From the NCBI GenBank assembly GCA_029866325.1, contig JARWZO010000008.1:1-64000 (forward strand): a stretch of 64,000 nucleotides of DNA, in the 5' to 3' direction. The DNA comes from Fluviicola sp. (GTDB lineage: Bacteria; Bacteroidota; Bacteroidia; Flavobacteriales_D; Crocinitomicaceae). Every line of letters starts with the position of its first letter. The first letter of the stretch is position 1. This document shows positions 1-64,000 of this stretch, piece after piece. Below the pieces are notes generated by a model. That model was not told where the DNA came from. It searched no databases and saw only the letters and a list, made by a program, of their open reading frames with translations. The position numbers and the translations under genes are program-made.

Positions 1-13
1 ACTCGCCCCTACA
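1..13. repeat. Truncated right arm of a GGGGCGACTCGCGAGTCGCCCC-type palindrome
   Basis: The first bases of the window (ACTCGCCCCTACA) match the right half of the long palindrome at 21956-22003 (GAGTCGCCCCTACA). The left half would lie outside the window. Seen directly; that it is a second genomic copy is inference from a 12-13 nt match. Confidence 0.5.
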
Positions 14-24
14 GTATTTTACAT

Positions 25-32
25 TAATTTCG
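25..32 (+). promoter_or_regulatory. -7-like box TAATTTCG, 4 nt before the ATG
   Basis: TAATTTCG is followed by TGGT and the ATG at 37. It matches the Bacteroidota -7 consensus TAnnTTTG at all but one position. The spacing puts transcription start at or next to the ATG. Confidence 0.5.
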
Positions 33-36
33 TGGT

Positions 37-726
37 ATGAAAAATTCTCCCATTCAAACTTCGACATTCACGTTTCTCACCGATTTAAAAGCCAACAATA
101 ACCGCGAATGGTTTGCCGAGCATAAACCGCGTTACGAGCAAGCACATCAGAATATGATTCAGTTTGCCGACAGTTTGTTGGAAAAGATGATTGTGCACGA
201 CAATATTTCGACCGCTTCCGGTAAAGCAAGTTTGTTTCGTATCTATGCCGACACCCGCTTTTCGAAGGACAAAACGCCTTACAAAACCCATTGGGGATTG
301 CGTTTCGCGCGTGCCACCGATTTTCTGAGAGGAGGAATTTACGTTCACATTGAACCCGGAAATAGTTTTGTAGGTGGTGGTTTTTTCAACCCGAACGCCG
401 ACGATTTATTCCGCATTCGGCAAGATATTGAACTCAACTACGAAGATTGGAATGCATTGTTTGCCAATCCGCGCATCAAGAACACCTTCGGAAATTTAAG
501 AGGTGAGCAGCTCAAAACCGCACCGAAAGGTTTTCCAAAAGATCATCCGGGCATTGAATTTCTGCGACACAAACAATTTCTGCTTTCTAAAACATTTACC
601 GATCAAGAAGTTTTGTCGACTGATTTTGCTTCGCAACTGGATGAAACCATCCAACAACTCAGACCATTCTTTGATTATATGAGCGAGGTGCTGACTACGA
701 ATACGAATGGGGAATCTATTCTTTAA
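37..726 (+). CDS. DUF2461 family protein
   Basis: A 229-residue cytosolic protein with the DUF2461 (TIGR02453) layout: an N-terminal 'F..L..NN.REWF...K..Y' motif, then 'FRIYADTRFSKDKTPYKTH' around residues 67-85, then 'G...H.EPG.....GG.F.P'. The biochemical function of this family is not established. A second, divergent member lies at 32208-32882, so the genome carries at least two. There is no signal peptide. The ATG is preceded by a -7-like box only 4 nt away and no ribosome-binding site is visible. It converges on the S9 peptidase gene, and the two are separated by an inverted repeat. Confidence 0.85.
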   Translation: MKNSPIQTSTFTFLTDLKANNNREWFAEHKPRYEQAHQNMIQFADSLLEKMIVHDNISTASGKASLFRIYADTRFSKDKTPYKTHWGLRFARATDFLRGGIYVHIEPGNSFVGGGFFNPNADDLFRIRQDIELNYEDWNALFANPRIKNTFGNLRGEQLKTAPKGFPKDHPGIEFLRHKQFLLSKTFTDQEVLSTDFASQLDETIQQLRPFFDYMSEVLTTNTNGESIL

Positions 727-740
727 TTGAAAATTAAAAA

Positions 741-816
741 TGTAAAATTGAAAAGAAGACAAAGCAAAGCTTTCGATATAAACAAGCGTTAGCGCAGTTT
801 CCTTTTCAATTTTACA
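741..816. repeat. Inverted repeat between convergent genes
   Basis: TGTAAAATTGAAAAG (741-755) pairs perfectly with CTTTTCAATTTTACA (802-816), 15 bp with a 46-nt loop. It sits between two convergent stop codons and ends 10 bp from the S9 peptidase stop. It is too A+T-rich and long-looped to be a confident terminator, but it could end transcription on both strands. Confidence 0.5.
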
Positions 817-825
817 TTTTCAATT

Positions 826-3258
826 TTACATTCTATTCTTCACATACTTCTCCAACCACTGATCTTGTTCCCACAATAAATGTAGAATTGATTCGAGCGC
901 TGCGTAACCATGACTTTCTTTCGGAAGCATCACCAACCGCACCGGAGCACCGAATCCTTTCAAGGCTGCGAAATAACGCTCACTTTGAATGGGGAACGTT
1001 CCGGGATTGTTGTCGTTTTCACCGTGAACGATCAACATCGGTGTTTTCATTTTATCGGCATAGTTGAATGGCGACATTTCGTTGTAGGTTTCCTGCGCAT
1101 CCCAGTAGTTGCGTTCTTCGCCCTGAAATCCGAAAGGCGTTAACGAACGATTATAAGCTCCGCTACGGGCAATTCCGACAGCAAACAAATCGGAATGTGT
1201 TAACAGATTGGCAGTCATAAACGCGCCGTACGAATGTCCTCCAACCGCTACTTTCCGGCGGTCGATGTAGCCTAAACTATCCACGGCATCAATCGCAGCT
1301 TTGGCATTTGCGACCAATTGCTCGATAAACGAATCGTTCGGTTCAGCAGTGCCTTCCCCCACAATCGGGAAAGCCGCGTTGTCGAGTACCGCATATCCGC
1401 GTGTGACCCAATAAATCGGTGATCCGTAATTCGGAAAAATAAACTCATTCGGATTGGTGGTATTTTGCGACGCACTGTTTTTGTCTTTAAATTCTTGCGG
1501 ATACGCCCACATCACCATTGGCAATTTCTCTTTTTTCTTTCTATCGTAGCCAACAGGAAGGTACAGTGTGGCTGTTAACTCCAATCCGTCGGCACGTTTG
1601 TACGAAATCACTTCCTTGTGAACACCGGCAATTTTCTTGAACGGATTTTCGAAATGTGTAATAGAGATTGGAGCAGCCTTACCCGACATTTTTCGCACAT
1701 AATAATTTGGGTATTCGCTCGGCGATTGAATGCTCACCAACAATTCACTTTTTTTCAGGTCGATGATATCAACGATGGTTTCCATTTTGTCGGTAAGCGT
1801 GCTGCGGTAAAGTGTTTTGGTGACTTTGGTTTTCAGGTCAATTTGATTCACAAACGGGAATTGACCTTTTTCGGTATAACCATCCCCGATAAGGTAAGCC
1901 AAAGAACCTTCCAATTTCAAAACATACCTTCCGAAACCATTTCTGTCGGTTTGAAAATTACCCGGATTGGCATATTCATCTTGTGAATTTCGGTCAAACA
2001 ACACTGTCAATCCTTTTGAAGGATCTGCCGGATTAAACAAATATGTTTTCTCGTTTCGGGTATTATGCCAGTTATCGTAAACGATTGCCAAATCTGCTCT
2101 TCCCCAAGAAATTCCGCCGTATCGTTGAGGTGTTTTCAACAACGGTTTCCAGCCGTTTTCTGCAAACGGAGCTTCCCAGGTAAATACTTCATCGCGTTCT
2201 TTTACTTCAACTGCAGGATCTCCGCCATCCAAGGCTTCCACCCAATATAATGTTGCAGGATGATCATCTCTCCAAGTAATCTGGCGTTTTCCTTTTTGCA
2301 CCGCCATGAATCCTTTCGGCATGTTGTCGATCAATGGTTTTTCATCAACCACACGCACCAATTTCCCGGTTTGGTCATACAAACAAGTTGTTGTAGGAAA
2401 ACTGGAATAGGTCACCACGTAAGAAAACGGGCGTTTGATGGTTGTAATCATAACATATTTTCCGTCGGGCGAAAAACTCTCACGCAAGTGCATGTCGGTT
2501 GTTTTCCAGATAGATGAAGTTCCGTCGAGTTTCACTTTATGTAATTCAGAACCGGCTAGTAATTCAAAATTTTCTTCATCAATCTTCGTTTTCAGCAAAT
2601 CCGCATACGTTCTGTTTTGTGCAATAGAACCGTCACTTGTCGAAACCGAAGGTCCGCTTGGAACGGTCACCAATGCATCGATAAACGGCTTTCTATTGCC
2701 CGGCAATACGCGTACAAGCAATGATTGACTATCGGCAAACCATTTGAACGGTGAACCCATATTTCCATTCAGGTTTGCACCGCTGATCTTACGTGCGGTT
2801 TGCGTTTTTATATCGATCACCCACAATTCCAAACCGTTTGCAACGATGTTGGTAGCGGCAATGTATTGCTCATTGGGCGACCAGGAAACATTGGTTAATT
2901 TGGGATTTGCAGGTAAACCCTTTACAAAAACAGGTTCGTCCGAGCGCGAAATCTGAATACTCAATTTGGTATAATAGCGTGCTCCGCTTACATTATTGGT
3001 TTTTGGATTGATGCGCAAACCCGCCAGTTTCAGTTCCTGCTCAGAAACCTCTTCGATGGTTTTGTACATGTTGCTATAGAGAAAAACCAATACTTGTTTT
3101 TTACTATCCATGCTCACTGAAGGAGCGCGATCTACCTTCACCAATTCTAAAATTTCTTGTGGCGGAACCTGGTAGTTAAGTCCTTCTTGAGCGGCTATAT
3201 TCGAAACGAATAATCCGGTGAATGCGGTAATTGCAGCAATTTGTTTCAACACTGTCAT
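826..3258 (-). CDS. Secreted S9 family serine peptidase (prolyl oligopeptidase/acylaminoacyl peptidase type)
   Basis: An 810-residue exported peptidase. An N-terminal signal peptide ends near 'SNIAAQ' (about residue 23). A beta-propeller region covers roughly residues 90-530 and an alpha/beta-hydrolase domain the last 250 residues. The catalytic triad is visible: Ser676 in GGHSYGAF, Asp749 in HGEND and His783 in ESHGY. Members of this family cleave peptides after Pro or N-terminal acyl groups; the substrate here is unknown, and a periplasmic location is inferred from the signal peptide. A -7-like box TATCTTCA lies at 3278-3285, giving a short leader. It is a single gene, divergent from the transglutaminase-like gene at 3363. 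Confidence 0.92.
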   Translation of the reverse strand: MTVLKQIAAITAFTGLFVSNIAAQEGLNYQVPPQEILELVKVDRAPSVSMDSKKQVLVFLYSNMYKTIEEVSEQELKLAGLRINPKTNNVSGARYYTKLSIQISRSDEPVFVKGLPANPKLTNVSWSPNEQYIAATNIVANGLELWVIDIKTQTARKISGANLNGNMGSPFKWFADSQSLLVRVLPGNRKPFIDALVTVPSGPSVSTSDGSIAQNRTYADLLKTKIDEENFELLAGSELHKVKLDGTSSIWKTTDMHLRESFSPDGKYVMITTIKRPFSYVVTYSSFPTTTCLYDQTGKLVRVVDEKPLIDNMPKGFMAVQKGKRQITWRDDHPATLYWVEALDGGDPAVEVKERDEVFTWEAPFAENGWKPLLKTPQRYGGISWGRADLAIVYDNWHNTRNEKTYLFNPADPSKGLTVLFDRNSQDEYANPGNFQTDRNGFGRYVLKLEGSLAYLIGDGYTEKGQFPFVNQIDLKTKVTKTLYRSTLTDKMETIVDIIDLKKSELLVSIQSPSEYPNYYVRKMSGKAAPISITHFENPFKKIAGVHKEVISYKRADGLELTATLYLPVGYDRKKKEKLPMVMWAYPQEFKDKNSASQNTTNPNEFIFPNYGSPIYWVTRGYAVLDNAAFPIVGEGTAEPNDSFIEQLVANAKAAIDAVDSLGYIDRRKVAVGGHSYGAFMTANLLTHSDLFAVGIARSGAYNRSLTPFGFQGEERNYWDAQETYNEMSPFNYADKMKTPMLIVHGENDNNPGTFPIQSERYFAALKGFGAPVRLVMLPKESHGYAALESILHLLWEQDQWLEKYVKNRM

Positions 3259-3350
3259 ACTTGTGATTTTTCAGCGATGAAGATAGCCTTTTTTCACACA
3301 TTCGTCTTGTCATTTTTTGTGGTAGAATTGTAACTTCAACTGAATAATGG

Positions 3351-3358
3351 TATTATTG
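3351..3358 (+). promoter_or_regulatory. -7-like box TATTATTG, 4 nt before the ATG
   Basis: TTG (3328-3330), 20 nt spacer, TATTATTG, ATCT, ATG at 3363. This fits the TTG-N17-23-TAnnTTTG arrangement with one mismatch in the -7 box and predicts a leaderless transcript. Confidence 0.45.
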
Positions 3359-3362
3359 ATCT

Positions 3363-4472
3363 ATGCTTTACTTAAAACCTTCAATCGGGCTCATTCTTGC
3401 GTTATTTCTTGCAATAGCAAGTCATTCACATGCTTCGATTGATGAAAAGCGGCAATTTCAGCTGGACAGCATCAGCACGAACATTCCAAAAGAAAGCAAA
3501 CAAAATTTAGATCAGGTACATACATTTCTTCACAAAAACGGACGCACTGATGAAGAACGCGTCTGGTTGTTTTACGGATACATCGCAACGCATTTTAAGT
3601 ACGATCAAAAGCGCAAAGGAGAGAGGGATGCTCCTATTTTTAGTCCGGAATATACCGCGCAGCGTCGTTCGGGTGTTTGTCGTGATTTCTCGAAAGTATT
3701 TTTGGTTTTGTGTCAAAAAAGCGGAATTCCCTGTTTGGAAGTCACCGGTCGGACGCCCATTCCGGTTTGGGAAATCATAGGAAACTGGCTTCACCATATG
3801 AAAAGCACCTATACGCATCGCTGGAATGTAGTGAAAGTAAACGATACGTGGATGCTGATGGATCCAACTTGGAGTTCTGTAAAAGAGACACAACGAATCA
3901 GGCATTATGACCCAAAAAAGAAGGTGAATTTTACTGTTTTGGTGAAAATACCGGCGCGTATTTATTACAATCCCGACCCTGTTTTTATGATGAAAACCCA
4001 CGCTCCTATTCACCCAGCTTTTTTATTGCTTTCGGATAGTTTACCTACATTTAAAACAGCGCGCAAGAAAGAAACACGACAAAAATTCTTCTGCTCAAAC
4101 TACCATTTCAGCGACACAATTGACCTTATTTATGCTGCTAAATTCCCGCTGTTTTCGAAAACGTATTACACTGGCTGTATGAAATACTCAAAAACGGCAG
4201 CAATGCTCAACAATTACGAGTACGAACTTTCATTACCGGTTCAGAAATCTGCAAGATACAAGCAACCTACGCTGGAACAATTCGACAATGCTTTACTCCA
4301 AGCTAGGGAACTTACCACATATATTCATTCGGAAACAGGAATAGCTTATACCGACAAACTCAAACTATTTGAAGAAGAATTAGCCAAAAAGCGCGCGAAA
4401 TTGAAGAAAAAACTTGACGCTGAGGAAAAGGCGAAGAAGAAGAAAGCACCTAAGAAAACTTCAACTCAATAA
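3363..4472 (+). CDS. Exported transglutaminase-like protein
   Basis: 369 residues. A signal peptide (about 1-24, ending HSHAS) is followed by a transglutaminase/cysteine-protease-like core with the expected triad: Cys106 in RRSGVCRDF, His152 in THRWN and Asp167 in LMDPTW. The C-terminal 30 residues are almost only Lys, Ala, Glu and Arg, a charged helical tail. Bacterial members may cross-link or hydrolyse peptides; the substrate cannot be told from sequence. The 3' end overlaps the 3' end of the convergent gene at 4461-5021 by 12 bp, and that gene also has a transglutaminase-like core. Confidence 0.85.
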   Translation: MLYLKPSIGLILALFLAIASHSHASIDEKRQFQLDSISTNIPKESKQNLDQVHTFLHKNGRTDEERVWLFYGYIATHFKYDQKRKGERDAPIFSPEYTAQRRSGVCRDFSKVFLVLCQKSGIPCLEVTGRTPIPVWEIIGNWLHHMKSTYTHRWNVVKVNDTWMLMDPTWSSVKETQRIRHYDPKKKVNFTVLVKIPARIYYNPDPVFMMKTHAPIHPAFLLLSDSLPTFKTARKKETRQKFFCSNYHFSDTIDLIYAAKFPLFSKTYYTGCMKYSKTAAMLNNYEYELSLPVQKSARYKQPTLEQFDNALLQARELTTYIHSETGIAYTDKLKLFEEELAKKRAKLKKKLDAEEKAKKKKAPKKTSTQ

Positions 4473-5021
4473 ACGAATACACGTTTCTCTGTCTTCCCAC
4501 AATTCGTCAAACGTTTTGTTGATTTGCGAATTACGTTTCAACCAACCTTTAACATATTCCTGGTGAATCTTGGGTTTCCATTCCACAACTTGGTGTGGTT
4601 CGATGCGCTGTTCGCGAACAATCTTCGGAGCAATGCGTTCCATGGCATTTGACGTATCGGTATAATCGAAACGCTGTCCTTTATAGCGCAAGTAACAATG
4701 ACATTCAGGAATATTCGCATACGATTTATCGGCAAAAAAGGAAGTCAGTTTGGGATGCGTTTCACCCGACATCAGAAAGATTCCGGCGATGAGTTCCACA
4801 TCCATCAATCCATTTTCCTCGGCCAATGCGGCTAATAATCCGTGTTTTGAAGAACAAGAACCTTTCCCCTCTGAAAGTACCAATGAAAAATCGGAACGAT
4901 CTGCATTTCTGCCATAAGGCAATGATTGAACGTACAAACAAGCTGCTTCGAAATCGGTGATTCCCAGCTCAATGAACTGTTTTGAGTAGACTGAATCTGA
5001 TGAAAGAGGAAATTTAACCAT
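4461..5021 (-). CDS. Cytosolic transglutaminase-like protein
   Basis: 186 residues without a signal peptide. 'EGKGSCSSKHGLLAALAEENGL' around Cys56, then His108 (ECHCYL) and Asp119 (QRFDY), resembles the Cys-His-Asp order of transglutaminase-like superfamily proteins. The family is recognised only by this pattern and the function is unknown. It converges with, and overlaps by 12 bp, an exported transglutaminase-like gene. It lies downstream of ffh on the same strand, 158 bp away, with an inverted repeat in the gap, so joint transcription is uncertain. Confidence 0.65.
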   Translation of the reverse strand: MVKFPLSSDSVYSKQFIELGITDFEAACLYVQSLPYGRNADRSDFSLVLSEGKGSCSSKHGLLAALAEENGLMDVELIAGIFLMSGETHPKLTSFFADKSYANIPECHCYLRYKGQRFDYTDTSNAMERIAPKIVREQRIEPHQVVEWKPKIHQEYVKGWLKRNSQINKTFDELWEDRETCIRLLS

Positions 5022-5034
5022 ACATCGATTTTTG

Positions 5035-5161
5035 ATGCTTGATTTTTGATGTTTGATGAGAGCTTACTCTTAAGTTGAAGATTCCCCTTCTATTTTGCAA
5101 TATTTTATAACTGTTAACTAACTTTGTCAACTTACCTGGAATCTCATCAAAAATCAAGCAT
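5035..5161. repeat. 17-bp inverted repeat flanking the ffh 3' region
   Basis: ATGCTTGATTTTTGATG (5035-5051) and its exact complement CATCAAAAATCAAGCAT (5145-5161) are 93 nt apart. Each arm is itself made of TTTTTGATG/TTGATG iterations. The right arm ends 18 bp before the ffh stop codon. No coding potential is seen between the arms. Confidence 0.55.
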
Positions 5162-5179
5162 TCAACATCAAGCATCCTA

Positions 5180-6529
5180 TTACATTCCAGGCATTCCGCC
5201 ACGCATGTTTTTCATTTGCTTCATCATGCCCATCATGTTTTTCGGATTGGACATCATTTTCATCATCTTCTTTGTATCCTCGAATTGTTTCAAGAGCTTG
5301 TTCACCTCCTGAATATTGGTACCGCTTCCTTTGGCAATGCGTGTTTTACGTTGTCCGTTCATCAATCCCGGATTAGCGCGTTCGGTCGGCGTCATTGAGA
5401 AGATAATTGCTTCGATGTGCTTGAATGCGTCATCCTGAATATCGACATCCTTCACTGCTTTCCCCATTCCCGGGATCATGCCCATCAAGTCTTTGACATT
5501 ACCCATTTTCTTGATTTGCTGAATCTGGCCAAGGAAATCGTTGAAATCGAACTGATCTTTCTGGATTCGGCGTTGCAATTTTTTCGCTTCCTCTTCGTCG
5601 AATTGCTCTTGGGCACGTTCAACGAGTGAAACCACGTCACCCATACCGAGAATACGGTCGGCCATACGTTTAGGGTAGAACACATCCAATGCGTCCATCT
5701 TCTCGCCCGTACCTACAAACTTGATCGGTTTGTCAACAATTGCTTTGATTGAAAGTGCCGCACCACCTCGGGTATCACCATCTAGTTTAGTCAATACAAC
5801 ACCATCGAAACTGATGCGATCGTTGAAGGCTTTTGCCGTATTCACAGCATCTTGTCCGGTCATGGAATCGACCACAAACAAGGTTTCAGAAGGATTCAAC
5901 GCTTGTTTTACACGCGCAATTTCATCCATCATTGCTTCATCGACCGCCAAACGACCGGCAGTATCCACAATTACCACGTTAAAACCATTGCTTCGCGCGT
6001 AAATAACGGCAGCCGTTGCAATTTTAACCGGATCTTTTTCTTCTTTATTGGAATAAACCTCAATGCCGAGTTGTTCACCAAGCACATGCAATTGGTCAAT
6101 TGCCGCCGGACGGTAAACATCGCAGGCAACCAACAACGGTTTTTTATTCTTTTTGGTTTTGAGGTAGCTGGCCAATTTCCCGGAAAACGTTGTTTTACCA
6201 GAACCTTGCAAACCAGACATCAATACAATCCCGGGATTTCCCTGAACATTGATCTCCACCTCATTTCCACCCATGAGTTCCACCAACTCTTCGTGGCAGA
6301 TCTTCACCATCAACTGACTTGGAGAAATGGCTGTCAACACATTTGCCCCCATAGCTTTGTCTTTCACACGAACGGTGAAGTCCTTAGCAGTCTTAAAGTT
6401 AACGTCGGCATCCAACAAAGCGCGACGCACTTCTTTCAATGTTTCAGCTACGTTGATTTCGGTAATCTGTCCTTGTCCTTTGAGCACTTTAAACGCGCGC
6501 TCAAACTTATCGGTAAGATTTTCAAACAT
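5180..6529 (-). CDS. ffh: Signal recognition particle protein Ffh (SRP54)
   Basis: 449 residues, normal length for Ffh. N-domain helices come first, followed by the G domain with G1 GLQGSGKT (106-113), DTAGR (189-193) and TKLDGD (247-252), and by a methionine-rich M domain ending in an unusually Met/Lys-rich tail (KKMMKMMSN, MMGMMKQMKN). With SRP RNA and FtsY it targets nascent membrane and secretory proteins to SecYEG by GTP hydrolysis. No SRP RNA gene is recognised in the window. A -7-like box TATCTTCG is present on the minus strand at 6550-6557, about 20 nt before the ATG. Confidence 0.98.
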   Translation of the reverse strand: MFENLTDKFERAFKVLKGQGQITEINVAETLKEVRRALLDADVNFKTAKDFTVRVKDKAMGANVLTAISPSQLMVKICHEELVELMGGNEVEINVQGNPGIVLMSGLQGSGKTTFSGKLASYLKTKKNKKPLLVACDVYRPAAIDQLHVLGEQLGIEVYSNKEEKDPVKIATAAVIYARSNGFNVVIVDTAGRLAVDEAMMDEIARVKQALNPSETLFVVDSMTGQDAVNTAKAFNDRISFDGVVLTKLDGDTRGGAALSIKAIVDKPIKFVGTGEKMDALDVFYPKRMADRILGMGDVVSLVERAQEQFDEEEAKKLQRRIQKDQFDFNDFLGQIQQIKKMGNVKDLMGMIPGMGKAVKDVDIQDDAFKHIEAIIFSMTPTERANPGLMNGQRKTRIAKGSGTNIQEVNKLLKQFEDTKKMMKMMSNPKNMMGMMKQMKNMRGGMPGM

Positions 6530-6890
6530 GGTGTTTCAATTTTGGATTGCGAAGATAGTGATTCCGACGGATATGTTGTATTTGAAGCAGGGATTTTCGG
6601 GATTTTTATTGGTACATTTAATTGGTGAAGAAATCGGGTTTTCAGAGTGGTAAATTTCGAAGAGCAGAGGTCGATTAGAAGTAAGTTTTTTTTCTATAAT
6701 AAAGCCTCTAGCGAAATAAAGTCTTAATCTTTTTTGGTGCAGTGCCACTTGGAATACAACATCTATTAATCTGATAATAAAATGATTTGGTATTCTTCAT
6801 CAAGTGTCTTGCCATATAGTTAGAACGTCTTTTTGAATCCAATTTTGATTTGTTAAGAGAATTGCCGTTTTCTTCTCTTATATTATAAAA
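6530..6890. other. A+T-rich intergenic stretch without a convincing gene
   Basis: About 360 bp between ffh and the SUKH-like gene. It contains the ffh promoter region at its left end and a small inverted repeat AAGAGAA/TTCTCTT (6855-6861/6873-6879) just downstream of the SUKH-like stop codon. A 70-codon minus-strand reading frame at 6536-6748 has no recognisable motif and is not called. Confidence 0.5.
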
Positions 6891-7355
6891 TCACAACCAA
6901 CGAGAACGAGCAAGAAAACGTGAAAAATCACTGATCAATTCAACGGATGATGTATCTAACTCATCATTTTCTGTAATGCTATCATGAAGTATCCGATACA
7001 GCTTTATTTCATCCTTTTCTTTTTTAATAAAATAAGGATCTCCCGAGCCTGACATACACATTCCGATTGGAAGAAATCCTTCTTTAACAGCCGAAATTCC
7101 GGGATATAACTCCAACGATTCCTCTATTGTTTGTGACGGTGTCATGATTTGTAATTCTACGCCAAAACCCGATTCATCATTGCGTTCATCCAAAGATAGA
7201 TGAATACCGACTAGTTTATTGTTGGTTATCAAAAAACACCAATCGTTAACCACTTCTAGATGGTTAAGATGCTCTTTTAGCATACTGGCTTGATCTTCAT
7301 TTACTTGTTCTCCCTTGCCAGGATGTTTAGCTAATTCATCAATAATATTTTTCAC
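6891..7355 (-). CDS. SMI1/KNR4 (SUKH)-like protein
   Basis: 154 residues, starting with GTG. The central 'GFLPIGMCMSGSGDPYFIK' (about residues 93-111) fits the SUKH signature (LPIG...GG/SGD.y.l). SUKH proteins are frequently immunity proteins against secreted polymorphic toxins, though many are orphans of unknown role. No toxin or other immunity gene is adjacent. The gene is single, flanked by about 360 bp and 130 bp of A+T-rich DNA, and looks more A+T-rich than its neighbours, which could mean acquisition. Family call moderate; immunity function is inference only. Confidence 0.6.
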   Translation of the reverse strand: MKNIIDELAKHPGKGEQVNEDQASMLKEHLNHLEVVNDWCFLITNNKLVGIHLSLDERNDESGFGVELQIMTPSQTIEESLELYPGISAVKEGFLPIGMCMSGSGDPYFIKKEKDEIKLYRILHDSITENDELDTSSVELISDFSRFLARSRWL

Positions 7356-7483
7356 GTTCTGTTTTTACAACCACCTTTCACTTTGTTTAACCCGATGTTA
7401 AATGCAGCTTATTTCAATCCTCTAAGATAACGGAAAGTGCATTATGACATGAACCAAATCGTAAGGAGATGCTGAGTTTTGAC

Positions 7484-8809
7484 CTACAGCTTCACCAATT
7501 TTTGACGCACCGCAACATTCCCCACAAATCCTTGCAAGAAATAAGTACCGCTTGAAAATTGTCCCATTGGAATGTTCAATGTTTTGTCAGAAGGAGAAAT
7601 TGTTTGCGCTATTTGTAAAACAGATTCGCCCAAACTGTTTGTGATCATCAACCTGATTTCTTCTGAGCGTTGCACATTGAATTTCACTTCTAATTCTTCG
7701 GATACCGGTTGCGGAGAACAAGTGACGATTCCACTATTATTCAAGCATGCTGAACCATCCAATGAACGCAATTCATGAACGGATTGAAAGCCGTTAAAAT
7801 CTGTTTGCAGGAGTCTGTAATAAGAAATGTCGGCATGTGGATTTGGATCGATGAAACGATAATGCTGTTCAACGGTGGTTGTACCGGCGCCGTCTACTTC
7901 ACCAATTGATTCAAAATCCACTCCATTCGCAGATCGTTGAACGGTAAAAAAGGCATTGTCTCGTTCTGTTTCCGTAGACCAATTGATGACAGCTTCACTA
8001 TTCAAACATTGCACATCAAATGCTTTTAATTCAACAGGTAGAATGATGTTGTTCGTGCAATCGTAATTGAGTTTGATGGAACTAATACGGATGTATTGAC
8101 TTTTTGGATTTTCACCAACGTTTAACGGATAAGGCGCACAAGGGGCAAGATTTACCGGTGTGCCTGTACCGGAAGAGTAGGTAATGACCAATCGCGCAAT
8201 TTTATCATTGGGATAAAACTGAATGCGTGCACCTTGGTTATTAGAGCCGCAACTAGGATTTCCATAAATGATATTGTTGTTGGCGCCTCCAACAGCATTA
8301 CTTCCACAAGTAGCTGTTACCAATGATGGATAAACCACGGTTGAAAGATTGGATTTGTAACCAACTATTGTCACGACATCAATAAATCGATTGGCTGCCG
8401 TTGCCGCACAAGCTGCTGCGTTCAAGTCCGCAATAAAAAATTCTATCGGCAACTCAATCAACGAACCTGTTTTTTTGAAATCTACCGTCATAGTAGCAGT
8501 TTGGCTTGTGTTAGACCAATCTACATTCATTTCAAAACCAAACGACGAACTCCAAGTAGCCGGTGTTGTGTTGGTCCATTTAGGGTACGTTGCTATCCAG
8601 GCACCACCGCTAAGCGCTACACTTACATCTCCGGTAATACAACCGGTTTTAGCACCAAATTGATCCGGATTGGCATCGGAAGTCATTGTTCCGCTAGTAG
8701 CGCCATTTACCCATGGATAAAAATTAAGGTATTGATTCTGAGCAAAACTTGTTTGTGTAAGAAACACAAATCCAACAATTAAACGAGCAAGTAGCGTAGT
8801 TCTTTTCAT
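7484..8809 (-). CDS. T9SS type A sorting domain-containing secreted protein
   Basis: 441 residues from the ATG at 8809; upstream in-frame TTG/ATG codons only add residues before a good signal peptide (MKRTTLLARLIVGFVFLTQTSFAQ). The body is Ser/Thr/Gly/Asn-rich with several Cys and has no recognised enzymatic domain. A Fn3-like segment (VIWSTETERDN..F.VQRS) precedes the last ~80 residues, which end in the typical T9SS C-terminal beta-sandwich (SSGTYFLQGFVGNVAVRQKLVKL). Predicted to cross the inner membrane by Sec and the outer membrane by T9SS. The stop is followed by about 130 bp before the SUKH-like gene. Specific role unknown. Confidence 0.85.
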   Translation of the reverse strand: MKRTTLLARLIVGFVFLTQTSFAQNQYLNFYPWVNGATSGTMTSDANPDQFGAKTGCITGDVSVALSGGAWIATYPKWTNTTPATWSSSFGFEMNVDWSNTSQTATMTVDFKKTGSLIELPIEFFIADLNAAACAATAANRFIDVVTIVGYKSNLSTVVYPSLVTATCGSNAVGGANNNIIYGNPSCGSNNQGARIQFYPNDKIARLVITYSSGTGTPVNLAPCAPYPLNVGENPKSQYIRISSIKLNYDCTNNIILPVELKAFDVQCLNSEAVINWSTETERDNAFFTVQRSANGVDFESIGEVDGAGTTTVEQHYRFIDPNPHADISYYRLLQTDFNGFQSVHELRSLDGSACLNNSGIVTCSPQPVSEELEVKFNVQRSEEIRLMITNSLGESVLQIAQTISPSDKTLNIPMGQFSSGTYFLQGFVGNVAVRQKLVKL

Positions 8810-8957
8810 GACCTTTTGTTCTTGGTGAAACATTGGTCAAAGTTGCAACATCGTTACAGCTTTGTCCAAAAAAGCATTATATACAAGACCTATACAAGTT
8901 GCTTCATTGGATGAAAAGCACCTATACAATTTAGATACAATAAGAATTAAACCGCTG

Positions 8958-10580
8958 TTAATCTGAGTGATACGTATATTTTGATAGAAAGGAGATCAAA
9001 TCTATCTCGGTATGTGTTAGATTTAGTTTTTTGCGCAACCTGGAACGTGCTATGGTAATACTGTGTACACTTTGTCCGGTAATCGCAGAAATTTCTTTGC
9101 TAGACATATTCAATGAAAGGAAAGCACACAGCTTGCGTTCGTTGGGCGTTAAACCGGGGAAATCATTTTCGAGTGCTACAAAAAACTGTGGATTTACTTT
9201 TTCAAAACGAATCTCGAACTCTTCCCATCGTTTGTTGTTTAAGTTTCCTTTCAATTCGCGGATAAGGTCTTGAATAACTTCTTGTTGTTCTTTCGATCCT
9301 TTTGGAAGAGTGTCGCGTAACTTATCCGACAAGCCATTTACCAAGTTGTCTTTTTCGAGTAAATACAATGCTTTTGCCGCTACTTCACGCTCAGTTGCAT
9401 CCAGTTCCAATTGCATTCGTTCTTTTTCTAAGCGTTGATTTTCAGATTGTATTGCATTGAGGATACGCCGCGATTTTTGGCGTTTAACCAATATGTAAAT
9501 AACCCCAATGGCCGTTAATGCAATCAAAACTGAGATGATCAACCATAGATTTGCCCGATCATTTTCAGAACGTAATTTCAATTGATTTAATCTGCTAGTG
9601 GTTTTTAATTGATTGATGCGCAATTTGTAGTCATAGGCGAATGACTGATTGGATAAATCAGACTGTCTGCTCGAATCAATGTAAACCAATTCAATCAACC
9701 GATTTTCATACGCCAATTCAAAATTATTCTGAGAGGCATAAGCTTTGGAAATTCCTCTAAACAACTGGGCTTTTTCATTGTAGGTCGGCAAATAACTCAA
9801 TCGCTTTTTTGCTTGTTCAAAATAAGACAAAGCCAAGTTGGATTCTCCTTGATCAAAACTAAAAAGCCCCATGTAAATGTACCGTTGCACATCATCGGTT
9901 TTTTCAGGTGTTAGCAGCGCTATTTTTAATGAACTTTCCAAATAATGATGCGCACTATCCGGTAGATTGAGGTAAATAAAAGCAACCCCCATGTTGTTTA
10001 ATATGGCTGACTCTAAGACTTGGTTGTTGTTTGTTCTGCTAACGGTGAGTCCTTCTTTGTAAATACGTAAAGCCTTTTTAAATTGGCCTTTTGCAATGAG
10101 TGCAATTCCGTAATTACATAAAATATTATCTCTTCGATAATTGGTATTGCTTTGCTCACTTAAAGAAAGTGCCCGCTCAAATTGTTTGTACGCTTTTTCA
10201 TGATTGGTGGCATCATAGTAATATAACTCGCCCAATTTATCTTCGTAAAACAGTTTTAATTCTACATTTCTGGATGAATCGGCTAAGTGTTTTAATTGAG
10301 ACATATAATACATGGCTCTTTCAAAATCATTCATGCGTGTGATCATCACTGTAGCCAGTTTATCCAGCACATCTCTTTCACATTCTACGAGACGGTTTTT
10401 TTTAGCAAGATCAAGGGCATAATGTAGTTGATTGACCCCAGACGACGGTTTTGATTCAAACAAATAATCAGAATCGTTGAGAATGGACGTTATTTCTTTG
10501 ACAACTGCTCTGCTTTTCTGCGCTCTCAAAGAGAATACACAAAAGAAAACTCCAAGAATTAGCATTCCTCTCTTGACCAT
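8958..10580 (-). CDS. Membrane-anchored TPR protein with LuxR-type HTH
   Basis: 540 residues from ATG 10580. A signal peptide is followed by five or six tetratricopeptide-like helices (about 50-310), one transmembrane helix (345-365, LIISVLIALTAIGVIYILV), a coiled coil (375-415) and a C-terminal helix-turn-helix of LuxR/GerE type (about 476-535, 'LTPNERKLCAFL...KEISAITGQSVHSI...RLRKKL'). Such periplasmic-TPR/cytosolic-HTH regulators are common in Bacteroidota and presumably transmit an envelope signal directly to DNA. No kinase or receiver domain is present. The target is unknown; T9SS protein genes flank it on both sides. Its ATG is preceded by TAAATTTTG with a 3-nt gap. Confidence 0.82.
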   Translation of the reverse strand: MVKRGMLILGVFFCVFSLRAQKSRAVVKEITSILNDSDYLFESKPSSGVNQLHYALDLAKKNRLVECERDVLDKLATVMITRMNDFERAMYYMSQLKHLADSSRNVELKLFYEDKLGELYYYDATNHEKAYKQFERALSLSEQSNTNYRRDNILCNYGIALIAKGQFKKALRIYKEGLTVSRTNNNQVLESAILNNMGVAFIYLNLPDSAHHYLESSLKIALLTPEKTDDVQRYIYMGLFSFDQGESNLALSYFEQAKKRLSYLPTYNEKAQLFRGISKAYASQNNFELAYENRLIELVYIDSSRQSDLSNQSFAYDYKLRINQLKTTSRLNQLKLRSENDRANLWLIISVLIALTAIGVIYILVKRQKSRRILNAIQSENQRLEKERMQLELDATEREVAAKALYLLEKDNLVNGLSDKLRDTLPKGSKEQQEVIQDLIRELKGNLNNKRWEEFEIRFEKVNPQFFVALENDFPGLTPNERKLCAFLSLNMSSKEISAITGQSVHSITIARSRLRKKLNLTHTEIDLISFLSKYTYHSD

Positions 10581-10583
10581 AAC

Positions 10584-10592
10584 CAAAATTTA
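10584..10592 (-). promoter_or_regulatory. Possible -7 box (TAAATTTTG) 3 nt before the ATG
   Basis: The minus strand reads TAAATTTTG-GTT-ATG. It has one base more between TA and TTTG than the consensus, so this is the weakest of the leaderless-type boxes. Confidence 0.3.
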
Positions 10593-10658
10593 CACAACGA
10601 ATTGTAGTAGTCGTTATGCAATGTTATAAAAAAAAGAGGTATTACTCAGGTTCTGACA

Positions 10659-13169
10659 TTATTCAACCGCAATCTTACTGCTAAACGTTTCGCCGTTTGC
10701 TGTATAAGTCAACAAGTAAAAACCTGCCGGTAAGTCAACGGTTACAACCACCATTCCCGATTTGGTTTCGGTTTGAAAAGCCACTTTCTTTCCGTTTAAG
10801 TCAACCAATTGAATCTGTTCGATCGGGTGAACTGTTTTTTGAACAATAGAAAACGTGTTTTTTACAGGATTCGGGTAAATCAGTGCGTAGGTATCTGTGA
10901 TTCCCACCTCACTAACTCCTGCAACGGAGGTCGCGCATAAATCTACTTCCCAAATACCACGTCCGAAAGTTCCTGCGCGCAATTTGTTGGCCGCCGGAGC
11001 AATTTTAAGATCGTTAACAAAGGTAATCGGTAAGTTCTCTCCATACGGCTCCCATGAAGTCATCACCGAATCACGGTAATAGACACCATAATCGTTTCCT
11101 ACATATAACCGTCCGGGACTATTCGGCTCAGTGATAATCACATTGCATGGAACATTTGGCAAACCGGTCGAGTAATTCACCCAAGTAGTTCCGCCATTTG
11201 TACTCTTGTAGACTTTGGTATTATTGGTATATCCACCTCGACTTACATAAATGTGATCGTGATTGGCGGGATCGAGCGCAATGCGGGTAATCGGTGCGTT
11301 TCCGGGTAAATTATAGGTTGTCCACGAACCACCGCCGTCCATTGTTTTGAGCAATTGATCAGAATACGAAGCAAAAATCACATCCTGATCGGTGGCCGAA
11401 ATTTCAATATCAACAACTCCTTCAGATGGATTGACCGTGTTTGTACCGATTTCAAACCATGTATTTCCTTTATTCGGCGATCTAAAAATACGATTGTATC
11501 CTGCTACCAGTTCATCGCTATTAGTGGGATCTATTTCATAAGGAGTCACCCACTGCCCTACCTGATCACCCGGTAAGTTATCGGAAATATTGGTTGTGGT
11601 TGAACCGCCATTCAATGTTCGTTCCAAGCCGGTTCCATTGATATAACACGTGTAATATTCCTGAATATTATCCGGACGCATGGCTACTTCCATTCCATCG
11701 CCACCATTGGCATTGATCCAGCTTCCATTCGGAAGACGTTTTCTTCCACCATTATCCTGCGTACCGCCAATCATCACCAAAGCATGATTTCCGGCATTCG
11801 CGATGCGATAAAACTGACCAATTTTTAATCCGTTTGAAAGATCGGTCCATTGATCTGTGGTTTCATTGAGTTTGTAAACTCCGCCGTCATTACAGAAATA
11901 AACATGTGAAGAATTGTTCGAATAAGCTATATAATGAAAGTCTGCATGAATCTCGGTAAACTGACCACTTCCCCACCAGTCGGTGATTTGCGTCCAGCTG
12001 CTTCCGCCATTCGTAGAACGATACGCCACAACATAACCGCAATAAAGTGTGTTGACATCATTCGGAGAATAACCGATCATTGTGTTTTCAGGCGTATCTG
12101 CTAGTTGATTATAGGTGGCACCTCCATCCAGACTTTGAAATAACGGACGAAGACCGCCATAATCGCAGCTTACCAACAAACGATCAACATCCAACGGTGT
12201 GGTTGCCAAGGTAATGAAGTTGTAATTCCACGTAAAAGCTGTAATTGCTGCCCAAGTAGCACCTGCGTCTGTGGATTTAAATACCTGACTTACTCCCCAA
12301 TAATCGTCGAGAGCTGCGTAAATAACGTTTCCATCGTCCGGTTTAAACGAAACGGAACTATAAGAACCGGCGCGAATAGTGGTCCAATTTACGCCACCAT
12401 CAACCGTTCTAAACAAACCGTTTGTAGTTGCCGCTACAATCACACTCGGATTAGTCGGACTCATTTTCAATTCATAAATAGCTGTTGCGTCGAGTGTAAA
12501 CACCAAATCGGTTGGCAACCAAGTAGCACCGGCATCGGTAGATTTATAAACACCTGTTGAGGATGTCCACCAGCCTGAATTATCACCGTTGGAAACATAT
12601 AATGTATTTGGGTTACTCGGGTCGATCAAAAGGTTACTCGCCGCTCCGTAAGGCAATCCGTCATCTGCGGAAGCGTAGGTTTGGCCGCCATCTGTTGTCT
12701 TCCAGATTCCACCACCGGGTGAACAGACATAAAACAGCTGATCGTTGGCCGGATGAAACGTAACACAGGTTGTTCTTCCGATTCCCCAATAACCGCCGTC
12801 ATTGTCAACCTGATCGATAAACGTCCAGTCGCACAACGCGCTTTTGGCCACTTTTTGTTTGGCTTTCTCATTGGCAAAAGCTTCCAACACTACTTCCGGA
12901 GAAGGTAGATATCCATCTTCGGTAAGACGAAACTGCATGAAGTATTTCCATTGCTGGTACTTGTTGTATTCGGAACCTTCTTCTTCCTTTTCGGAAGCGT
13001 TGATGCGTTCAGTAGAATCGGCAGATTCTTTAAAATAGGTTTCAATTTGCGTACACAGTTCCTGAAAAGTGGCTGTTTTGTTCGCGTAAACCAATTGTTT
13101 CCATCCTTGCGATTGTGCCATGACAACAGGAGTAAACACTAGAAATGTTATGAGATGTAGAGCTTTCAT
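10659..13169 (-). CDS. T9SS type A protein with BNR/sortilin-like beta-propeller repeats
   Basis: 836 residues. A signal peptide (about 1-18) is followed by a propeller built from repeated 'VYKSTDAGATW', 'LFRTVDGGVNWT' and 'YRSTNGGSSWT' units (Asp-box, S-x-D-x-G-x-T-W) from about 150 to 750, as in BNR/Vps10/YCF48-like proteins. The last ~75 residues (IYPNPVKNTF... to AVE) form a T9SS type A sorting domain. Asp-box propellers occur in glycosidases and in structural surface proteins; I see no catalytic signature, so the activity is open. Predicted cell-surface or secreted. The -7-like box TATCTTTG is 4 nt before its ATG. Confidence 0.88.
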   Translation of the reverse strand: MKALHLITFLVFTPVVMAQSQGWKQLVYANKTATFQELCTQIETYFKESADSTERINASEKEEEGSEYNKYQQWKYFMQFRLTEDGYLPSPEVVLEAFANEKAKQKVAKSALCDWTFIDQVDNDGGYWGIGRTTCVTFHPANDQLFYVCSPGGGIWKTTDGGQTYASADDGLPYGAASNLLIDPSNPNTLYVSNGDNSGWWTSSTGVYKSTDAGATWLPTDLVFTLDATAIYELKMSPTNPSVIVAATTNGLFRTVDGGVNWTTIRAGSYSSVSFKPDDGNVIYAALDDYWGVSQVFKSTDAGATWAAITAFTWNYNFITLATTPLDVDRLLVSCDYGGLRPLFQSLDGGATYNQLADTPENTMIGYSPNDVNTLYCGYVVAYRSTNGGSSWTQITDWWGSGQFTEIHADFHYIAYSNNSSHVYFCNDGGVYKLNETTDQWTDLSNGLKIGQFYRIANAGNHALVMIGGTQDNGGRKRLPNGSWINANGGDGMEVAMRPDNIQEYYTCYINGTGLERTLNGGSTTTNISDNLPGDQVGQWVTPYEIDPTNSDELVAGYNRIFRSPNKGNTWFEIGTNTVNPSEGVVDIEISATDQDVIFASYSDQLLKTMDGGGSWTTYNLPGNAPITRIALDPANHDHIYVSRGGYTNNTKVYKSTNGGTTWVNYSTGLPNVPCNVIITEPNSPGRLYVGNDYGVYYRDSVMTSWEPYGENLPITFVNDLKIAPAANKLRAGTFGRGIWEVDLCATSVAGVSEVGITDTYALIYPNPVKNTFSIVQKTVHPIEQIQLVDLNGKKVAFQTETKSGMVVVTVDLPAGFYLLTYTANGETFSSKIAVE

Positions 13170-13173
13170 GTTT

Positions 13174-13181
13174 CAAAGATA
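13174..13181 (-). promoter_or_regulatory. -7 box TATCTTTG, 4 nt before the ATG
   Basis: The minus strand reads TATCTTTG-AAAC-ATG, a perfect TAnnTTTG match. It predicts a leaderless mRNA for the propeller protein gene. Confidence 0.55.
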
Positions 13182-13474
13182 GAAAACGCACTCAACTGAC
13201 GTGTTCAATTTTGAACCATTCAGTCAATAATCGGATGCTTTGAATCAATATATTGACAAAAACGATTTAGCACTCCTTTTGTTGACGTTTTTCACCAATT
13301 GAAACCATCTAATTTAAATTCGTAAAACGAAAATTTTCGAACTCTTTTTTTTAGTCGATCAACTTAATTTGGAACACATAATTCGACCAAAATCGGAGGT
13401 TCGTAGTAATTCGAGGAGATCATATTGAATCGGATATATTTTGAAATGATAGGATCAACTATTTTTTTAAGCTC

Positions 13475-13536
13475 GTTCGTAATATTGCAAATTGGCATAT
13501 CAAATAACCCGACGTAAATTTCGCAATATTACGAAC
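13475..13536. repeat. 55-bp palindrome family, copy A
   Basis: Arms GTTCGTAATATTGC (13475-13488) and GCAATATTACGAAC (13523-13536), 14 bp perfect. The interior AAATTGGCATATCAAATAAC is shared with the other copies. It lies in a 581-bp intergenic region that otherwise holds no gene. Confidence 0.85.
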
Positions 13537-13588
13537 AGATTAAAGTTTGAAAATCAAGATTTAAATCGGACCAACAAAGTGATGTCGT

Positions 13589-13642
13589 GAACGGGGCGTG
13601 TCAAAAGAAAGTGATTCAACTTTTTTTTGACACGCCCCGTTC
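13589..13642. repeat. Perfect 18-bp inverted repeat abutting palindrome copy B
   Basis: GAACGGGGCGTGTCAAAA (13589-13606) pairs exactly with 13625-13642, with an 18-nt loop ending in a T run. The right arm overlaps the left arm of copy B by 4 bp (13639-13642). The G+C-rich stem is unlike the surrounding A+T-rich DNA. Confidence 0.8.
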
Positions 13643-13699
13643 GTAATATTGCAAATTGGCATGTCAAATAACCCGACGTAAATTCGCAATATTACGAAC
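13639..13699. repeat. 55-bp palindrome family, copy B
   Basis: Arms GTTCGTAATATTGC (13639-13652) and GCAATATTACGAAC (13686-13699). The interior differs from copy A by a G for A (GGCATGTCAAATAACCCG) and by one base less. It is in the same orientation as copy A, 164 bp on. Confidence 0.85.
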
Positions 13700-13750
13700 G
13701 GTATTTGATCGTTTTTAAAACTGATAAATGATTATCAAGCCTAAAACAAC

Positions 13751-15865
13751 CTACTCTGAAATAGACTCTTCCGTAACGTTCAATTTACTTCGTTTTCTAC
13801 TATACAAGAAATAAATCAACAAACCGGCTGCCAGCCAAATGGTGAAGGCAATCCAGTTTTTTAGTTCTACCTGACTCATCATATAAAGACATGACAGCAA
13901 TCCGAGGAGTGGAATCATGGAAAAATTCTTTCGAACTGTTACCACTGTGATAAACAAGGTAAACAGGATGAAAATCCAAGTCGGAATTTTGTGTGCAAAA
14001 TGAATGAACCCTGAATTGTACAAGCGCTTTTTCGAAACACCGATTTCTTTCAAAGCAACTTCCAACGGAACTTTCGGTGCTTGTTCAAAATAAGCCTTCA
14101 AGTTCTTTTCATAGAGTTTAAAGCCGTCTTCATCGTAATTAATCAGGAATGATTTCAAGCTATCCTGAATTTTAGTATCCAATTCTGAAAGCGGTTTTTT
14201 GTGGTTTTTCACCTTGATAGCTTTCAATGCGTCAGGCAAATCAATTTTCGATTCCTGCTCAAAATAAGCCACCATATCAGATCCCAATCGATTGACACCC
14301 AAACTATCTATCGCTAGGATATTCGCATGGAGTTGCTTGGCTTCTTTGGCAGACAAATCGGCAATCATGTCACTTTGATCCTTTAGTGTTTCTTTATTGG
14401 TAAGGAAATCCATGGTTGGCTGTTTGAGCTCCGAGGTGAATAAAAACACAATCATTCCCACCACCAAAAGTGGCATAATGTATTTCCCATTCAGATAGGG
14501 CGTTTTGAATTTTCCACGTGGAATATCCGTTCGGTTTTGGAGCATCAACACACCACCGCACACCAATACAAAAGCAAACAAGGTTCCGATACTGCACAAA
14601 TCGGTTACCATTGTCAAGTTCATGAACAAAGCCGGCACTGCCACCACAAAACCAACTACTACCGTTGCAAACGAAGGTGTTTTAAATCGCGGATGCACTT
14701 TAGAGAATCGTTTCGGCAACAACCCGTCACGACTCATACTCATCCAGATTCGCGGTTGCCCCATTTGGAACACCAACAATACCGAAGCCATAGCAACCAC
14801 AGCACTTACAGCAATGATTCCCGACATCCATTTCAGGTCAATTTCCCGGAACACAAAAGCCAACGGATCGCCCACAGCAAGTGTTTTGTAGGAAACCATT
14901 CCCGTTAAGATCAGTGAAATAACAATGTATAACACGGTACAAATAATAATGGCCCACATCATTCCTCGCGGCAAATCGCGCTGCGGATTTTCACATTCTT
15001 CAGCAGTCGTAGAAATGGCATCAAAACCTATGTAGGCGAAGAAAACCGCTGAGACTCCTTTCAAAATTCCGGAAACGCCATTCGGCGCAAAAGGTGACCA
15101 ATTATCCGAATCGACATAGAAAACACCCACTGCAATGACCAACAGAATAATGGCCAGTTTTACTACTACCATTACGTTACTGGCGTTACGTGATTCTTTC
15201 ATACCGCGGTAAACCAACCAAGTGATAAATATAATGATGAACAATGCCGGAATATCCAAAATGATCCGCAATCCGAAAAACGACGGTGCGTTTGTCCAAG
15301 CAGTATGTGCGTCTTGTAATGATTCACCAAGGTTCGCGAATGATTTTCCACCCTGCATCAATCCCACGGCTTCCTGATAACCGTTGGAGGCTGTGAGATA
15401 ATCTGTTTGAATCCATTGCGGTAAGTGCATCCCGAGACCTTCGAGCATTCCTGTAAAATAATCACTCCACGAAATGGCGACCGTTATATTCCCGATGGCG
15501 TATTCCATGATGAGTGCCCAACCGATGATCCAAGCAATGATTTCACCGAAAGCAACATACGAATAGGTATAAGCACTTCCCGAGACCGGAACCATCGACG
15601 CAAATTCAGCATAAGCGAAAGCTGCAAAACCGCAGGCAATGGCAGTAAACAAAAACAAGAAGATTACCGCAGGACCACCATCTGCACTGGCTGTACCGAT
15701 TGTACTGAAAATTCCCGCACCGATAATGGCCGCAATACCAAACGCAGCAAGATCACGTACACGCAAGTGACGCCCCATTGCTCCATGTCCGTCACTCTCG
15801 CGCTGTTCTACTGCTTTGAGGATGTCTTGAACTGTTTTTTTTCTGAATAAGGAGTTTTTTGCCAT
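13751..15865 (-). CDS. APC-family amino acid permease with an extra extramembrane domain
   Basis: 704 residues from ATG 15865 (a TTG three codons upstream is also open). The N-terminal ~480 residues are a cationic/YfnA-type amino acid transporter: 'GIAAIIGAGIFSTIG' in TM1, 'ISTTAEECENPQRDLPRG' around 285-300, about 11-12 membrane helices. Typical relatives are 450-500 residues. Here an insert of about 140 residues (482-619) separates two groups of helices and carries an internal duplication: 'YFEQESKIDLPDALKAIKV' near 534 and 'YFEQAPKVPLEVALKEIGV' near 592. Two or three further helices follow. The substrate is probably an amino acid; the role of the insert is unknown. Upstream TACTTTTG lies at 15890-15897. 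Confidence 0.88.
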   Translation of the reverse strand: MAKNSLFRKKTVQDILKAVEQRESDGHGAMGRHLRVRDLAAFGIAAIIGAGIFSTIGTASADGGPAVIFLFLFTAIACGFAAFAYAEFASMVPVSGSAYTYSYVAFGEIIAWIIGWALIMEYAIGNITVAISWSDYFTGMLEGLGMHLPQWIQTDYLTASNGYQEAVGLMQGGKSFANLGESLQDAHTAWTNAPSFFGLRIILDIPALFIIIFITWLVYRGMKESRNASNVMVVVKLAIILLVIAVGVFYVDSDNWSPFAPNGVSGILKGVSAVFFAYIGFDAISTTAEECENPQRDLPRGMMWAIIICTVLYIVISLILTGMVSYKTLAVGDPLAFVFREIDLKWMSGIIAVSAVVAMASVLLVFQMGQPRIWMSMSRDGLLPKRFSKVHPRFKTPSFATVVVGFVVAVPALFMNLTMVTDLCSIGTLFAFVLVCGGVLMLQNRTDIPRGKFKTPYLNGKYIMPLLVVGMIVFLFTSELKQPTMDFLTNKETLKDQSDMIADLSAKEAKQLHANILAIDSLGVNRLGSDMVAYFEQESKIDLPDALKAIKVKNHKKPLSELDTKIQDSLKSFLINYDEDGFKLYEKNLKAYFEQAPKVPLEVALKEIGVSKKRLYNSGFIHFAHKIPTWIFILFTLFITVVTVRKNFSMIPLLGLLSCLYMMSQVELKNWIAFTIWLAAGLLIYFLYSRKRSKLNVTEESISE

Positions 15866-16185
15866 GGTTTTCAATCATTGTAGTGGAAACAAAAGTAAAA
15901 AATAAACAATGTACTTGGCAGTGGTTGGTTTTTACTAATTTGTTATTGGTGATTCGTTTATTCTAAACTTTAAGTAATAAAAGTGTGAAATAAAACAATC
16001 ATTCTGAGCGCATGTTGAAAAAGTTTATCGATCATTCTCGGACTGTTTTTCCAACCTTTTCCCTTTTCCTGCATTACTACTACAACAAACACCAAACAAC
16101 GCATTCACAAACAGGATTTACCGTACATCCAATAATTGAACAAGCGGTGACTGTTTTTTTTGTAAGTTTGAAAACACTTAAAAAC
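15866..16185. promoter_or_regulatory. Divergent promoter region between the APC transporter and a T9SS gene
   Basis: About 320 bp without a convincing gene. Minus-strand -7-like box TACTTTTG (15890-15897) points to the transporter; plus-strand TAAGTTTG (16163-16170) points to the T9SS gene, with TTG at 16136-16138, 24 nt upstream. An in-frame 5' extension of the T9SS gene to 16012 lacks signal-peptide character and is not called. Confidence 0.45.
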
Positions 16186-16194
16186 ATGAATAAC

Positions 16195-17214
16195 ATGAAG
16201 AAAAATCTACTTATTGCCTCACTTTTACTAAGCGGAGCTGCGTCTGCACAATTTACGCAAAGCAACGAGCCAGCTACCGGAGTTTCACAAGCTATGTATG
16301 AATTAGAAGAAACTGCTGATCCTTATGCAAGTTTCACCGGTTCAGGTCAAACTTGGGATTACAGTAGCTATTTTGGTTTGGATAACAGCCCACGTACATT
16401 TAGTGTAACTACAGCAGCAGCTGATCCTCAAGGAGCAGATTTCCCAGGAGCTGCAAAAGCGGTGAGCATTGAAGGTTTCATTACTACATTTATCAGCTCT
16501 GATGCTTCTTCTCGCAACTCTCAAGGTTTCTCGTATGATGCAGGTGCTCCTTTCGGTATTGTAAACGTAGTATTGGATATAGACGACGAATTATTGATGA
16601 ACTACCCTATGGCATTGACCAATTCATTGGTAGATGTTTACGCAGGCACGGCTTTCACAAGTTCAGGTGACTTCCCGACAACAGGAAATAACGCTTGTAC
16701 GGTTGATGGCTCAGGAACATTGATTTTGAACGGTTCTACAACTCACACAGGTGTATTGAGATATAAATTGATTGATACCGCTTCTGCAAACACCGGAATT
16801 TTGGGTATCGTAGATATTATCCGTACACAATACGAATACTACGAATTAGGTGCAAACCAAGACATGCCATTGTTGATCCACTCTACGCTTTCAATTGTTG
16901 TGGGTGGTGGTGCTCCAACTGAAACAGTTGCTGTATTAAGTTACGTTTCACCTGATGGTTTCTTGTCAGTAAACACAAACGAATTAGCCGGTGTAACGGT
17001 TTACCCTAATCCTGCTACTGAAACAATTTCGGTGAAAGGTTTAACTGCTGATGCTCAGTTGACATTGGTTGATGCACAAGGTAAAACGGTTGCTAGCAAA
17101 GCTGTTGAAGCAGGTTTCGCTTCTATGGATATCAACACTGTAACTGCCGGAGTTTACTTCTTGCATGTTACTTCGAATGACCAAACTACTGTTGAACGAG
17201 TTGTTGTAAGATAA
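16195..17214 (+). CDS. T9SS type A sorting domain-containing secreted protein
   Basis: 339 residues from ATG 16195, chosen because MKKNLLIASLLLSGAASAQ is a clean signal peptide; ATG 16186 is the alternative. The body is low in charge and Gly/Ser/Thr-rich, with 'SGQTWDYSSY' near the start, a pattern seen in other Bacteroidota secreted proteins of unknown function. The last ~75 residues (VYPNPATETISVKGL ... GVYFLHVTSNDQTTVERVVVR) are a T9SS type A sorting domain. Codon use is strongly biased, which hints at high expression (impression, not calculated). A clear terminator follows. Confidence 0.85.
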   Translation: MKKNLLIASLLLSGAASAQFTQSNEPATGVSQAMYELEETADPYASFTGSGQTWDYSSYFGLDNSPRTFSVTTAAADPQGADFPGAAKAVSIEGFITTFISSDASSRNSQGFSYDAGAPFGIVNVVLDIDDELLMNYPMALTNSLVDVYAGTAFTSSGDFPTTGNNACTVDGSGTLILNGSTTHTGVLRYKLIDTASANTGILGIVDIIRTQYEYYELGANQDMPLLIHSTLSIVVGGGAPTETVAVLSYVSPDGFLSVNTNELAGVTVYPNPATETISVKGLTADAQLTLVDAQGKTVASKAVEAGFASMDINTVTAGVYFLHVTSNDQTTVERVVVR

Positions 17215-17239
17215 TTTCTTCTTCAGATAAAAAAGTTAG

Positions 17240-17277
17240 CAAGCGCGGTTCCCTTAGGCGGATCGCGCTTGTTTTTT
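17240..17277 (+). terminator. Rho-independent terminator of the T9SS gene
   Basis: CAAGCGCG (17240-17247) pairs with CGCGCTTG (17264-17271) and is followed by T6. It lies 26 bp after the stop codon at 17214. Confidence 0.8.
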
Positions 17278-17297
17278 GGAGTGCTTATTCAATAAGT

Positions 17298-17330
17298 CCT
17301 CCCCCTCAATCCCCCTCCAAAGGGGGAAGT
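17298..17330. repeat. CCTCCCCCTCAATCCCCCTCC-type repeat with small hairpin
   Basis: C-rich stretch ending in CCCCCTCCAAAGGGGGAAG. It is similar to 19823-19855, where the related sequence forms the end of a coding region. I recall near-identical strings as dispersed repeats in other Bacteroidota genomes (memory, not searched). Confidence 0.5.
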
Positions 17331-17446
17331 CGAATCACCATCCTTTTTTTGAGATTAAAAACCACCTTGATTGTTAACAAAACCTTTCTGTAACCAAACA
17401 TCTATTCTGCATTTTTACTGATATTTGGATGGCATAAAACAACTGC

Positions 17447-19750
17447 ATGAAATACTGTTACCTGATTCTTTTACTTTGTTGCTTTTCCAGCCGGCTTTCG
17501 GCGCAGGGAATTATTGAATTGAGCGCCGAAGAACGTGCTTATTTGTATCATATTGTGAAGAAAAGTCCGATTTTGGATCAGAATATTGGTCGCTATTTCG
17601 AATACAAAGGTCCAATGGTGCGCTTTATGAACAAGGAAATCAACTTCGATTCCATTGAAACGATCATCATTAACAATCCCGAGCAGTTGTTTATCCGAAC
17701 TTCGGAAATCGGGAAATCACCGAAAGGAATCATTGCCGAAGCCGCCAATAAAATGGCGCTGTGGGAATTAAACAAAGTCTTACTGGCTTCGCGTCAAACC
17801 GATAAAGAACTCGAGCGTTTTGCTACTCAATACGCCCGTTTTGAAACCATTCTAACACCGAAATTGCCTCCCGCCGCTTTTAAAGGAAGTGATCCGGGTG
17901 AAGAAAAAATCAATAAAAAACTGCTCAACGTGCTGAATCCGAGTTTGAGCTTTGAAGATAAATCGGCCATGCTGGCGTCGTTTAATTTTTTATCTACCGA
18001 TGATCAACTAATGACCATTGAAGGACTCAATCAAGCTGTCAACGATTATGTGGAAGAACGTAGCTTTGAGATTTTCCAAGCACTTGGTGGCGTTGCCGAT
18101 CAGTTTCACAATGTATTGGTAGCTGCCGGAGACGGTTCGGAAACTTCGGGCTTGCTCAACGAACGTGAGAAAGACGAAAATGGTCGCTGGAATAAAGGTC
18201 TTCCCAAAGCTGTGGGCTTGTTTCCGTATCAAGTAAAGCTGATCATTCCTGAAAAACGTAAAAAAACCGCTTTGGAAACCCTGCGATTCTCCACAACCGA
18301 TTTCACCACAGCCGGCGAAGGAAAACTCACCCAATTGCATTTCGACGTTTGGGGTTACAACAGCGAAAAACAAACAACTGTGGTGGTAGAACGCAACGGA
18401 CTTTCGTACCATTTATTCGGTTCGGATGAAACCCGTTTCTTGACTCCCGATTCTGCTTTCACCAAAGGCAAAACATTCCAAACTGTCATCAATGATTTGG
18501 AATTCAATAAAATCGGTGATCTGAAAGAAAAGATTTACGGTAAAAAAGGATTCGACTATCAAATTGAAACGGCTAAAAAGAAAAAAGACGAAACCGAATT
18601 GAAAATCGAAAAGAACGAAAAGGAATATTCCGATATGACACGTTCACCGATTACTACGAGTTCGAAAGCTCCAAGATCTGTCAAAAAAGCTCGCAAGAAA
18701 GCCATCAAAAACGGAACGGTAACCGATCAGAAACACCAGCCAAAAACCGATTCCGGAAAACCGAAACGCGGTAAGGGTCAGTCGGAAATTGTGGATTTAT
18801 ACAATGAATTTGAATTCTACGCAAAAAAGATCAAAGACCTTGAGCGCGAAAAACAAGAAGCGGTAGATTTAATGGCCATCTATCAGCGTCGGTTGGATCA
18901 GTACAAAGAAATGATGGGATTCCATTGGGCGACTTATACCGAAGAAGACGGTTTGTACACGTTTCAGGATTCCACAACGTTTGACAGCTATACGCAAGAA
19001 TTTACGTTCCGTGCCGACACCTTGAAAACACCATTCGAAGTACGTTTGCTGGCGATTCCTTACGGTTCACTTTCCGACGAAGCCGACGAAGTGATGCTTC
19101 ACGTAAACATGATCGACGCCGAACCAGGATTTGACGCACGTTTGCAATTGGAATTATCCGATGCCTTCGCACCCAATAGCTGGACATTGAATCAACCCTT
19201 GTTTTCACAAAACGACAGTGTAGCGGTGCGTCAGTTGTTTGAAGGTTTACTCGACAAAAAAACTCCGATCACCGCCGTTTCCCGCGGTCAGGGAGTTGGT
19301 TCTTGGAACGGCTTACAAACTGTTCGCGCTGCCGAAAGAGGTGAAATGAACGCTTACCCCGGAGCTACGGTTGAAGAACAGCAAATCAACCGAATGAACC
19401 CCGAATGGGCACGATTGCGCTGTTCACAAGTCAATGTAACCTTGAATCGCGGCATTTTTGTGGAAATCAACACCTTTACTGATCCGGTAAAAACCAACCT
19501 GAAAGCCACTAATAGTTCTGTTGCCGATGGGATCAGCCGTTATAAACTCACGGGGAATGATTACTTGAGTGCGTTGCGAACAGCCACCATCATTCAGAAA
19601 ATGAAAAGCGAGTTGAACATTCTGGCGGGGACATATCTGACACGTGAAGAAGCCAAAATTGCCATTGATCGTTTGAATAAAGCATTGGACGGATTGCGGG
19701 TGAGTTGCGGAGCTACTTCTTGGAAATGGCAGGAGTTGCTGGAGCAATAG
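17447..19750 (+). CDS. Exported protein of unknown function with a basic coiled-coil middle
   Basis: 767 residues; I do not recognise a family. A signal peptide (1-19, ending RLSAQ) indicates export; there is no T9SS domain and no later membrane helix. Residues about 1-310 and 490-767 look globular and mixed. Between them, residues about 370-480 are very Lys/Glu/Arg-rich (KKKKDETELKIEKNEKEY, SVKKARKKAIKNG, KPKRGKGQSE) and then a predicted coiled coil (FYAKKIKDLEREKQEAVDL). The C-terminus is 'GATSWKWQELLEQ'. It stands alone between a T9SS gene and a convergent helicase gene. A periplasmic, possibly envelope-binding protein is a guess from the positive charge. Confidence 0.7.
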   Translation: MKYCYLILLLCCFSSRLSAQGIIELSAEERAYLYHIVKKSPILDQNIGRYFEYKGPMVRFMNKEINFDSIETIIINNPEQLFIRTSEIGKSPKGIIAEAANKMALWELNKVLLASRQTDKELERFATQYARFETILTPKLPPAAFKGSDPGEEKINKKLLNVLNPSLSFEDKSAMLASFNFLSTDDQLMTIEGLNQAVNDYVEERSFEIFQALGGVADQFHNVLVAAGDGSETSGLLNEREKDENGRWNKGLPKAVGLFPYQVKLIIPEKRKKTALETLRFSTTDFTTAGEGKLTQLHFDVWGYNSEKQTTVVVERNGLSYHLFGSDETRFLTPDSAFTKGKTFQTVINDLEFNKIGDLKEKIYGKKGFDYQIETAKKKKDETELKIEKNEKEYSDMTRSPITTSSKAPRSVKKARKKAIKNGTVTDQKHQPKTDSGKPKRGKGQSEIVDLYNEFEFYAKKIKDLEREKQEAVDLMAIYQRRLDQYKEMMGFHWATYTEEDGLYTFQDSTTFDSYTQEFTFRADTLKTPFEVRLLAIPYGSLSDEADEVMLHVNMIDAEPGFDARLQLELSDAFAPNSWTLNQPLFSQNDSVAVRQLFEGLLDKKTPITAVSRGQGVGSWNGLQTVRAAERGEMNAYPGATVEEQQINRMNPEWARLRCSQVNVTLNRGIFVEINTFTDPVKTNLKATNSSVADGISRYKLTGNDYLSALRTATIIQKMKSELNILAGTYLTREEAKIAIDRLNKALDGLRVSCGATSWKWQELLEQ

Positions 19751-19822
19751 TAGTTTTTTAAGTTCCGGAGTTTTTAAGTTGTTTGATCGGTAAAACACAC
19801 TTTTTATTTATCTGTTGTTGCC

Positions 19823-19855
19823 ACCCTCCTCAATCCTCCCTCAAGGGAGGAGGTA
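19823..19855. repeat. Palindromic C/T-rich repeat forming the helicase C-terminus
   Basis: CCTCCTCAATCCTCCCTCAAGGGAGGAGG, related to 17298-17330. On the minus strand it encodes the last residues (LPPPLRED) and the stop codon of the helicase. Confidence 0.55.
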
Positions 19856-21290
19856 AATCCCCTTCTACTAAAGATTCATGTAAACTCACAAAATACAATT
19901 GCTCTGTAGCGCGCGTAACAGCCGTGTAAAGCCAGCGCAAAAACGATTCGTCCAATTGTGGTTCTTCGATGTAGCCGTGATCTACAAAAACAGCACTCCA
20001 CTGCCCTCCTTGCGATTTATGGCACGTTACTGCATAAGCGAATTTGAGTTGCAGCGCATTAAAATATGGTGATTTCATGATTTGCTGATACCGTTTTTGC
20101 TTGTTGCGTTCGTGTTGAAAATCTTTTTCGATTTCAAAAAACAAGTCCTTTAGAAAAGCACGACTCAGATTGGGCGTTTCTACCGAAAGGGTTTCCATAA
20201 AAGCAATGGTTTCAAAACGATCCATCTCTGGGTAATCGATCAACGAAACTTCCAAATGTGCAAACCGAACGTTGTAGAGTGTTTCAACACGTTTCACCCG
20301 ATGCACACGCAAGAGTTCGCCATTCGCTATAAATCCGGCCGGACTAATCGGATCGAGCCAGAAATAGTTGTTTTTTACCGCCATCATCAAATCACCGCCC
20401 GAAAGCTCTTCTTCCATGTACAAAATGCGATTGCGTACATGTTGATTGTAGAGATTAGCGCGTTTATTCGACCGCGTCACAATCATGACTTCTTCCGATC
20501 CGTAGCGGTCGTAAGCCTCTTCGATCAGCTGCACCAATTCATCACCGGGAACAGGTCGAACGTCTTTGTAATGTTGTAAATCAATTTGGGGCAACGATTG
20601 TTCGCGCTGTGCAGTTCGGATGCGGGTGGCATTTTCAAGAATTCCTGATTCCTGTTCCTGGCGCACCACTTGGGTCAACCCGAAAATAGAAAAATGTACC
20701 GCAGAAAAGTAATTCGACAAATAATCACTGCTCAGCGCCGGACTTTCAGTAGTTCCCACCGGAGGAAGCTGACCTTCATCACCGAGAAAAATGAGTTTAC
20801 AGTTTTCACCTGAAAAAACATATTGAATGACATCTTCGAGCAAGTTTCTAGAAACAGAACCATCAGCTTGCAGTGAGAAATCGCCAATCATTGAAGCTTC
20901 ATCTACAATAAAGACGACGTTTTTTGCTTTATTCGGTACCAAATCAACACGCGTAGATCCATCAACTCCGGCATTGGTGAAATAGATCCGTTTATGAATA
21001 GTGGTTGCCAACTCTCCCGACCGAAGCGCCAATACTTTTGCCGCTCTTCCGGTTGGTGCCATCAATACTGTGCGTCGTTTGTTTTTCTTAAGCGCTTTGA
21101 TGTATGCCCCCAAAATGGATGTTTTTCCCGTTCCGGCATATCCTTTCAAGATAAAACATCCCGGATTTTCTTCCGAAAATGTGAAGCCAATCAGTTCGTG
21201 GATCAACTCGTTTTGCTCGGAATTGGGGGTATGTGGAAAGAATGCCAAACAATCGGTCAAACATTGTTGCTTTACTTCTTCCACGGTCAT
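19830..21290 (-). CDS. RecD/Pif1-like superfamily 1 DNA helicase
   Basis: 486 residues. Walker A GYAGTGKT (50-57), motif Ia 'LMAPTGRAAKVL', Walker B 'VFIVDEASMIGD', 'LGDEGQLPPVG' (motif III), then near the C-terminus 'FAYAVTCHKSQGGQW' and 'LYTAVTRATEQLYFVS', the UvrD_C_2/RecD C-terminal motifs. This is an ATP-dependent 5'-3' helicase type; these stand-alone RecD-like proteins lack the RecBC partners and their role in repair or replication is mostly undefined. The final ~8 residues lie in a dispersed palindromic repeat. A perfect -7 box TATCTTTG is 4 nt before the ATG. Confidence 0.88.
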   Translation of the reverse strand: MTVEEVKQQCLTDCLAFFPHTPNSEQNELIHELIGFTFSEENPGCFILKGYAGTGKTSILGAYIKALKKNKRRTVLMAPTGRAAKVLALRSGELATTIHKRIYFTNAGVDGSTRVDLVPNKAKNVVFIVDEASMIGDFSLQADGSVSRNLLEDVIQYVFSGENCKLIFLGDEGQLPPVGTTESPALSSDYLSNYFSAVHFSIFGLTQVVRQEQESGILENATRIRTAQREQSLPQIDLQHYKDVRPVPGDELVQLIEEAYDRYGSEEVMIVTRSNKRANLYNQHVRNRILYMEEELSGGDLMMAVKNNYFWLDPISPAGFIANGELLRVHRVKRVETLYNVRFAHLEVSLIDYPEMDRFETIAFMETLSVETPNLSRAFLKDLFFEIEKDFQHERNKQKRYQQIMKSPYFNALQLKFAYAVTCHKSQGGQWSAVFVDHGYIEEPQLDESFLRWLYTAVTRATEQLYFVSLHESLVEGDLPPPLRED

Positions 21291-21294
21291 GGTT

Positions 21295-21302
21295 CAAAGA
21301 TA
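21295..21302 (-). promoter_or_regulatory. -7 box TATCTTTG, 4 nt before the ATG
   Basis: The minus strand reads TATCTTTG-AACC-ATG. Same box and spacing as for the gene ending at 13169, so a leaderless mRNA is predicted. Confidence 0.55.
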
Positions 21303-21417
21303 CGATTTGAAGCGCGGATTGCATTGATTCATCGCATTCAGGTTTCGTTCAATCAACAAAAAGTACGGTTCAGGCAATAAAACAATAAATAATTAATCTT
21401 CAGGCAACATTTCAAGT

Positions 21418-21425
21418 TAGATTTG
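21418..21425 (+). promoter_or_regulatory. -7 box TAGATTTG
   Basis: Perfect TAnnTTTG, 33 nt before the ATG at 21459; it would give a leader of about 30 nt. Confidence 0.4.
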
Positions 21426-21458
21426 CGTACTGATAAAAAAGCCAATAAAATCCCCATA

Positions 21459-21878
21459 ATGAACGGAAAAACAATTCTTACAACAATCTCCTTACTATTT
21501 ATTTTATTCTCAACCTCCAATGCATACGGAAACATTATCATTTCCGGCGTTTATCAAGGGAAGAATCTCCGAATTAGTAATCCTATCAACGAAGATGGCA
21601 TCGGATTTTCAACCATTAAAATTGTGGTAAACGGAAAGATTGTTCCGCTAAAATTTGACATATCGGAAACGGAAATTGACTTTACCCGACTCGGTTTACT
21701 TCCTGGAACCAAGGTCGAAATTGTAATTTCTTATGAAAACAGCAAGACACCGATTATTTTCAATCCGGATGCAATCAGTGATTTATCATTGGTGAATACT
21801 CTAGAACCTCAAGCTACTGAAATTGAACCGATCAATGATGAATTGGCTCCGAATGATCGAAATCGTTCGAAATATTAG
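21459..21878 (+). CDS. Small exported protein of unknown function
   Basis: 139 residues from ATG 21459, the codon that yields a signal peptide (MNGKTILTTISLLFILFSTSNAYG). An upstream TTG in frame only adds charged residues. The mature part looks beta-rich (IIISGVYQGKNLRISNP, IKIVVNGKIVPLKFD, GTKVEIVISYENS) and could be a small Ig-like/beta-sandwich domain. No family is recognised. The last 30 residues are acidic and Asn/Pro-rich, suggesting a flexible tail. It is single and lies upstream of the DUF3822 operon. Confidence 0.65.
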   Translation: MNGKTILTTISLLFILFSTSNAYGNIIISGVYQGKNLRISNPINEDGIGFSTIKIVVNGKIVPLKFDISETEIDFTRLGLLPGTKVEIVISYENSKTPIIFNPDAISDLSLVNTLEPQATEIEPINDELAPNDRNRSKY

Positions 21879-21955
21879 TTTGTATTAATTGTGGTTTATA
21901 ATAAACAAGAGTAAGGCATTAGTTCACCTCAGGTGGATTGGTGCTTTTTTGATTA

Positions 21956-22003
21956 TACAATGTATGTTGGGGCGACTCGCGAGTCGCCCCTACATACATT
22001 GTA
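21956..22003. repeat. 48-bp near-perfect palindrome
   Basis: Centre at 21979/21980 (GACTCG|CGAGTC). Arms of 24 bp run TACAATGTATGT-T-GGGGCGACTCG and its complement with a single T/T mismatch (21968/21991). The G+C-rich core GGGGCGACTCGCGAGTCGCCCC is also partly present at bases 1-13. Confidence 0.85.
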
Positions 22004-22034
22004 ACCCATACATCAGAAATCACAACCCTTTTCA

Positions 22035-22042
22035 TACCTTTG
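22035..22042 (+). promoter_or_regulatory. -7 box TACCTTTG of the DUF3822 operon
   Basis: Perfect TAnnTTTG, 17 nt before the ATG at 22060. It lies just right of the long palindrome. Confidence 0.45.
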
Positions 22043-22059
22043 CCCCTCAAGCGATTTCC

Positions 22060-22818
22060 ATGGATAAAACCCAACTTGCAATAGAGATTAATCCGCACCG
22101 TATGTCGGCTTTTGAGGTAAAAGACCAAACATCGACCTTAGTAGCTACGCGAAACTGTGCCAATAAATCAGACAGCGGCTACAAACAAACGTTACTGGAA
22201 CTCATTGCCGATTGCGGAAATACGGATCGATTTGATACGTTCTCGTGTTCGTATTCGCAAGAACAATCCACACTGGTTCCTATGTCTTTGTTCGGGGAAT
22301 CAACTCCTGAGAATATTATCAATCTCACTTCTCACCAGGCAGTTCCGAAAGACGAAATCGATTATAACCGTTTGCCGGAGTGGAATATGGTGAACGTGTA
22401 TCGCTTACCAATGTGGATTAAATCGGCGTTGATTATCAAATTACCGCGTATTGTGATTCAGCATGAACTTTCGCATATACTGCGTTTTTTGAATACCGGA
22501 TCAACCATTCCACAGCGTTCACAATTGATTTTGCAGGAAGACCATTTTTGTCTGGTAGTGCGCAAAGACGGTCAGATCGTTCACGCCAGTTACCAGGTTT
22601 ATCAGTCGGCAGAAGATGTACTCTATCATTTACTTTATACCTACCAGCAGCTAAACATCTCCTCAAAAGGAGAATTGTTTCTGCAAACAAGCACAGAAGC
22701 GCTTCATCAAGTTGCTGAAGAAGTAGCCAAACTCGCCAAGACAATTACCCAATTTGAGGCAATTTCTATGACAACATCTATGAATGATCACCTAAAATTT
22801 CAATCGCTGTGCGTATAA
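22060..22818 (+). CDS. DUF3822 family protein
   Basis: 252 residues from ATG 22060. It matches what I know of the Bacteroidota DUF3822 family, whose genes commonly precede rsmD. Features are a central 'DEIDYNRLPEWNMVNVYRLPMWIKSALI' type segment and a C-terminal 'F.LV.R...I....Y.......D..YHLL' segment, an actin/ASKHA-like pattern. Function unknown. The upstream open frame to 21889 crosses the long palindrome and is not coding. The stop codon overlaps the GTG start of rsmD by 10 nt, so the two are translationally coupled. Confidence 0.8.
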   Translation: MDKTQLAIEINPHRMSAFEVKDQTSTLVATRNCANKSDSGYKQTLLELIADCGNTDRFDTFSCSYSQEQSTLVPMSLFGESTPENIINLTSHQAVPKDEIDYNRLPEWNMVNVYRLPMWIKSALIIKLPRIVIQHELSHILRFLNTGSTIPQRSQLILQEDHFCLVVRKDGQIVHASYQVYQSAEDVLYHLLYTYQQLNISSKGELFLQTSTEALHQVAEEVAKLAKTITQFEAISMTTSMNDHLKFQSLCV

Positions 22819-23354
22819 TTCGTGGATTGTATAAAGCGCGTCGTTTTTCGCCGCCAAAGAGTTTTCCTTCGCGCCCAACGACCGACTATGCCAAAGAAGG
22901 TTTGTTTAATGTCTTGGAACACCGCATTGATTTGGTGGATCTTGACATTCTTGATCTCTGCGGCGGAACGGGAAATATTTCCATTGAATTTTTGTCGAGA
23001 GAAGCAGGTTGTGTGACTTCGGTTGATAAACATCCGGTGTGTATTCGTTACATGTACAAACTCAAACAAGAACTTGATATCGTTGACGAATGGCAGATCG
23101 CCAAAAACGATGTCTTGCAATTCGTTGAAAAAACACCGTGTACATACGATCTTATTTTTTCAGATCCACCGTACGATGTGAAATTTCACGGTCAGTTGGT
23201 GCAATCGGTATTTGATCGAAAGATTTTGAATCCCAATGGTTGGATGATCATTGAACACGGAAGACAAACCGATCTTTCGGCACTTCCCCACTTTTTAGAT
23301 GTTCGTCAATTCGGAAATGTGTATTTTAGTTTCTTCAAGTTGGAATCAGTATGA
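22809..23354 (+). CDS. rsmD: 16S rRNA (guanine966-N2)-methyltransferase RsmD
   Basis: 181 residues, GTG start overlapping the preceding gene by 10 nt. N-terminal MRIIRGLYKARR, 'RPTTDYAKEGLFNVL', SAM-binding motif DLCGGTG (49-55) and catalytic SDPPYD (DPPY at 119-122) are typical. It methylates G966 of 16S rRNA in the assembled 30S particle. It overlaps coaD by 4 nt (ATGA), the classic rsmD-coaD pair. Confidence 0.95.
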   Translation: MRIIRGLYKARRFSPPKSFPSRPTTDYAKEGLFNVLEHRIDLVDLDILDLCGGTGNISIEFLSREAGCVTSVDKHPVCIRYMYKLKQELDIVDEWQIAKNDVLQFVEKTPCTYDLIFSDPPYDVKFHGQLVQSVFDRKILNPNGWMIIEHGRQTDLSALPHFLDVRQFGNVYFSFFKLESV

Positions 23355-23809
23355 AAAAAGCTTGTTTTCCCGGTTCGTTCGACCCTTTTACCAAAGGACA
23401 TGAAGATGTTGTGAGAAGAGGATTGACGCTGTTTGACAGCATTGTAATCGCAGTTGGACAGAACAATTCCAAACAATCATTTTTTTCGCTCGAAAGCAGA
23501 TTGGCACATATTCGCTCCTTGTTTTCAGATGAAACACGCGTAGAAGTGGCAACCTTTACCGGATTGACAATTGATTTCTGCAAAGAACAGCATTGCACTC
23601 ATTTGTTACGCGGCTTGCGCGACAACAAAGACTTCAACTACGAACAGCCGATTGCTTTGATGAATCGTACCATGAGTGATCTGGAAACCGTTTTTCTCCT
23701 CCCCGATCCTTCACTGCTGGAAATTAATTCGACCATTGTTCGTGAGATTTACAAAAATGGCGGGAAAATTGATGCATTTGTAACAAATGTAGAGCAACTC
23801 GTTAAATAA
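23351..23809 (+). CDS. coaD: Phosphopantetheine adenylyltransferase CoaD
   Basis: 152 residues, standard length. The nucleotidyltransferase motif GSFDPFTKGH (8-17), 'LLRGLRDNKDFNYE' and 'EINSTIVREI' (the ISSTxVR-type motif) are present. It catalyses ATP + 4'-phosphopantetheine to dephospho-CoA, the penultimate step of CoA synthesis. The start codon overlaps the rsmD stop (ATGA). Confidence 0.97.
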   Translation: MKKACFPGSFDPFTKGHEDVVRRGLTLFDSIVIAVGQNNSKQSFFSLESRLAHIRSLFSDETRVEVATFTGLTIDFCKEQHCTHLLRGLRDNKDFNYEQPIALMNRTMSDLETVFLLPDPSLLEINSTIVREIYKNGGKIDAFVTNVEQLVK

Positions 23810-23812
23810 GGT

Positions 23813-25249
23813 ATGAAGCAATTAGTGATTTTATTCGGATGCCTCGGTTTTTCGCTGACGGCGCTGGCTGATGAAATAACAAAAATAACCGGTTTTGCGC
23901 CGACTTATGTGGGGCAACAGATCGATATTTTTCAGGTAGTGGATTACCTTTCCATGAAACAAGAACGCATCGCGTCGACCACCGTAAAGGAAGACAGTAC
24001 ATTTTCGTGTAGTTTCTACTTGAACGAAACCCGCAAACTGGTGCTTTCTTCCAATAACAATAGCGGTTTTATCTATGCCCAACCGGGCGGAAGTTATGAT
24101 TTATACATGCCGGATCGCAATCCGTATGACCCGTTCCGACCATTGGGAAACAAAATCGAATTGACATTATACAGCCTCGATTCAACCGATATCAATTACA
24201 AAATCCTCACATTTAACCGATGGACGGATGAAGTATTGGCGACTTATTACACCAAAAACAATGCTGAATCGTCGTTTTTCTGTCAACGCATCGATAAGTT
24301 CAAAACCGATGTTGAAGCCTATTATAAAACCGATACGAATGACCTATTTTTCCGCACCCACATTCGGTTTACGATGGGTCGAATTGACAACATGACTTTT
24401 TTGGGGAACCGCAACAAATATGAAAAATACGATTTCTACTTGCGTACAACCCCTGTATATTATCAGAATGATACATACATGGAATATGTGAAATTGTACT
24501 ACGAAAAGTTGCTTACAAGTATTGATCCTGCTATCAACAATAAATTCTATTTGTCGCTGTTGAAATCGAGTCCATCATTGATTATGCAATCGCTGGCAGC
24601 CGAATACACGCTCAAAAACAACATACGTTTGCGTGAGTTGGTAATGATCAAAACGCTTTCGGAAGCTTTTTACGAAAAAGATTTTCCCCAAACCAATATT
24701 CTTACGGTACTCGATAGTGTTGCCAATAATGGACTATTCAAAGAGAACAGAGTTATTGCAGCGAATATCATTACGCGCCTCATGGAGCTTACTCCTGGGT
24801 CCAAAGCTCCTGATTTTACCGTAAGCGGTTCGGGGAATACCTACGACCTGAAAAAGTACAACGGGAAACACTTGTATGTATTCTTTGTTTCGCCTTCCAA
24901 TGTGGAATGTCAAAAACAAATGGAACTCTTGGTGCCGATATACCAGCGCTACCAAAAAGAAGTGCAGTTTTTGATGGTGATCAAAGAAGACGGAAAAACC
25001 GATCAGCAAACTGTTGATGCTTTCCGAAAGGGGCTTCCGTGGGAAAGTGTTGTTGTTGCGCCTGAAAATGCGATTTTAAAATCTTATCAGGTAATCAATA
25101 TTCCGTATTATGTGGTAATCGACCCTGTTGGTTATGTGGTGGCTGCACCAGCAATGGGACCAACACCCAACGGTCAATACGAAACCATCGACAAGTTATT
25201 TTTCTACATCAAAAAGGCAATGGATGAAGGAACCGGAGACGGACGTTGA
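23813..25249 (+). CDS. Exported thioredoxin-fold protein lacking the first active-site cysteine
   Basis: 478 residues, starting 3 nt after coaD. A signal peptide (1-19, ending LTALA) is followed by a ~300-residue N-terminal region of unknown fold and a C-terminal TlpA/AhpC-like thioredoxin domain (about 324-478: 'PGSKAPDFTVSGSGNTYDL', 'VFFVSPSNVECQKQMELL', cis-Pro431 in NIPYYVVID). The WCxxC motif is replaced by SNVEC: the first, nucleophilic Cys is Asn363 and only Cys366 remains, so normal disulfide exchange is unlikely. Relatives with DUF4369-like N-termini and an intact CxxC are common in Bacteroidota. Periplasmic; possibly a binding or chaperone role (inference). Confidence 0.82.
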   Translation: MKQLVILFGCLGFSLTALADEITKITGFAPTYVGQQIDIFQVVDYLSMKQERIASTTVKEDSTFSCSFYLNETRKLVLSSNNNSGFIYAQPGGSYDLYMPDRNPYDPFRPLGNKIELTLYSLDSTDINYKILTFNRWTDEVLATYYTKNNAESSFFCQRIDKFKTDVEAYYKTDTNDLFFRTHIRFTMGRIDNMTFLGNRNKYEKYDFYLRTTPVYYQNDTYMEYVKLYYEKLLTSIDPAINNKFYLSLLKSSPSLIMQSLAAEYTLKNNIRLRELVMIKTLSEAFYEKDFPQTNILTVLDSVANNGLFKENRVIAANIITRLMELTPGSKAPDFTVSGSGNTYDLKKYNGKHLYVFFVSPSNVECQKQMELLVPIYQRYQKEVQFLMVIKEDGKTDQQTVDAFRKGLPWESVVVAPENAILKSYQVINIPYYVVIDPVGYVVAAPAMGPTPNGQYETIDKLFFYIKKAMDEGTGDGR

Positions 25250-25269
25250 CGTTCTTTCGAAAAATGCGG

Positions 25270-25277
25270 TATTTTTG
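25270..25277 (+). promoter_or_regulatory. -7 box TATTTTTG of the nitroreductase gene
   Basis: Perfect TAnnTTTG match, 17 nt before the ATG at 25295 and after the end of the coaD operon. Confidence 0.45.
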
Positions 25278-25294
25278 TGCTGAAATAGCGTAAA

Positions 25295-25879
25295 ATGCAG
25301 TACAATTTAAGTGAAATAACGGCGATCATTCGCGACAGACGAACCATCTACCCCGAACAATTTAGCACGCGAAAAGTGCATCGCGAGCAATTGGAACTGT
25401 TGCTAAACAATGCCATTTGGGCACCAACTCACGGTATGACGCAGCCTTGGAGGTTTACCGTTTTCACAGATAATGCATTGCTTGATTTGAGCGAACAGCT
25501 TGGGCGTATTTACCTTGAAACTATTCCTGTAGATAAACAAAATGACGCCAAACTCGGGCTACTCATCAAAAGACCCAAATTGGCTTCTGCAGTAATTGCC
25601 GTATCTATGAAGCGTGATGAAACCTTGCGCATTTCAGAACAAGACGAACTATTAGCGGTGGCGTGTGCCGTTCAAAACATGCACTTGACCTGCACTGCTT
25701 ATGGTTTGGGCGGTTTTTGGTCAACACCTGCAGTCATTCACACACTGGCTATGAATCAGTTGCTTGATTTAGGTGAACACGATAAATGTGTCGGATTGTT
25801 TTATGTTGGTTATCCGGCTATCGAATGGCCGAAAGGTCAACGCAAACCGATTGAATACGTTACTACCTGGAAACAATAA
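25295..25879 (+). CDS. Nitroreductase family protein
   Basis: 194 residues. The N-terminal 'IIRDRRTIYPEQF', 'APTHGMTQPWRFTVF' (about 43-57) and 'AVACAVQNMHLTCTAYGLGGFWSTP' (about 115-140) are the FMN-binding signatures of NAD(P)H-dependent nitroreductase/oxidoreductases. It probably acts as a homodimeric flavoenzyme in the cytosol; the physiological substrate is unknown. It has its own -7-like box and is followed by an outer-membrane protein gene. Confidence 0.9.
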   Translation: MQYNLSEITAIIRDRRTIYPEQFSTRKVHREQLELLLNNAIWAPTHGMTQPWRFTVFTDNALLDLSEQLGRIYLETIPVDKQNDAKLGLLIKRPKLASAVIAVSMKRDETLRISEQDELLAVACAVQNMHLTCTAYGLGGFWSTPAVIHTLAMNQLLDLGEHDKCVGLFYVGYPAIEWPKGQRKPIEYVTTWKQ

Positions 25880-25966
25880 TCCAATAAAATACCCGTTGAT
25901 TCAACGATTATGCAACAAACTCCGTTCTATACGTTCAAACACCTTTTCCAAAAATCTATTGGTAGT

Positions 25967-26752
25967 ATGATGCAACGTGGTCTGATGCTTTCACTTCTGG
26001 TGAGTCTGGTTTCGCTAACCGCTTTTTCACAACAACCGAAAAAGAAAAAAGACCGTTTTCCATCCTATTTCGGATTAACGGCTGCTCCGATTTTCGGGAG
26101 TAATTTTATCGGTTCCAAAAGCACATCTTTTCAGGATACAACGCTTTTAAGCACAACATCGTTTACACAAAAAACAGGATTTACGTTCGGAGCATCTGTA
26201 CGAATAGGCATTACAAAACTCATTAGCATCGAAACAGGTTTGTATCAGGTAAGACGTAATTTTGACGTAGATATGTCTTATCCCGATTCGAATGTATTTG
26301 GAAATAAGCGCTTGAGTTTTGTCAATTACGATATTCCGATCAATGCACTTTTTTACGTTCAGCTTTCGGAACGCTGGTACATGAATGCTGCATTGGGCCT
26401 TTCAATTGTTCATTATCCGAGCGATGTGCGCGATTCAATTCTCCCCGGTGGAAAATACCTTTTGCAAATGGAAGGTCGTCGTGTGGAACGCACGCATTTT
26501 GCTTCCGGAGCAGGAATCGGCTTTGAATTCCGCACCAAAAAAGCAGGTACGTTTTATTTTGGGGGATCGGCTAAAATTCCATTCCGACCCATTTTCCTTG
26601 GTGTAGGTTTTGTAAAAAAGAGTGGTTCAGCCAACGATATCATTTCAGTTGGAAGGGTAAATGGCTCCTATTTCTCCATCGAAGCGCGCTATTACTTGCC
26701 TACTTTCAAACAGAAAGGCGAACAATTCAAACCCGGTCCGATTGAACAATGA
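25967..26752 (+). CDS. Outer-membrane beta-barrel protein
   Basis: 261 residues from ATG 25967 (25970 also possible); the upstream frame to 25910 precedes the signal peptide (MMQRGLMLSLLVSLVSLTAFSQ). After a basic linker (PKKKKDRF) the chain alternates polar and hydrophobic residues with many aromatics at strand ends ('YFGLTAAPIFGSNF', 'GFTFGASVRIGI', 'SIETGLYQVRR', 'FSIEARYYLP'), typical of 8-stranded OmpA/PorT-like barrels. A PorT/OMP_b-brl assignment is plausible but not certain. It overlaps the cupin gene by 4 nt (ATGA), so they are co-transcribed. Confidence 0.75.
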   Translation: MMQRGLMLSLLVSLVSLTAFSQQPKKKKDRFPSYFGLTAAPIFGSNFIGSKSTSFQDTTLLSTTSFTQKTGFTFGASVRIGITKLISIETGLYQVRRNFDVDMSYPDSNVFGNKRLSFVNYDIPINALFYVQLSERWYMNAALGLSIVHYPSDVRDSILPGGKYLLQMEGRRVERTHFASGAGIGFEFRTKKAGTFYFGGSAKIPFRPIFLGVGFVKKSGSANDIISVGRVNGSYFSIEARYYLPTFKQKGEQFKPGPIEQ

Positions 26753-27225
26753 GACATCCTGAAGCACAATTATTGATCGAAAACCTTGGTTTGTTACCAC
26801 ATCCAGAGGGTGGTTTTTACCGCGAAACGTATCGATCAAGTCAGCAGTTGGAACAACAAGATCGTTCACTCATGACATCGATTTTCTTTTTATTGACCGA
26901 TACGGATATTTCGCGTTTTCACCGCATTACCGCCGATGAATGCTGGTATTTTCACGCAGGTAACCCAATTGTTGTGCATACATTGAATGAAAACGGACAC
27001 CATGAATTTGTATTGGGAAATGATGTCGCACAGGGACAGCTACCGTTTTATCTCGTAAAAGGTGGAACTATTTTCGGTTCATCTGTGCTAGGAGATGACG
27101 GTTACGGATTGGTTTCATGTGCGGTAGCGCCGGGGTTTGATTTCCGCGATTTCGAGTTGTTTGATACGGAGACATTGCTCAAGCAGTTTCCCACCCACGA
27201 AGCCATTATCAGGAAGATGAAATGA
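26749..27225 (+). CDS. Cupin_5 (DUF985) family protein
   Basis: 158 residues. 'LLPHPEGGFYRETYRS' (15-30), 'TSIFFLL', 'FHRITADECWYFHAGNP' (about 57-73) and 'GYGLVSCAVAPGFDFRDFEL' match the DUF985/cupin_5 family, small double-stranded beta-helix proteins of unclear function, with some members proposed to be sugar isomerase-like. Start overlaps the preceding barrel gene stop by 4 nt. Confidence 0.88.
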   Translation: MRHPEAQLLIENLGLLPHPEGGFYRETYRSSQQLEQQDRSLMTSIFFLLTDTDISRFHRITADECWYFHAGNPIVVHTLNENGHHEFVLGNDVAQGQLPFYLVKGGTIFGSSVLGDDGYGLVSCAVAPGFDFRDFELFDTETLLKQFPTHEAIIRKMK

Positions 27226-27257
27226 TTCGTATCGGCTAGCCGACAAAATAGTTCCCA

Positions 27258-27368
27258 CCAGCCTTAAGCTGACAAAGATTATAGCTCTCAGCCTGAGGCT
27301 GACTAGCCTGAATTTAATGGGTGTAGTTACATGTAACGATAAGCGCTGTCAGCCTGAGGCTGAAGCGC
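27258..27368. repeat. Cluster of CAGCCT..AGGCTG palindromes
   Basis: TCAGCCTGAGGCTGA occurs twice (27288-27302 and 27349-27363) and a decayed form CAGCCTTAAGCTGA once (27259-27272). The third copy extends to GCGCT/AGCGC outer arms (27343-27368), a 12-bp stem with one bulged G. It lies between convergent genes with no U tract. Confidence 0.7.
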
Positions 27369-27407
27369 AAAAATCCGTGCATCTGTGGGAGACAATGCTA
27401 ATTAGAA

Positions 27408-28703
27408 TTAAGAAGGCAATCTGCCCATCAACTGCCGTACATCCCTTCCACTTGGGTTTTCGAATAACTCCAGTTCAAAAGCTTCAACCGTAGCAAACAA
27501 ATGATCGAAAATATCACCCATCACCCGTTCGTAACCATTCCATTCTTTGTCTTTGGTAAAACAATACACTTCTAACGGAACACCATTCGGAGTTGGTGCT
27601 AATTGTCTTGAAATCAGGGGCATTTCATGATTCACTTCGGGGTGATTGGCCAAGTATTTTTCTACATACATTCTGAACAACCCGATATTGGTTTGGCGTC
27701 GTGCATTGATCGATTCGTCCACATCAAAACCGTGTTCTTTGTTATAAGCCTCTATTCCCGATTGTGTTGTTTTGATGTATTCTTCCAATACTCTGATTGA
27801 ACTTAGTTTTTTAAGCAATTCATCCGAAGCAAAATGAATGGTATCAATCTGAATAAATATCGAACGTTTAATTCGCCTTCCGTCCGATTCCTGCATTCCG
27901 CGCCAGTTGATAAACGAATCACTGATAAATGCATAGGTTGGAATCGTAGTAATCGTCTTATCAAAGTTTTGCACTTTTACGGTTGCCAGATTAATTTCCT
28001 GCACCGTTCCGTCGGCGCCGTATTTATCCATGGTTACCCAATCGCCTAGGCGGATCATATCGTTCGCCGCCAATTGAAGGCTTCCCACAAAACCCATAAT
28101 CGTGTCTTTGAACACTAATACCAAAATGGCGGTCATGGCTCCAAGAGAAGTGAGGAAAAACAACGGTGATTGATTGGTAACGCGCGCAAGAATCAGAATT
28201 ACAAAAATACCTGTAATAATGATTTTAGTAATCTGAAAATAGGATTGAACGGGTTTGTCTCTGTAAACTTCCTTTTCCTGTAAAATATCGCGCAAGGCAT
28301 TCAATGTACGGTTGATGGAAACCAAAATCACCAAAATGATCAAGACGTCTAATACGCGGTTGGCTGCTACATTCCAAGTGGGATATTGGTAAAAAACAAT
28401 GGAAAAAAAGTGTTCCATGAAAGTCAGCGGCAGCAAAAACGCAATTGCTCGGAAAACTTTGTTGTTAATCAGGTGATCGTCCCAGGTTGTGGAAGAACGG
28501 TCTGCAATCAAACTCAAGCCACGCAATAAAATCTGGCGTGCAATCCACCACATGATCAACGAAATAAGAATCGTTGAGAGGAATAACCCAATGGCCCAAA
28601 ACGGCGCTTGCTCCTGAAAAGTAGCTTTGTCTAAGTACCATTCTCCCGAGCTGTTTCGGTGAATGTAGAAATTCCGGATCCAATCAATGATAAATTCCTT
28701 CAC
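27408..28703 (-). CDS. MscS-family mechanosensitive ion channel
   Basis: 431 residues, GTG start. Several membrane helices (about 30-50, 78-100, 110-130, 155-175, 178-200) are followed by the MscS pore helix and beta domain: 'DTIMGFVGSLQLAANDMIRLGDWVTMDKYGADGTVQEINLATVKVQNFDKTITTIP' region (about 200-255) and 'FINWRGMQESDGRRIKRS'. The C-terminal cytosolic region (~290-431) resembles YbdG-type MscS proteins. It opens on membrane tension or osmotic downshift. It is divergent from the CPBP protease gene; the two -7 boxes overlap at 28711-28727. Confidence 0.93.
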   Translation of the reverse strand: MKEFIIDWIRNFYIHRNSSGEWYLDKATFQEQAPFWAIGLFLSTILISLIMWWIARQILLRGLSLIADRSSTTWDDHLINNKVFRAIAFLLPLTFMEHFFSIVFYQYPTWNVAANRVLDVLIILVILVSINRTLNALRDILQEKEVYRDKPVQSYFQITKIIITGIFVILILARVTNQSPLFFLTSLGAMTAILVLVFKDTIMGFVGSLQLAANDMIRLGDWVTMDKYGADGTVQEINLATVKVQNFDKTITTIPTYAFISDSFINWRGMQESDGRRIKRSIFIQIDTIHFASDELLKKLSSIRVLEEYIKTTQSGIEAYNKEHGFDVDESINARRQTNIGLFRMYVEKYLANHPEVNHEMPLISRQLAPTPNGVPLEVYCFTKDKEWNGYERVMGDIFDHLFATVEAFELELFENPSGRDVRQLMGRLPS

Positions 28704-28710
28704 GCTTTGT

Positions 28711-28727
28711 TATTTTTGTCAAAATTA
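28711..28727. promoter_or_regulatory. Two opposed -7 boxes facing each other
   Basis: Plus strand TATTTTTG (28711-28718) points to the CPBP gene and minus strand TAATTTTG (28727-28720) points to the mscS-like gene. Each box lies in the other's start region, so the two promoters should compete. Confidence 0.45.
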
Positions 28728-28735
28728 ATCAGAAT

Positions 28736-29281
28736 TTGAGCAAGATACGTGTTTATCTGATGGGACTCATCACCTTGTTGATGGTTCCGTTGGCTTGGTT
28801 GCTGCAAGGCATGCCTCCCTTGGTTGAATTCTTTCGCTTCGATGAGTTAGATTCGGCGTGGACACCCATTGGAATCGAGTTTGGCTTATTGTTCGGCGCG
28901 TTGATGTTATTGGCTACCAGTACCGAAAGTGCCAAAATCAGTTTTCGTCATCAGATTTTACTGATTCAATCGTTTCGGCTTTCCATACTGGATTGCTTGT
29001 TTTTATCATTGTGCGCGGGCATAGGCGAAGAATTTTTGTTTCGAATTGCATTACAAGAGTGGATTCCGCCGCTGCTCAATGCCATTTTGTTTGTAGCAAT
29101 TCACGGCTATATTCACCCAAAAGATTGGTCGGTAACAAAATTCGGATTGCTAGTGTTGGTTTTTATCATTGCATTGAGCTTTGCCGTTTACGAACAAGGG
29201 ATTTGGTTTTGTATTGCTGCTCATGCGGCCTACGATTTTTTGTTATTCTTCCATTGGAGTCGTCAAAAATCTGTTGATTGA
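28736..29281 (+). CDS. CPBP-family intramembrane metalloprotease
   Basis: 181 residues from TTG 28736; ATG 28760 (MGLITLL) is an alternative. It is polytopic with the Abi/CPBP motifs: E98E99 and R103 (GEEFLFR), F119xxxH123 (FVAIH) and H163xxxD167 (HAAYD). Homologues are CAAX-prenyl-protease-like enzymes; in bacteria roles include bacteriocin self-immunity and membrane protein processing. Substrate unknown. Its 3' end overlaps the convergent LRR gene by 19 bp. Confidence 0.85.
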   Translation: MSKIRVYLMGLITLLMVPLAWLLQGMPPLVEFFRFDELDSAWTPIGIEFGLLFGALMLLATSTESAKISFRHQILLIQSFRLSILDCLFLSLCAGIGEEFLFRIALQEWIPPLLNAILFVAIHGYIHPKDWSVTKFGLLVLVFIIALSFAVYEQGIWFCIAAHAAYDFLLFFHWSRQKSVD

Positions 29282-30003
29282 ATCACCAAACGGCTGGTTT
29301 TGCGAGCGAAAATGCAGGTTGGCAACACCACCGAAGGATCAATCACCAAACGTTCCAAAAATCGCAGATCGCAAATAGATTCAGGAACCTGAATCAAAAA
29401 TCCGGAGCGATAAATGCGTAATTCTCGCAAGGCGTTCAGCTGATTTAAAGCCGTATCCAGTTCCTTTAATTCATTGTACCCAAGGTCGAGCACCTGTAGC
29501 TTGGTTGCAGAAAATAATTGTTTCGGTAATACGGTCAACGCATTGCGTTTCAGGTTCAGTTGTTCCAGTTTTTTCAATTTCCCCATCGAATCGGGCAAGT
29601 GAATCAGTCGATTGTTATTGAGGTAGAGCCATTCCAGGTTTTCGAGTTGACACAAACAATCGGGTAAACTGTCAAGGTTGTTATACGCCAAACTCAAAAT
29701 GCGCAGCGATTTCAATTGACAGAGTTGTTCGGGAAATTCCTTAAACTCATTTTTGCCCAAATACAACACTTCCAACTGCTTTAACTGTGAAATTTCATCG
29801 GGAATTGTGCTTAATTTGTTACCAAACAAAGACAATGAGGTTAAAGCGGTATCCGAGAGCACTTCCATAGGGAAATCGGTCAGCCCTTTTCGGTCAAAAT
29901 TAACTCCTTTCCGACCTGTAGCGAGTCTGGAAGTATAAATTGTACAACCTGAAATGAGCAAAATAAATGTGCCAAACAGGGCGAAAACGCTACTTTTTAC
30001 CAT
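29263..30003 (-). CDS. Leucine-rich-repeat lipoprotein
   Basis: 246 residues. The signal peptide has lipobox LISGC (Cys20), predicting a lipid-anchored protein. Residues ~53-210 hold about seven 22-23-residue leucine-rich repeats (LEVLYLGKNEFKEFPEQL, LEWLYLNNNRLIHLP), which form a protein-binding solenoid. No effector domain is attached. A near-consensus box TATTTTTA stands 6 nt before the ATG. It converges with, and overlaps by 19 bp, the CPBP protease gene. Confidence 0.88.
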   Translation of the reverse strand: MVKSSVFALFGTFILLISGCTIYTSRLATGRKGVNFDRKGLTDFPMEVLSDTALTSLSLFGNKLSTIPDEISQLKQLEVLYLGKNEFKEFPEQLCQLKSLRILSLAYNNLDSLPDCLCQLENLEWLYLNNNRLIHLPDSMGKLKKLEQLNLKRNALTVLPKQLFSATKLQVLDLGYNELKELDTALNQLNALRELRIYRSGFLIQVPESICDLRFLERLVIDPSVVLPTCIFARKTSRLVIQSTDF

Positions 30004-30071
30004 TACAGGTAAAAATACATAAAGAAATGACGCAACTATTCTCTAAATTAGCTGTCTTAAGATTAAACCCT

Positions 30072-30087
30072 TTGGCATACTTGTTGC
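30072..30087 (+). promoter_or_regulatory. Candidate sigma-54 (-24/-12) promoter
   Basis: TTGGCATACTTGTTGC has GG at 30074-30075 and GC at 30086-30087 with exactly 10 bp between, matching TGGCAC-N5-TTGC of RpoN promoters in all invariant bases. Predicted start is near 30099, about 19 nt before the ATG at 30118. Confidence 0.55.
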
Positions 30088-30117
30088 CAAAAACAGTGAA
30101 CTAAAAAAAAGAATACC

Positions 30118-30441
30118 ATGATTAAAATAGCAGTATTGGCAATCGCTTTAGTAATGGGAAGCATTGCTTTTGGACAAGGAACTCCTGAAGAAAGAGCGTA
30201 TAATCTGACGACCAGAATGGTTACAGAACTAGCTCTAGATGGCGATCAGGCTCTTAAGATTTCGGATATCAACATGGGAATTGCACAAAAAAATGAAGGA
30301 ATTCGTACAGCAACCAATATTTCTGATGAGCAAAAACAAGAGATTTTGTTATCGAACGATGCCGCTCGTTTGCAAATGTACCAAGGTGTTTTAACTGATG
30401 CTCAGTACGCACAAGCTGAAGCGATTGAAGCAGAATTGTAA
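30118..30441 (+). CDS. Small exported helical protein
   Basis: 107 residues with a signal peptide (1-19, MIKIAVLAIALVMGSIAFG). The mature part is predicted helical, with a pattern like the Spy/CpxP- and DUF4890-type proteins of Bacteroidota (TPEERAYNLTTRMVTELAL ... ALKISDINMGIAQ ... LQMYQGVLTDAQYAQAEA). A periplasmic stress-related role would fit that resemblance but is inference. It is a single gene with a sigma-54-like promoter and its own terminator. Confidence 0.75.
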   Translation: MIKIAVLAIALVMGSIAFGQGTPEERAYNLTTRMVTELALDGDQALKISDINMGIAQKNEGIRTATNISDEQKQEILLSNDAARLQMYQGVLTDAQYAQAEAIEAEL

Positions 30442-30465
30442 TACTATTTGAACTTCGGTTCTATT

Positions 30466-30494
30466 GAAAACCTCGGATATTTTCCGGGGTTTTC
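30466..30494 (+). terminator. Hairpin terminator
   Basis: GAAAACCTCGG (30466-30476) pairs with CCGGGGTTTTC (30484-30494), 11 bp with one G-T pair, 24 nt after the stop codon. The T run that follows is short (GCGTTTT). Confidence 0.65.
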
Positions 30495-30581
30495 GCGTTT
30501 TATAGGATTTCGATTGTCCCCTAATTGATGTCCCGATTGTCATTAGACGAAAACATATATGTTTAACTTATAGTAAAAACG

Positions 30582-30923
30582 ATGAATGAATACCTTTTAT
30601 TAATCCGTGAGAACCTTGAAACTTATGGTAAAATGACTCCTCAGGAAATGCAGGAAGACATCGAAAGACATGTAAAATGGGTAGAACAGTTGGTTGCAAA
30701 CGGAAATTTCAAGACCGGAAATCCGTTGATGCCAATGGGAACCTCTATCAAAGGTGATCTTGTTACCGACGGGCCTTTTATTGAAACAAAAGAAGGCGTG
30801 AGCGGTTATTATTTCCTGTTAGCCAATTCACTGGAAGAAGCAACTGCAATAGGCAAAGGTTGTCCATCTTTAGCCGCAGGCGGGACGATCGAAATTCGCG
30901 AAGTCATTCAAACCGGAAATTAA
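30582..30923 (+). CDS. YCII/DGPF-domain protein
   Basis: 113 residues. It contains the DGPF signature 'VTDGPFIETKEGVSGYYFL' (about 62-80) of the YCII-related family (dimeric ferredoxin-like fold). In many bacteria DGPF genes stand next to ECF42-type sigma factor genes, exactly as here, and are regulatory targets or partners. Molecular activity unknown. It is 7 nt upstream of the sigma factor gene. Confidence 0.9.
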   Translation: MNEYLLLIRENLETYGKMTPQEMQEDIERHVKWVEQLVANGNFKTGNPLMPMGTSIKGDLVTDGPFIETKEGVSGYYFLLANSLEEATAIGKGCPSLAAGGTIEIREVIQTGN

Positions 30924-30930
30924 CCAATCG

Positions 30931-32211
30931 TTGCAAAAGCAAGATCAGATTCACCAGCTTACAGCCCATCTTTTCCGGGAAGACTCGGGAAAGATGGTTG
31001 CTTTTTTGTCGGCCAGGTATGGTATAAATCAATTGGATAGTGTGATGGATATTGTGCAGGATACCTTTGAAGCCGCACTTTCCAAATGGCGTTTTTCAGG
31101 AATTCCGGATAATCCTTCGGCTTGGCTAATGCAGGTTGCAAAAAACAAGGCCATTAATGCCTTAAAACACGATGCAACAACCACGGGAATTTCTTCCGAA
31201 CTTTATCTTGCTCATGCTGAAAATGAACTACCAGTCGATTTTTCACTTTCAGAACAGGAAATCACCGATAGTCAGCTGAGACTGCTTTTGTTGTGTTGCC
31301 ATCCGGAATTCTCATCAAAAAATCAGATCATTATTACCCTACATATTTTATGCGGATTCGGTGTGCCTGAAATTGCGAATGCTCTCTTAATGAAAGATGA
31401 AGCCGTGAAGAAAGCACTTCTTCGATGTAAGTCCTTCCTCAGGAAATCCGGCGATTTGATGACTAACGAATACCTTTTTCAGGCAAATCAGCAAACGCAA
31501 ACGGTGCAAACCATTATTTACCTAATTTTCAATGAAGGTTACAAAACCACCCGCAGTATGGAAGCCATCAATCATGATTTGTGCTACGAAGCCATACGAC
31601 TTGCGAAACTTCTTACCAACAGTCGCAGTGCGGGTCAACACCAAACAGAAGCCCTTCTTGCTCTTATGTTTTTCAATCTTTCGCGATTCACAGCAAGGAT
31701 CAATACCTCCGGTGAATGGTTAACCTTGGAAGAGCAGGATCGCAGTAAATGGAACAAGGTATTTATTGAAGAAGGGTATTATTACCTCAATCTGGCTACA
31801 CAATCGGATCAGTTGAGCCGTTTTCACCTCGAAGCGATTATTGCCTCTATTCATTGCGCTGCCTCTTCTTTCGAAGAAACAAACTGGCAACAAATTGTTG
31901 CTCTGTATAGGCAGCTTGAACAACTTACTCCAAAATCTCCTTTTATTACGCTCAACAAAATTATCGCAGAAAGTTATGTATCAACGGCGATTGAAAGCTT
32001 ACAATCACTTGATAAAATTGCAGGCGATTCACAACTCAAAAACAACTTTTTGGTTCCGGCAACTCGGGGCGATATTTATCAGCGAGAACACGCATTTCAA
32101 GAAGCAATCACTGCTTACACACAAGCAATGAAATTAGCAGTTTCGGCAAAGGACAAAGTTTTGCTTCAGAAAAAAATTACCCAATGTCAATTAAAATCTA
32201 GGAAAACATGA
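30931..32211 (+). CDS. ECF sigma factor with C-terminal TPR-like extension (ECF42 type)
   Basis: 426 residues, TTG start. Sigma region 2 (about 20-85, 'VMDIVQDTFEAALSKWRFSGIPDNPSAWLMQVAKNKAIN') and region 4 (about 115-170, 'IALHILCGFGVPEIANAL'-like) are followed by a ~250-residue extension (DUF6596, then TPR-like helices to the end). This is the ECF42 architecture, which lacks an anti-sigma factor; activity is thought to depend on the C-terminal extension. It is operonic with the DGPF gene upstream and a DUF2461 gene downstream (ATGA overlap). Confidence 0.9.
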   Translation: MQKQDQIHQLTAHLFREDSGKMVAFLSARYGINQLDSVMDIVQDTFEAALSKWRFSGIPDNPSAWLMQVAKNKAINALKHDATTTGISSELYLAHAENELPVDFSLSEQEITDSQLRLLLLCCHPEFSSKNQIIITLHILCGFGVPEIANALLMKDEAVKKALLRCKSFLRKSGDLMTNEYLFQANQQTQTVQTIIYLIFNEGYKTTRSMEAINHDLCYEAIRLAKLLTNSRSAGQHQTEALLALMFFNLSRFTARINTSGEWLTLEEQDRSKWNKVFIEEGYYYLNLATQSDQLSRFHLEAIIASIHCAASSFEETNWQQIVALYRQLEQLTPKSPFITLNKIIAESYVSTAIESLQSLDKIAGDSQLKNNFLVPATRGDIYQREHAFQEAITAYTQAMKLAVSAKDKVLLQKKITQCQLKSRKT

Positions 32212-32882
32212 GTCATTTTAATTCGTCATTTTTGACATTCTTTCGAGAACTTGCAACGAATAACAACAGTGAGTGGTTCAATCAAAACCGCAAAACATAC
32301 GAAAAAGAGGTTAAAAAACCGTTTTCGGATTTTGTGGAAGAAATGATTCGCCGCATTCAAGAGCAGGAACCGGATTTGCAGCTTAAACCCTCAGACGCCA
32401 TTGCTCGTATCAATAAGGATATTCGTTTTTCAAAAGACAAAACACCTTACAATACGCATGTCTCTGCAAATATTTCAGTTTACGGAAAAAAGGATAAGTC
32501 CTACCCCGGATTTTTCTTTCGATTATCGCCCGAAAACATTGAAATTTACGGTGGGGTTTATGCAGCCGAAAACCATGTAATTCAAGCCATTCGAACATTC
32601 ATTTTAGCCAATATCAGCGATTTTAAAAAAGCTTATGGAGATCCGCTTTTTATCGAAAAGTATGGTGCTATTCAAGGTGAAAAGAGTAAACGAATACCCC
32701 CTGAATTCAAAGAGGCTGTTCTTCAGGAACCATTGATCGGCAACAAACAATTTTACTTTTCGGCTACCTTACCTGCAACCTTGATTTCATCGCCACAACT
32801 AGCCGATCAATTGATGGAGTATTACATGGCAGCTAAAAAAGTGAGTAATTTTTTAAGATTGGCCCGCACTGATTTAAAATGA
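32208..32882 (+). CDS. DUF2461 family protein (second copy)
   Basis: 224 residues, overlapping the sigma factor stop by 4 nt. It has the same motifs as the protein at 37-726: 'FFRELATNNNSEWFNQNRKTY' at the N-terminus and 'IARINKDIRFSKDKTPYNTH' around 64-83. Overall divergence is large, so the duplication is old or one copy was acquired. Its place behind an ECF42 sigma factor suggests shared regulation (inference). Confidence 0.88.
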   Translation: MSHFNSSFLTFFRELATNNNSEWFNQNRKTYEKEVKKPFSDFVEEMIRRIQEQEPDLQLKPSDAIARINKDIRFSKDKTPYNTHVSANISVYGKKDKSYPGFFFRLSPENIEIYGGVYAAENHVIQAIRTFILANISDFKKAYGDPLFIEKYGAIQGEKSKRIPPEFKEAVLQEPLIGNKQFYFSATLPATLISSPQLADQLMEYYMAAKKVSNFLRLARTDLK

Positions 32883-32943
32883 CCTGGTTTTTATTTGATC
32901 CAAATAAATGAAAAACAATCAATTACAGACCAAAGTAAACGGA

Positions 32944-32998
32944 CGTAATATTGCAAATTGGCATATCAAATAAACACTCGTAATTTCGCAATATTACG
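32944..32998. repeat. 55-bp palindrome family, copy C
   Basis: CGTAATATTGC (32944-32954) and GCAATATTACG (32988-32998). Interior AAATTGGCATATCAAATAAAC as in copy E. A single copy between the convergent DUF2461 and msrA genes. Confidence 0.85.
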
Positions 32999-33010
32999 AA
33001 CGTTTTCGCA

Positions 33011-33541
33011 CTACTTCAAGCGCGCTCCAAAGACCTGTTTAAACTTCTCTACTTTCGGACGAACAACCGCCTGACAATAAGCATTCCCCGGATTGAGTTC
33101 GTAATAATCACGGTGATAATCTTCTGCAGGATAATAATTTGTGAGTGGCGAAATTTCCGTTACAATCGGATTGTTCCAAACACCTTCTTCGGTTAACCGC
33201 TGCTTATAATTTTCGGCAATATCTCGTTGCTCTTCATCGTGAAAGAAAATCACAGAGCGATACTGTGTACCGATATCATGCCCTTGACGGTTAAGTTGTG
33301 TCGGATCATGCACAAACCAAAAGACTTCCAATAATTCGTCAAATGAAATTAGCGCATCATCATAAACCACACGCGCTACTTCTGCATGTCCTGTTGTTCC
33401 TGCACACACTTCTTTGTAAGTTGGGTTATCTGTTTTCCCTCCGGAATAGCCGGATTCGACACTGATAACACCGTTTAATTCTTTATAACACGCCTCGATG
33501 CACCAGAAACATCCTGCGCCTAATGTCGCTTCTTTTGTCAT
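33011..33541 (-). CDS. msrA: Peptide methionine sulfoxide reductase MsrA
   Basis: 176 residues. The catalytic motif GAGCFWC has the nucleophile at Cys11 and Cys14 beside it, followed by 'VESGYSGG' and 'QYRSVIFFHDEEQ'; the C-terminal 'NAYCQAVVRPKVEKF' is also standard. It reduces (S)-methionine sulfoxide in proteins with thioredoxin. A -7-like box TAACTTCA lies 4 nt before its ATG. Confidence 0.97.
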   Translation of the reverse strand: MTKEATLGAGCFWCIEACYKELNGVISVESGYSGGKTDNPTYKEVCAGTTGHAEVARVVYDDALISFDELLEVFWFVHDPTQLNRQGHDIGTQYRSVIFFHDEEQRDIAENYKQRLTEEGVWNNPIVTEISPLTNYYPAEDYHRDYYELNPGNAYCQAVVRPKVEKFKQVFGARLK

Positions 33542-33545
33542 GGGA

Positions 33546-33553
33546 TGAAGTTA
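33546..33553 (-). promoter_or_regulatory. -7-like box TAACTTCA, 4 nt before the msrA ATG
   Basis: The minus strand reads TAACTTCA-TCCC-ATG. Two of four TTTG bases differ, but the spacing matches the other leaderless-type genes. Confidence 0.35.
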
Positions 33554-33556
33554 GGG

Positions 33557-33651
33557 AGTTTTTTAGTTTGATAGTCACTTGAGTTAATGAGTTTTTTTAA
33601 GTTTAATAGCGTTTTAACTAGAAAATTTAAAAACTCAACGACTAAAAAACT
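33557..33651. repeat. A+T-rich inverted repeat of GAGTTTTTAAGT-type words
   Basis: AGTTTTTTAGT (33557-33567) and ACTAAAAAACT (33641-33651). Related words (GAGTTTTTAAGTT) recur in the gaps after 19750 and 62533. Confidence 0.45.
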
Positions 33652-33705
33652 GTTTCCAGTACATCTGTTTCATTAGATAAAACGTTTATTTGTAAAAAAA
33701 AGCCC

Positions 33706-35490
33706 TTGAAAACTCGAACGTTCGGATTATCGCTTTCAGCCTACTCAGTGATTATTGCTATGACTTTTATGGCCTCCATTCGCCTGAATAGCATCAATAT
33801 GAACGAAACTTCGTGGGATGTACTGGGTTATTACCTTCCGCTTCCGGCTACGTTTATCTACGATGATCCAATGATGAATGACCGCGCCTGGATCGAAAAA
33901 ATCAACAACGAAAAACAACTTTCAGGTACCTTATATCAAGTTACAAATAACGACGAAGGCGAACCGATGTACTTTTTCCTGTTTGGAATGTCGCTTTTCT
34001 ACCTGCCCTTTTTTCTTCTAGGACATGGAATTGCAGGAATGACAGGTGTTCCAATGGATGGTTTTAGTCCGCCCTATCAATACATGCTCGTCATAGGCGG
34101 ACTCATTTACACCCTCATTGGCTTGCTTTTACTCCGGAAAATTCTCACTCGATACTTCAGTCAAGGAATTGCTGCAATGACCATTCTGATCCTTGTTTTG
34201 GCGACCAATTACAGCCATCATCTCAGTTACAAGAACCTCGAAACAGTGAACATTCTCTTCATGCTAATGTGTTGGCTTATTTGGTCAACCATTCGCTGGC
34301 ACGAAGAATATCGTTTCAAACAGCTGTGGCAAATTGGCGTGGCTATTACATTAATGGCGCTTGTAAAACCAAGCGAAGTGATTGCTGTGCTCATTCCGTT
34401 ATTGTGGGGCGTTTCGTCATTCGCAACGCTGAAAGAGAAAATCAGATTGCTGTGGTCGAAACGAAAACACCTGATTTACGCCTTCTTGATCTGTTTGATT
34501 TTGGCATCGCCGCAATACACATATTGGTACATCAAAACCGGACATTTCCTCTATGATTCCTACAAAAACCCGGGGGTTGGACTTGATATTTTCAGCCCGC
34601 ATATCATGGATGTGCTCTTCAGTTACCGCAAAGGCTGGATGATTTACACCCCGGTAATGATTTTAGGTCTTATCGGAATGGTATTTCTGTTCCGAAAAAA
34701 CAAAACACTTGGCTGGAGTTTCAGTATTTACTTTCTGATCAGCTTTTACATCATTTGTAGTTGGACGGAATGGTGGTACGGAGCTGCTTATTCCTGCCGA
34801 CCGGTCATTACGGCCTATCCCATTTTGGCAGTTGCTATTGCTACCATACTCACACGTTTATCAAGCACTTGGATGAAAGCTTCCATTGCAACTTTTGTGG
34901 TACTTTGCATCGGTATGAACTTGTTTCAGTGGTGGCAACTGATGGCAGGAATTTATGATCCTTACCGAACCACCAAAGATTATTATTGGGCTATTTTCAT
35001 GAAAACCGAACCACCTAAAAACGGTGAATACATGAAACTGGTATTCCGTTCTTTTGAAGAAAATCAACCATGGGATGATCGCGAACGTTATAAACATACT
35101 AGAACGCTAAATCTCATAAAAGGGAAACCCCAATGGACAAAAGAAGAGTTCACACAACCGCAATTGCGCATTCCGTTTGAAGAAATTACCGGTAAAGATC
35201 ATGCATGGATTGAATTGGAAGTAGAATACAAAACAACCGATTCCGTTTTCTCTGATGGGCCGTTCCTGGTAACAACAAGTTTGTATAAAGATCAAGCTTA
35301 TGGTTATCGTGCGCCTTCCCTCACAACGATTACCGATACAATAAATGGAAAACTGATCGCAAAGTATCGTTTCATGACACCGGAAGCCAGAACTGTAAAG
35401 GATAATTTTAATTCCTACATCTGGAACCCGAAAAAATACAACTTGTTGATTTCTTCCTATCGCGTGAAGTTCTATGAACGTAAGGACTGA
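33706..35490 (+). CDS. Polytopic membrane protein, GT-C glycosyltransferase-like
   Basis: 594 residues, TTG start. About ten membrane helices span residues ~10-420, with an extracytoplasmic loop after the first helix (residues ~30-90, 'MNETSWDVLGYYLPLPATFIYDD') that contains the acidic position typical of GT-C (mannosyltransferase/ArnT-like) enzymes. Residues ~420-594 form a soluble C-terminal domain. Such proteins transfer sugars from polyprenyl-phosphate donors, but no specific substrate can be named and the family call rests on topology. It is followed 21 nt later by an MFS transporter gene. Confidence 0.7.
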   Translation: MKTRTFGLSLSAYSVIIAMTFMASIRLNSINMNETSWDVLGYYLPLPATFIYDDPMMNDRAWIEKINNEKQLSGTLYQVTNNDEGEPMYFFLFGMSLFYLPFFLLGHGIAGMTGVPMDGFSPPYQYMLVIGGLIYTLIGLLLLRKILTRYFSQGIAAMTILILVLATNYSHHLSYKNLETVNILFMLMCWLIWSTIRWHEEYRFKQLWQIGVAITLMALVKPSEVIAVLIPLLWGVSSFATLKEKIRLLWSKRKHLIYAFLICLILASPQYTYWYIKTGHFLYDSYKNPGVGLDIFSPHIMDVLFSYRKGWMIYTPVMILGLIGMVFLFRKNKTLGWSFSIYFLISFYIICSWTEWWYGAAYSCRPVITAYPILAVAIATILTRLSSTWMKASIATFVVLCIGMNLFQWWQLMAGIYDPYRTTKDYYWAIFMKTEPPKNGEYMKLVFRSFEENQPWDDRERYKHTRTLNLIKGKPQWTKEEFTQPQLRIPFEEITGKDHAWIELEVEYKTTDSVFSDGPFLVTTSLYKDQAYGYRAPSLTTITDTINGKLIAKYRFMTPEARTVKDNFNSYIWNPKKYNLLISSYRVKFYERKD

Positions 35491-35496
35491 AATGCG

Positions 35497-35504
35497 TACT
35501 TTTG
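35497..35504 (+). promoter_or_regulatory. -7 box TACTTTTG before the MFS gene
   Basis: Perfect TAnnTTTG between the GT-C-like and MFS genes, 7 nt before the TTG start at 35512. It suggests a separate, very short-leader transcript. Confidence 0.4.
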
Positions 35505-35511
35505 ACGCACT

Positions 35512-36672
35512 TTGTTTTCCTATAGCGTAAATTTCTGGCGATTGTGCTTGTCAATGTTCTTTTTCACGGCAAGTTTCAACTTGATTATTCCTGAACTCAA
35601 TGAGTTCATCACTCAATTGGATGGCGCCCACCTAAAAGGAATCATCATTGCCTTGTTTACCGTTTCTGCGGGCATTTCCCGACCTTTCTCCGGAAAACTA
35701 GCAGATCATATCGGTCGTAAGAAAGTAATGCTGATAGGTGGTATTGTTTGTGTTGTGGTCAGTTTGCTCTACCCCATTTCGTTTTCCATCTGGTTTTTTC
35801 TGTTGTTACGATTTTTGCACGGCTTCAGTGCAGGTTTCTTTCCAACGGGAGCTACGGCGCTTATTACTGACATTTTACCGGAAAATATACGCGGTAGCGG
35901 AATGGGGCTTTGGGGAACCTTCATTTCTTTAGGAATAGGTTTCGGGCAAGCGTTGAGTAGCATGACAGCCAACCAATTCGGAATGAACGGTTTGTTTTTA
36001 GCAGCTTCTCTACTAAGTGTTGTATCGCTGCTGCTGCTAATCAAAGTAGAAGAAACACTTGTTCCCGTTGAGCGATTTCAGGCCAAACACTTACGCATCA
36101 AATCTGATGAGATCATTGAACGCCATGTAACTCCGGTAGCAATCATCATGTTCTTGTCGGCTATTTGTTCGGGAATTATTTTCGTGCTTTCACCCGAAAT
36201 GGCCAATTTCCTTGACATTCAGGACAAAGGCTGGTTCTTTTTGTGGTATGTATTGTCCACCATAGGAATTCGGTTGTTTGCCGGAAAGGTATCTGATAAA
36301 ATCGGAAGACGAGAAACCTTGCTGATTGGAATGATTGTTCTAACAATTAGTATGGTAGTGATTGGTTTTTCGCACAGTACGCTTTGGTTTACACTTTCTG
36401 CCGTATTGTTTGGCGTAGCAACGGGAATCAGTTCACCGACCATTTTTGCCTGGACGGCCGATTTATCTCCGGAACATCGCCGTGGAATTGGAGCAGGAAC
36501 CATGTTTATTGCATTGGAAGCGGGAATTTTTGCCGGGTCGTTGATCACCAATGCGCTTTACACGAATAAGCTCAATTCGATACTCAACATATTTTTAGTT
36601 GGGGCTGCTATGGCTTTTCTTTGCGTTGTGTACCTGATTTGGCACATGGCAACGAAGAAATCAAAACACTGA
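35512..36672 (+). CDS. MFS transporter
   Basis: 386 residues and about 12 helices. TTG 35512 is preferred because it retains the whole first helix (FWRLCLSMFFFTASFNLIIP); ATG 35554 would cut it. The MFS motif A is visible in both halves: 'GKLADHIGRKKVML' (about 63-76) and 'GKVSDKIGRRETLL'. This is a drug/sugar-efflux-like (YfcJ/Bcr-type) small transporter; the substrate is unknown. Its stop is only 6 bp from the convergent NlpC/P60 gene stop. Confidence 0.9.
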   Translation: MFSYSVNFWRLCLSMFFFTASFNLIIPELNEFITQLDGAHLKGIIIALFTVSAGISRPFSGKLADHIGRKKVMLIGGIVCVVVSLLYPISFSIWFFLLLRFLHGFSAGFFPTGATALITDILPENIRGSGMGLWGTFISLGIGFGQALSSMTANQFGMNGLFLAASLLSVVSLLLLIKVEETLVPVERFQAKHLRIKSDEIIERHVTPVAIIMFLSAICSGIIFVLSPEMANFLDIQDKGWFFLWYVLSTIGIRLFAGKVSDKIGRRETLLIGMIVLTISMVVIGFSHSTLWFTLSAVLFGVATGISSPTIFAWTADLSPEHRRGIGAGTMFIALEAGIFAGSLITNALYTNKLNSILNIFLVGAAMAFLCVVYLIWHMATKKSKH

Positions 36673-36678
36673 TATTGA

Positions 36679-37263
36679 CTATTCACTCACACCATAATCA
36701 AGGCGCTTGGCTTTGATAAAGCGGGGAATGTAATATTTACTTGATTTGAAATTGTCAATCACCACACCACGGGAAGTAGATGCGTGAATGAAACGAATGG
36801 CGTCGGGTGTTACTTCAACTACCAGAGCAACGTGTCCGACTTTGGTTGAATTGGCATTTCTACCTTTAAAGAACATCAAATCACCCGGACGAATATCTGC
36901 CAACTTCACCGTTTCACCGAATTCAGCCAAACCGTAGCTCGAACGCGTTAGTTCCACTCCAAAATTACCCATTACGTAATAGATAAAACCTGAGCAATCG
37001 AAACCTGAAGGTGTAGAACCCGCATAGTGGTATGGTGTGCCTAAAAAGCGTTTGGCAAAATTGAGAATTTCATCGACCTGCTCGCTGTTTTTCGGACGAA
37101 CCGAATCAAACACCGGCATCAATAGTTCAGCGCCCGATAAGGTTGCTGTATCCGAGATTTCAACATCTAATGAATCTTCTTCTACCTGTGCAAACGAAAA
37201 TGCAGGTAAAACAACTACTGCCAAGAGTAAAAAGAACCGATATGCTTTTGTAATTGATTTCAC
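36679..37263 (-). CDS. Exported NlpC/P60 cell-wall endopeptidase
   Basis: 194 residues, GTG start. A signal peptide (about 1-25, ending FSFAQ) is followed by an NlpC/P60 domain (62-190) with triad Cys90 (FDCSGF), His144 (VGHVALV) and His160 (FIHAST). It is predicted to cleave the gamma-D-Glu-meso-DAP bond in murein stem peptides in the periplasm. It is divergent from a MerR-type regulator 45 bp away, which might control it. The -7 box TAATTTTG is 5 nt before the GTG. Confidence 0.93.
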   Translation of the reverse strand: MKSITKAYRFFLLLAVVVLPAFSFAQVEEDSLDVEISDTATLSGAELLMPVFDSVRPKNSEQVDEILNFAKRFLGTPYHYAGSTPSGFDCSGFIYYVMGNFGVELTRSSYGLAEFGETVKLADIRPGDLMFFKGRNANSTKVGHVALVVEVTPDAIRFIHASTSRGVVIDNFKSSKYYIPRFIKAKRLDYGVSE

Positions 37264-37268
37264 GGATG

Positions 37269-37276
37269 CAAAATTA
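37269..37276 (-). promoter_or_regulatory. -7 box TAATTTTG, 5 nt before the GTG
   Basis: The minus strand reads TAATTTTG-CATCC-GTG, a perfect consensus. It predicts a leaderless mRNA with a GTG start. Confidence 0.5.
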
Positions 37277-37308
37277 TCATTATTTTCACAGAATCAAAAC
37301 CCTTCATT

Positions 37309-37665
37309 TTGAGCAAACTAGCAGATATTCAATTAACAAAGTTGTATTACTCCATTGGAGAGGTTGCTACCATTTTTGATGTAAACGCCTCATTAATAAG
37401 GTTTTGGGAAAAAGAATTTACGATTATTCAACCCAAAAAAAACAAGAAGGGAAATCGTTTATTTACAGTAAAAGACATTGAACATTTTAACAAGATTTAT
37501 CAACTTGTAAAAATGGAAGGTTATACATTGGATGGCGCTAAAAAAGCCCTAAAATCAAAGGATTCAGCCGATTTGGTTAGCAATTTTTCAAACGATCAAA
37601 TCATTCTTCGCTTGGAAGAAATCAAGTCAAAACTACTTTCGTTGAAAAAAGACGTAAAGGAGTAA
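37309..37665 (+). CDS. MerR-family transcriptional regulator
   Basis: 118 residues, TTG start. Residues ~8-80 form a winged HTH of MerR type ('YYSIGEVATIFDVNASLIRFWEKEF', 'KNKKGNRLFTVKDIEHFNKIYQLVKMEGYTLDGAKKAL') followed by a short helix. It lacks a C-terminal ligand or metal-binding domain, like the small MerR proteins widespread in Bacteroidota. Target unknown; the divergent NlpC/P60 gene is the closest candidate. Confidence 0.9.
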   Translation: MSKLADIQLTKLYYSIGEVATIFDVNASLIRFWEKEFTIIQPKKNKKGNRLFTVKDIEHFNKIYQLVKMEGYTLDGAKKALKSKDSADLVSNFSNDQIILRLEEIKSKLLSLKKDVKE

Positions 37666-37711
37666 TTTGATTCACAAGATTGTTTTAAATTCTATTGTTT
37701 GCAACAGGATA

Positions 37712-37863
37712 GTCCCGTAGGGACGATATATAGTAGCAAAATCATCCAATTGCCATTTTGCCCTGTAGGGGCAAGACATCAAGTGTTATGCCGCAAGTTT
37801 CACCCCTACGGGGTGATGGATTAAGAGGGTACGTTCGTTACCACATTAAGTCCCTATGGGACT
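37712..37863. repeat. Four CCC-N3-GGG palindromes between merR and aroB
   Basis: GTCCCGTAGGGAC (37712-37724), TTGCCCTGTAGGGGCAA (37758-37774), TCACCCCTACGGGGTGA (37800-37816) and AGTCCCTATGGGACT (37849-37863). All share a CC.TA.GG core but differ in arms. They lie between convergent stop codons and have no U tracts. Confidence 0.75.
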
Positions 37864-37894
37864 CCTATGATATTTAAATTCTCGAAAATTTCTA

Positions 37895-38980
37895 TTAATT
37901 CAGCGTATACACCGAATCGACATACAACAAAGCTTCATACGCTTCTTTTTCGGTAATCGCCTGATTGTACACACAATTACCTATTCCATCAAGCAACACG
38001 CACATCACGGTATCCCGTTCATTTTTCTTGTCGTGTTTCAACAGCTCCAATACATCGTTTTTATCCGACTCGTCTAACGGAATGTGAGGGTAAATTTGCG
38101 TTAGGTAATTGGTGATTTCCAATAGTTCACGCTGGCTGATTCCCTCACGCTTAAACGAAATATAACTTTCGGCAATCATGCCAAGCGCCACTGCATGTCC
38201 GTGAGCTACCGGTTCGGTTTGCAAACAAAAGCCTTCAATGGCATGCCCGATTGTGTGTCCGAAATTGAGAATCTTGCGCATTCCGGCTTCTTTCGGATCT
38301 GCATTTACAACCGTTGTCTTTATTTCTACCGATCGCACAATCAAGGTTTCGTAATGCTTGGAATTGAGCAATTTGATTGGATCTAACTGGTGCAACAATT
38401 TCCACTGCTCTTTGTCGGCAATCAGGGTGTGTTTGATCATTTCGGCGTACCCGGAAACCAATTCTTCGGTAGGGAGCGTTTGTAAAAAACCAGGATCGAT
38501 ATAAACAGCAACCGGATGCTGAAACACACCCAATTGATTTTTATACGATCCCAAGTCGATACCATTTTTTCCACCAATAGCAGCATCTACCATTCCTAAC
38601 AAGCTGGTTGGTACATTTATAAAATCAAGTCCGCGTTTAAAAACAGAAGCAATAAAACCTCCCATATCGGTCACAACGCCTCCGCCTAGATTGATCACCA
38701 CATCAGAACGTACCATCCCGTATTCCGAAAGTGCTTCCCAAACCTGAAAACACACTTCCATCACTTTATTCTCTTCTCCTACAGGCAGCAACATCACTTC
38801 AGCTTCTTCTAACACCGGAAAAGAAGTAATCAGGTATTCCAAACACTGATCATGGGTGTTTTCGTCAACCAAAATGATCTTTCGCGCATGTGCGTATTTT
38901 TCAGTTAATAACTGTTCAAACGAAGAGGAAACGATACTTCCTATTTCGATCTTACACGTTCCTATTTCTAATTGCTTCAC
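37895..38980 (-). CDS. aroB: 3-dehydroquinate synthase
   Basis: 361 residues, GTG start. The NAD-binding 'NLGGGVVTDMGGFIAS' (about 97-112), 'PTSLLGMVDAAIGGKNGID' and zinc-ligand positions in 'GYAEMIKH' and 'LNFGHTIGHAIE' identify AroB. It converts DAHP to 3-dehydroquinate in the shikimate pathway. No other aromatic-pathway gene is adjacent. It is divergent from the proline dehydrogenase gene. Confidence 0.97.
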   Translation of the reverse strand: MKQLEIGTCKIEIGSIVSSSFEQLLTEKYAHARKIILVDENTHDQCLEYLITSFPVLEEAEVMLLPVGEENKVMEVCFQVWEALSEYGMVRSDVVINLGGGVVTDMGGFIASVFKRGLDFINVPTSLLGMVDAAIGGKNGIDLGSYKNQLGVFQHPVAVYIDPGFLQTLPTEELVSGYAEMIKHTLIADKEQWKLLHQLDPIKLLNSKHYETLIVRSVEIKTTVVNADPKEAGMRKILNFGHTIGHAIEGFCLQTEPVAHGHAVALGMIAESYISFKREGISQRELLEITNYLTQIYPHIPLDESDKNDVLELLKHDKKNERDTVMCVLLDGIGNCVYNQAITEKEAYEALLYVDSVYTLN

Positions 38981-39068
38981 GAGTTGTAGTTTCTATAATT
39001 GGATGCCTATGAATTCAATGAAAAGTGAATTTAGACTCATTCAAAGCACAAAAATAGCCGAAACAGGT

Positions 39069-39076
39069 TAATTTTG
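39069..39076 (+). promoter_or_regulatory. -7 box TAATTTTG, 4 nt before the ATG
   Basis: TAATTTTG-CGGT-ATG, perfect consensus. Nearly identical to the sequence before the gene at 61252. Confidence 0.55.
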
Positions 39077-39080
39077 CGGT

Positions 39081-40247
39081 ATGATTTCGTTCAATAATAC
39101 AGAGATTGCTTTTAAGCATAAGACAAATGCCGATTTGCGTCGCGCCAATTTCTTGTTTTCAGTGATGGCAAGTCCGGGATTGGTAAAGGCAGGAAAAGGT
39201 ACAACGAGCTTTTTCCTCAACATGGGTTTACCGATTCAGGGAATGATCAAAGCGACCATTTTTAAGCAGTTTTGCGGTGGAGAAACCATTGAGGAATGTA
39301 CTCCCACCATCAATTCCATGTGGAAAAACCATGTTGGAACCATTTTGGATTATTCGGTTGAAGGAAAAGAATCTCCGGAAGATTTTGAAGCTACTACCAA
39401 CGAAATCATAGCCACCATCACCAAAGCAAAGAACAACGAAGGTATTCCGTTTGCCGTTTTTAAAATAACCGGAATTGCCGAATTTGCTATTTTGGAAAAA
39501 GCCAATGCTTCTGTATCGGATTTAAGCGAAACTGAAAAAACCGCTTATGATTTGGTAGTTGAACGTGTTAATCGCATTTGTAAATCAGCGTATGATAGTC
39601 AGGTTCCTGTTTTTATCGATGCAGAAGAAACCTGGATTCAGGATACGATTGACCGTATTTGTCATCAGATGATGGAAGTATACAATAAAGAAACAGCCAT
39701 TGTTTTTAATACAGTACAGATGTATCGTCATGATCGCTTGGCATTTTTGCGTGATTCAGTTGCTTGGGCTACAACTCAACAATTGCACTATGGCGTAAAA
39801 CTCGTTCGTGGCGCTTATATGGAAAAAGAACGCAATCGCGCAGCTGAAAAAGGGTACGTTGATCCCATTCAACCGAATAAAGCGGCTTGCGATAACGATT
39901 ACAATGATGCACTTACGTTTTTGGCGGATCACATTGATCACATTGCGTTGTGTGCAGGTACACACAATGAAGATTCAAGTGCCTTTTTAGCAGATTTGTT
40001 GGATAAGAAGGGAATTGACAAAACCGACAAACGCATTTATTTTGCACAATTGCTCGGAATGAGTGATCACATTTCTTACAACCTGGCACACGCCGGCTAC
40101 AATGTGGCCAAATATGTTCCTTATGGTCCGGTAAAAGAAGTGATTCCTTATTTGTTTCGCCGCGCTGATGAAAACACATCGGTGAAGGGACAAACTGGTC
40201 GGGAATTGAGTCTTATTCGTCAGGAGAAGCAACGTCGCAGGTTGTGA
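39081..40247 (+). CDS. Proline dehydrogenase
   Basis: 388 residues: a monofunctional proline dehydrogenase (the PutA PRODH domain alone). Conserved parts are 'FIDAEETWIQDTID' (about 174-187), 'KLVRGAYMEKERNRA', 'AGTHNED' and the C-terminal substrate-binding 'YLFRRADENTSV'. It oxidises L-proline to pyrroline-5-carboxylate with FAD and passes electrons to the respiratory chain. The partner P5C dehydrogenase is not in the window. Downstream are two palindrome copies and a terminator. Confidence 0.95.
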   Translation: MISFNNTEIAFKHKTNADLRRANFLFSVMASPGLVKAGKGTTSFFLNMGLPIQGMIKATIFKQFCGGETIEECTPTINSMWKNHVGTILDYSVEGKESPEDFEATTNEIIATITKAKNNEGIPFAVFKITGIAEFAILEKANASVSDLSETEKTAYDLVVERVNRICKSAYDSQVPVFIDAEETWIQDTIDRICHQMMEVYNKETAIVFNTVQMYRHDRLAFLRDSVAWATTQQLHYGVKLVRGAYMEKERNRAAEKGYVDPIQPNKAACDNDYNDALTFLADHIDHIALCAGTHNEDSSAFLADLLDKKGIDKTDKRIYFAQLLGMSDHISYNLAHAGYNVAKYVPYGPVKEVIPYLFRRADENTSVKGQTGRELSLIRQEKQRRRL

Positions 40248-40325
40248 GTTTAACTGGAGCACAAGCATCTCTTCTTCACCCATTTCTATTGATTTCAGCG
40301 ATTTTTTATCTCGAAGAAAATCCCA

Positions 40326-40406
40326 CGTAATATTGCAAATTTACGTGTCAAATACACTCACGTAAATTCGCAATATTACGAACAGTTGTTTTTGTGAAAA
40401 ACGACT
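40326..40406. repeat. 55-bp palindrome family, copy D plus tail hairpin
   Basis: CGTAATATTGC (40326-40336) and GCAATATTACG (40370-40380). The interior is more diverged than in other copies (AAATTTACGTGTCAAATACAC). The tail 40381-40406, AACAGTTGTTTTTG...AAAAACGACT, is shared with copy E and forms its own ~10-bp stem. Confidence 0.8.
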
Positions 40407-40483
40407 ACGTAAGTTGTGTAAACAATCCGCGCATCATCGCAAAAAAGACAAAATCACTGACCATTTCAGGATTTTATACCCGA

Positions 40484-40563
40484 CGTAATATTGCAAATTG
40501 GCATATCAAATAAACGCCCGTAATTTCGCAATATTACGAACAGTTGTTTTTTGAAAAACGACT
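40484..40563. repeat. 55-bp palindrome family, copy E plus tail hairpin
   Basis: CGTAATATTGC (40484-40494) and GCAATATTACG (40528-40538), 158 bp after copy D and in the same orientation. The tail 40539-40563 repeats that of copy D. Confidence 0.8.
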
Positions 40564-40591
40564 TGTTTTTCTATCTTCATTTTACAATCAC

Positions 40592-40628
40592 AAAAAAGCC
40601 GGACTCTTACTAAGAACCCGGCTTTTTT
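40592..40628. terminator. Bidirectional rho-independent terminator
   Basis: AAAAAAGCCGG (40592-40602) pairs with CCGGCTTTTTT (40618-40628), 11 bp, with U tracts in both directions. It serves the type B adhesin gene (minus) and probably the proline dehydrogenase gene (plus). Confidence 0.85.
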
Positions 40629-40648
40629 CACGAATCGATGATTTTCAC

Positions 40649-43600
40649 CTATCTCAATACGCTAAAGTGTCCTTGGAAATTGTATTTCTTATCGTTGTTC
40701 ATATCCTTCGTTGATAAGGTCCATGAATACGTACCTTGTGGCACTATTTTACCATGGTAAGTTCCATCCCAGGCGGCCTCATGATCATGGCTTTCAAAGA
40801 CAATTTCTCCCCATCTGTTATAAATCAACAATTCAAAATTACTCACATCGATGCCATCAATGTAAACAAACCATGTTTGGTTAAATTCATCATCATCCGG
40901 TGTAAAGGCATTCGGAGCGTAAATAATCACTTCGCTCACCACTTGAACGACATGCATCACAGAGTCTACACAGCCATCGGCATTGGTCACGTATAAGTTT
41001 ACCTCATAATTGCCCGGTACGCCGTCAGGGAATTGTGCATTCACGTTTTCGGTTGTAGCTGTAGAAGGTGTTCCGTCTTCAATTTGCCAATCCCATGAAA
41101 CCACATCTTGCGTACTTCCATTATCAAGGAACGTAAACGGATTAAACATGGAAATCATGTTCGGTTGAATATTGAAATTGGCAATCGGTCTGTTGAAAAC
41201 GGTAATCATATTCGGGAACGTAGCTGTGTAAACACATCCGATATCTGATGTTATGACTACACTTACCGTATACACTCCCGGGTTTTCATATACATGATTG
41301 GATCCATTCATTCCCTGCAAGGTCTCAGATGTTCCGTCGCCATAATCAATAACCATCGAAGTAACCGTTCCGCCGATGCTCATGTTAGTGAAATTAACAG
41401 GTACAGGGAAACAACCTGAAGTCACATCAGGTGCTACCAAAGGAGTAATCGGATTTGGAGCTGAAACAGTCATACAAGCCGTATCTGGAAGAGACCCGCA
41501 AGCTTCTGTCAACACCACACAATAGGTTGTTGTATTGGTTGGTGTTACATTGAAAGGAACTCCGGTTCCAAGCATAGTTGCACCGTCAAACCAAGTAAAT
41601 GTATAAGCCGAACTTCCACCAGCACCAGTAGCCGTTAAGGCTGTTGTAGCTCCCGGACAAATGGTGATATTCGGTGAAATGACCGGAATGGAAAGCTGAA
41701 CAGGTTCTGTAATGGTAAACGTTTCCTGATCGGCACAACCGTTATTTCCTGTTACATCCAAGACATACGCACCCGGAGCAAGATTGCTGATGGTAAATGT
41801 ATTTCCAGCATAAGCCTGTGCAGCACCACCATCCAAAGAATACGAATCGCCATTGGTCGTAGTAGCAAGAATAGAACCGTTGTTTGCACCGAAACAAGAT
41901 ACATTGGTAACAGCAACATTCAACGTTGTTACAATTTCAGTCACCGTAATTATCGCCTCAGAAACACAACCGTTCGAGTCAATCGAATAGGTATAAGCTC
42001 CCGGATTCATGGTTACAGGATCATAAGGCATTGTTACAGCAGCACCGTTTGGCCCTGTCCAGGCACCATTTGGAGAAGCAGTTGCGCCCAATAACGGGAA
42101 CAAATCCTGCGCCGCTCCTTGTGAACAAATTGAAAGCACGTTGTCGTTCCCCGGATCGGCCGAAGCTGACATAGTCACATTCAATTGATCGGTTGTAGCA
42201 CACAGCGGATGTCCGTTCGGGTAAGTAGTCAATGTCACAACTCCCGGACTGTTAAACGTTCCGATTGGTCCGGCAATATCCGGATCATCAAACGAACCGA
42301 TTGCAGTTGTCCAGTTAAACACATACCCATTGAAACAATCAGCCGTAAAACCATAAGGATTAACTGTAGGCGGATTAAAATTTTCACCATTCAACAACAA
42401 CTGATTGCCGTAAGGATCGGTTAATGTATAGGAACAATCCCATGAATTAAAGGTGTTGTCATCGAAAAACGTAACAGTAACGGTGGCTCCGTTTGGTATT
42501 GAAATCGGGAATACCTGATTAAATACATTCGGATTGAGCGCATAAACGGTAGGAACGCCATTGATCGTCACCGTGACATTATTACCACCCCAACCATCGC
42601 CAAATAGGTCATCTAATGAAAGAATGTAGTCACAAGGTGAACTTCCTGCCAATCCGTTGATAGATCCGTTCAATTGAACCGGATCGCCATCACACACAAC
42701 CACATCAGGTCCTGCATTAGGAATCAAGTTGTTATTTACTGTAATCACAACAGATGTATCATGTTCGCAACCGAAATCGTCAATCACATGATAAACATAC
42801 GTATATACTCCGGGTGCTGTTGGGGTAATGGAAATCACATCTGCATTGGCCGAAAGTGATGTTACAAACGCACCACCTGCTTCCCAATACGAAGAATCTG
42901 CCCCCCAACCAATTTGTGGTTCAAAAGTAGTTACCGGAGGAATCAACGATGGGTCAACGTTTAAAGCAAAACTAAAAAGTGTTCCGTCATCGGCAGCCCA
43001 GTTATCGATCACTGTCAAGGTCCAAACTCCATTAAGAGGACACCCTAATAAGTTGGTCAGCGGTTGCACCGGTTCGTAGGTTCCGGCAGGTAATGTGCCT
43101 CCCCAACCGTTATTATCAACCCATTCTACCCATGTTTCGGTAGCAGTTGGAGAAAAACAATAATTAAATGGTACACCTTGCGTTGCCGGATCACTACAAT
43201 CTACGTTATCCGCCTGAACGGGAATTCCGATTTGTGTTCCGCCTCCACCTTGCTGATGCAATATGGCTGATTGCCCGTTGGGGCATTCTACAATGATTAC
43301 TAAATCTCCCATAAAAGTATGCTCCAATTCAAGGCAAATGCTTTGCAGATCATTAATATCCGAAAGTGTAGCACCAGGACTGAAGTTTGTCTGAAGAATT
43401 GTCACATCCTGAGATACTCCTAATAATGTATCAGGCAAACAACCATCTTCAATAGAATTTGAATTCGGGAAACCATCCCACAGAACTTCATACGATTCGG
43501 GATCGGCTGTATATGTAATGCTTTCACCTATACAGAGCGTGGTATCACCCGGGAAGCCTGTGAAATCTGGGATAGTTGCAACAAACACCTGTAAATCGAC

Positions 43601-44335
43601 CAAGTTCGTATTGGAACATCCGTTATCATCCGTAACAAAAAGTTGCACCAAATACTGCCCTGGCACGCTGAAAGAATGTGTAACTGCAGCACCTGAAGTT
43701 TCACTTCCGTCCATGAAGTTCCAATTATAATCTACCAAGTTAAATCCGGGTGCAGCAAATGATCCGTTACTATTAAAGCTTACAGGATCACCTACGCAAA
43801 CACGGATACTATCCGGTGTGATTCCCGCCACAATTGCTCCTGCGGCTGTAGGAGTTGCACAAGGTGTTTCACAACTGGCACTAGCACTAAACATACCTGT
43901 TCCGGCTGAATTGGAACGGAAACGGAAAGTTAAACAACCGGAAGGATTCAATGCCGTAGCGATAATTACAACTCCCTGAAGTTCATTCCCTGAATAAGTT
44001 CCCAATGTTGGCGCCCCAACGGAGTTACCATCGTAAACATCCATGTAATCCAGATTGGTTACATTCGGAAGCGGGTTATCATCCACCGTACTCAACGCAA
44101 ATAGATTGAATACAACGGAAACAATATCTCCGGGAGTTCCTGGACAAATGGTAATGATACTTGTTTCACCATTCGAATATCCGGGTCCACCCTGACCACC
44201 TGAATCGATGATAAAACCGTTGCAGGTATTGAATGTCTGACCATTAATAGCAGGACCGAAAACAATATTGGTTTGCTGACCAAAGCTTGTGAAGCCAATT
44301 GCTAAAAAAGCTATTATTGATAATACTATTCTCAT
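40649..44335 (-). CDS. Giant T9SS type B surface protein (CUB, P-domain, SprB repeat, PKD)
   Basis: 1228 residues with a signal peptide (1-19). In order: a CUB-like domain (~25-155); a PKD domain (~190-255); a P/Homo-B proprotein-convertase-like domain (~300-465, 'LNGVWTLTVIDNWAADDGTLFSFAL'); Ig-like and Gly/Asn-rich segments; a SprB-type repeat (~805-880, 'VSCFGANNGSI...LDVTGNNGCADQETFTITEP'); more PKD; and the C-terminal ~90-residue gliding-type/T9SS type B signal (APNAFTPDDDEFNQTW ... HFSVLR). Likely a cell-surface adhesin or matrix protein. The ATG overlaps the stop of the small gene upstream by 1 nt (TAATG), so the two are coupled. Confidence 0.9.
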   Translation of the reverse strand: MRIVLSIIAFLAIGFTSFGQQTNIVFGPAINGQTFNTCNGFIIDSGGQGGPGYSNGETSIITICPGTPGDIVSVVFNLFALSTVDDNPLPNVTNLDYMDVYDGNSVGAPTLGTYSGNELQGVVIIATALNPSGCLTFRFRSNSAGTGMFSASASCETPCATPTAAGAIVAGITPDSIRVCVGDPVSFNSNGSFAAPGFNLVDYNWNFMDGSETSGAAVTHSFSVPGQYLVQLFVTDDNGCSNTNLVDLQVFVATIPDFTGFPGDTTLCIGESITYTADPESYEVLWDGFPNSNSIEDGCLPDTLLGVSQDVTILQTNFSPGATLSDINDLQSICLELEHTFMGDLVIIVECPNGQSAILHQQGGGGTQIGIPVQADNVDCSDPATQGVPFNYCFSPTATETWVEWVDNNGWGGTLPAGTYEPVQPLTNLLGCPLNGVWTLTVIDNWAADDGTLFSFALNVDPSLIPPVTTFEPQIGWGADSSYWEAGGAFVTSLSANADVISITPTAPGVYTYVYHVIDDFGCEHDTSVVITVNNNLIPNAGPDVVVCDGDPVQLNGSINGLAGSSPCDYILSLDDLFGDGWGGNNVTVTINGVPTVYALNPNVFNQVFPISIPNGATVTVTFFDDNTFNSWDCSYTLTDPYGNQLLLNGENFNPPTVNPYGFTADCFNGYVFNWTTAIGSFDDPDIAGPIGTFNSPGVVTLTTYPNGHPLCATTDQLNVTMSASADPGNDNVLSICSQGAAQDLFPLLGATASPNGAWTGPNGAAVTMPYDPVTMNPGAYTYSIDSNGCVSEAIITVTEIVTTLNVAVTNVSCFGANNGSILATTTNGDSYSLDGGAAQAYAGNTFTISNLAPGAYVLDVTGNNGCADQETFTITEPVQLSIPVISPNITICPGATTALTATGAGGSSAYTFTWFDGATMLGTGVPFNVTPTNTTTYCVVLTEACGSLPDTACMTVSAPNPITPLVAPDVTSGCFPVPVNFTNMSIGGTVTSMVIDYGDGTSETLQGMNGSNHVYENPGVYTVSVVITSDIGCVYTATFPNMITVFNRPIANFNIQPNMISMFNPFTFLDNGSTQDVVSWDWQIEDGTPSTATTENVNAQFPDGVPGNYEVNLYVTNADGCVDSVMHVVQVVSEVIIYAPNAFTPDDDEFNQTWFVYIDGIDVSNFELLIYNRWGEIVFESHDHEAAWDGTYHGKIVPQGTYSWTLSTKDMNNDKKYNFQGHFSVLR

Positions 44336-44769
44336 TATTTCTTAGTGTTGAATTCACTGTTCGAGAACAGTTTTGAAAGTTCCGGAATAGAATAAAAAAC
44401 GATGACATGTTCTTCATCTAAAGCAACGTACAAACGTTGTTCTTTCGCAATGCGAATACCGTAATCATAGAAATTGAACGTCTCGGAAATTGCTTCCGTG
44501 TAAGAAAGCGATTGTCCATGTTCGTTTTTGAAATTTTCAGCTGGTTGAAGTAGACTTTTCTGATTGTTATCCAACTCAGAAACCGTTGTCATCCAATGAC
44601 CTTTATCCAATTCAAAAAGATAATAATTATAGCTGTTTTTATTGTGTATAAAAGCTTCCTCTGCTTGTTTACCTCGGTTTTTAACCAAACGTTTATCGAT
44701 TGTTTCCTGAGCAGAAACACTTGTAATCGTGAATAGCAAGAATGCTAAACAACAGGCTATTTTCATCAT
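44335..44769 (-). CDS. Small exported protein coupled to a T9SS type B gene
   Basis: 144 residues with a signal peptide (MMKIACCLAFLLFTITSVSAQ). The mature part is polar and mixed ('NSYNYYLFELDKGHWMTTVSELDNNQKSLL', 'YDYGIRIAKEQRLYVALDEEHVIVFYSIPEL'). No family is recognised. Its stop codon overlaps the start of the 1228-residue adhesin gene by one base. Two similar arrangements occur at 50645-50986 and 59188-59643. A partner, chaperone or anchor of the adhesin is conceivable (inference). Confidence 0.75.
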   Translation of the reverse strand: MMKIACCLAFLLFTITSVSAQETIDKRLVKNRGKQAEEAFIHNKNSYNYYLFELDKGHWMTTVSELDNNQKSLLQPAENFKNEHGQSLSYTEAISETFNFYDYGIRIAKEQRLYVALDEEHVIVFYSIPELSKLFSNSEFNTKK

Positions 44770-44886
44770 CTTTATCCTAGTTCAGGGTTTAACATAAGTA
44801 ATACGCGTAAACTCCCGATAGGTTGTCTGAGTGTTAAAAATTAATCTTCACAAAAAAGCCTCTTTCTTGGATTCCAAACAACCCTT

Positions 44887-47670
44887 TTAGCGCAATACAT
44901 TTATATGTCCTATATCAAACTTGCGCTCGTCATTTGCTGTTGTTTTAAATTCAATTTTCCAAGTATAAGCACCTTCTTTCACAATTTCTCCGTTATAGGT
45001 TCCGTCCCAACCAATAGCAGCATCGTTTGTTTCGAAGATTGGTTCACCCCAACGATTATAGATTAACATATTAAAATCGTAAGGATCAAAACCGGAAGTG
45101 AACACCGGCTGAAATGTTTGATTAAACTCGTCATCATCTGGCGTAAATGTGTTTGGTACGTAGTAAATCAATACCGGATTCATTACGATTACATGAGAAA
45201 CTGTATCTATGCAACCATGATCGGTAATGGCTGTCAATTGAATGACATAGTTCGAAATCGGATCAGTTGGGAAAGCATGTTCCGGATCTTCTTCGTTTGA
45301 CTGCGCGCTTCCGTCTCCAAAATTCCAATTATAAGTTGTTGCTCCAATCGAAGAATTACTCATCACAGAAATAGGTTCCAACTCTGTCAGAATTCCCGGC
45401 GTAGGTGTAAACGCAGCTACCGGATTAGGGAAGACACAGATATAATCGGCAACTGAAGCTGTCCATACGCAACCCAGAGCAGTTGTAACGGTAAGTGTCA
45501 CATCGTAACATCCCGGATTCGGATACTGGTGAAAAACGGTTCCGCAACTAGAAGCATTCGTTCCATCTCCAAATTCCCAATAACACGAAGCACCAACGGT
45601 ACCTGTAGAAGTATTGGTTAAACTCACATCCAATGGTTCGCAACCTTCCCTTACAGGTGCGTTAAAGGATGGATTTGTTGGCGGCTCAATTGCAATTTGT
45701 ACCTGGTCTGTTCCGGTACACCCGGCTGAGGAAGTCCCGATTACTGTGTACAAAGCTGTATTTGCAGGAGAAAAAGTCTGGTTGTTCACCACATTATTGT
45801 CCCACTGATAGGTCGCTGCCCCTGAACCGGATAAACTGGTAATAGCCCCAGGGCAAATCAATTGATCAGGACCGGCATTCACAACCGGATTCGGGTTCAC
45901 CAATAAATCGGCATCGTCTGTATCTACACAACCGTTAACATCAGTTCCGGTAACAGTAAACGTATAGGAACCAATGGCAGGAACAAATGATTGTCCGTCG
46001 ATAACACCACCATTCCAAGTATAATTTGCAGCTCCAGAACCCGAAAAAGTAACGGAAGTTCCTGTACACACTTCCACATCCGGTCCTGCACTAACCACAG
46101 GTTGAGCAAACAAACTCACCTGCATTTGATCCGTATTTACACAACCGTTTACATCGGTACCGGTAACTGTATAGGTACCAGCAGCAGCCGGATTGAAAGC
46201 AACACCATCCGTAACCGAATTATCCCATGCATAGGAAGTTCCGCCGGAACCATTTACAGTAACCGATGTACCTGGACAAATCTGAACATCAGGTCCGGCA
46301 TTTATTACAGGTAAGGCATAAATCGTAATCGGTTGGGATAAGCTATCCTTGCAACCATTACTGTTTTCTACTAATAACTCAACTGTATAAGGTCCGGAAG
46401 CTGTATAAGTGTGGGTCGGATCTTCAATTGCCGATAAAGCACTACCATCACCGAAATCCCATGTAAAGATTAATGGTGGTGCATCGGGTGTTTGATTATC
46501 AAATGAAACTACATCATTGATACATTCATTTGTAAAGACAAACTGCGGACTTGGCAAGACATCAACGTTAACCGTTTGTTGAATCGTATCCGAACAACCT
46601 TCATTGGAAGATACAATCAGTTGAACATTATAGGATCCTGCTGCGCTGTATGTATGGGCCGCATGTTGTAAAGTAGATGTTTGTCCGTCGCCGAAATCCC
46701 AGTCCCAACCACTGATCGTTCCATTGGCGACAGTGGTAGTATCGGTAAATTGTAATGGAGCATTGGCACATGCACTTCCGAAATCAAATCCGGCATTAAC
46801 AGCTGTTGGAAACACCTGAGCACCCAATGATACCGTACAGTTTCCTTGATTACTGAATGTGGTCATTGTACACGTATAGGTAGAACCGATTACAGGATTA
46901 TTGACTGAAATACTTTGAGTTGTTTGTCCTCCGGGTGCCCAACTATAACTCTGGAATCCCGGAGGTGCGGAAATTGTTACAGCATTGGAACCTTCGCAAT
47001 AAGCCACATCTAAAATCAACGGCATACATTCTGCGGAAATATAAGCATAACCGAAGTGTCCGGATTGTGAACAATCTTTCGTACTAAATTCTACTTGGAT
47101 GGTTTGTCCAATATATGTTGTAAGATCTACTCCTACAATTGTCCATGGAAGCCAGGTTACACCACCGCATGTTTGGAAATTTTGTCCCGGCTGACCACCA
47201 TAAACAGTGTATATTCCACATGTTCCGCCAATCTGAGTTCCAGCTTGATTCAGAATTCGCATACGGAATTCCGGTTGTTCAGCAGGAGTATGTCCGGGAT
47301 CTTCCAATACAACCGCATATTTATAAACAAACAAGGCATTACTTGCGTCCACAGTCATTTGATAACGTAATTGTTCTCCCTGAGCTCCGGTACCATCATT
47401 CCCCAATCGACAAGAGCTGGTAGCTCCCGGAGGAATCATATTTAACCCGCCACATGAATACGGATCAATTCCTTGAGCATTGATAATGGTATGTCTACCA
47501 TTTACAATACCCGGTGTTTGCCCAGGATTGGTATAGTTGCCGGTAAAACCGGACCATCCGTTAAAATTGTTTTGGGAGAAATTCGCGTTGGGGCAACCTT
47601 GACCCAATGCAAATTGAAAGAATAGCGCAAATAGCCCTGCTGATAGCAGTTGTTTGTAGTAATAAGTCAT
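44887..47670 (-). CDS. T9SS type B surface protein with PKD and three tandem Ig-like repeats
   Basis: 927 residues from ATG 47670, where the signal peptide begins (MTYYYKQLLSAGLFALFFQFALGQ); the in-frame TTG at 47694 is less likely. The N-terminal ~200 residues look like a jelly-roll ligand-binding domain. Two PKD domains (~290-450), three tandem ~75-residue Cys-containing repeats (~455-680, each 'NAGPDVQICPGTSV...YTVTGTDVNGC'), two more PKD domains and the type B signal (PNTFTPDDDEFNQTF ... HINVLR) follow. The C-terminus is nearly the same as in the next gene, suggesting recent duplication. Predicted surface adhesin. Confidence 0.88.
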   Translation of the reverse strand: MTYYYKQLLSAGLFALFFQFALGQGCPNANFSQNNFNGWSGFTGNYTNPGQTPGIVNGRHTIINAQGIDPYSCGGLNMIPPGATSSCRLGNDGTGAQGEQLRYQMTVDASNALFVYKYAVVLEDPGHTPAEQPEFRMRILNQAGTQIGGTCGIYTVYGGQPGQNFQTCGGVTWLPWTIVGVDLTTYIGQTIQVEFSTKDCSQSGHFGYAYISAECMPLILDVAYCEGSNAVTISAPPGFQSYSWAPGGQTTQSISVNNPVIGSTYTCTMTTFSNQGNCTVSLGAQVFPTAVNAGFDFGSACANAPLQFTDTTTVANGTISGWDWDFGDGQTSTLQHAAHTYSAAGSYNVQLIVSSNEGCSDTIQQTVNVDVLPSPQFVFTNECINDVVSFDNQTPDAPPLIFTWDFGDGSALSAIEDPTHTYTASGPYTVELLVENSNGCKDSLSQPITIYALPVINAGPDVQICPGTSVTVNGSGGTSYAWDNSVTDGVAFNPAAAGTYTVTGTDVNGCVNTDQMQVSLFAQPVVSAGPDVEVCTGTSVTFSGSGAANYTWNGGVIDGQSFVPAIGSYTFTVTGTDVNGCVDTDDADLLVNPNPVVNAGPDQLICPGAITSLSGSGAATYQWDNNVVNNQTFSPANTALYTVIGTSSAGCTGTDQVQIAIEPPTNPSFNAPVREGCEPLDVSLTNTSTGTVGASCYWEFGDGTNASSCGTVFHQYPNPGCYDVTLTVTTALGCVWTASVADYICVFPNPVAAFTPTPGILTELEPISVMSNSSIGATTYNWNFGDGSAQSNEEDPEHAFPTDPISNYVIQLTAITDHGCIDTVSHVIVMNPVLIYYVPNTFTPDDDEFNQTFQPVFTSGFDPYDFNMLIYNRWGEPIFETNDAAIGWDGTYNGEIVKEGAYTWKIEFKTTANDERKFDIGHINVLR

Positions 47671-47776
47671 AACAGTAGGCTTTGTAGTGTACAAGCACTG
47701 TAAAACTACAAAATACTATTTTAGTAGACTAATCTAAATCACTGAAATTAAGTGAAATAACTAACACCAAATAACA

Positions 47777-47809
47777 AATCGGTTACTTCTCAAAGAAAAG
47801 TAACCGATT
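47777..47809 (-). terminator. Hairpin after the 932-residue adhesin gene
   Basis: AATCGGTTACTT (47777-47788) and AAGTAACCGATT (47798-47809), 12 bp perfect with a 9-nt loop, 21 bp beyond the stop codon. On the minus strand it is followed by TGTTATTTGG, a weak U tract. Confidence 0.65.
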
Positions 47810-47830
47810 CTATTTCACTTATAAAAAGGA

Positions 47831-50629
47831 TTAACGAAGTACGTTGGTGTGCCCAACTGCTATTTTGCGAGCATCATTTTTAGACGTTTTGAATTCAATT
47901 TTCCAGGTATACGTACCTTCCTGAACCAACTTACCATGGTAAGTTCCGTCCCAACCCATTTCCGCATTGTTCGTTTCAAAGATCACTTCTCCCCAACGGT
48001 CAAAAATTAACATATTGAAATCATACGGATCAAAACCTGAACTAAAGACAGGATTGAACGTTTGGTTAAACTCATCATCATCCGGTGTGAAGGTATTCGG
48101 AACGTAGAAAATCAATTCCTCTTCAACCACAACTGTAGCATAAGCCGTGTCGGTGCAGCCGAATGGTGAATAAGCAATCAACTGAATGGTATAACTTGCA
48201 GGAGTTCCCGGATATGTATGTGAAGGATTCGTAGCAACAGAAGTAGTACCATCTCCGAAATTCCAAGCATACGCATTCGCATTTTGAGAACTGTTCAGCA
48301 TTTGAGTAGTCGGATCTAGTTCGGATAAAATAGAAGGTACCGGGCTAAAACTTGCAATCGGATCAGGACTGATACAAATGTAATTCGGCAATACCGTGGT
48401 TCCGGTACATCCCGCACCAAATGAGGTTGTAAGAGTAACATCGTAACAACCAACGCTCACATAAGTCGTACTTACAGGACCGCAACCGATAGCATTTTGT
48501 CCGTTACCGAAATCCCAAACACAATTAACACCTGCCCCCAAATTTGTAAACGTCACATCCAATGGAGAACAACCTGCAGTTACATCTGCTGCAAATGATG
48601 GTACCGGCGCTGCTTCAACGGTAACGGTTACTTGATCTGTATTGATGCAACCGAATGCCGTAGTAGCGGTTACTGTATATGTTTGAGTTGCTGCCGGAGT
48701 AAAAGGAACTCCATTTGCCACACCATTGTTCCAAGTATAAGTAGCAGGATCACCAGAACCCGAAAGTGTAACTTGTGTTCCTGAACATACTGTTTGATCA
48801 ACACCTGCATTCACAAGCGGCAATGCGTGAATTTCTAATGTAAAGGTACTGGATGGCGGACAAATTGCCCCCGGACCAACATAAGTTACATCGTATTGAC
48901 CTGCAGTTGAAGCCGCAATATTTATAACTCCGGTTGCTGCATTGATTGAAAGCCCTGCTGGAGAGGCTGAATAAGTTCCACCACCAACTCCAACAAGATT
49001 CGGTGAAGTATTCGGATCGGTAATACAGTAATCCGTTTGCGGATACGTCAAGGTTGCGGAACCTGAACCATCCATTGTTCCGGAAACCGTCAATCCGCAA
49101 CCATTTGCATCTTCTACATCAAACGAATAGTTATCTCCCACTGCTAAATTGCCCAAGACAATGGTTCCGCCATCTGTGCATGTGGTATTCACAAAAACAG
49201 CAGAAGCCGGCGTCATTGATCCTGCAACAACGGTAAATTGTGATCCGTCAACGGCAGGTAAACCACCATTGAAGGTTGCAGTTACTTCACCGGTTGCACA
49301 ATCCTCTACTTGAGTCATTGTCATTTCCGGCAAGTATTGAACAGCATAAGGTGTTCCCAAATCGTAACAGCCGATAGAAGTATTTGTATAGCTATAGTAA
49401 CCACCTGATATACTATACATCGTAATTGGCACAAAATAAACAATGTTATCTGTGAAAACTCCCGGATACGCATTGATCCAGTATTGATCATTGATTTCGG
49501 CCAAGTCACCATAACCCCAAACACCTAATAAACAAGGATCGTCAATTACATCTTCATTGGCGCTAGGAACCAGACCAATTGTTGGAGGGCATGAATAAAC
49601 CAACCATCCGATTCCCGGGTCATAAGCTGGACCAGGAGGATTGAATTGCTCATCAGGACTCACATTGTCATTGTTTGAATTGACATCCAACCCATCTCCG
49701 AAACACAATACATAATCAATGGTACTTTGTCCTGAAACGGTTTCATTAAACGTACCAATATTAGCAGGACAGCTACAGTCAGCGACAGCAGTATAAGCAA
49801 TACTTTGGTTGCAGGCAGGATCAGCAGAAAAAGAGACTGTAATGGTTGAAGCAGCACCATCGGCAGGAATACCTGTGATGTTATAACTGTATAGTTGTCC
49901 GTCAACAAATGGTGGATTGAAGGTTTGCGTATAAGTATTTGTTCCATTATCAACTACCACAGTAACAGTTCCTGATCCGGGGTTTCCAACGTAGCTAAAG
50001 TCACCATTGATGCCAAACGTATTATCAGGGGCACACGCACTTATATTTGCAGAAAAGAAATCCATTAAACATGTTGGTGGTGTAACGATTGAACAATCGG
50101 TTGTTCCAACACTTGAAGCCATTGTAGTAGCATAAATATCCGTGGCAACACCAGAAAAATTTGTTATCAAAACCATGTAATATTCACCACTTACTGCTCC
50201 CGGAATATTTATTTCTTCTGTGGCAGCAGGATCAAAACTACAATCTACAATATTACCGCAAGGGTAAGAACCGAAGAGGGTACAAAAATCAAATGCTCCC
50301 CCACCGGTGAGATTCGCACATGCTGAGGCTAGTGTGTTGAATGGTCCCCAACAAATAAAATCTATGTCTTCGCTTTGTGAATTTGTCAAAGCAATATCAA
50401 TATTTCCTGATTGATCAATTTGCAAATAATACCAAGCCGGATTAGGTTGATCAAGCAAACATCCATAATCAGGCCCTGCTTCTGAAACAGTGCTTGTAGA
50501 TGCCGGAAACGCCGCTCCATTCTCTGTACAAAAAGGATCGGCTGTTGCACAAGTAGCACCTTGCCCAAAAGACATGTGAGAAAAGCATGTCAGAATAGCA
50601 ACTAAAAAGAGTATATGAGTAGTTTTCAT
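47831..50629 (-). CDS. T9SS type B surface protein with N-terminal Cys-rich domain
   Basis: 932 residues with a signal peptide (1-22). Residues ~26-181 form a Cys-rich domain with 'NPAWYYLQIDQSGNIDIAL' and 'DIDFICWGPF', also found in the T9SS protein at 59697. A long Gly/Asn-rich middle, one Ig-like repeat ('VNAGVDQTVCSGTQVTLSGSG'), two PKD domains and the type B signal (PNTFTPDDDEFNQTF ... HTNVLR) follow. It starts 15 nt after the small exported gene at 50645-50986. The C-terminal 90 residues closely match those of the preceding adhesin. Predicted surface adhesin; ligand unknown. Confidence 0.88.
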   Translation of the reverse strand: MKTTHILFLVAILTCFSHMSFGQGATCATADPFCTENGAAFPASTSTVSEAGPDYGCLLDQPNPAWYYLQIDQSGNIDIALTNSQSEDIDFICWGPFNTLASACANLTGGGAFDFCTLFGSYPCGNIVDCSFDPAATEEINIPGAVSGEYYMVLITNFSGVATDIYATTMASSVGTTDCSIVTPPTCLMDFFSANISACAPDNTFGINGDFSYVGNPGSGTVTVVVDNGTNTYTQTFNPPFVDGQLYSYNITGIPADGAASTITVSFSADPACNQSIAYTAVADCSCPANIGTFNETVSGQSTIDYVLCFGDGLDVNSNNDNVSPDEQFNPPGPAYDPGIGWLVYSCPPTIGLVPSANEDVIDDPCLLGVWGYGDLAEINDQYWINAYPGVFTDNIVYFVPITMYSISGGYYSYTNTSIGCYDLGTPYAVQYLPEMTMTQVEDCATGEVTATFNGGLPAVDGSQFTVVAGSMTPASAVFVNTTCTDGGTIVLGNLAVGDNYSFDVEDANGCGLTVSGTMDGSGSATLTYPQTDYCITDPNTSPNLVGVGGGTYSASPAGLSINAATGVINIAASTAGQYDVTYVGPGAICPPSSTFTLEIHALPLVNAGVDQTVCSGTQVTLSGSGDPATYTWNNGVANGVPFTPAATQTYTVTATTAFGCINTDQVTVTVEAAPVPSFAADVTAGCSPLDVTFTNLGAGVNCVWDFGNGQNAIGCGPVSTTYVSVGCYDVTLTTSFGAGCTGTTVLPNYICISPDPIASFSPVPSILSELDPTTQMLNSSQNANAYAWNFGDGTTSVATNPSHTYPGTPASYTIQLIAYSPFGCTDTAYATVVVEEELIFYVPNTFTPDDDEFNQTFNPVFSSGFDPYDFNMLIFDRWGEVIFETNNAEMGWDGTYHGKLVQEGTYTWKIEFKTSKNDARKIAVGHTNVLR

Positions 50630-50644
50630 TGTAGTAGTTTTGAA

Positions 50645-50986
50645 TTATTTGGTTGCATTACGGGCAATCAATGCCTCTCTTCGTGCAACCGCTCTCTCAC
50701 GGTGTCTTGCCATTTGATCAAACCAGCCATCAGCTAGCGCTTTTTCACGCATTGTCTGATCACTGTTTACATACTCAACTTTATTGTCGATTGCCTGAAT
50801 CCAGGCATCCAAATGCTCTAATGTTTCACCTTCAAGGGAATCAGCGACCGAAGCAACCATTGGCTTAGCACCAGTAGCTTCTGACTTTAGCGGTTTTAAT
50901 TCTCTGGTTGGTTTGTTTTCTGTTTGTTGTGCAAAAGCAGTAGTAGAGAGTCCTGCTATTACAATAACTAAGAAGTAGTTTTTCAT
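50645..50986 (-). CDS. Small exported protein preceding a T9SS type B gene
   Basis: 113 residues with a signal peptide (MKNYFLVIVIAGLSTTAFAQ). The mature part is charged: a Lys/Pro/Glu-rich linker followed by a helical region 'LEHLDAWIQAIDNKVEYVNSDQTMREKALADGWFDQMARHRE' and an Arg-rich end. The W-x(7)-V-x-[YI] spacing is weakly like the repeat in the 59188 protein. No family recognised. It lies 15 nt before the 932-residue adhesin gene and is surely co-transcribed with it. Confidence 0.72.
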   Translation of the reverse strand: MKNYFLVIVIAGLSTTAFAQQTENKPTRELKPLKSEATGAKPMVASVADSLEGETLEHLDAWIQAIDNKVEYVNSDQTMREKALADGWFDQMARHRERAVARREALIARNATK

Positions 50987-51160
50987 TAGTAGTTTCTTAA
51001 GAGTTAGCTGTTAAACGAGCGATGTTAAAATTGGTTGCCTAAAATATACAAATTTTAACAAGAAGAGAAGCAATTCTCGATGAGAGGCTTAAAATGCTCA
51101 ATGAACGGAAAAAGAATGTCTTGTTTTCGAACAAATTAGACTAATACCTGTTTGATTTTA

Positions 51161-52051
51161 TCACAACCAGTTTTGGGGTGTGGATAGGAATCCTAAAGTT
51201 CTAGCTTCCTGTGAATCAGGTTCAGGTTCAAAACCATATTCCCAATTGGCAACAGCAGGCAAACTCATGAGAATAGATTCTGTTCTGCCACCGCTTAATA
51301 AACCGAATTTGGTGCCACGATCGTTTACCAGATTAAACTCAACATACCTTCCTCTGCGGAGATTGCGCCATTGGATTTCTTGTTCGGTAGGAAGTATCTC
51401 TTTCCCGAAGGCAACCTGTTCGGCGTAAATGGAAGGAAAGTTCTTTCCCAGTTCCAAACAAAACGCCAACAATTGTTCTTTGGAAAGTGTTGGATGATCG
51501 TTCAAATGATCAAAAAACACTCCTCCTATTCCGCGGGTTTCATTGCGATGTGGAATGTAGAAATAGTCATCGGCCCATGGTTTGAATTTGATGTAAAATT
51601 CGGGGTCGAATCCATCGCAAACGGATTTCAGTCGCTGATGAAATAACTGTGCTTGTGCCGGAACAATGTAATGTGGTGTAAGATCAATTCCTCCGCCAAA
51701 CCAATAAACGCCGGTATTTAATTCAAAATAACGCACATTCATGTGAATGATCGGAACATGCGGATTGTGTGGGTGCAACACGATGGAAACTCCGGTTGCA
51801 AAAAACGAATCACCTTCCAATTGTAACTGCTTGCGCATGATTTCGCTCACAGGTCCGTGAACCGCTGAAAATGCCACCCCGCCTTTTTCAAGAATGTTTC
51901 CGTTTTTGATGGTGCTGGTAAATCCACCACCACCTTCGGTTCTATCCCAAGCATCTTCTGCAAATGTTGCTTTGCCATCTACCTGCTCCAATTCGGAACA
52001 AATAAATAACTGCAACTCGCGCATTTGTTCGGCAATGTTCTCCTTATTCAT
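51161..52051 (-). CDS. hemF: Oxygen-dependent coproporphyrinogen III oxidase
   Basis: 296 residues. 'ELNTGVYWFGGGIDLTPHYI' (about 108-127) and the signature 'RRGRYVEFNLVNDRGTKFGL' (about 236-255) identify HemF. It oxidatively decarboxylates coproporphyrinogen III to protoporphyrinogen IX in heme synthesis and needs O2. It overlaps the 3' end of the upstream LysM gene by 8 nt, so it is probably expressed from the guaA-side operon. Confidence 0.97.
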   Translation of the reverse strand: MNKENIAEQMRELQLFICSELEQVDGKATFAEDAWDRTEGGGGFTSTIKNGNILEKGGVAFSAVHGPVSEIMRKQLQLEGDSFFATGVSIVLHPHNPHVPIIHMNVRYFELNTGVYWFGGGIDLTPHYIVPAQAQLFHQRLKSVCDGFDPEFYIKFKPWADDYFYIPHRNETRGIGGVFFDHLNDHPTLSKEQLLAFCLELGKNFPSIYAEQVAFGKEILPTEQEIQWRNLRRGRYVEFNLVNDRGTKFGLLSGGRTESILMSLPAVANWEYGFEPEPDSQEARTLGFLSTPQNWL

Positions 52052-53813
52052 GCAGACTACCTACTCTTTGCAATTCAAAATCCACATGCTTCAGGATATA
52101 AGCCTGATTGTTTTCAAACCCATTTCCTTCGCCGACTTGTTGTAAATCGAAATTATTGATCACTCCTTTAGCATTCGGTTTTTCCATCAACAAGGTTGTT
52201 GTAAAATGGTACATTACATCAAAACCGTGTGCGCTGTATTTCGACATATCACATTTGAATTTACGGCGAAACTGACGCAGTAATTTCTTTGTTTCGGGAA
52301 GATTGTAATTCAAATCGTTGGCAGAAGCCCAATGCAGATTGAATTTGTTTTTAGTAACACCTCTGATATCTTCGAAATTGGCCCAGTCTTTTGTGCCGAA
52401 AACTGAAATACTGCCTGAACCGGCTTTTGAACCAGACTTCTGAAGTGCTCCCATGAATTTCATTGCAGCTCCCTTATCACGCGTAGGCACAACAAAAACC
52501 GTATTACCATTTTTACGGATATAGGCCGCTAAATCATCGGTTTTGATTTCAATCAGTTTGATATTCCCTTTTGCTTTGGAAAGCTCAATGAATCGTTCAC
52601 GGTAGGCATCATACAATTCTTTATCTTTTGCAACACCTGTATTTACCAATACAATTTGATCTTTCGCATGATTTTCAACCGTATAGCGTGCCAAAATGCG
52701 TTGAAGGGTAATATCAGTAGGCACTGCGGCGTATACATAAGGATTGTTTTGAAGAATTGTGCTGTTACTTGCCGAAGGACAAACCATGCGGATACCGTTG
52801 GTTTTACACCAGGTAGCAACAAGATCAGCTCCCTGAGGAATCAATGGACCGAAAATCAAATCCATTTGTTTCATTTCAGGCTTTTTCAAGAGACTCATGA
52901 TAACCGCACTATCGTTCTTCGCATCGTAGATATACAATTTCGCTTTGAATCCCATTTTCTCCAATGAATCGATGGCCAACTCAACGCCCATATAGAATTC
53001 TGTAGCTACATCTTTAAAACCTGCTTCACCTCCATCGAGGTAAAAAGGAAGCATGAGCGCAATATTGTATTCGTCTTTCTTTTTAAACAGCAATTCTTCA
53101 TCCACTTGTTTCACCGGTTCTATTTCTACCGGAGTCACCGCTCGAATTTCAATTTGTTTTACTTTTTCCTTTTTCAGGGGAATATTCAATACCTGCCCCG
53201 GTTTGATATTGGTATTTTTGAGTTTGTTGAATTTCTGTAATTCTTCAACCGGAACCATGAATCGTTTGGAAATAGAATACAAGGTTTCGTGATCCAACAC
53301 TGTGTGAGCAATCACCGTATCCGAAAAGTCAACGGTAGTTTCCACTAGTTTCACCGGTTGAGTTTCGGTAATCGGTTTCACTTGTTCTGTAACCGACTTC
53401 ATAGGAATGCGCAATACCTGACCTAACTTCAAACCTGCTTCACTCCCCGGATTCAGTTTGGTTATTTCATCAACGGTTGCACCTTCCTTTTTGGCCAAAC
53501 TAAAAAGCGTCTCACCTTTGGCAACCGTATGTTCCTTTATAATGGTGCCATCGGGATATTTCGCTTCAGCAACTCCGGCAGGGATGAGCAATTTTTGTCC
53601 TTCAACAATTCCCTTTTCCACACCCGGATTGACAGCGATGATATCCTCTGCCTTTACCTTGTAAGTTTCCTGAATACGCCATAAGGTATTGCCATTTTGC
53701 ACAAAATGCACAATGTATTTCTTTCCCTTTTGGTATTCATAGACTACATCATCCGTCTGAGCATTTGCCCAACTTCCGAAAACAATTGTTGCTATAATTA
53801 ATAGGTACTTCAT
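52044..53813 (-). CDS. Exported LysM protein fused to a periplasmic ligand-binding domain
   Basis: 589 residues. A signal peptide (1-18) is followed by three LysM domains (about 30-78, 92-140 and 162-210: 'YIVHFVQNGNTLWRIQETY', 'EHTVAKGETLFSLAKKEG', 'AHTVLDHETLYSISKRF') and a type I periplasmic-binding-protein-like domain (~240-589, 'NIALMLPFYLDGG', 'LIFGPLIPQGADLVATW', 'VLVNTGVAKDKELYDAYRERF'). LysM binds peptidoglycan; the C-terminal domain resembles amino-acid/branched-chain sensors (LpoA-like). A cell-wall sensor or murein synthase activator is possible (inference). It lies between guaA (39 bp) and hemF (8-nt overlap). Confidence 0.88.
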   Translation of the reverse strand: MKYLLIIATIVFGSWANAQTDDVVYEYQKGKKYIVHFVQNGNTLWRIQETYKVKAEDIIAVNPGVEKGIVEGQKLLIPAGVAEAKYPDGTIIKEHTVAKGETLFSLAKKEGATVDEITKLNPGSEAGLKLGQVLRIPMKSVTEQVKPITETQPVKLVETTVDFSDTVIAHTVLDHETLYSISKRFMVPVEELQKFNKLKNTNIKPGQVLNIPLKKEKVKQIEIRAVTPVEIEPVKQVDEELLFKKKDEYNIALMLPFYLDGGEAGFKDVATEFYMGVELAIDSLEKMGFKAKLYIYDAKNDSAVIMSLLKKPEMKQMDLIFGPLIPQGADLVATWCKTNGIRMVCPSASNSTILQNNPYVYAAVPTDITLQRILARYTVENHAKDQIVLVNTGVAKDKELYDAYRERFIELSKAKGNIKLIEIKTDDLAAYIRKNGNTVFVVPTRDKGAAMKFMGALQKSGSKAGSGSISVFGTKDWANFEDIRGVTKNKFNLHWASANDLNYNLPETKKLLRQFRRKFKCDMSKYSAHGFDVMYHFTTTLLMEKPNAKGVINNFDLQQVGEGNGFENNQAYILKHVDFELQRVGSLHE

Positions 53814-53852
53814 CGCAGTATTTTTAGAGTCGTTTGCAATTCGTATGCCATC

Positions 53853-55385
53853 CTATTCCCACTCAATTGTAGCAGGAGGTTTGGAGCTGATATCGTAGGT
53901 CACGCGATTGATTCCTTTCACGTGATTGATAATTTTATTGGAAATCAAGGCAAGAAACTCGTACGGTAAATGACACCAGTCGGCAGTCATACCATCTGTA
54001 GACGTTACGGCGCGCAACGCAACCGCATTTTCGTAGGTACGTTCGTCGCCCATTACACCAACCGATTGAATCGGAAGGAAAATAGCGCCGGCCTGCCATA
54101 CTTCGTTGTACAAACCGTGTTCTTTTAAACCGTTGATGAAAATCGCATCCACTTCCTGCAAAATCCGTACTTTTTCAGCGGTTACTTCGCCCAGAATGCG
54201 AATACCCAAGCCAGGTCCGGGGAACGGATGACGGTTCAATATATTCTCAGGCAAATCCAATGAACGACCAACGCGTCTTACTTCGTCTTTAAACAACAAA
54301 CGCAACGGTTCTACTACTTGCAATTTCATGTAATCCGGCAACCCGCCTACATTGTGGTGCGATTTAATCGTTTGTGAAGGTCCGCCGTTTACGGAAACCG
54401 ATTCAATTACATCCGGATAAATTGTCCCTTGTCCCAACCATTTGGCATCGGTCACCAATTTCGATTCGGCATCAAATACATCGATGAACACTTTACCTAT
54501 AGCTTTGCGTTTTAATTCCGGATCGGAAACACCTTTTAAAGCTGCGTAAAATGCTTCGGTAGCATCCACTCCTTTTACATTCAAGCCCAATCCTTTATAC
54601 GATTCCAATACAGACGAAAACTCATCTTTACGCAACAAGCCGTTATCAACAAAAATGCAACGTAAACGATCACCGATTGCCCGATGCAACAACATAGCAG
54701 CTACCGAAGAATCTACTCCGCCCGAAAGACCGAGAATTACTTTGTCTTCACCTAATTGTTGTTTGAGTTGATCAACCGTTGTTTCAACAAACGAATCAGG
54801 AGTCCAATTCTGGCTGCAACCACAAATCTCAACAATAAAATTGCGCAACAAAATTGCTCCTTCCAATGAGTGATATACTTCCGGGTGAAATTGAATTCCA
54901 AACGTTGTTTCTCCCTCAACGGCATATCCGGCCACTTCCACATCGGATGTACTGGCAATAATTTTATAGTTCTCAGGAATCGTTTTAATCGTATCTCCGT
55001 GACTCATCCACACCTGTGAACCATCGGTCATGTTTTTCATCAACACGTTCGACTGATCTACAAACGACAGATTCGCGCGACCATATTCACGAATGGTAGA
55101 AGGCAAAACTTCACCACCGAATTGTTGCGCCATGTATTGCGCACCGAAACAAACACCCAATAACGGAAAACGTCCTTTGATCAACGATAAATCGGGTTTA
55201 GGAGCTTCCGGATCGCGGGTTGAAAACGGGCTACCTGACAAAACAATGCCCTTGATATGAGCACCGAGTTCAGGTATTTTGTTCCATGGATGAATTTCAC
55301 AATAGACATTCATTTCACGAACACGACGAGCGATTAACTGGGTGTATTGCGAACCAAAATCGAGAATTAAAATCATTTCCTGCAT
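53853..55385 (-). CDS. guaA: GMP synthase (glutamine-hydrolysing)
   Basis: 510 residues, full length. Class I amidotransferase domain: Cys79 in GVCFGAQ, His167 and Glu169 in QFHPEVY. ATP-pyrophosphatase: SGGVDSS (221-227). Then the C-terminal dimerisation domain ending '[17 protein letters not shown]'. It converts XMP to GMP. The -7 box TATCTTTG is 5 nt before the ATG. Confidence 0.98.
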
Positions 55386-55390
55386 GACCG

Positions 55391-55398
55391 CAAAGATA
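55391..55398 (-). promoter_or_regulatory. -7 box TATCTTTG, 5 nt before the guaA ATG
   Basis: The minus strand reads TATCTTTG-CGGTC-ATG, a perfect consensus, and predicts a leaderless or near-leaderless guaA transcript. Confidence 0.5.
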
Positions 55399-55557
55399 AT
55401 AGCATCTGGTAAAAGTCACCGCATCAATTTTGAATAGTTTTCAGGAGTTTACTGACAACAGCCGTAATAAAAGTGTCAATTTGGCAGATTCGATTGTTTT
55501 GGAATAATTTATGACGAACCGATCACACAAAATAACCCACAAGCACGGGAATTTCAT

Positions 55558-55565
55558 TATTTTTG
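55558..55565 (+). promoter_or_regulatory. -7 box TATTTTTG of secA
   Basis: Perfect TAnnTTTG, 23 nt before the ATG at 55589. It lies inside the upstream in-frame extension, which argues for the downstream start. Confidence 0.45.
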
Positions 55566-55588
55566 GGCTTCGCATTTTTAAGTATACC

Positions 55589-58500
55589 ATGTTAGGAGGA
55601 CTATTAAAAAAATTGTTAGGTGATAAAGCCGCAACCGATCGCAAACAGTATCAACCTGTTATTGACCAAGTTGCCGTATTCTATAATAATCTGCGCAACG
55701 TTAGCGATGATGAGTTAAGAAATCGCACTGCAGCTTTTCAGCAACAAGTAAAAGACGCAACAGCCGATTTAGAGGCGAAAGTTGCCGACTTAAAGGAACA
55801 AGCAAACAACCCTGAACTTTCGATTCACGACAAAGAAGATTTGTACGAAGAAGTTGATCGTTTGGAGAAAGATATCAATCAGGAAATCGAAAAGGTATTA
55901 GAGGTTATTCTTCCGGAAGCGTTTGCGGTGGTGAAAGAAACTTCTCGCCGTTGGGCTGAAAACGGTCAATTAACTGTTAAAGCAACCGATCTTGATCGCG
56001 AATTGGCTACCAAAAAAGACGGAATCACCATCGACGGAGAAAACGCTATTTGGCATAACAAATGGACAGCAGCCGGAGCCGATGTGGAATGGGTAATGGT
56101 TCACTATGATGTGCAATTGATGGGTGGAGCTGTGTTGCACCGCGGAAATATTGCCGAAATGCAAACGGGTGAAGGTAAAACATTGGTGGCAACGCTTCCG
56201 GTTTACCTCAATGCACTTTCAGGAAAAGGTGTTCACCTCGTTACCGTAAATGATTACTTGGCGAAACGTGACTCCGAATGGATGGGACCGTTGTACCAGT
56301 TTCACGGACTTCGAGTAGATTGTATTGACAAACACCAGCCAAACTCACCTGCTCGTAGAAAAGCGTATGAAGCTGATATCACTTTCGGAACCAACAATGA
56401 ATTCGGTTTCGATTACTTGCGTGATAATATGGCAAGTGCTGTAGAAGATTTGGTGCAACGTAAACACCATTTTGCCATCGTCGATGAGGTCGATTCAGTA
56501 TTGATTGACGATGCAAGAACACCATTGATCATTTCCGGACCTACTCCAAAAGGAGATCAACACGAATTTTATGAGTTGAAACCACGCGTTGAAGTGGTGG
56601 TGGAAGCACAACGTAAATATGTTAATCAGGCGTTGGCAGATGCCAAGCGTTTGCTTGCTGTTATCAACAATCCTGCAGAGGGCGCCGTTGACATGAAAAC
56701 CATGATCGAAGAAGGTTCTATTTCGCTCCTTCGTGCGCACCGTGGTTTACCTAAGAACAAAGCGTTGATTAAGTTCTTGTCTGAACCGGGTATCAAATCA
56801 TTGCTTCAAAAAACGGAAAACCATTACATGGCCGAGCAAGGCAAACACATGAAGAAAATCGATGTGGAGCTTTACTTTGTGATTGATGAGAAAAACAATA
56901 CGGTTGAATTGACTGAAAAAGGAATTGACCTGATCTCTGGAAATGATGATCGTCGTTTCTTTGTAATGCCTGATATCAGTACAGAAATTACACATTTACA
57001 GAAACAAGGTCTTGAACCGGAAACATTCGCTGCCCATAAAGATGCTTTGATTCGTGATTACAGTGTGAAATCGGAACGTATTCACTCCGTAACGCAGTTA
57101 TTGAAAGCCTATACGCTTTTTGAAAAAGAAGTTGAATATGTGATCATGGACAGCAAAATCAAAATCGTTGACGAATCTACCGGTCGTATCATGGAAGGTC
57201 GCCGTTATTCTGACGGATTGCACCAAGCCATCGAGGCCAAAGAAAATGTTCAGGTAGAAGCGGCTACACAAACGTATGCAACAATTACCCTTCAGAATTA
57301 CTTCCGTATGTACCACAAATTGGCTGGTATGACAGGAACAGCTGAAACGGAAGCAAAAGAATTCTGGGATATCTATAAACTGGATGTGGTGGTTATTCCG
57401 ACCAACCGTCCTATTACACGTAAAGATTCACATGACTTGGTCTTCAAAACCGCTCGTGAGAAATATGCGGCTGTGATTGAAGAAACCGAAAAATTAGTAG
57501 CTCAAGGTAGAGCCGTATTGGTGGGTACTACTACTGTTGAAATTTCGGAGTTACTGAGCCGAATGTTGAAAATGAAAAACATTCCGCATCAGGTATTGAA
57601 CGCCAAGTATCACCAACGCGAGGCAGAAATTGTAGCCGATGCAGGTAAACCGGGAGCAGTAACCATTGCTACCAATATGGCCGGTCGTGGAACGGATATC
57701 AAATTGGCTCCTAGTGTAAAAGAAGCCGGAGGTTTGGCCATTGTAGGTACGGAACGTCACGATTCAAGACGTGTCGACAGACAGTTACGTGGTCGTTCTG
57801 GTCGTCAGGGAGATCCTGGTTCATCTCAATTCTTCGTTTCTTTGGAAGACGATTTGATGCGTAAATTCGGCTCGGAGCGTATTGCTAAACTGATGGACCG
57901 ACTCGGTTTGAAAGAAGGTGAAGTGATTCAACACGGAATGGTGTCAAAATCCATTGAGCGTGCACAGAAAAAAGTAGAAGAAAACAACTTCGGAATCCGT
58001 AAACGATTATTGGAATACGATGACGTGATGAACGCTCAGCGTAAGGCAATCTACAAAAAACGTCACAATGCTCTATTTGGAGATCGTTTGGGCTTGGATG
58101 TATCGAATATGTTCTATGATGTAATCGAATCGTTGGTAGCCAATCATAAAGAAGGAAGCTACGCCGAATTTGATCTGGACATGATGCGTGCCTTAGGAAT
58201 GCAGTCTCCGGTATCGGAAGAAGATTTCAAAAAATTGCCGGTGAATGATTTGGTTTTTGAAATCTATACAGGTGTTCAGGAACATTACAATCGCAAAAAT
58301 GAACTAATCGGCGCGCGTGCATATCCGCAAATCAAACATGTGCATGAAACCATGTCGAGCAAGTACAGTAATATTTTATTACCGTTGAGCGATGGTCGTA
58401 AACAAACGCAAATTATTGTTGCCCTAGAAGAAGCCTACAACACAGAAGGCAAATCGATCAGCAAAGCATTAGAGCGCAATATTGTACTCGGAATGATTGA

Positions 58501-58939
58501 CAATGAATGGAAAGAGCACTTACGTGAAATGGATGATTTGCGTACATCGGTTCAACAAGCCGTTTACGAACAAAAAGATCCGTTGCTGATTTATAAACTC
58601 GAATCATTTGAATTGTTCAAGGGAATGATGGCTCGTTTGAGTGCAGAAACAATTGAATACCTGGTAAAAGCAGATTTGATGCAAGAACAGGAAGTAAAAA
58701 GCACCAATCTTGAAGTGGCTGAAAATCATTACGAGAAAGCGCAAATCAATACTTCAGATACCACTTCAAGCACTCCTCAACCACGTTTTCAGGGAAGTGA
58801 AGGTTACGATGAAGCCATTCGCAACTCTGCCCCGGTTCGTGAAAAACAACAACCGGTTGTGGTTGAACCGAAGATTGGACGAAATGATCCTTGTCCTTGT
58901 GGTAGTGGTAAAAAATACAAACAATGTCACGGTAAATAA
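55589..58939 (+). CDS. secA: Protein translocase subunit SecA
   Basis: 1116 residues from ATG 55589 ([19 protein letters not shown]), long for SecA as usual in Bacteroidota because of insertions in the nucleotide-binding domain region (about 40-130 and 290-400). Walker A 'MQTGEGKTL', Walker B '[11 protein letters not shown]', '[12 protein letters not shown]', '[14 protein letters not shown]' and the C-terminal zinc-binding '[19 protein letters not shown]' are present. It drives ATP-dependent translocation of signal-peptide proteins through SecYEG, including the first step for the T9SS cargo seen here. The frame upstream to 55511 is not needed. Confidence 0.98.
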
Positions 58940-58964
58940 ACAGTAATCAACATTCATAACTAGT

Positions 58965-58992
58965 GGGCTGTCAGTATTGATAGCCCTTTTTT
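58965..58992 (+). terminator. Rho-independent terminator of secA
   Basis: GGGCTGTCA (58965-58973) pairs with TGATAGCCC (58978-58986), 9 bp with one G-T, loop GTAT, then T6. Confidence 0.85.
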
Positions 58993-59106
58993 ATGCGGAC
59001 ATTTCAACCAAATAAAACACATGACACTGATAATCAAACGGTTAATGATCTGTATGTTTTCTTAACATAAAGTTGACTTACACAATATTCGTTGAAAATG
59101 TTTAAT

Positions 59107-59129
59107 TAATCGACCAAAACAGTCGATTA
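59107..59129 (+). promoter_or_regulatory. Operator-like inverted repeat upstream of the 59188 gene
   Basis: TAATCGAC (59107-59114) and GTCGATTA (59122-59129), 8 bp perfect with a 7-nt spacer, about 60 bp before the ATG. It could be a dimer-binding site; no regulator is known. Confidence 0.35.
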
Positions 59130-59187
59130 CTCATTGTTGCTGACGACATCCAAAAAAGATTCGTCTATTAGATAAAAGCAACGGAAT

Positions 59188-59643
59188 ATGAAAAGCATCT
59201 ACTTACTACTCTTTAGTGCGCTCAACGTTTCAGTCGTATGTGCACAAAACGATCAGCAAGCCATTCAACAATGGCAAAGTGCTCACCCTACTACTCTCTT
59301 CATTTCTGCTGAACGCTACAACGCACTTTCATCAGAAGAACAGCATCTTCTAGGATCAGATTTAATCGTCTATCAGGATAAAATTTCGCTTGCGTTGATT
59401 GAACAACACGAAGCGCTTGCTAAAGCTGAAAACGATCAATCTCAAAAACCTACCAAAACAGAAGATCTTGCGATCATCAAAAATTGGAAGGCCACTAATC
59501 CGGATGTAAAAATTGTTCCAAGATCGATGTTTGATACGATCGAAGCGGAGCGTCAACAATTTTACTTAGAAGATTCGAATTGTTTGATCCTTGCAGGAGA
59601 ATGGCTTACGGTAAAGGATATCCAGTTGTTTGAACAACGCTAG
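59188..59643 (+). CDS. Small exported protein with an internal duplication
   Basis: 151 residues with a signal peptide (1-19, ending VVCAQ). The mature part is a tandem duplication: residues ~25-73 ('AIQQWQSAHPTTLFISAERYNAL') and ~95-150 ('AIIKNWKATNPDVKIVPRSMFDTI'), aligned on Trp29/Trp100 and Pro34/Pro105 and joined by a charged linker. No family recognised. It precedes a T9SS type A gene by 53 bp, the third such pair in the window. Confidence 0.75.
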   Translation: MKSIYLLLFSALNVSVVCAQNDQQAIQQWQSAHPTTLFISAERYNALSSEEQHLLGSDLIVYQDKISLALIEQHEALAKAENDQSQKPTKTEDLAIIKNWKATNPDVKIVPRSMFDTIEAERQQFYLEDSNCLILAGEWLTVKDIQLFEQR

Positions 59644-59696
59644 AACTAACTATACTGCTATCCTCTACTGTTTATAATACTTAAAATCACATTGCT

Positions 59697-61163
59697 ATGA
59701 AACTATTGTTACTCTCTACAGTTATCTTTTCCTTCATTGGATATAAGGTTTCAGCACAATCAAACACACCTTGCACCGCAGGTGTTATAACCGCGCCAAA
59801 CATTGCAGTAAATGCCTCTTGTACTTTTCAAGCAGGAACTACAGTGGGATCCACTCAACAAACCAATGCAGCCAACGGAGGAACTCCTACTTGCGGTTCG
59901 ATGGGACCAGATGTGTGGTATTCATTTACTGCACCGGCTTCCGGCAGTATTAACATCCAAACAAGTGCTGGTGGCATTACAGATGGTGTAATGGCACTTT
60001 ATTCTGGTACCTGTGGAGCCTTTACTCAAATCACTTGTGATGACGATTCTGGTCCTGGTTTTATGCCTCAGATTTCAGCAGGAGGATTAACCCCCGGAGT
60101 TACATACCTGATTCGTTTTTGGCAATACGGTGGTGGTACAGGTACTTTTAATATTTGCGTGTCAGCTGCAGCAGCTCCTGCAGGTAACACAACTTGTGCG
60201 GTTCCAAGTCCGATTTGTTCCGGATCACCGATTAACTTCATTGCCAATGCAGGGGGATCTTCTGCAGATGTTATCAACCCGGGAAATGACTACGATTGTT
60301 TGTTTACCTCTCCAAATCCAAGTTGGTACTACTTAGAAATTGCAACTGCAGGAAACTTGATCATTGACATTACGGCAGGTGCCGATGTGGATTACGAAAT
60401 CTGGGGACCATTCCCAAGTTTGGCAAATGCTATCACCAATTGTAATACTTATGGAGTACCGCAAGATTGTAGTTATTCACCTTCGCCTATTGAACAGGCT
60501 GTCGTAAATGGAGTTATTACAAATCAAGTATATGTTTTACTTGTTACCAATTTCGCAAACGTGGTTCAAACCATTAATATAAACGAAGCTGTGGCCAATA
60601 CAGCTAGTACAAATTGTGCCATTGTACCTTTGCCAGTTGGTTATACATACTGGAACGCGGCATACAATGAAGGTGTGGTTGACTTGGTTTGGGGAACCGA
60701 ATTTGAAGAAAACAACCGTGATTTTGTTGTGCAACGTTCTGCTGACGGATTGGTATGGGAAACAATTGGCGCTGTTGCCGGAAACAATACAACGAACAAT
60801 GCTCAGAGTTATGAATACACTGACAACGCACCACTTACCGGAATCAGTTATTACCGTTTGATGCAAGTAGATGCCGACGGAGGAATTGAATACAACGCGG
60901 TATTATCGGTAAACACAACAGGTATTGAACCGTTTACAGTTTATCCGAATCCGGCGAATAGCAGCTTTAGTATCTATACTAAAAGCAAGAACACTGAACG
61001 TGTAGTATTAACCGATATGGTAGGCAAAACATTCGATGTTGATTATACAACTACGACAAACGGATTGGAAATCGATTGTAGCAATTATGCTGCAGGTGTA
61101 TACACATTAACTGTTGTAAGCAATGGAACAGCACAATCCGAACGATTAATTATCAAGAAATAA
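59697..61163 (+). CDS. T9SS type A secreted protein with two Cys-rich domains
   Basis: 488 residues. A signal peptide (1-20) is followed by a PPC-like domain (~25-155, 'GPDVWYSFTAPASGSINIQTS'), a Cys-rich domain (~165-300, 'NPSWYYLEIATAGNLIIDI', 'DVDYEIWGPF') homologous to residues 26-181 of the adhesin at 47831, a short Fn3-like segment, and a T9SS type A sorting domain (~410-488, VYPNPANSSFSIYT ... SERLIIKK). Predicted secreted or surface-anchored; ligand unknown. A strong terminator follows. Confidence 0.88.
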   Translation: MKLLLLSTVIFSFIGYKVSAQSNTPCTAGVITAPNIAVNASCTFQAGTTVGSTQQTNAANGGTPTCGSMGPDVWYSFTAPASGSINIQTSAGGITDGVMALYSGTCGAFTQITCDDDSGPGFMPQISAGGLTPGVTYLIRFWQYGGGTGTFNICVSAAAAPAGNTTCAVPSPICSGSPINFIANAGGSSADVINPGNDYDCLFTSPNPSWYYLEIATAGNLIIDITAGADVDYEIWGPFPSLANAITNCNTYGVPQDCSYSPSPIEQAVVNGVITNQVYVLLVTNFANVVQTININEAVANTASTNCAIVPLPVGYTYWNAAYNEGVVDLVWGTEFEENNRDFVVQRSADGLVWETIGAVAGNNTTNNAQSYEYTDNAPLTGISYYRLMQVDADGGIEYNAVLSVNTTGIEPFTVYPNPANSSFSIYTKSKNTERVVLTDMVGKTFDVDYTTTTNGLEIDCSNYAAGVYTLTVVSNGTAQSERLIIKK

Positions 61164-61183
61164 GATCCATTTATAAAACAGGA

Positions 61184-61213
61184 ACGGTGGTCTGAATGAT
61201 CACCGTTTTTTTT
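61184..61213 (+). terminator. Rho-independent terminator of the T9SS gene
   Basis: ACGGTGGTC (61184-61192) and GATCACCGT (61198-61206), 9 bp with one G-T, 5-nt loop, followed by a run of eight T. Confidence 0.85.
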
Positions 61214-61239
61214 GACCGAAACTTTCAAACAAAAAAGGG

Positions 61240-61247
61240 TAATTTTG
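61240..61247 (+). promoter_or_regulatory. -7 box TAATTTTG, 4 nt before the ATG
   Basis: TAATTTTG-TGGT-ATG. Same box and spacing as before the proline dehydrogenase gene, so a leaderless mRNA is predicted. Confidence 0.55.
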
Positions 61248-61251
61248 TGGT

Positions 61252-62013
61252 ATGCGTACCATTTCATCCATTTCTATTGTTGGCGCCGGTAATGTAGCCT
61301 TTCACTTGGCAACAGGATTGTTGAAAGCAGGTATCCGTATTGACTACTGCTGGAACAGAACACCCGAGAAAGCAGCAGAATTAGCGGCATTATTTCAATG
61401 TAAAACGGCTTCAACACTAGAAGATTTGGCAAGTAGTGATTTGATTCTATGTGCCGTTTCAGATGATGCACTATCCTCACTATTACCTCAACTTTCGGAC
61501 ATTGCACAGGTAGTTGCCACATCAGGAACGGTAAACGTTCTCCCATTTTCAACCAACTTCCCTGTTGGAGTTTTTTATCCGCTGCAAACGTTTTCTCGCA
61601 ATCGAGCTGTTGATCTTGCTACTGTTCCAATTTTTGTTGAAAGTAGCTCCTCCGAATTCACAAGTGTACTTCTGACGCTCGGAAATACCATCAGCCGAAC
61701 AGTAAACGAACTACCTTGCGAAAAGCGCGTACAACTCCATTTAGCTGCGGTTTTTATCAATAATTTCACCAATCACCTCATCGACATCGCACAGCAACAG
61801 TTAACCCAGGCTGATTTGTCATTTGATTGGCTGAAACCATTGTTGCTTGAAACGGTGGAAAATTTAAACGATCAAACGGCATTTAACGCACAAACAGGTC
61901 CGGCAAGAAGAGCTGATCTTAAAACAATAGAACGGCACATAAACATGCTTTCACCTGAACAGTCAGCTGTTTATAAACTCCTTTCATCCAGTATTCAACA
62001 ACGCTATAAATAA
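61252..62013 (+). CDS. Rossmann-fold DUF2520 protein
   Basis: 253 residues. The N-terminal NAD(P)-binding motif 'SIVGAGNVAFHLATGLLKAG' (about 7-26) with 'WNRTPEKAAELA' resembles pyrroline-5-carboxylate reductase and 6-phosphogluconate-dehydrogenase-like proteins. The C-terminal helical part fits DUF2520 (about 125-250). Substrate unknown. Its stop is 1 nt before the next gene's ATG, so they are an operon. Confidence 0.88.
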   Translation: MRTISSISIVGAGNVAFHLATGLLKAGIRIDYCWNRTPEKAAELAALFQCKTASTLEDLASSDLILCAVSDDALSSLLPQLSDIAQVVATSGTVNVLPFSTNFPVGVFYPLQTFSRNRAVDLATVPIFVESSSSEFTSVLLTLGNTISRTVNELPCEKRVQLHLAAVFINNFTNHLIDIAQQQLTQADLSFDWLKPLLLETVENLNDQTAFNAQTGPARRADLKTIERHINMLSPEQSAVYKLLSSSIQQRYK

Positions 62014-62014
62014 C

Positions 62015-62533
62015 ATGATTAGTTATAAAGAACGCCTTTCGGCAATTACCACTTTTTTATTTGATGTAGATGGCGTTTTGACCACAGGCGAAGTAATGCT
62101 CATGAATGGATCCGTTATCCGTACACTCAATTCGAAAGACGGTTACGCCATTCAGTATGCGGTAAAAAAAGGATATCGTGTATTGATTATTACGGGAGGA
62201 AATTCACAAGACGTAAAAGACCGTTTGGAAGGATTAGGAGCACAGAAAGTGGTACTTCGTTCTTCGGACAAACTGGTTGTGTATGAACAACTAAAACAAG
62301 AATTTGATTTTACTGACGTTCAAGCACTCTATATGGGCGACGATATCCCTGATATTCCGGTGATGCGATTGGTGGGCGTGAGCACGTGTCCGCAAGATGC
62401 TGCGGTTGAAGTAAAGGCAATGTGTCATTATCAATCGCCTTTAAACGGCGGAAAAGCCTGCGTTCGAGATGTGATTGAACAAGTGATGCGTCTACAAGGG
62501 AAATGGATGAATGAGGATGCTTACCATTGGTAG
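62015..62533 (+). CDS. HAD-IIIA phosphatase, KdsC-like (KDO-8-phosphate phosphatase)
   Basis: 172 residues. HAD motif I FDVDGVLTTG with Asp17 and Asp19, 'NSKDGYAIQYAVKKGYRVLIITGG' (about 43-66) and 'YMGDDIPDIPVM' (about 107-118) are the KdsC pattern. It would release phosphate from 3-deoxy-D-manno-octulosonate-8-P for lipopolysaccharide; some relatives act on other sialic or deoxy-acids. It is co-transcribed with the DUF2520 gene. Confidence 0.9.
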   Translation: MISYKERLSAITTFLFDVDGVLTTGEVMLMNGSVIRTLNSKDGYAIQYAVKKGYRVLIITGGNSQDVKDRLEGLGAQKVVLRSSDKLVVYEQLKQEFDFTDVQALYMGDDIPDIPVMRLVGVSTCPQDAAVEVKAMCHYQSPLNGGKACVRDVIEQVMRLQGKWMNEDAYHW

Positions 62534-62640
62534 GATTGAGTTACTTGAGTTTATTTAGTTTTTTGAGTTTTTAAGTTCGTTGGTTTTTGTTCATTTAACT
62601 ACGGAAACTCAAAAACTGTCCACCTTAAAAACTATCTAAC
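62534..62640. repeat. A+T-rich spacer with imperfect inverted repeats
   Basis: GAGTTTTTAAGTT (62565-62577) and several AACTCAAAAACT/ACTTAAAACT-like words form a weak hairpin. Similar words occur near 19770 and 33590. No gene. Confidence 0.4.
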
Positions 62641-64000
62641 TCACTTAACTAATTTAACTACTGCCGTTTCACCCGATTGATGACTGACCTGCAAAAAGTA
62701 GACTCCTTGCGATTGTTCACTAAAATCGAGCTGTTGAGCCGACCAAGCGTGCCCAGACAACAATTGTTTGCCGGAAGCATCCAACAGCGTATAATCAAAT
62801 TCTGTTTCCTCGATTGAAATAGTCAACTGATCGTTTACCGGATTGGGATACACTTTCAATGATTTAAGCGCAACCAAATCTTCCAAGAAAACAATGTTGA
62901 TGATCGTAGGATTGGAAGTTGTTGGAGGAAAAGCTCCGTCGTTGCCTATTTTCACTACAAAAACACTGTTTCCACCCGGACCGTAAGTTGTATGAAAACC
63001 TACAAATACAGCGTAACCGTCTGAAGTTGGCTTGATATCGTTGATTTGATCTTGACCTGTACCATTGTAGCCCGTACCGTAATTATCCCAATACAATCCA
63101 GAATTGAAGCGCGAAACAAAAGCATCCTCGCCATCTTCAAATGTCGGAACACCCGGATTGATGGTTTGTTCGCTCATAAAAAACTTGTCTGTAGCTGCAG
63201 TATAAGGTGTAAATACACCATTTCTAGTGTCAGCGGTTGAGTAGAACTCTTCTCCATAAGAAAGGGTTCCATCCGATTGAATGTGTGCAAAATAGCCATC
63301 ATGATCGGTTTTTCCGGTTTTAATGCGCTCACCGATGACTTTAATGTTTGTTCCAACCGTACAAATATCATTCAACCAATAATCTCCTTGAGTTCCATAC
63401 GTTTTTTCCCAGATCAGGCTTCCGTCTATGTGCATTTTAGCAACATATCCTTTGTTTTGAGAAGAATCGGCAACATAATACGTACCTGCAATCAACATAG
63501 TGGTATCTGAAATACTTACTATGGCATTTCCGAAATCATCTTGATCTGTTCCCCACTGTTGTTTCCAGATTAAACTACCCAATTTATCATAACGAGCAGC
63601 AAACAAATCAATGTTTCCATTGTAGGTAGAATCGGTCTCACCAATGATTATTACCGAAGTATCAGCCATTAAGACCGCATCATGAACACGTTCCCAAGCT
63701 CCTTGATCTGTTCTTACTTCCCATTGTTGGTTTCCTGCTTCATCGGTAAAAATAAGGTACGCATCGAAGTTCCCTGATGGACCGCTAGAAGAGGTTCCTG
63801 CCAGATAATATCCAAATCCTGGAACCGGCATTACGCGTTTTCCTTCTTCAGATTCGATGCCGCCGTAGGCTTTTGACCATTGGAATGCTCCCATGCTATC
63901 TAAGCGCATCAGAAATACCTGCGAAGGCGCTTCACCGAAACTGGACGAAGACCCGGTTACCAAAAAACCCGAATCGGGTAATTGAGCAATCCCTTCTCCT
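62641..64000 (-). CDS. T9SS type A protein with delta-60/SBBP-like repeats, 5' end beyond the window
   Basis: The frame is open to the window's right edge (upstream residues before the TTG at 63963 read '...GEGIAQLPDSGF'), so the start and signal peptide lie outside. The ~450 residues seen hold repeated 'FLMRLDSMGAFQWSKAYGG', 'FAARYDKLGSLIWKQQWG' and 'AKMHIDGSLIWEKTYG' units, a propeller-like repeat of the SBBP/delta-60 type. The C-terminal ~75 residues (VYPNPVNDQLTISIEE ... TAVVKLVK) are a T9SS type A sorting domain. Confidence 0.85.
   Translation of the reverse strand, partial: GEGIAQLPDSGFLVTGSSSSFGEAPSQVFLMRLDSMGAFQWSKAYGGIESEEGKRVMPVPGFGYYLAGTSSSGPSGNFDAYLIFTDEAGNQQWEVRTDQGAWERVHDAVLMADTSVIIIGETDSTYNGNIDLFAARYDKLGSLIWKQQWGTDQDDFGNAIVSISDTTMLIAGTYYVADSSQNKGYVAKMHIDGSLIWEKTYGTQGDYWLNDICTVGTNIKVIGERIKTGKTDHDGYFAHIQSDGTLSYGEEFYSTADTRNGVFTPYTAATDKFFMSEQTINPGVPTFEDGEDAFVSRFNSGLYWDNYGTGYNGTGQDQINDIKPTSDGYAVFVGFHTTYGPGGNSVFVVKIGNDGAFPPTTSNPTIINIVFLEDLVALKSLKVYPNPVNDQLTISIEETEFDYTLLDASGKQLLSGHAWSAQQLDFSEQSQGVYFLQVSHQSGETAVVKLVK

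Follow-up and report, generated by a model that had tools for sequence, protein, structure and literature searches.

Predicted leaderless genes with a −7 promoter box next to the start codon in a Fluviicola genome, and the conservation of this arrangement at guaA and dnaB

Leaderless or nearly leaderless mRNAs are already on record for three Bacteroidota in which 5′ ends were measured. In Flavobacterium johnsoniae, 4–5 nt separate the −7 element from the transcription start, and 13% of 241 promoters give leaders of 10 nt or less (PMC6847099); in Flavobacterium psychrophilum, 5.5% of 890 genes are leaderless (PMC9723704), and in Bacteroides thetaiotaomicron ~3.7% of leaders are under 10 nt (PMC7366714). 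The kind of gene described below is, therefore, known from the phylum, at about 4–13%, and these three organisms have the TAnnTTTG promoter in common with the genome considered here, although the latter is known from its sequence alone. Moreover, Shine–Dalgarno sequences are not recognised by the ribosomes of the Bacteroidia (PMC9976891). Leaderless genes have also been predicted across 953 bacterial genomes by means of promoter boxes close to their start codons (PMC3160421); there, as here, the sign of leaderlessness is a promoter element (in that case the −10 element) ~12 nt before the start codon, but the boxes were of the form TANNNT, accounting for >20% of genes in Actinobacteria and Deinococcus-Thermus, whereas the box here is TAnnTTTG. 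A substantial number of Bacteroidetes genes were classed in that survey as atypical, a class that, as its authors allowed, could include leaderless genes with unknown promoter signals.

An earlier note listed ten genes of the window (the whole stretch of DNA that was analysed, 64,000 nt) as predicted to be leaderless, each with a −7 box immediately before its start codon. Its coordinates are correct when re-read on the sequence, and six of the ten genes have an exact TAnnTTTG at N4 or N5, where the number is that of the nucleotides between box and start codon. On the reverse strand, TATCTTTG lies at 13174..13181, N4 before ATG 13169 of a sortilin-like protein with a Por_Secre_tail domain (Pfam); at 21295..21302, N4 before ATG 21290 of an AAA_30/UvrD_C_2 helicase; and at 55391..55398, N5 before the ATG of guaA (53853..55385), the predicted leaderless gene for GMP synthase (Pfam GMP_synt_C and GATase). 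On the forward strand, TAATTTTG is found at N4 before both ATG 39081 of a proline dehydrogenase (39069..39076) and ATG 61252 of a DUF2520 protein (61240..61247), and the same box occurs on the reverse strand (37269..37276), N5 before GTG 37263 of an NlpC/P60 protein. The remaining four are mismatched, as counted over the six fixed positions of TAnnTTTG. Single mismatches characterize TAATTTCG (25..32, forward strand; N4 before ATG 37 of a DUF2461 gene) and TATTATTG (3351..3358, forward strand; N4 before ATG 3363 of a transglutaminase-like gene); the gene for a TPR-repeat protein (8958..10586, reverse strand) has one-mismatch boxes only if ATG 10580 is its start, and the best box of msrA (33011..33541, reverse strand), at 33546–33553, has two mismatches. 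Absent from that list was TACTTTTG (35497..35504, forward strand), N7 before TTG 35512; in the orthologue from the same genus, TAATTTTG likewise precedes a TTG by 7 nt.

Using the start choice of the present analysis, 4 of the 48 genes in the window have an exact box at N3–N6, whereas 2000 dinucleotide shuffles gave 0.11 on average and never more than 3. When one-mismatch forms are included, the number rises to 7 against a shuffle mean of 2.9 and a maximum of 8, so that mismatched forms are indistinguishable from chance within the window alone. The prediction of leaderlessness stands for genes with exact boxes, but ten was too many. The DUF2461 gene is possibly leaderless (boxes of the form TAnnTTCG have a small N4 peak of their own, 9 in the genome sample), whereas the transglutaminase-like and TPR genes are weak candidates. 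Leaderlessness of the NlpC/P60 gene is doubtful: GTG 37263 is not conserved, the orthologue in the same-genus genome G345 having the same box with an ATG start 16 nt after it. Of the two housekeeping examples offered, guaA survives, but msrA is rejected, both for its two mismatches and because the box of its G345 orthologue is 10 nt upstream of the ATG.

The genome comprises 4.68 Mb in 32 contigs, and 60 stretches of 20 kb together with the window provided a sample of 1.264 Mb (27% of the genome). A dicodon gene finder, in which starts were picked without upstream information, yielded 1059 genes (1058 on a re-run) and replaced an earlier, stricter one that had yielded 797; its choice of starts is imperfect, the ProDH start in G345 being misplaced. 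Across the 1059 genes, the distances separating TAnnTTTG from the start codon have a bimodal distribution, with a peak at N4 and a broad hump from N13 to ~N30: the counts at N3 to N7 are 1, 28, 6, 6 and 3, followed by a near-empty gap at N8 to N12 (1, 0, 2, 1 and 0). Shuffling predicts 0.2–0.9 genes per distance, and the reverse and complement patterns of the box are flat; thus, the genome-wide enrichment near starts that had been named as a test is present and sharp, with 28 genes at N4 versus 0.6 expected. Smaller N4 peaks, of 9 each, are seen for TAnnTTCG and TAnnTTTA, and one-mismatch boxes at N4 number 28 against 12.2 expected, from which about half of these forms would be real. A count over the entire genome gives 116 instances of TAHHTTTG-N4-ATG and 28 of the corresponding N10 form. 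Near-start boxes account for ~41 of 213, or a fifth, of the boxes near genes (10-nt bins to 99 nt, less 5 per bin, the mean of bins 200–289). The N4 peak recurs in the class-level genome G029 (9 of 374 genes) and in flanks from named genomes (20 of 885 genes). The reported lack of Shine–Dalgarno sequences is also borne out, AGGA and GGAG being flat across the upstream positions, and is equally true of leadered genes in the phylum.

A comparison of 42 near-start, 137 leadered (those with the box farther upstream) and 321 gene-internal boxes indicates that the first two groups share a promoter-like fine structure. At 6 and 5 nt upstream of the box, the AT fractions are, respectively, 0.95 and 0.90 for near-start, 0.80 and 0.76 for leadered, and 0.56 and 0.42 for gene-internal boxes. 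G is depleted at box position 4 (0.05 and 0.06 in near-start and leadered boxes, against 0.26 in gene-internal ones); at position 3, the G fractions of the three groups are 0.00, 0.14 and 0.23, respectively. Relative to gene-internal boxes, these are the traits of Bacteroidota primary-sigma promoters (TAnnTTTG, refined to TAHHTTTG, with an AT-rich stretch near −18), and the same AT-rich and G-depletion features are described for F. johnsoniae promoters (PMC6847099). No position stands out for TTTG or TTG near −33 of either near-start or leadered boxes; the −33 element is much less evident in F. johnsoniae too (PMC6847099). A pyrimidine immediately precedes the ATG in 26 of 28 N4 genes as opposed to 571 of 870 other ATG genes (p=0.001), and in 20 of 20 versus 395 of 846 in the named-genome flanks, albeit in just 6 of 9 in G029 and 1 of 3 in G345. 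ATG is the start codon of 28 of 29 N4 genes and of 870 of 1013 others, a difference that is not significant (p=0.07), and predicted folding of the first 40 nt is no different, with means of −2.89 for near-start genes, −2.46 for leadered genes and −3.2 for a sample of all genes (p=0.19 and 0.58).

At guaA, the arrangement is conserved well beyond the genus. In the best 80 orthologues listed from named genomes, which have up to 90% protein identity and derive mostly from Fluviicola, Crocinitomicaceae and Flavobacteriales MAGs, the box is at N3–N6 in 77 (76 from a script, 60 of them at N4, plus L165 after correction of its start); the exceptions are L182 with one mismatch, L199 (Sediminibacterium) with the box at N8, and L169 with none. 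Within the same order, the 30 best-ranked loci, that of the window included, comprise 27 with an exact box at N3–N5, two with one mismatch and one with none; the order and named sets may overlap in species, and near relatives do not count as independent cases. The near-start guaA loci with enough upstream sequence provide 74 distinct upstream strings, in which the information content peaks in the box. In 30 class-level genomes, 16 have an exact box (15 at N3 and one at N5), four have one mismatch, four are leadered, five lack the box and one has no ATG that could be found, while a sample across the phylum, with one genome from each of 30 families, gives six exact boxes at N3–N4, one at N7, five leadered genes and 18 without a box. 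For the class-level loci at N3, +1 is predicted on the A after a gap of 3 nt. In one class-level family (f4; L260, L264 and L266), the near-start box of guaA is TAnnTTCG, rather than TTTG, at N5–N6, a hint that the consensus may have shifted there.

Outside the window, dnaB has an exact box at N4–N5 in 17 of 20 order relatives (14 from a script, and L370, L373 and L375 on a recount), whereas dxr is near-start in 7 of 20, all seven being among the eight members of its own family; for these genes, 59 and 44 other genomes, respectively, gave a match, and upstream stretches were taken from 20 in each case, which were high-ranked and picked before their upstream sequences were seen. A Pfam scan of 35 of the 38 listed near-start loci, in which three N7 cases and two genes split between stretches were left out, identified these two (DnaB helicase and DXP reductoisomerase) together with GatC, uroporphyrinogen decarboxylase, a Dus tRNA enzyme, inorganic pyrophosphatase, GldD and a YfiO/BamD-like lipoprotein; DnaA is also listed (N3, TAAGTTTG), although its box breaks the no-G rule. 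The other genes of the window are less constant. Among the 30 best-ranked order loci in each case, the window's own included, proline dehydrogenase has an exact box at N3–N6 in 11, with N4 kept in G345, and DUF2520 has the box in two, including G345, where the protein is 37% identical. The helicase has TACTTTTA at N4 in G345; of its 30 loci, selected likewise, L119 has an exact box at N4 and five have boxes at N6–N7 (exact in L102, L103, L107 and L108, otherwise mismatched), whereas most have none. The helicase and DUF2520 arrangements were rejected as order-wide traits, as they are mostly not kept.

This turnover is also apparent from reciprocal best hits in the named-genome flanks. Leaving guaA aside, 6 of 58 gene-locus pairs stay near-start, compared with 47 of 50 for guaA; DUF2520 dominates the 58, and start-choice errors lower the count of 6; orthologues of leadered genes are near-start in 2 of 56 cases and those of other genes in 13 of 241. 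Outside guaA, 2 of 4 near-start genes are kept in G345 and 0 of 4 in G029, counts that start-choice errors again lower. Given this low retention elsewhere, guaA and dnaB stand out as exceptions to a general turnover of near-start genes.

The wider distribution was assessed from a table of families covering 217 of 296 genomes, which was put together by hand after both pattern lists were known; the 79 genomes outside it comprise some of f17 together with families including f14, f19, f20, f25–f27, f29, f31, f33, f35, f39–f46 and f48–f50. The ratio of N4 to N10 counts is highest in f24 (215 versus 38, in nine genomes) and f9 (67 versus 13), followed by f1, the family of the window (224 versus 53), and f2 (101 versus 28); it is 1.6–2.2 in f3–f8, and 0.8–1.1 in f37, f16, f32, f30, f11 and f13. 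In f24 (G027, G059, G086, G101, G105, G113, G136, G144 and G232), the leadered pattern at N14–N25 is above its backward control in six of the nine genomes and below it in three, and 9 of 14 exact boxes in 160 kb of one genome are at N3–N6. Near-start boxes thus appear to be equal to, or commoner than, leadered ones in this family.

Several other features were encountered near boxes. Six back-to-back boxes with a spacing of 19 were considered as paired promoters, but this was rejected, as they belong to an interspersed palindromic repeat (13478, 13642–13677, 32944–32979, 40326–40361 and 40484–40519 in the window, with more in C12, C5 and C17 of the same genome, G000). It consists of two arms of 20–22 nt that start ~35 nt apart, carry TAAATTTG look-alikes and would form a strong hairpin, one copy giving −28 kcal/mol. 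When as many as three substitutions are allowed, the 1.264 Mb contain 43 arm matches, some palindromic arms being counted on both strands, and none was found in the sampled relatives (the named loci, G029 and G345). At 28711–28727, between divergent genes at 28703 (reverse) and 28736 (forward), two −7 boxes face each other with a single base between them (TATTTTTG-T-CAAAATTA), and may form a symmetrical bidirectional promoter; pairs as close as this are rare in the sample. Lastly, the short stretch at ~37268–37300, which separates the NlpC/P60 gene from its divergent neighbour at 37309, is near-identical in G345, the flanking proteins being 58% and 80% identical; it may contain overlapping promoters or a regulator site.

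The near-start boxes are very probably ordinary promoters giving leaderless mRNAs, and the arrangement turns over quickly in most genes other than guaA and dnaB. With the −7 element occupying positions −12 to −5 or so relative to the start codon, +1 is expected on or near the A of the AUG, and the published box-to-start spacing of 4–5 nt would likewise place it on or adjoining that base; the combination of a sharp N4 enrichment with a promoter-like box supports the prediction of leaderless transcription for the exact-box genes. Primary-sigma (sigma-ABfr type) RNA polymerase would begin on the A of the AUG or within 1–2 nt of it, and the message would be read from a 5′-terminal AUG. The sequence itself shows the box, its spacing, the peak across the genome, the fine structure of a promoter and the conservation; the exact +1, the mode of ribosome binding and any benefit are what we infer from the arrangement. 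It would apply to a small percentage of genes overall and to roughly one in five of the consensus boxes that lie near genes, the remaining boxes giving leaders of ~10 nt or longer. Gain and loss of the arrangement are quick in most genes, whereas guaA and dnaB keep it over many relatives, and near-start genes may have extra promoters farther upstream. A more ambitious version, which we hold slightly more doubtful than not, is that leaderlessness, with +1 on the AUG, is old and selectively kept in particular household genes of Bacteroidota (guaA in much of the class and dnaB in the order). Very short leaders would then be avoided, from which it would follow that ribosomes without regard for Shine–Dalgarno pairing have two distinct modes of initiation side by side, the leaderless mode being the commoner for consensus promoters in some lineages, f24 among them.

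A constant distance to the ATG would also suit a ribosome contact, and upstream bases do tune initiation in F. johnsoniae (PMC6847099); near-start TAnnTTTG could, accordingly, be a Kozak-like or other translation signal within a leadered mRNA whose promoter is farther upstream. This is very unlikely, since the same box with the same flanks also occurs 13–30 nt upstream of other genes, the AT-rich stretch preceding it is that of promoters, and the reported positive element is an A at −3 (PMC6847099), yet guaA spacers are often C-rich. The errors in start choice illustrated by ProDH in G345, and a second in-frame ATG at codon 4 of the window's guaA, raise the question of whether start codons have been misplaced, with the true starts downstream and the genes leadered. 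However, in 29 of the 77 guaA orthologues with a near-start box, codons 2–11 contain no further in-frame ATG, so that the first ATG is the start there, and the peak at N4 is much narrower than the leadered hump; we consider misplacement highly improbable. Chance matches in an AT-rich genome do explain part of the original list, as the exact and one-mismatch forms of the window together fall within the shuffled range, but chance is already contradicted by the shuffles for the exact boxes taken together, the control patterns are flat and the box is conserved at guaA and dnaB, making this explanation scarcely credible. Ordinary promoters that would produce leaderless mRNAs are, therefore, the preferred explanation.

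The available portions of the three mapping papers (PMC6847099, PMC9723704 and PMC7366714) make no mention of conserved leaderless genes, guaA and dnaB are absent from the main text of both Flavobacterium papers (PMC6847099 and PMC9723704), and no conserved leaderless guaA or dnaB in Bacteroidota was recognised in searches of the open-licence PMC literature. What appears to be new to print is, thus, the sharp bimodality, the retention of the box by guaA and dnaB, and the apparent prevalence of near-start boxes in f24; the contribution of this analysis lies in the clean bimodality, the conservation of those two genes and a corrected list for the window. For gene finding, a box at N4 could help to mark start codons in Bacteroidota. 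Moreover, genes predicted to begin with a bare 5′ AUG, two of which are kept so in relatives, offer a direct test bed for how start codons are chosen.
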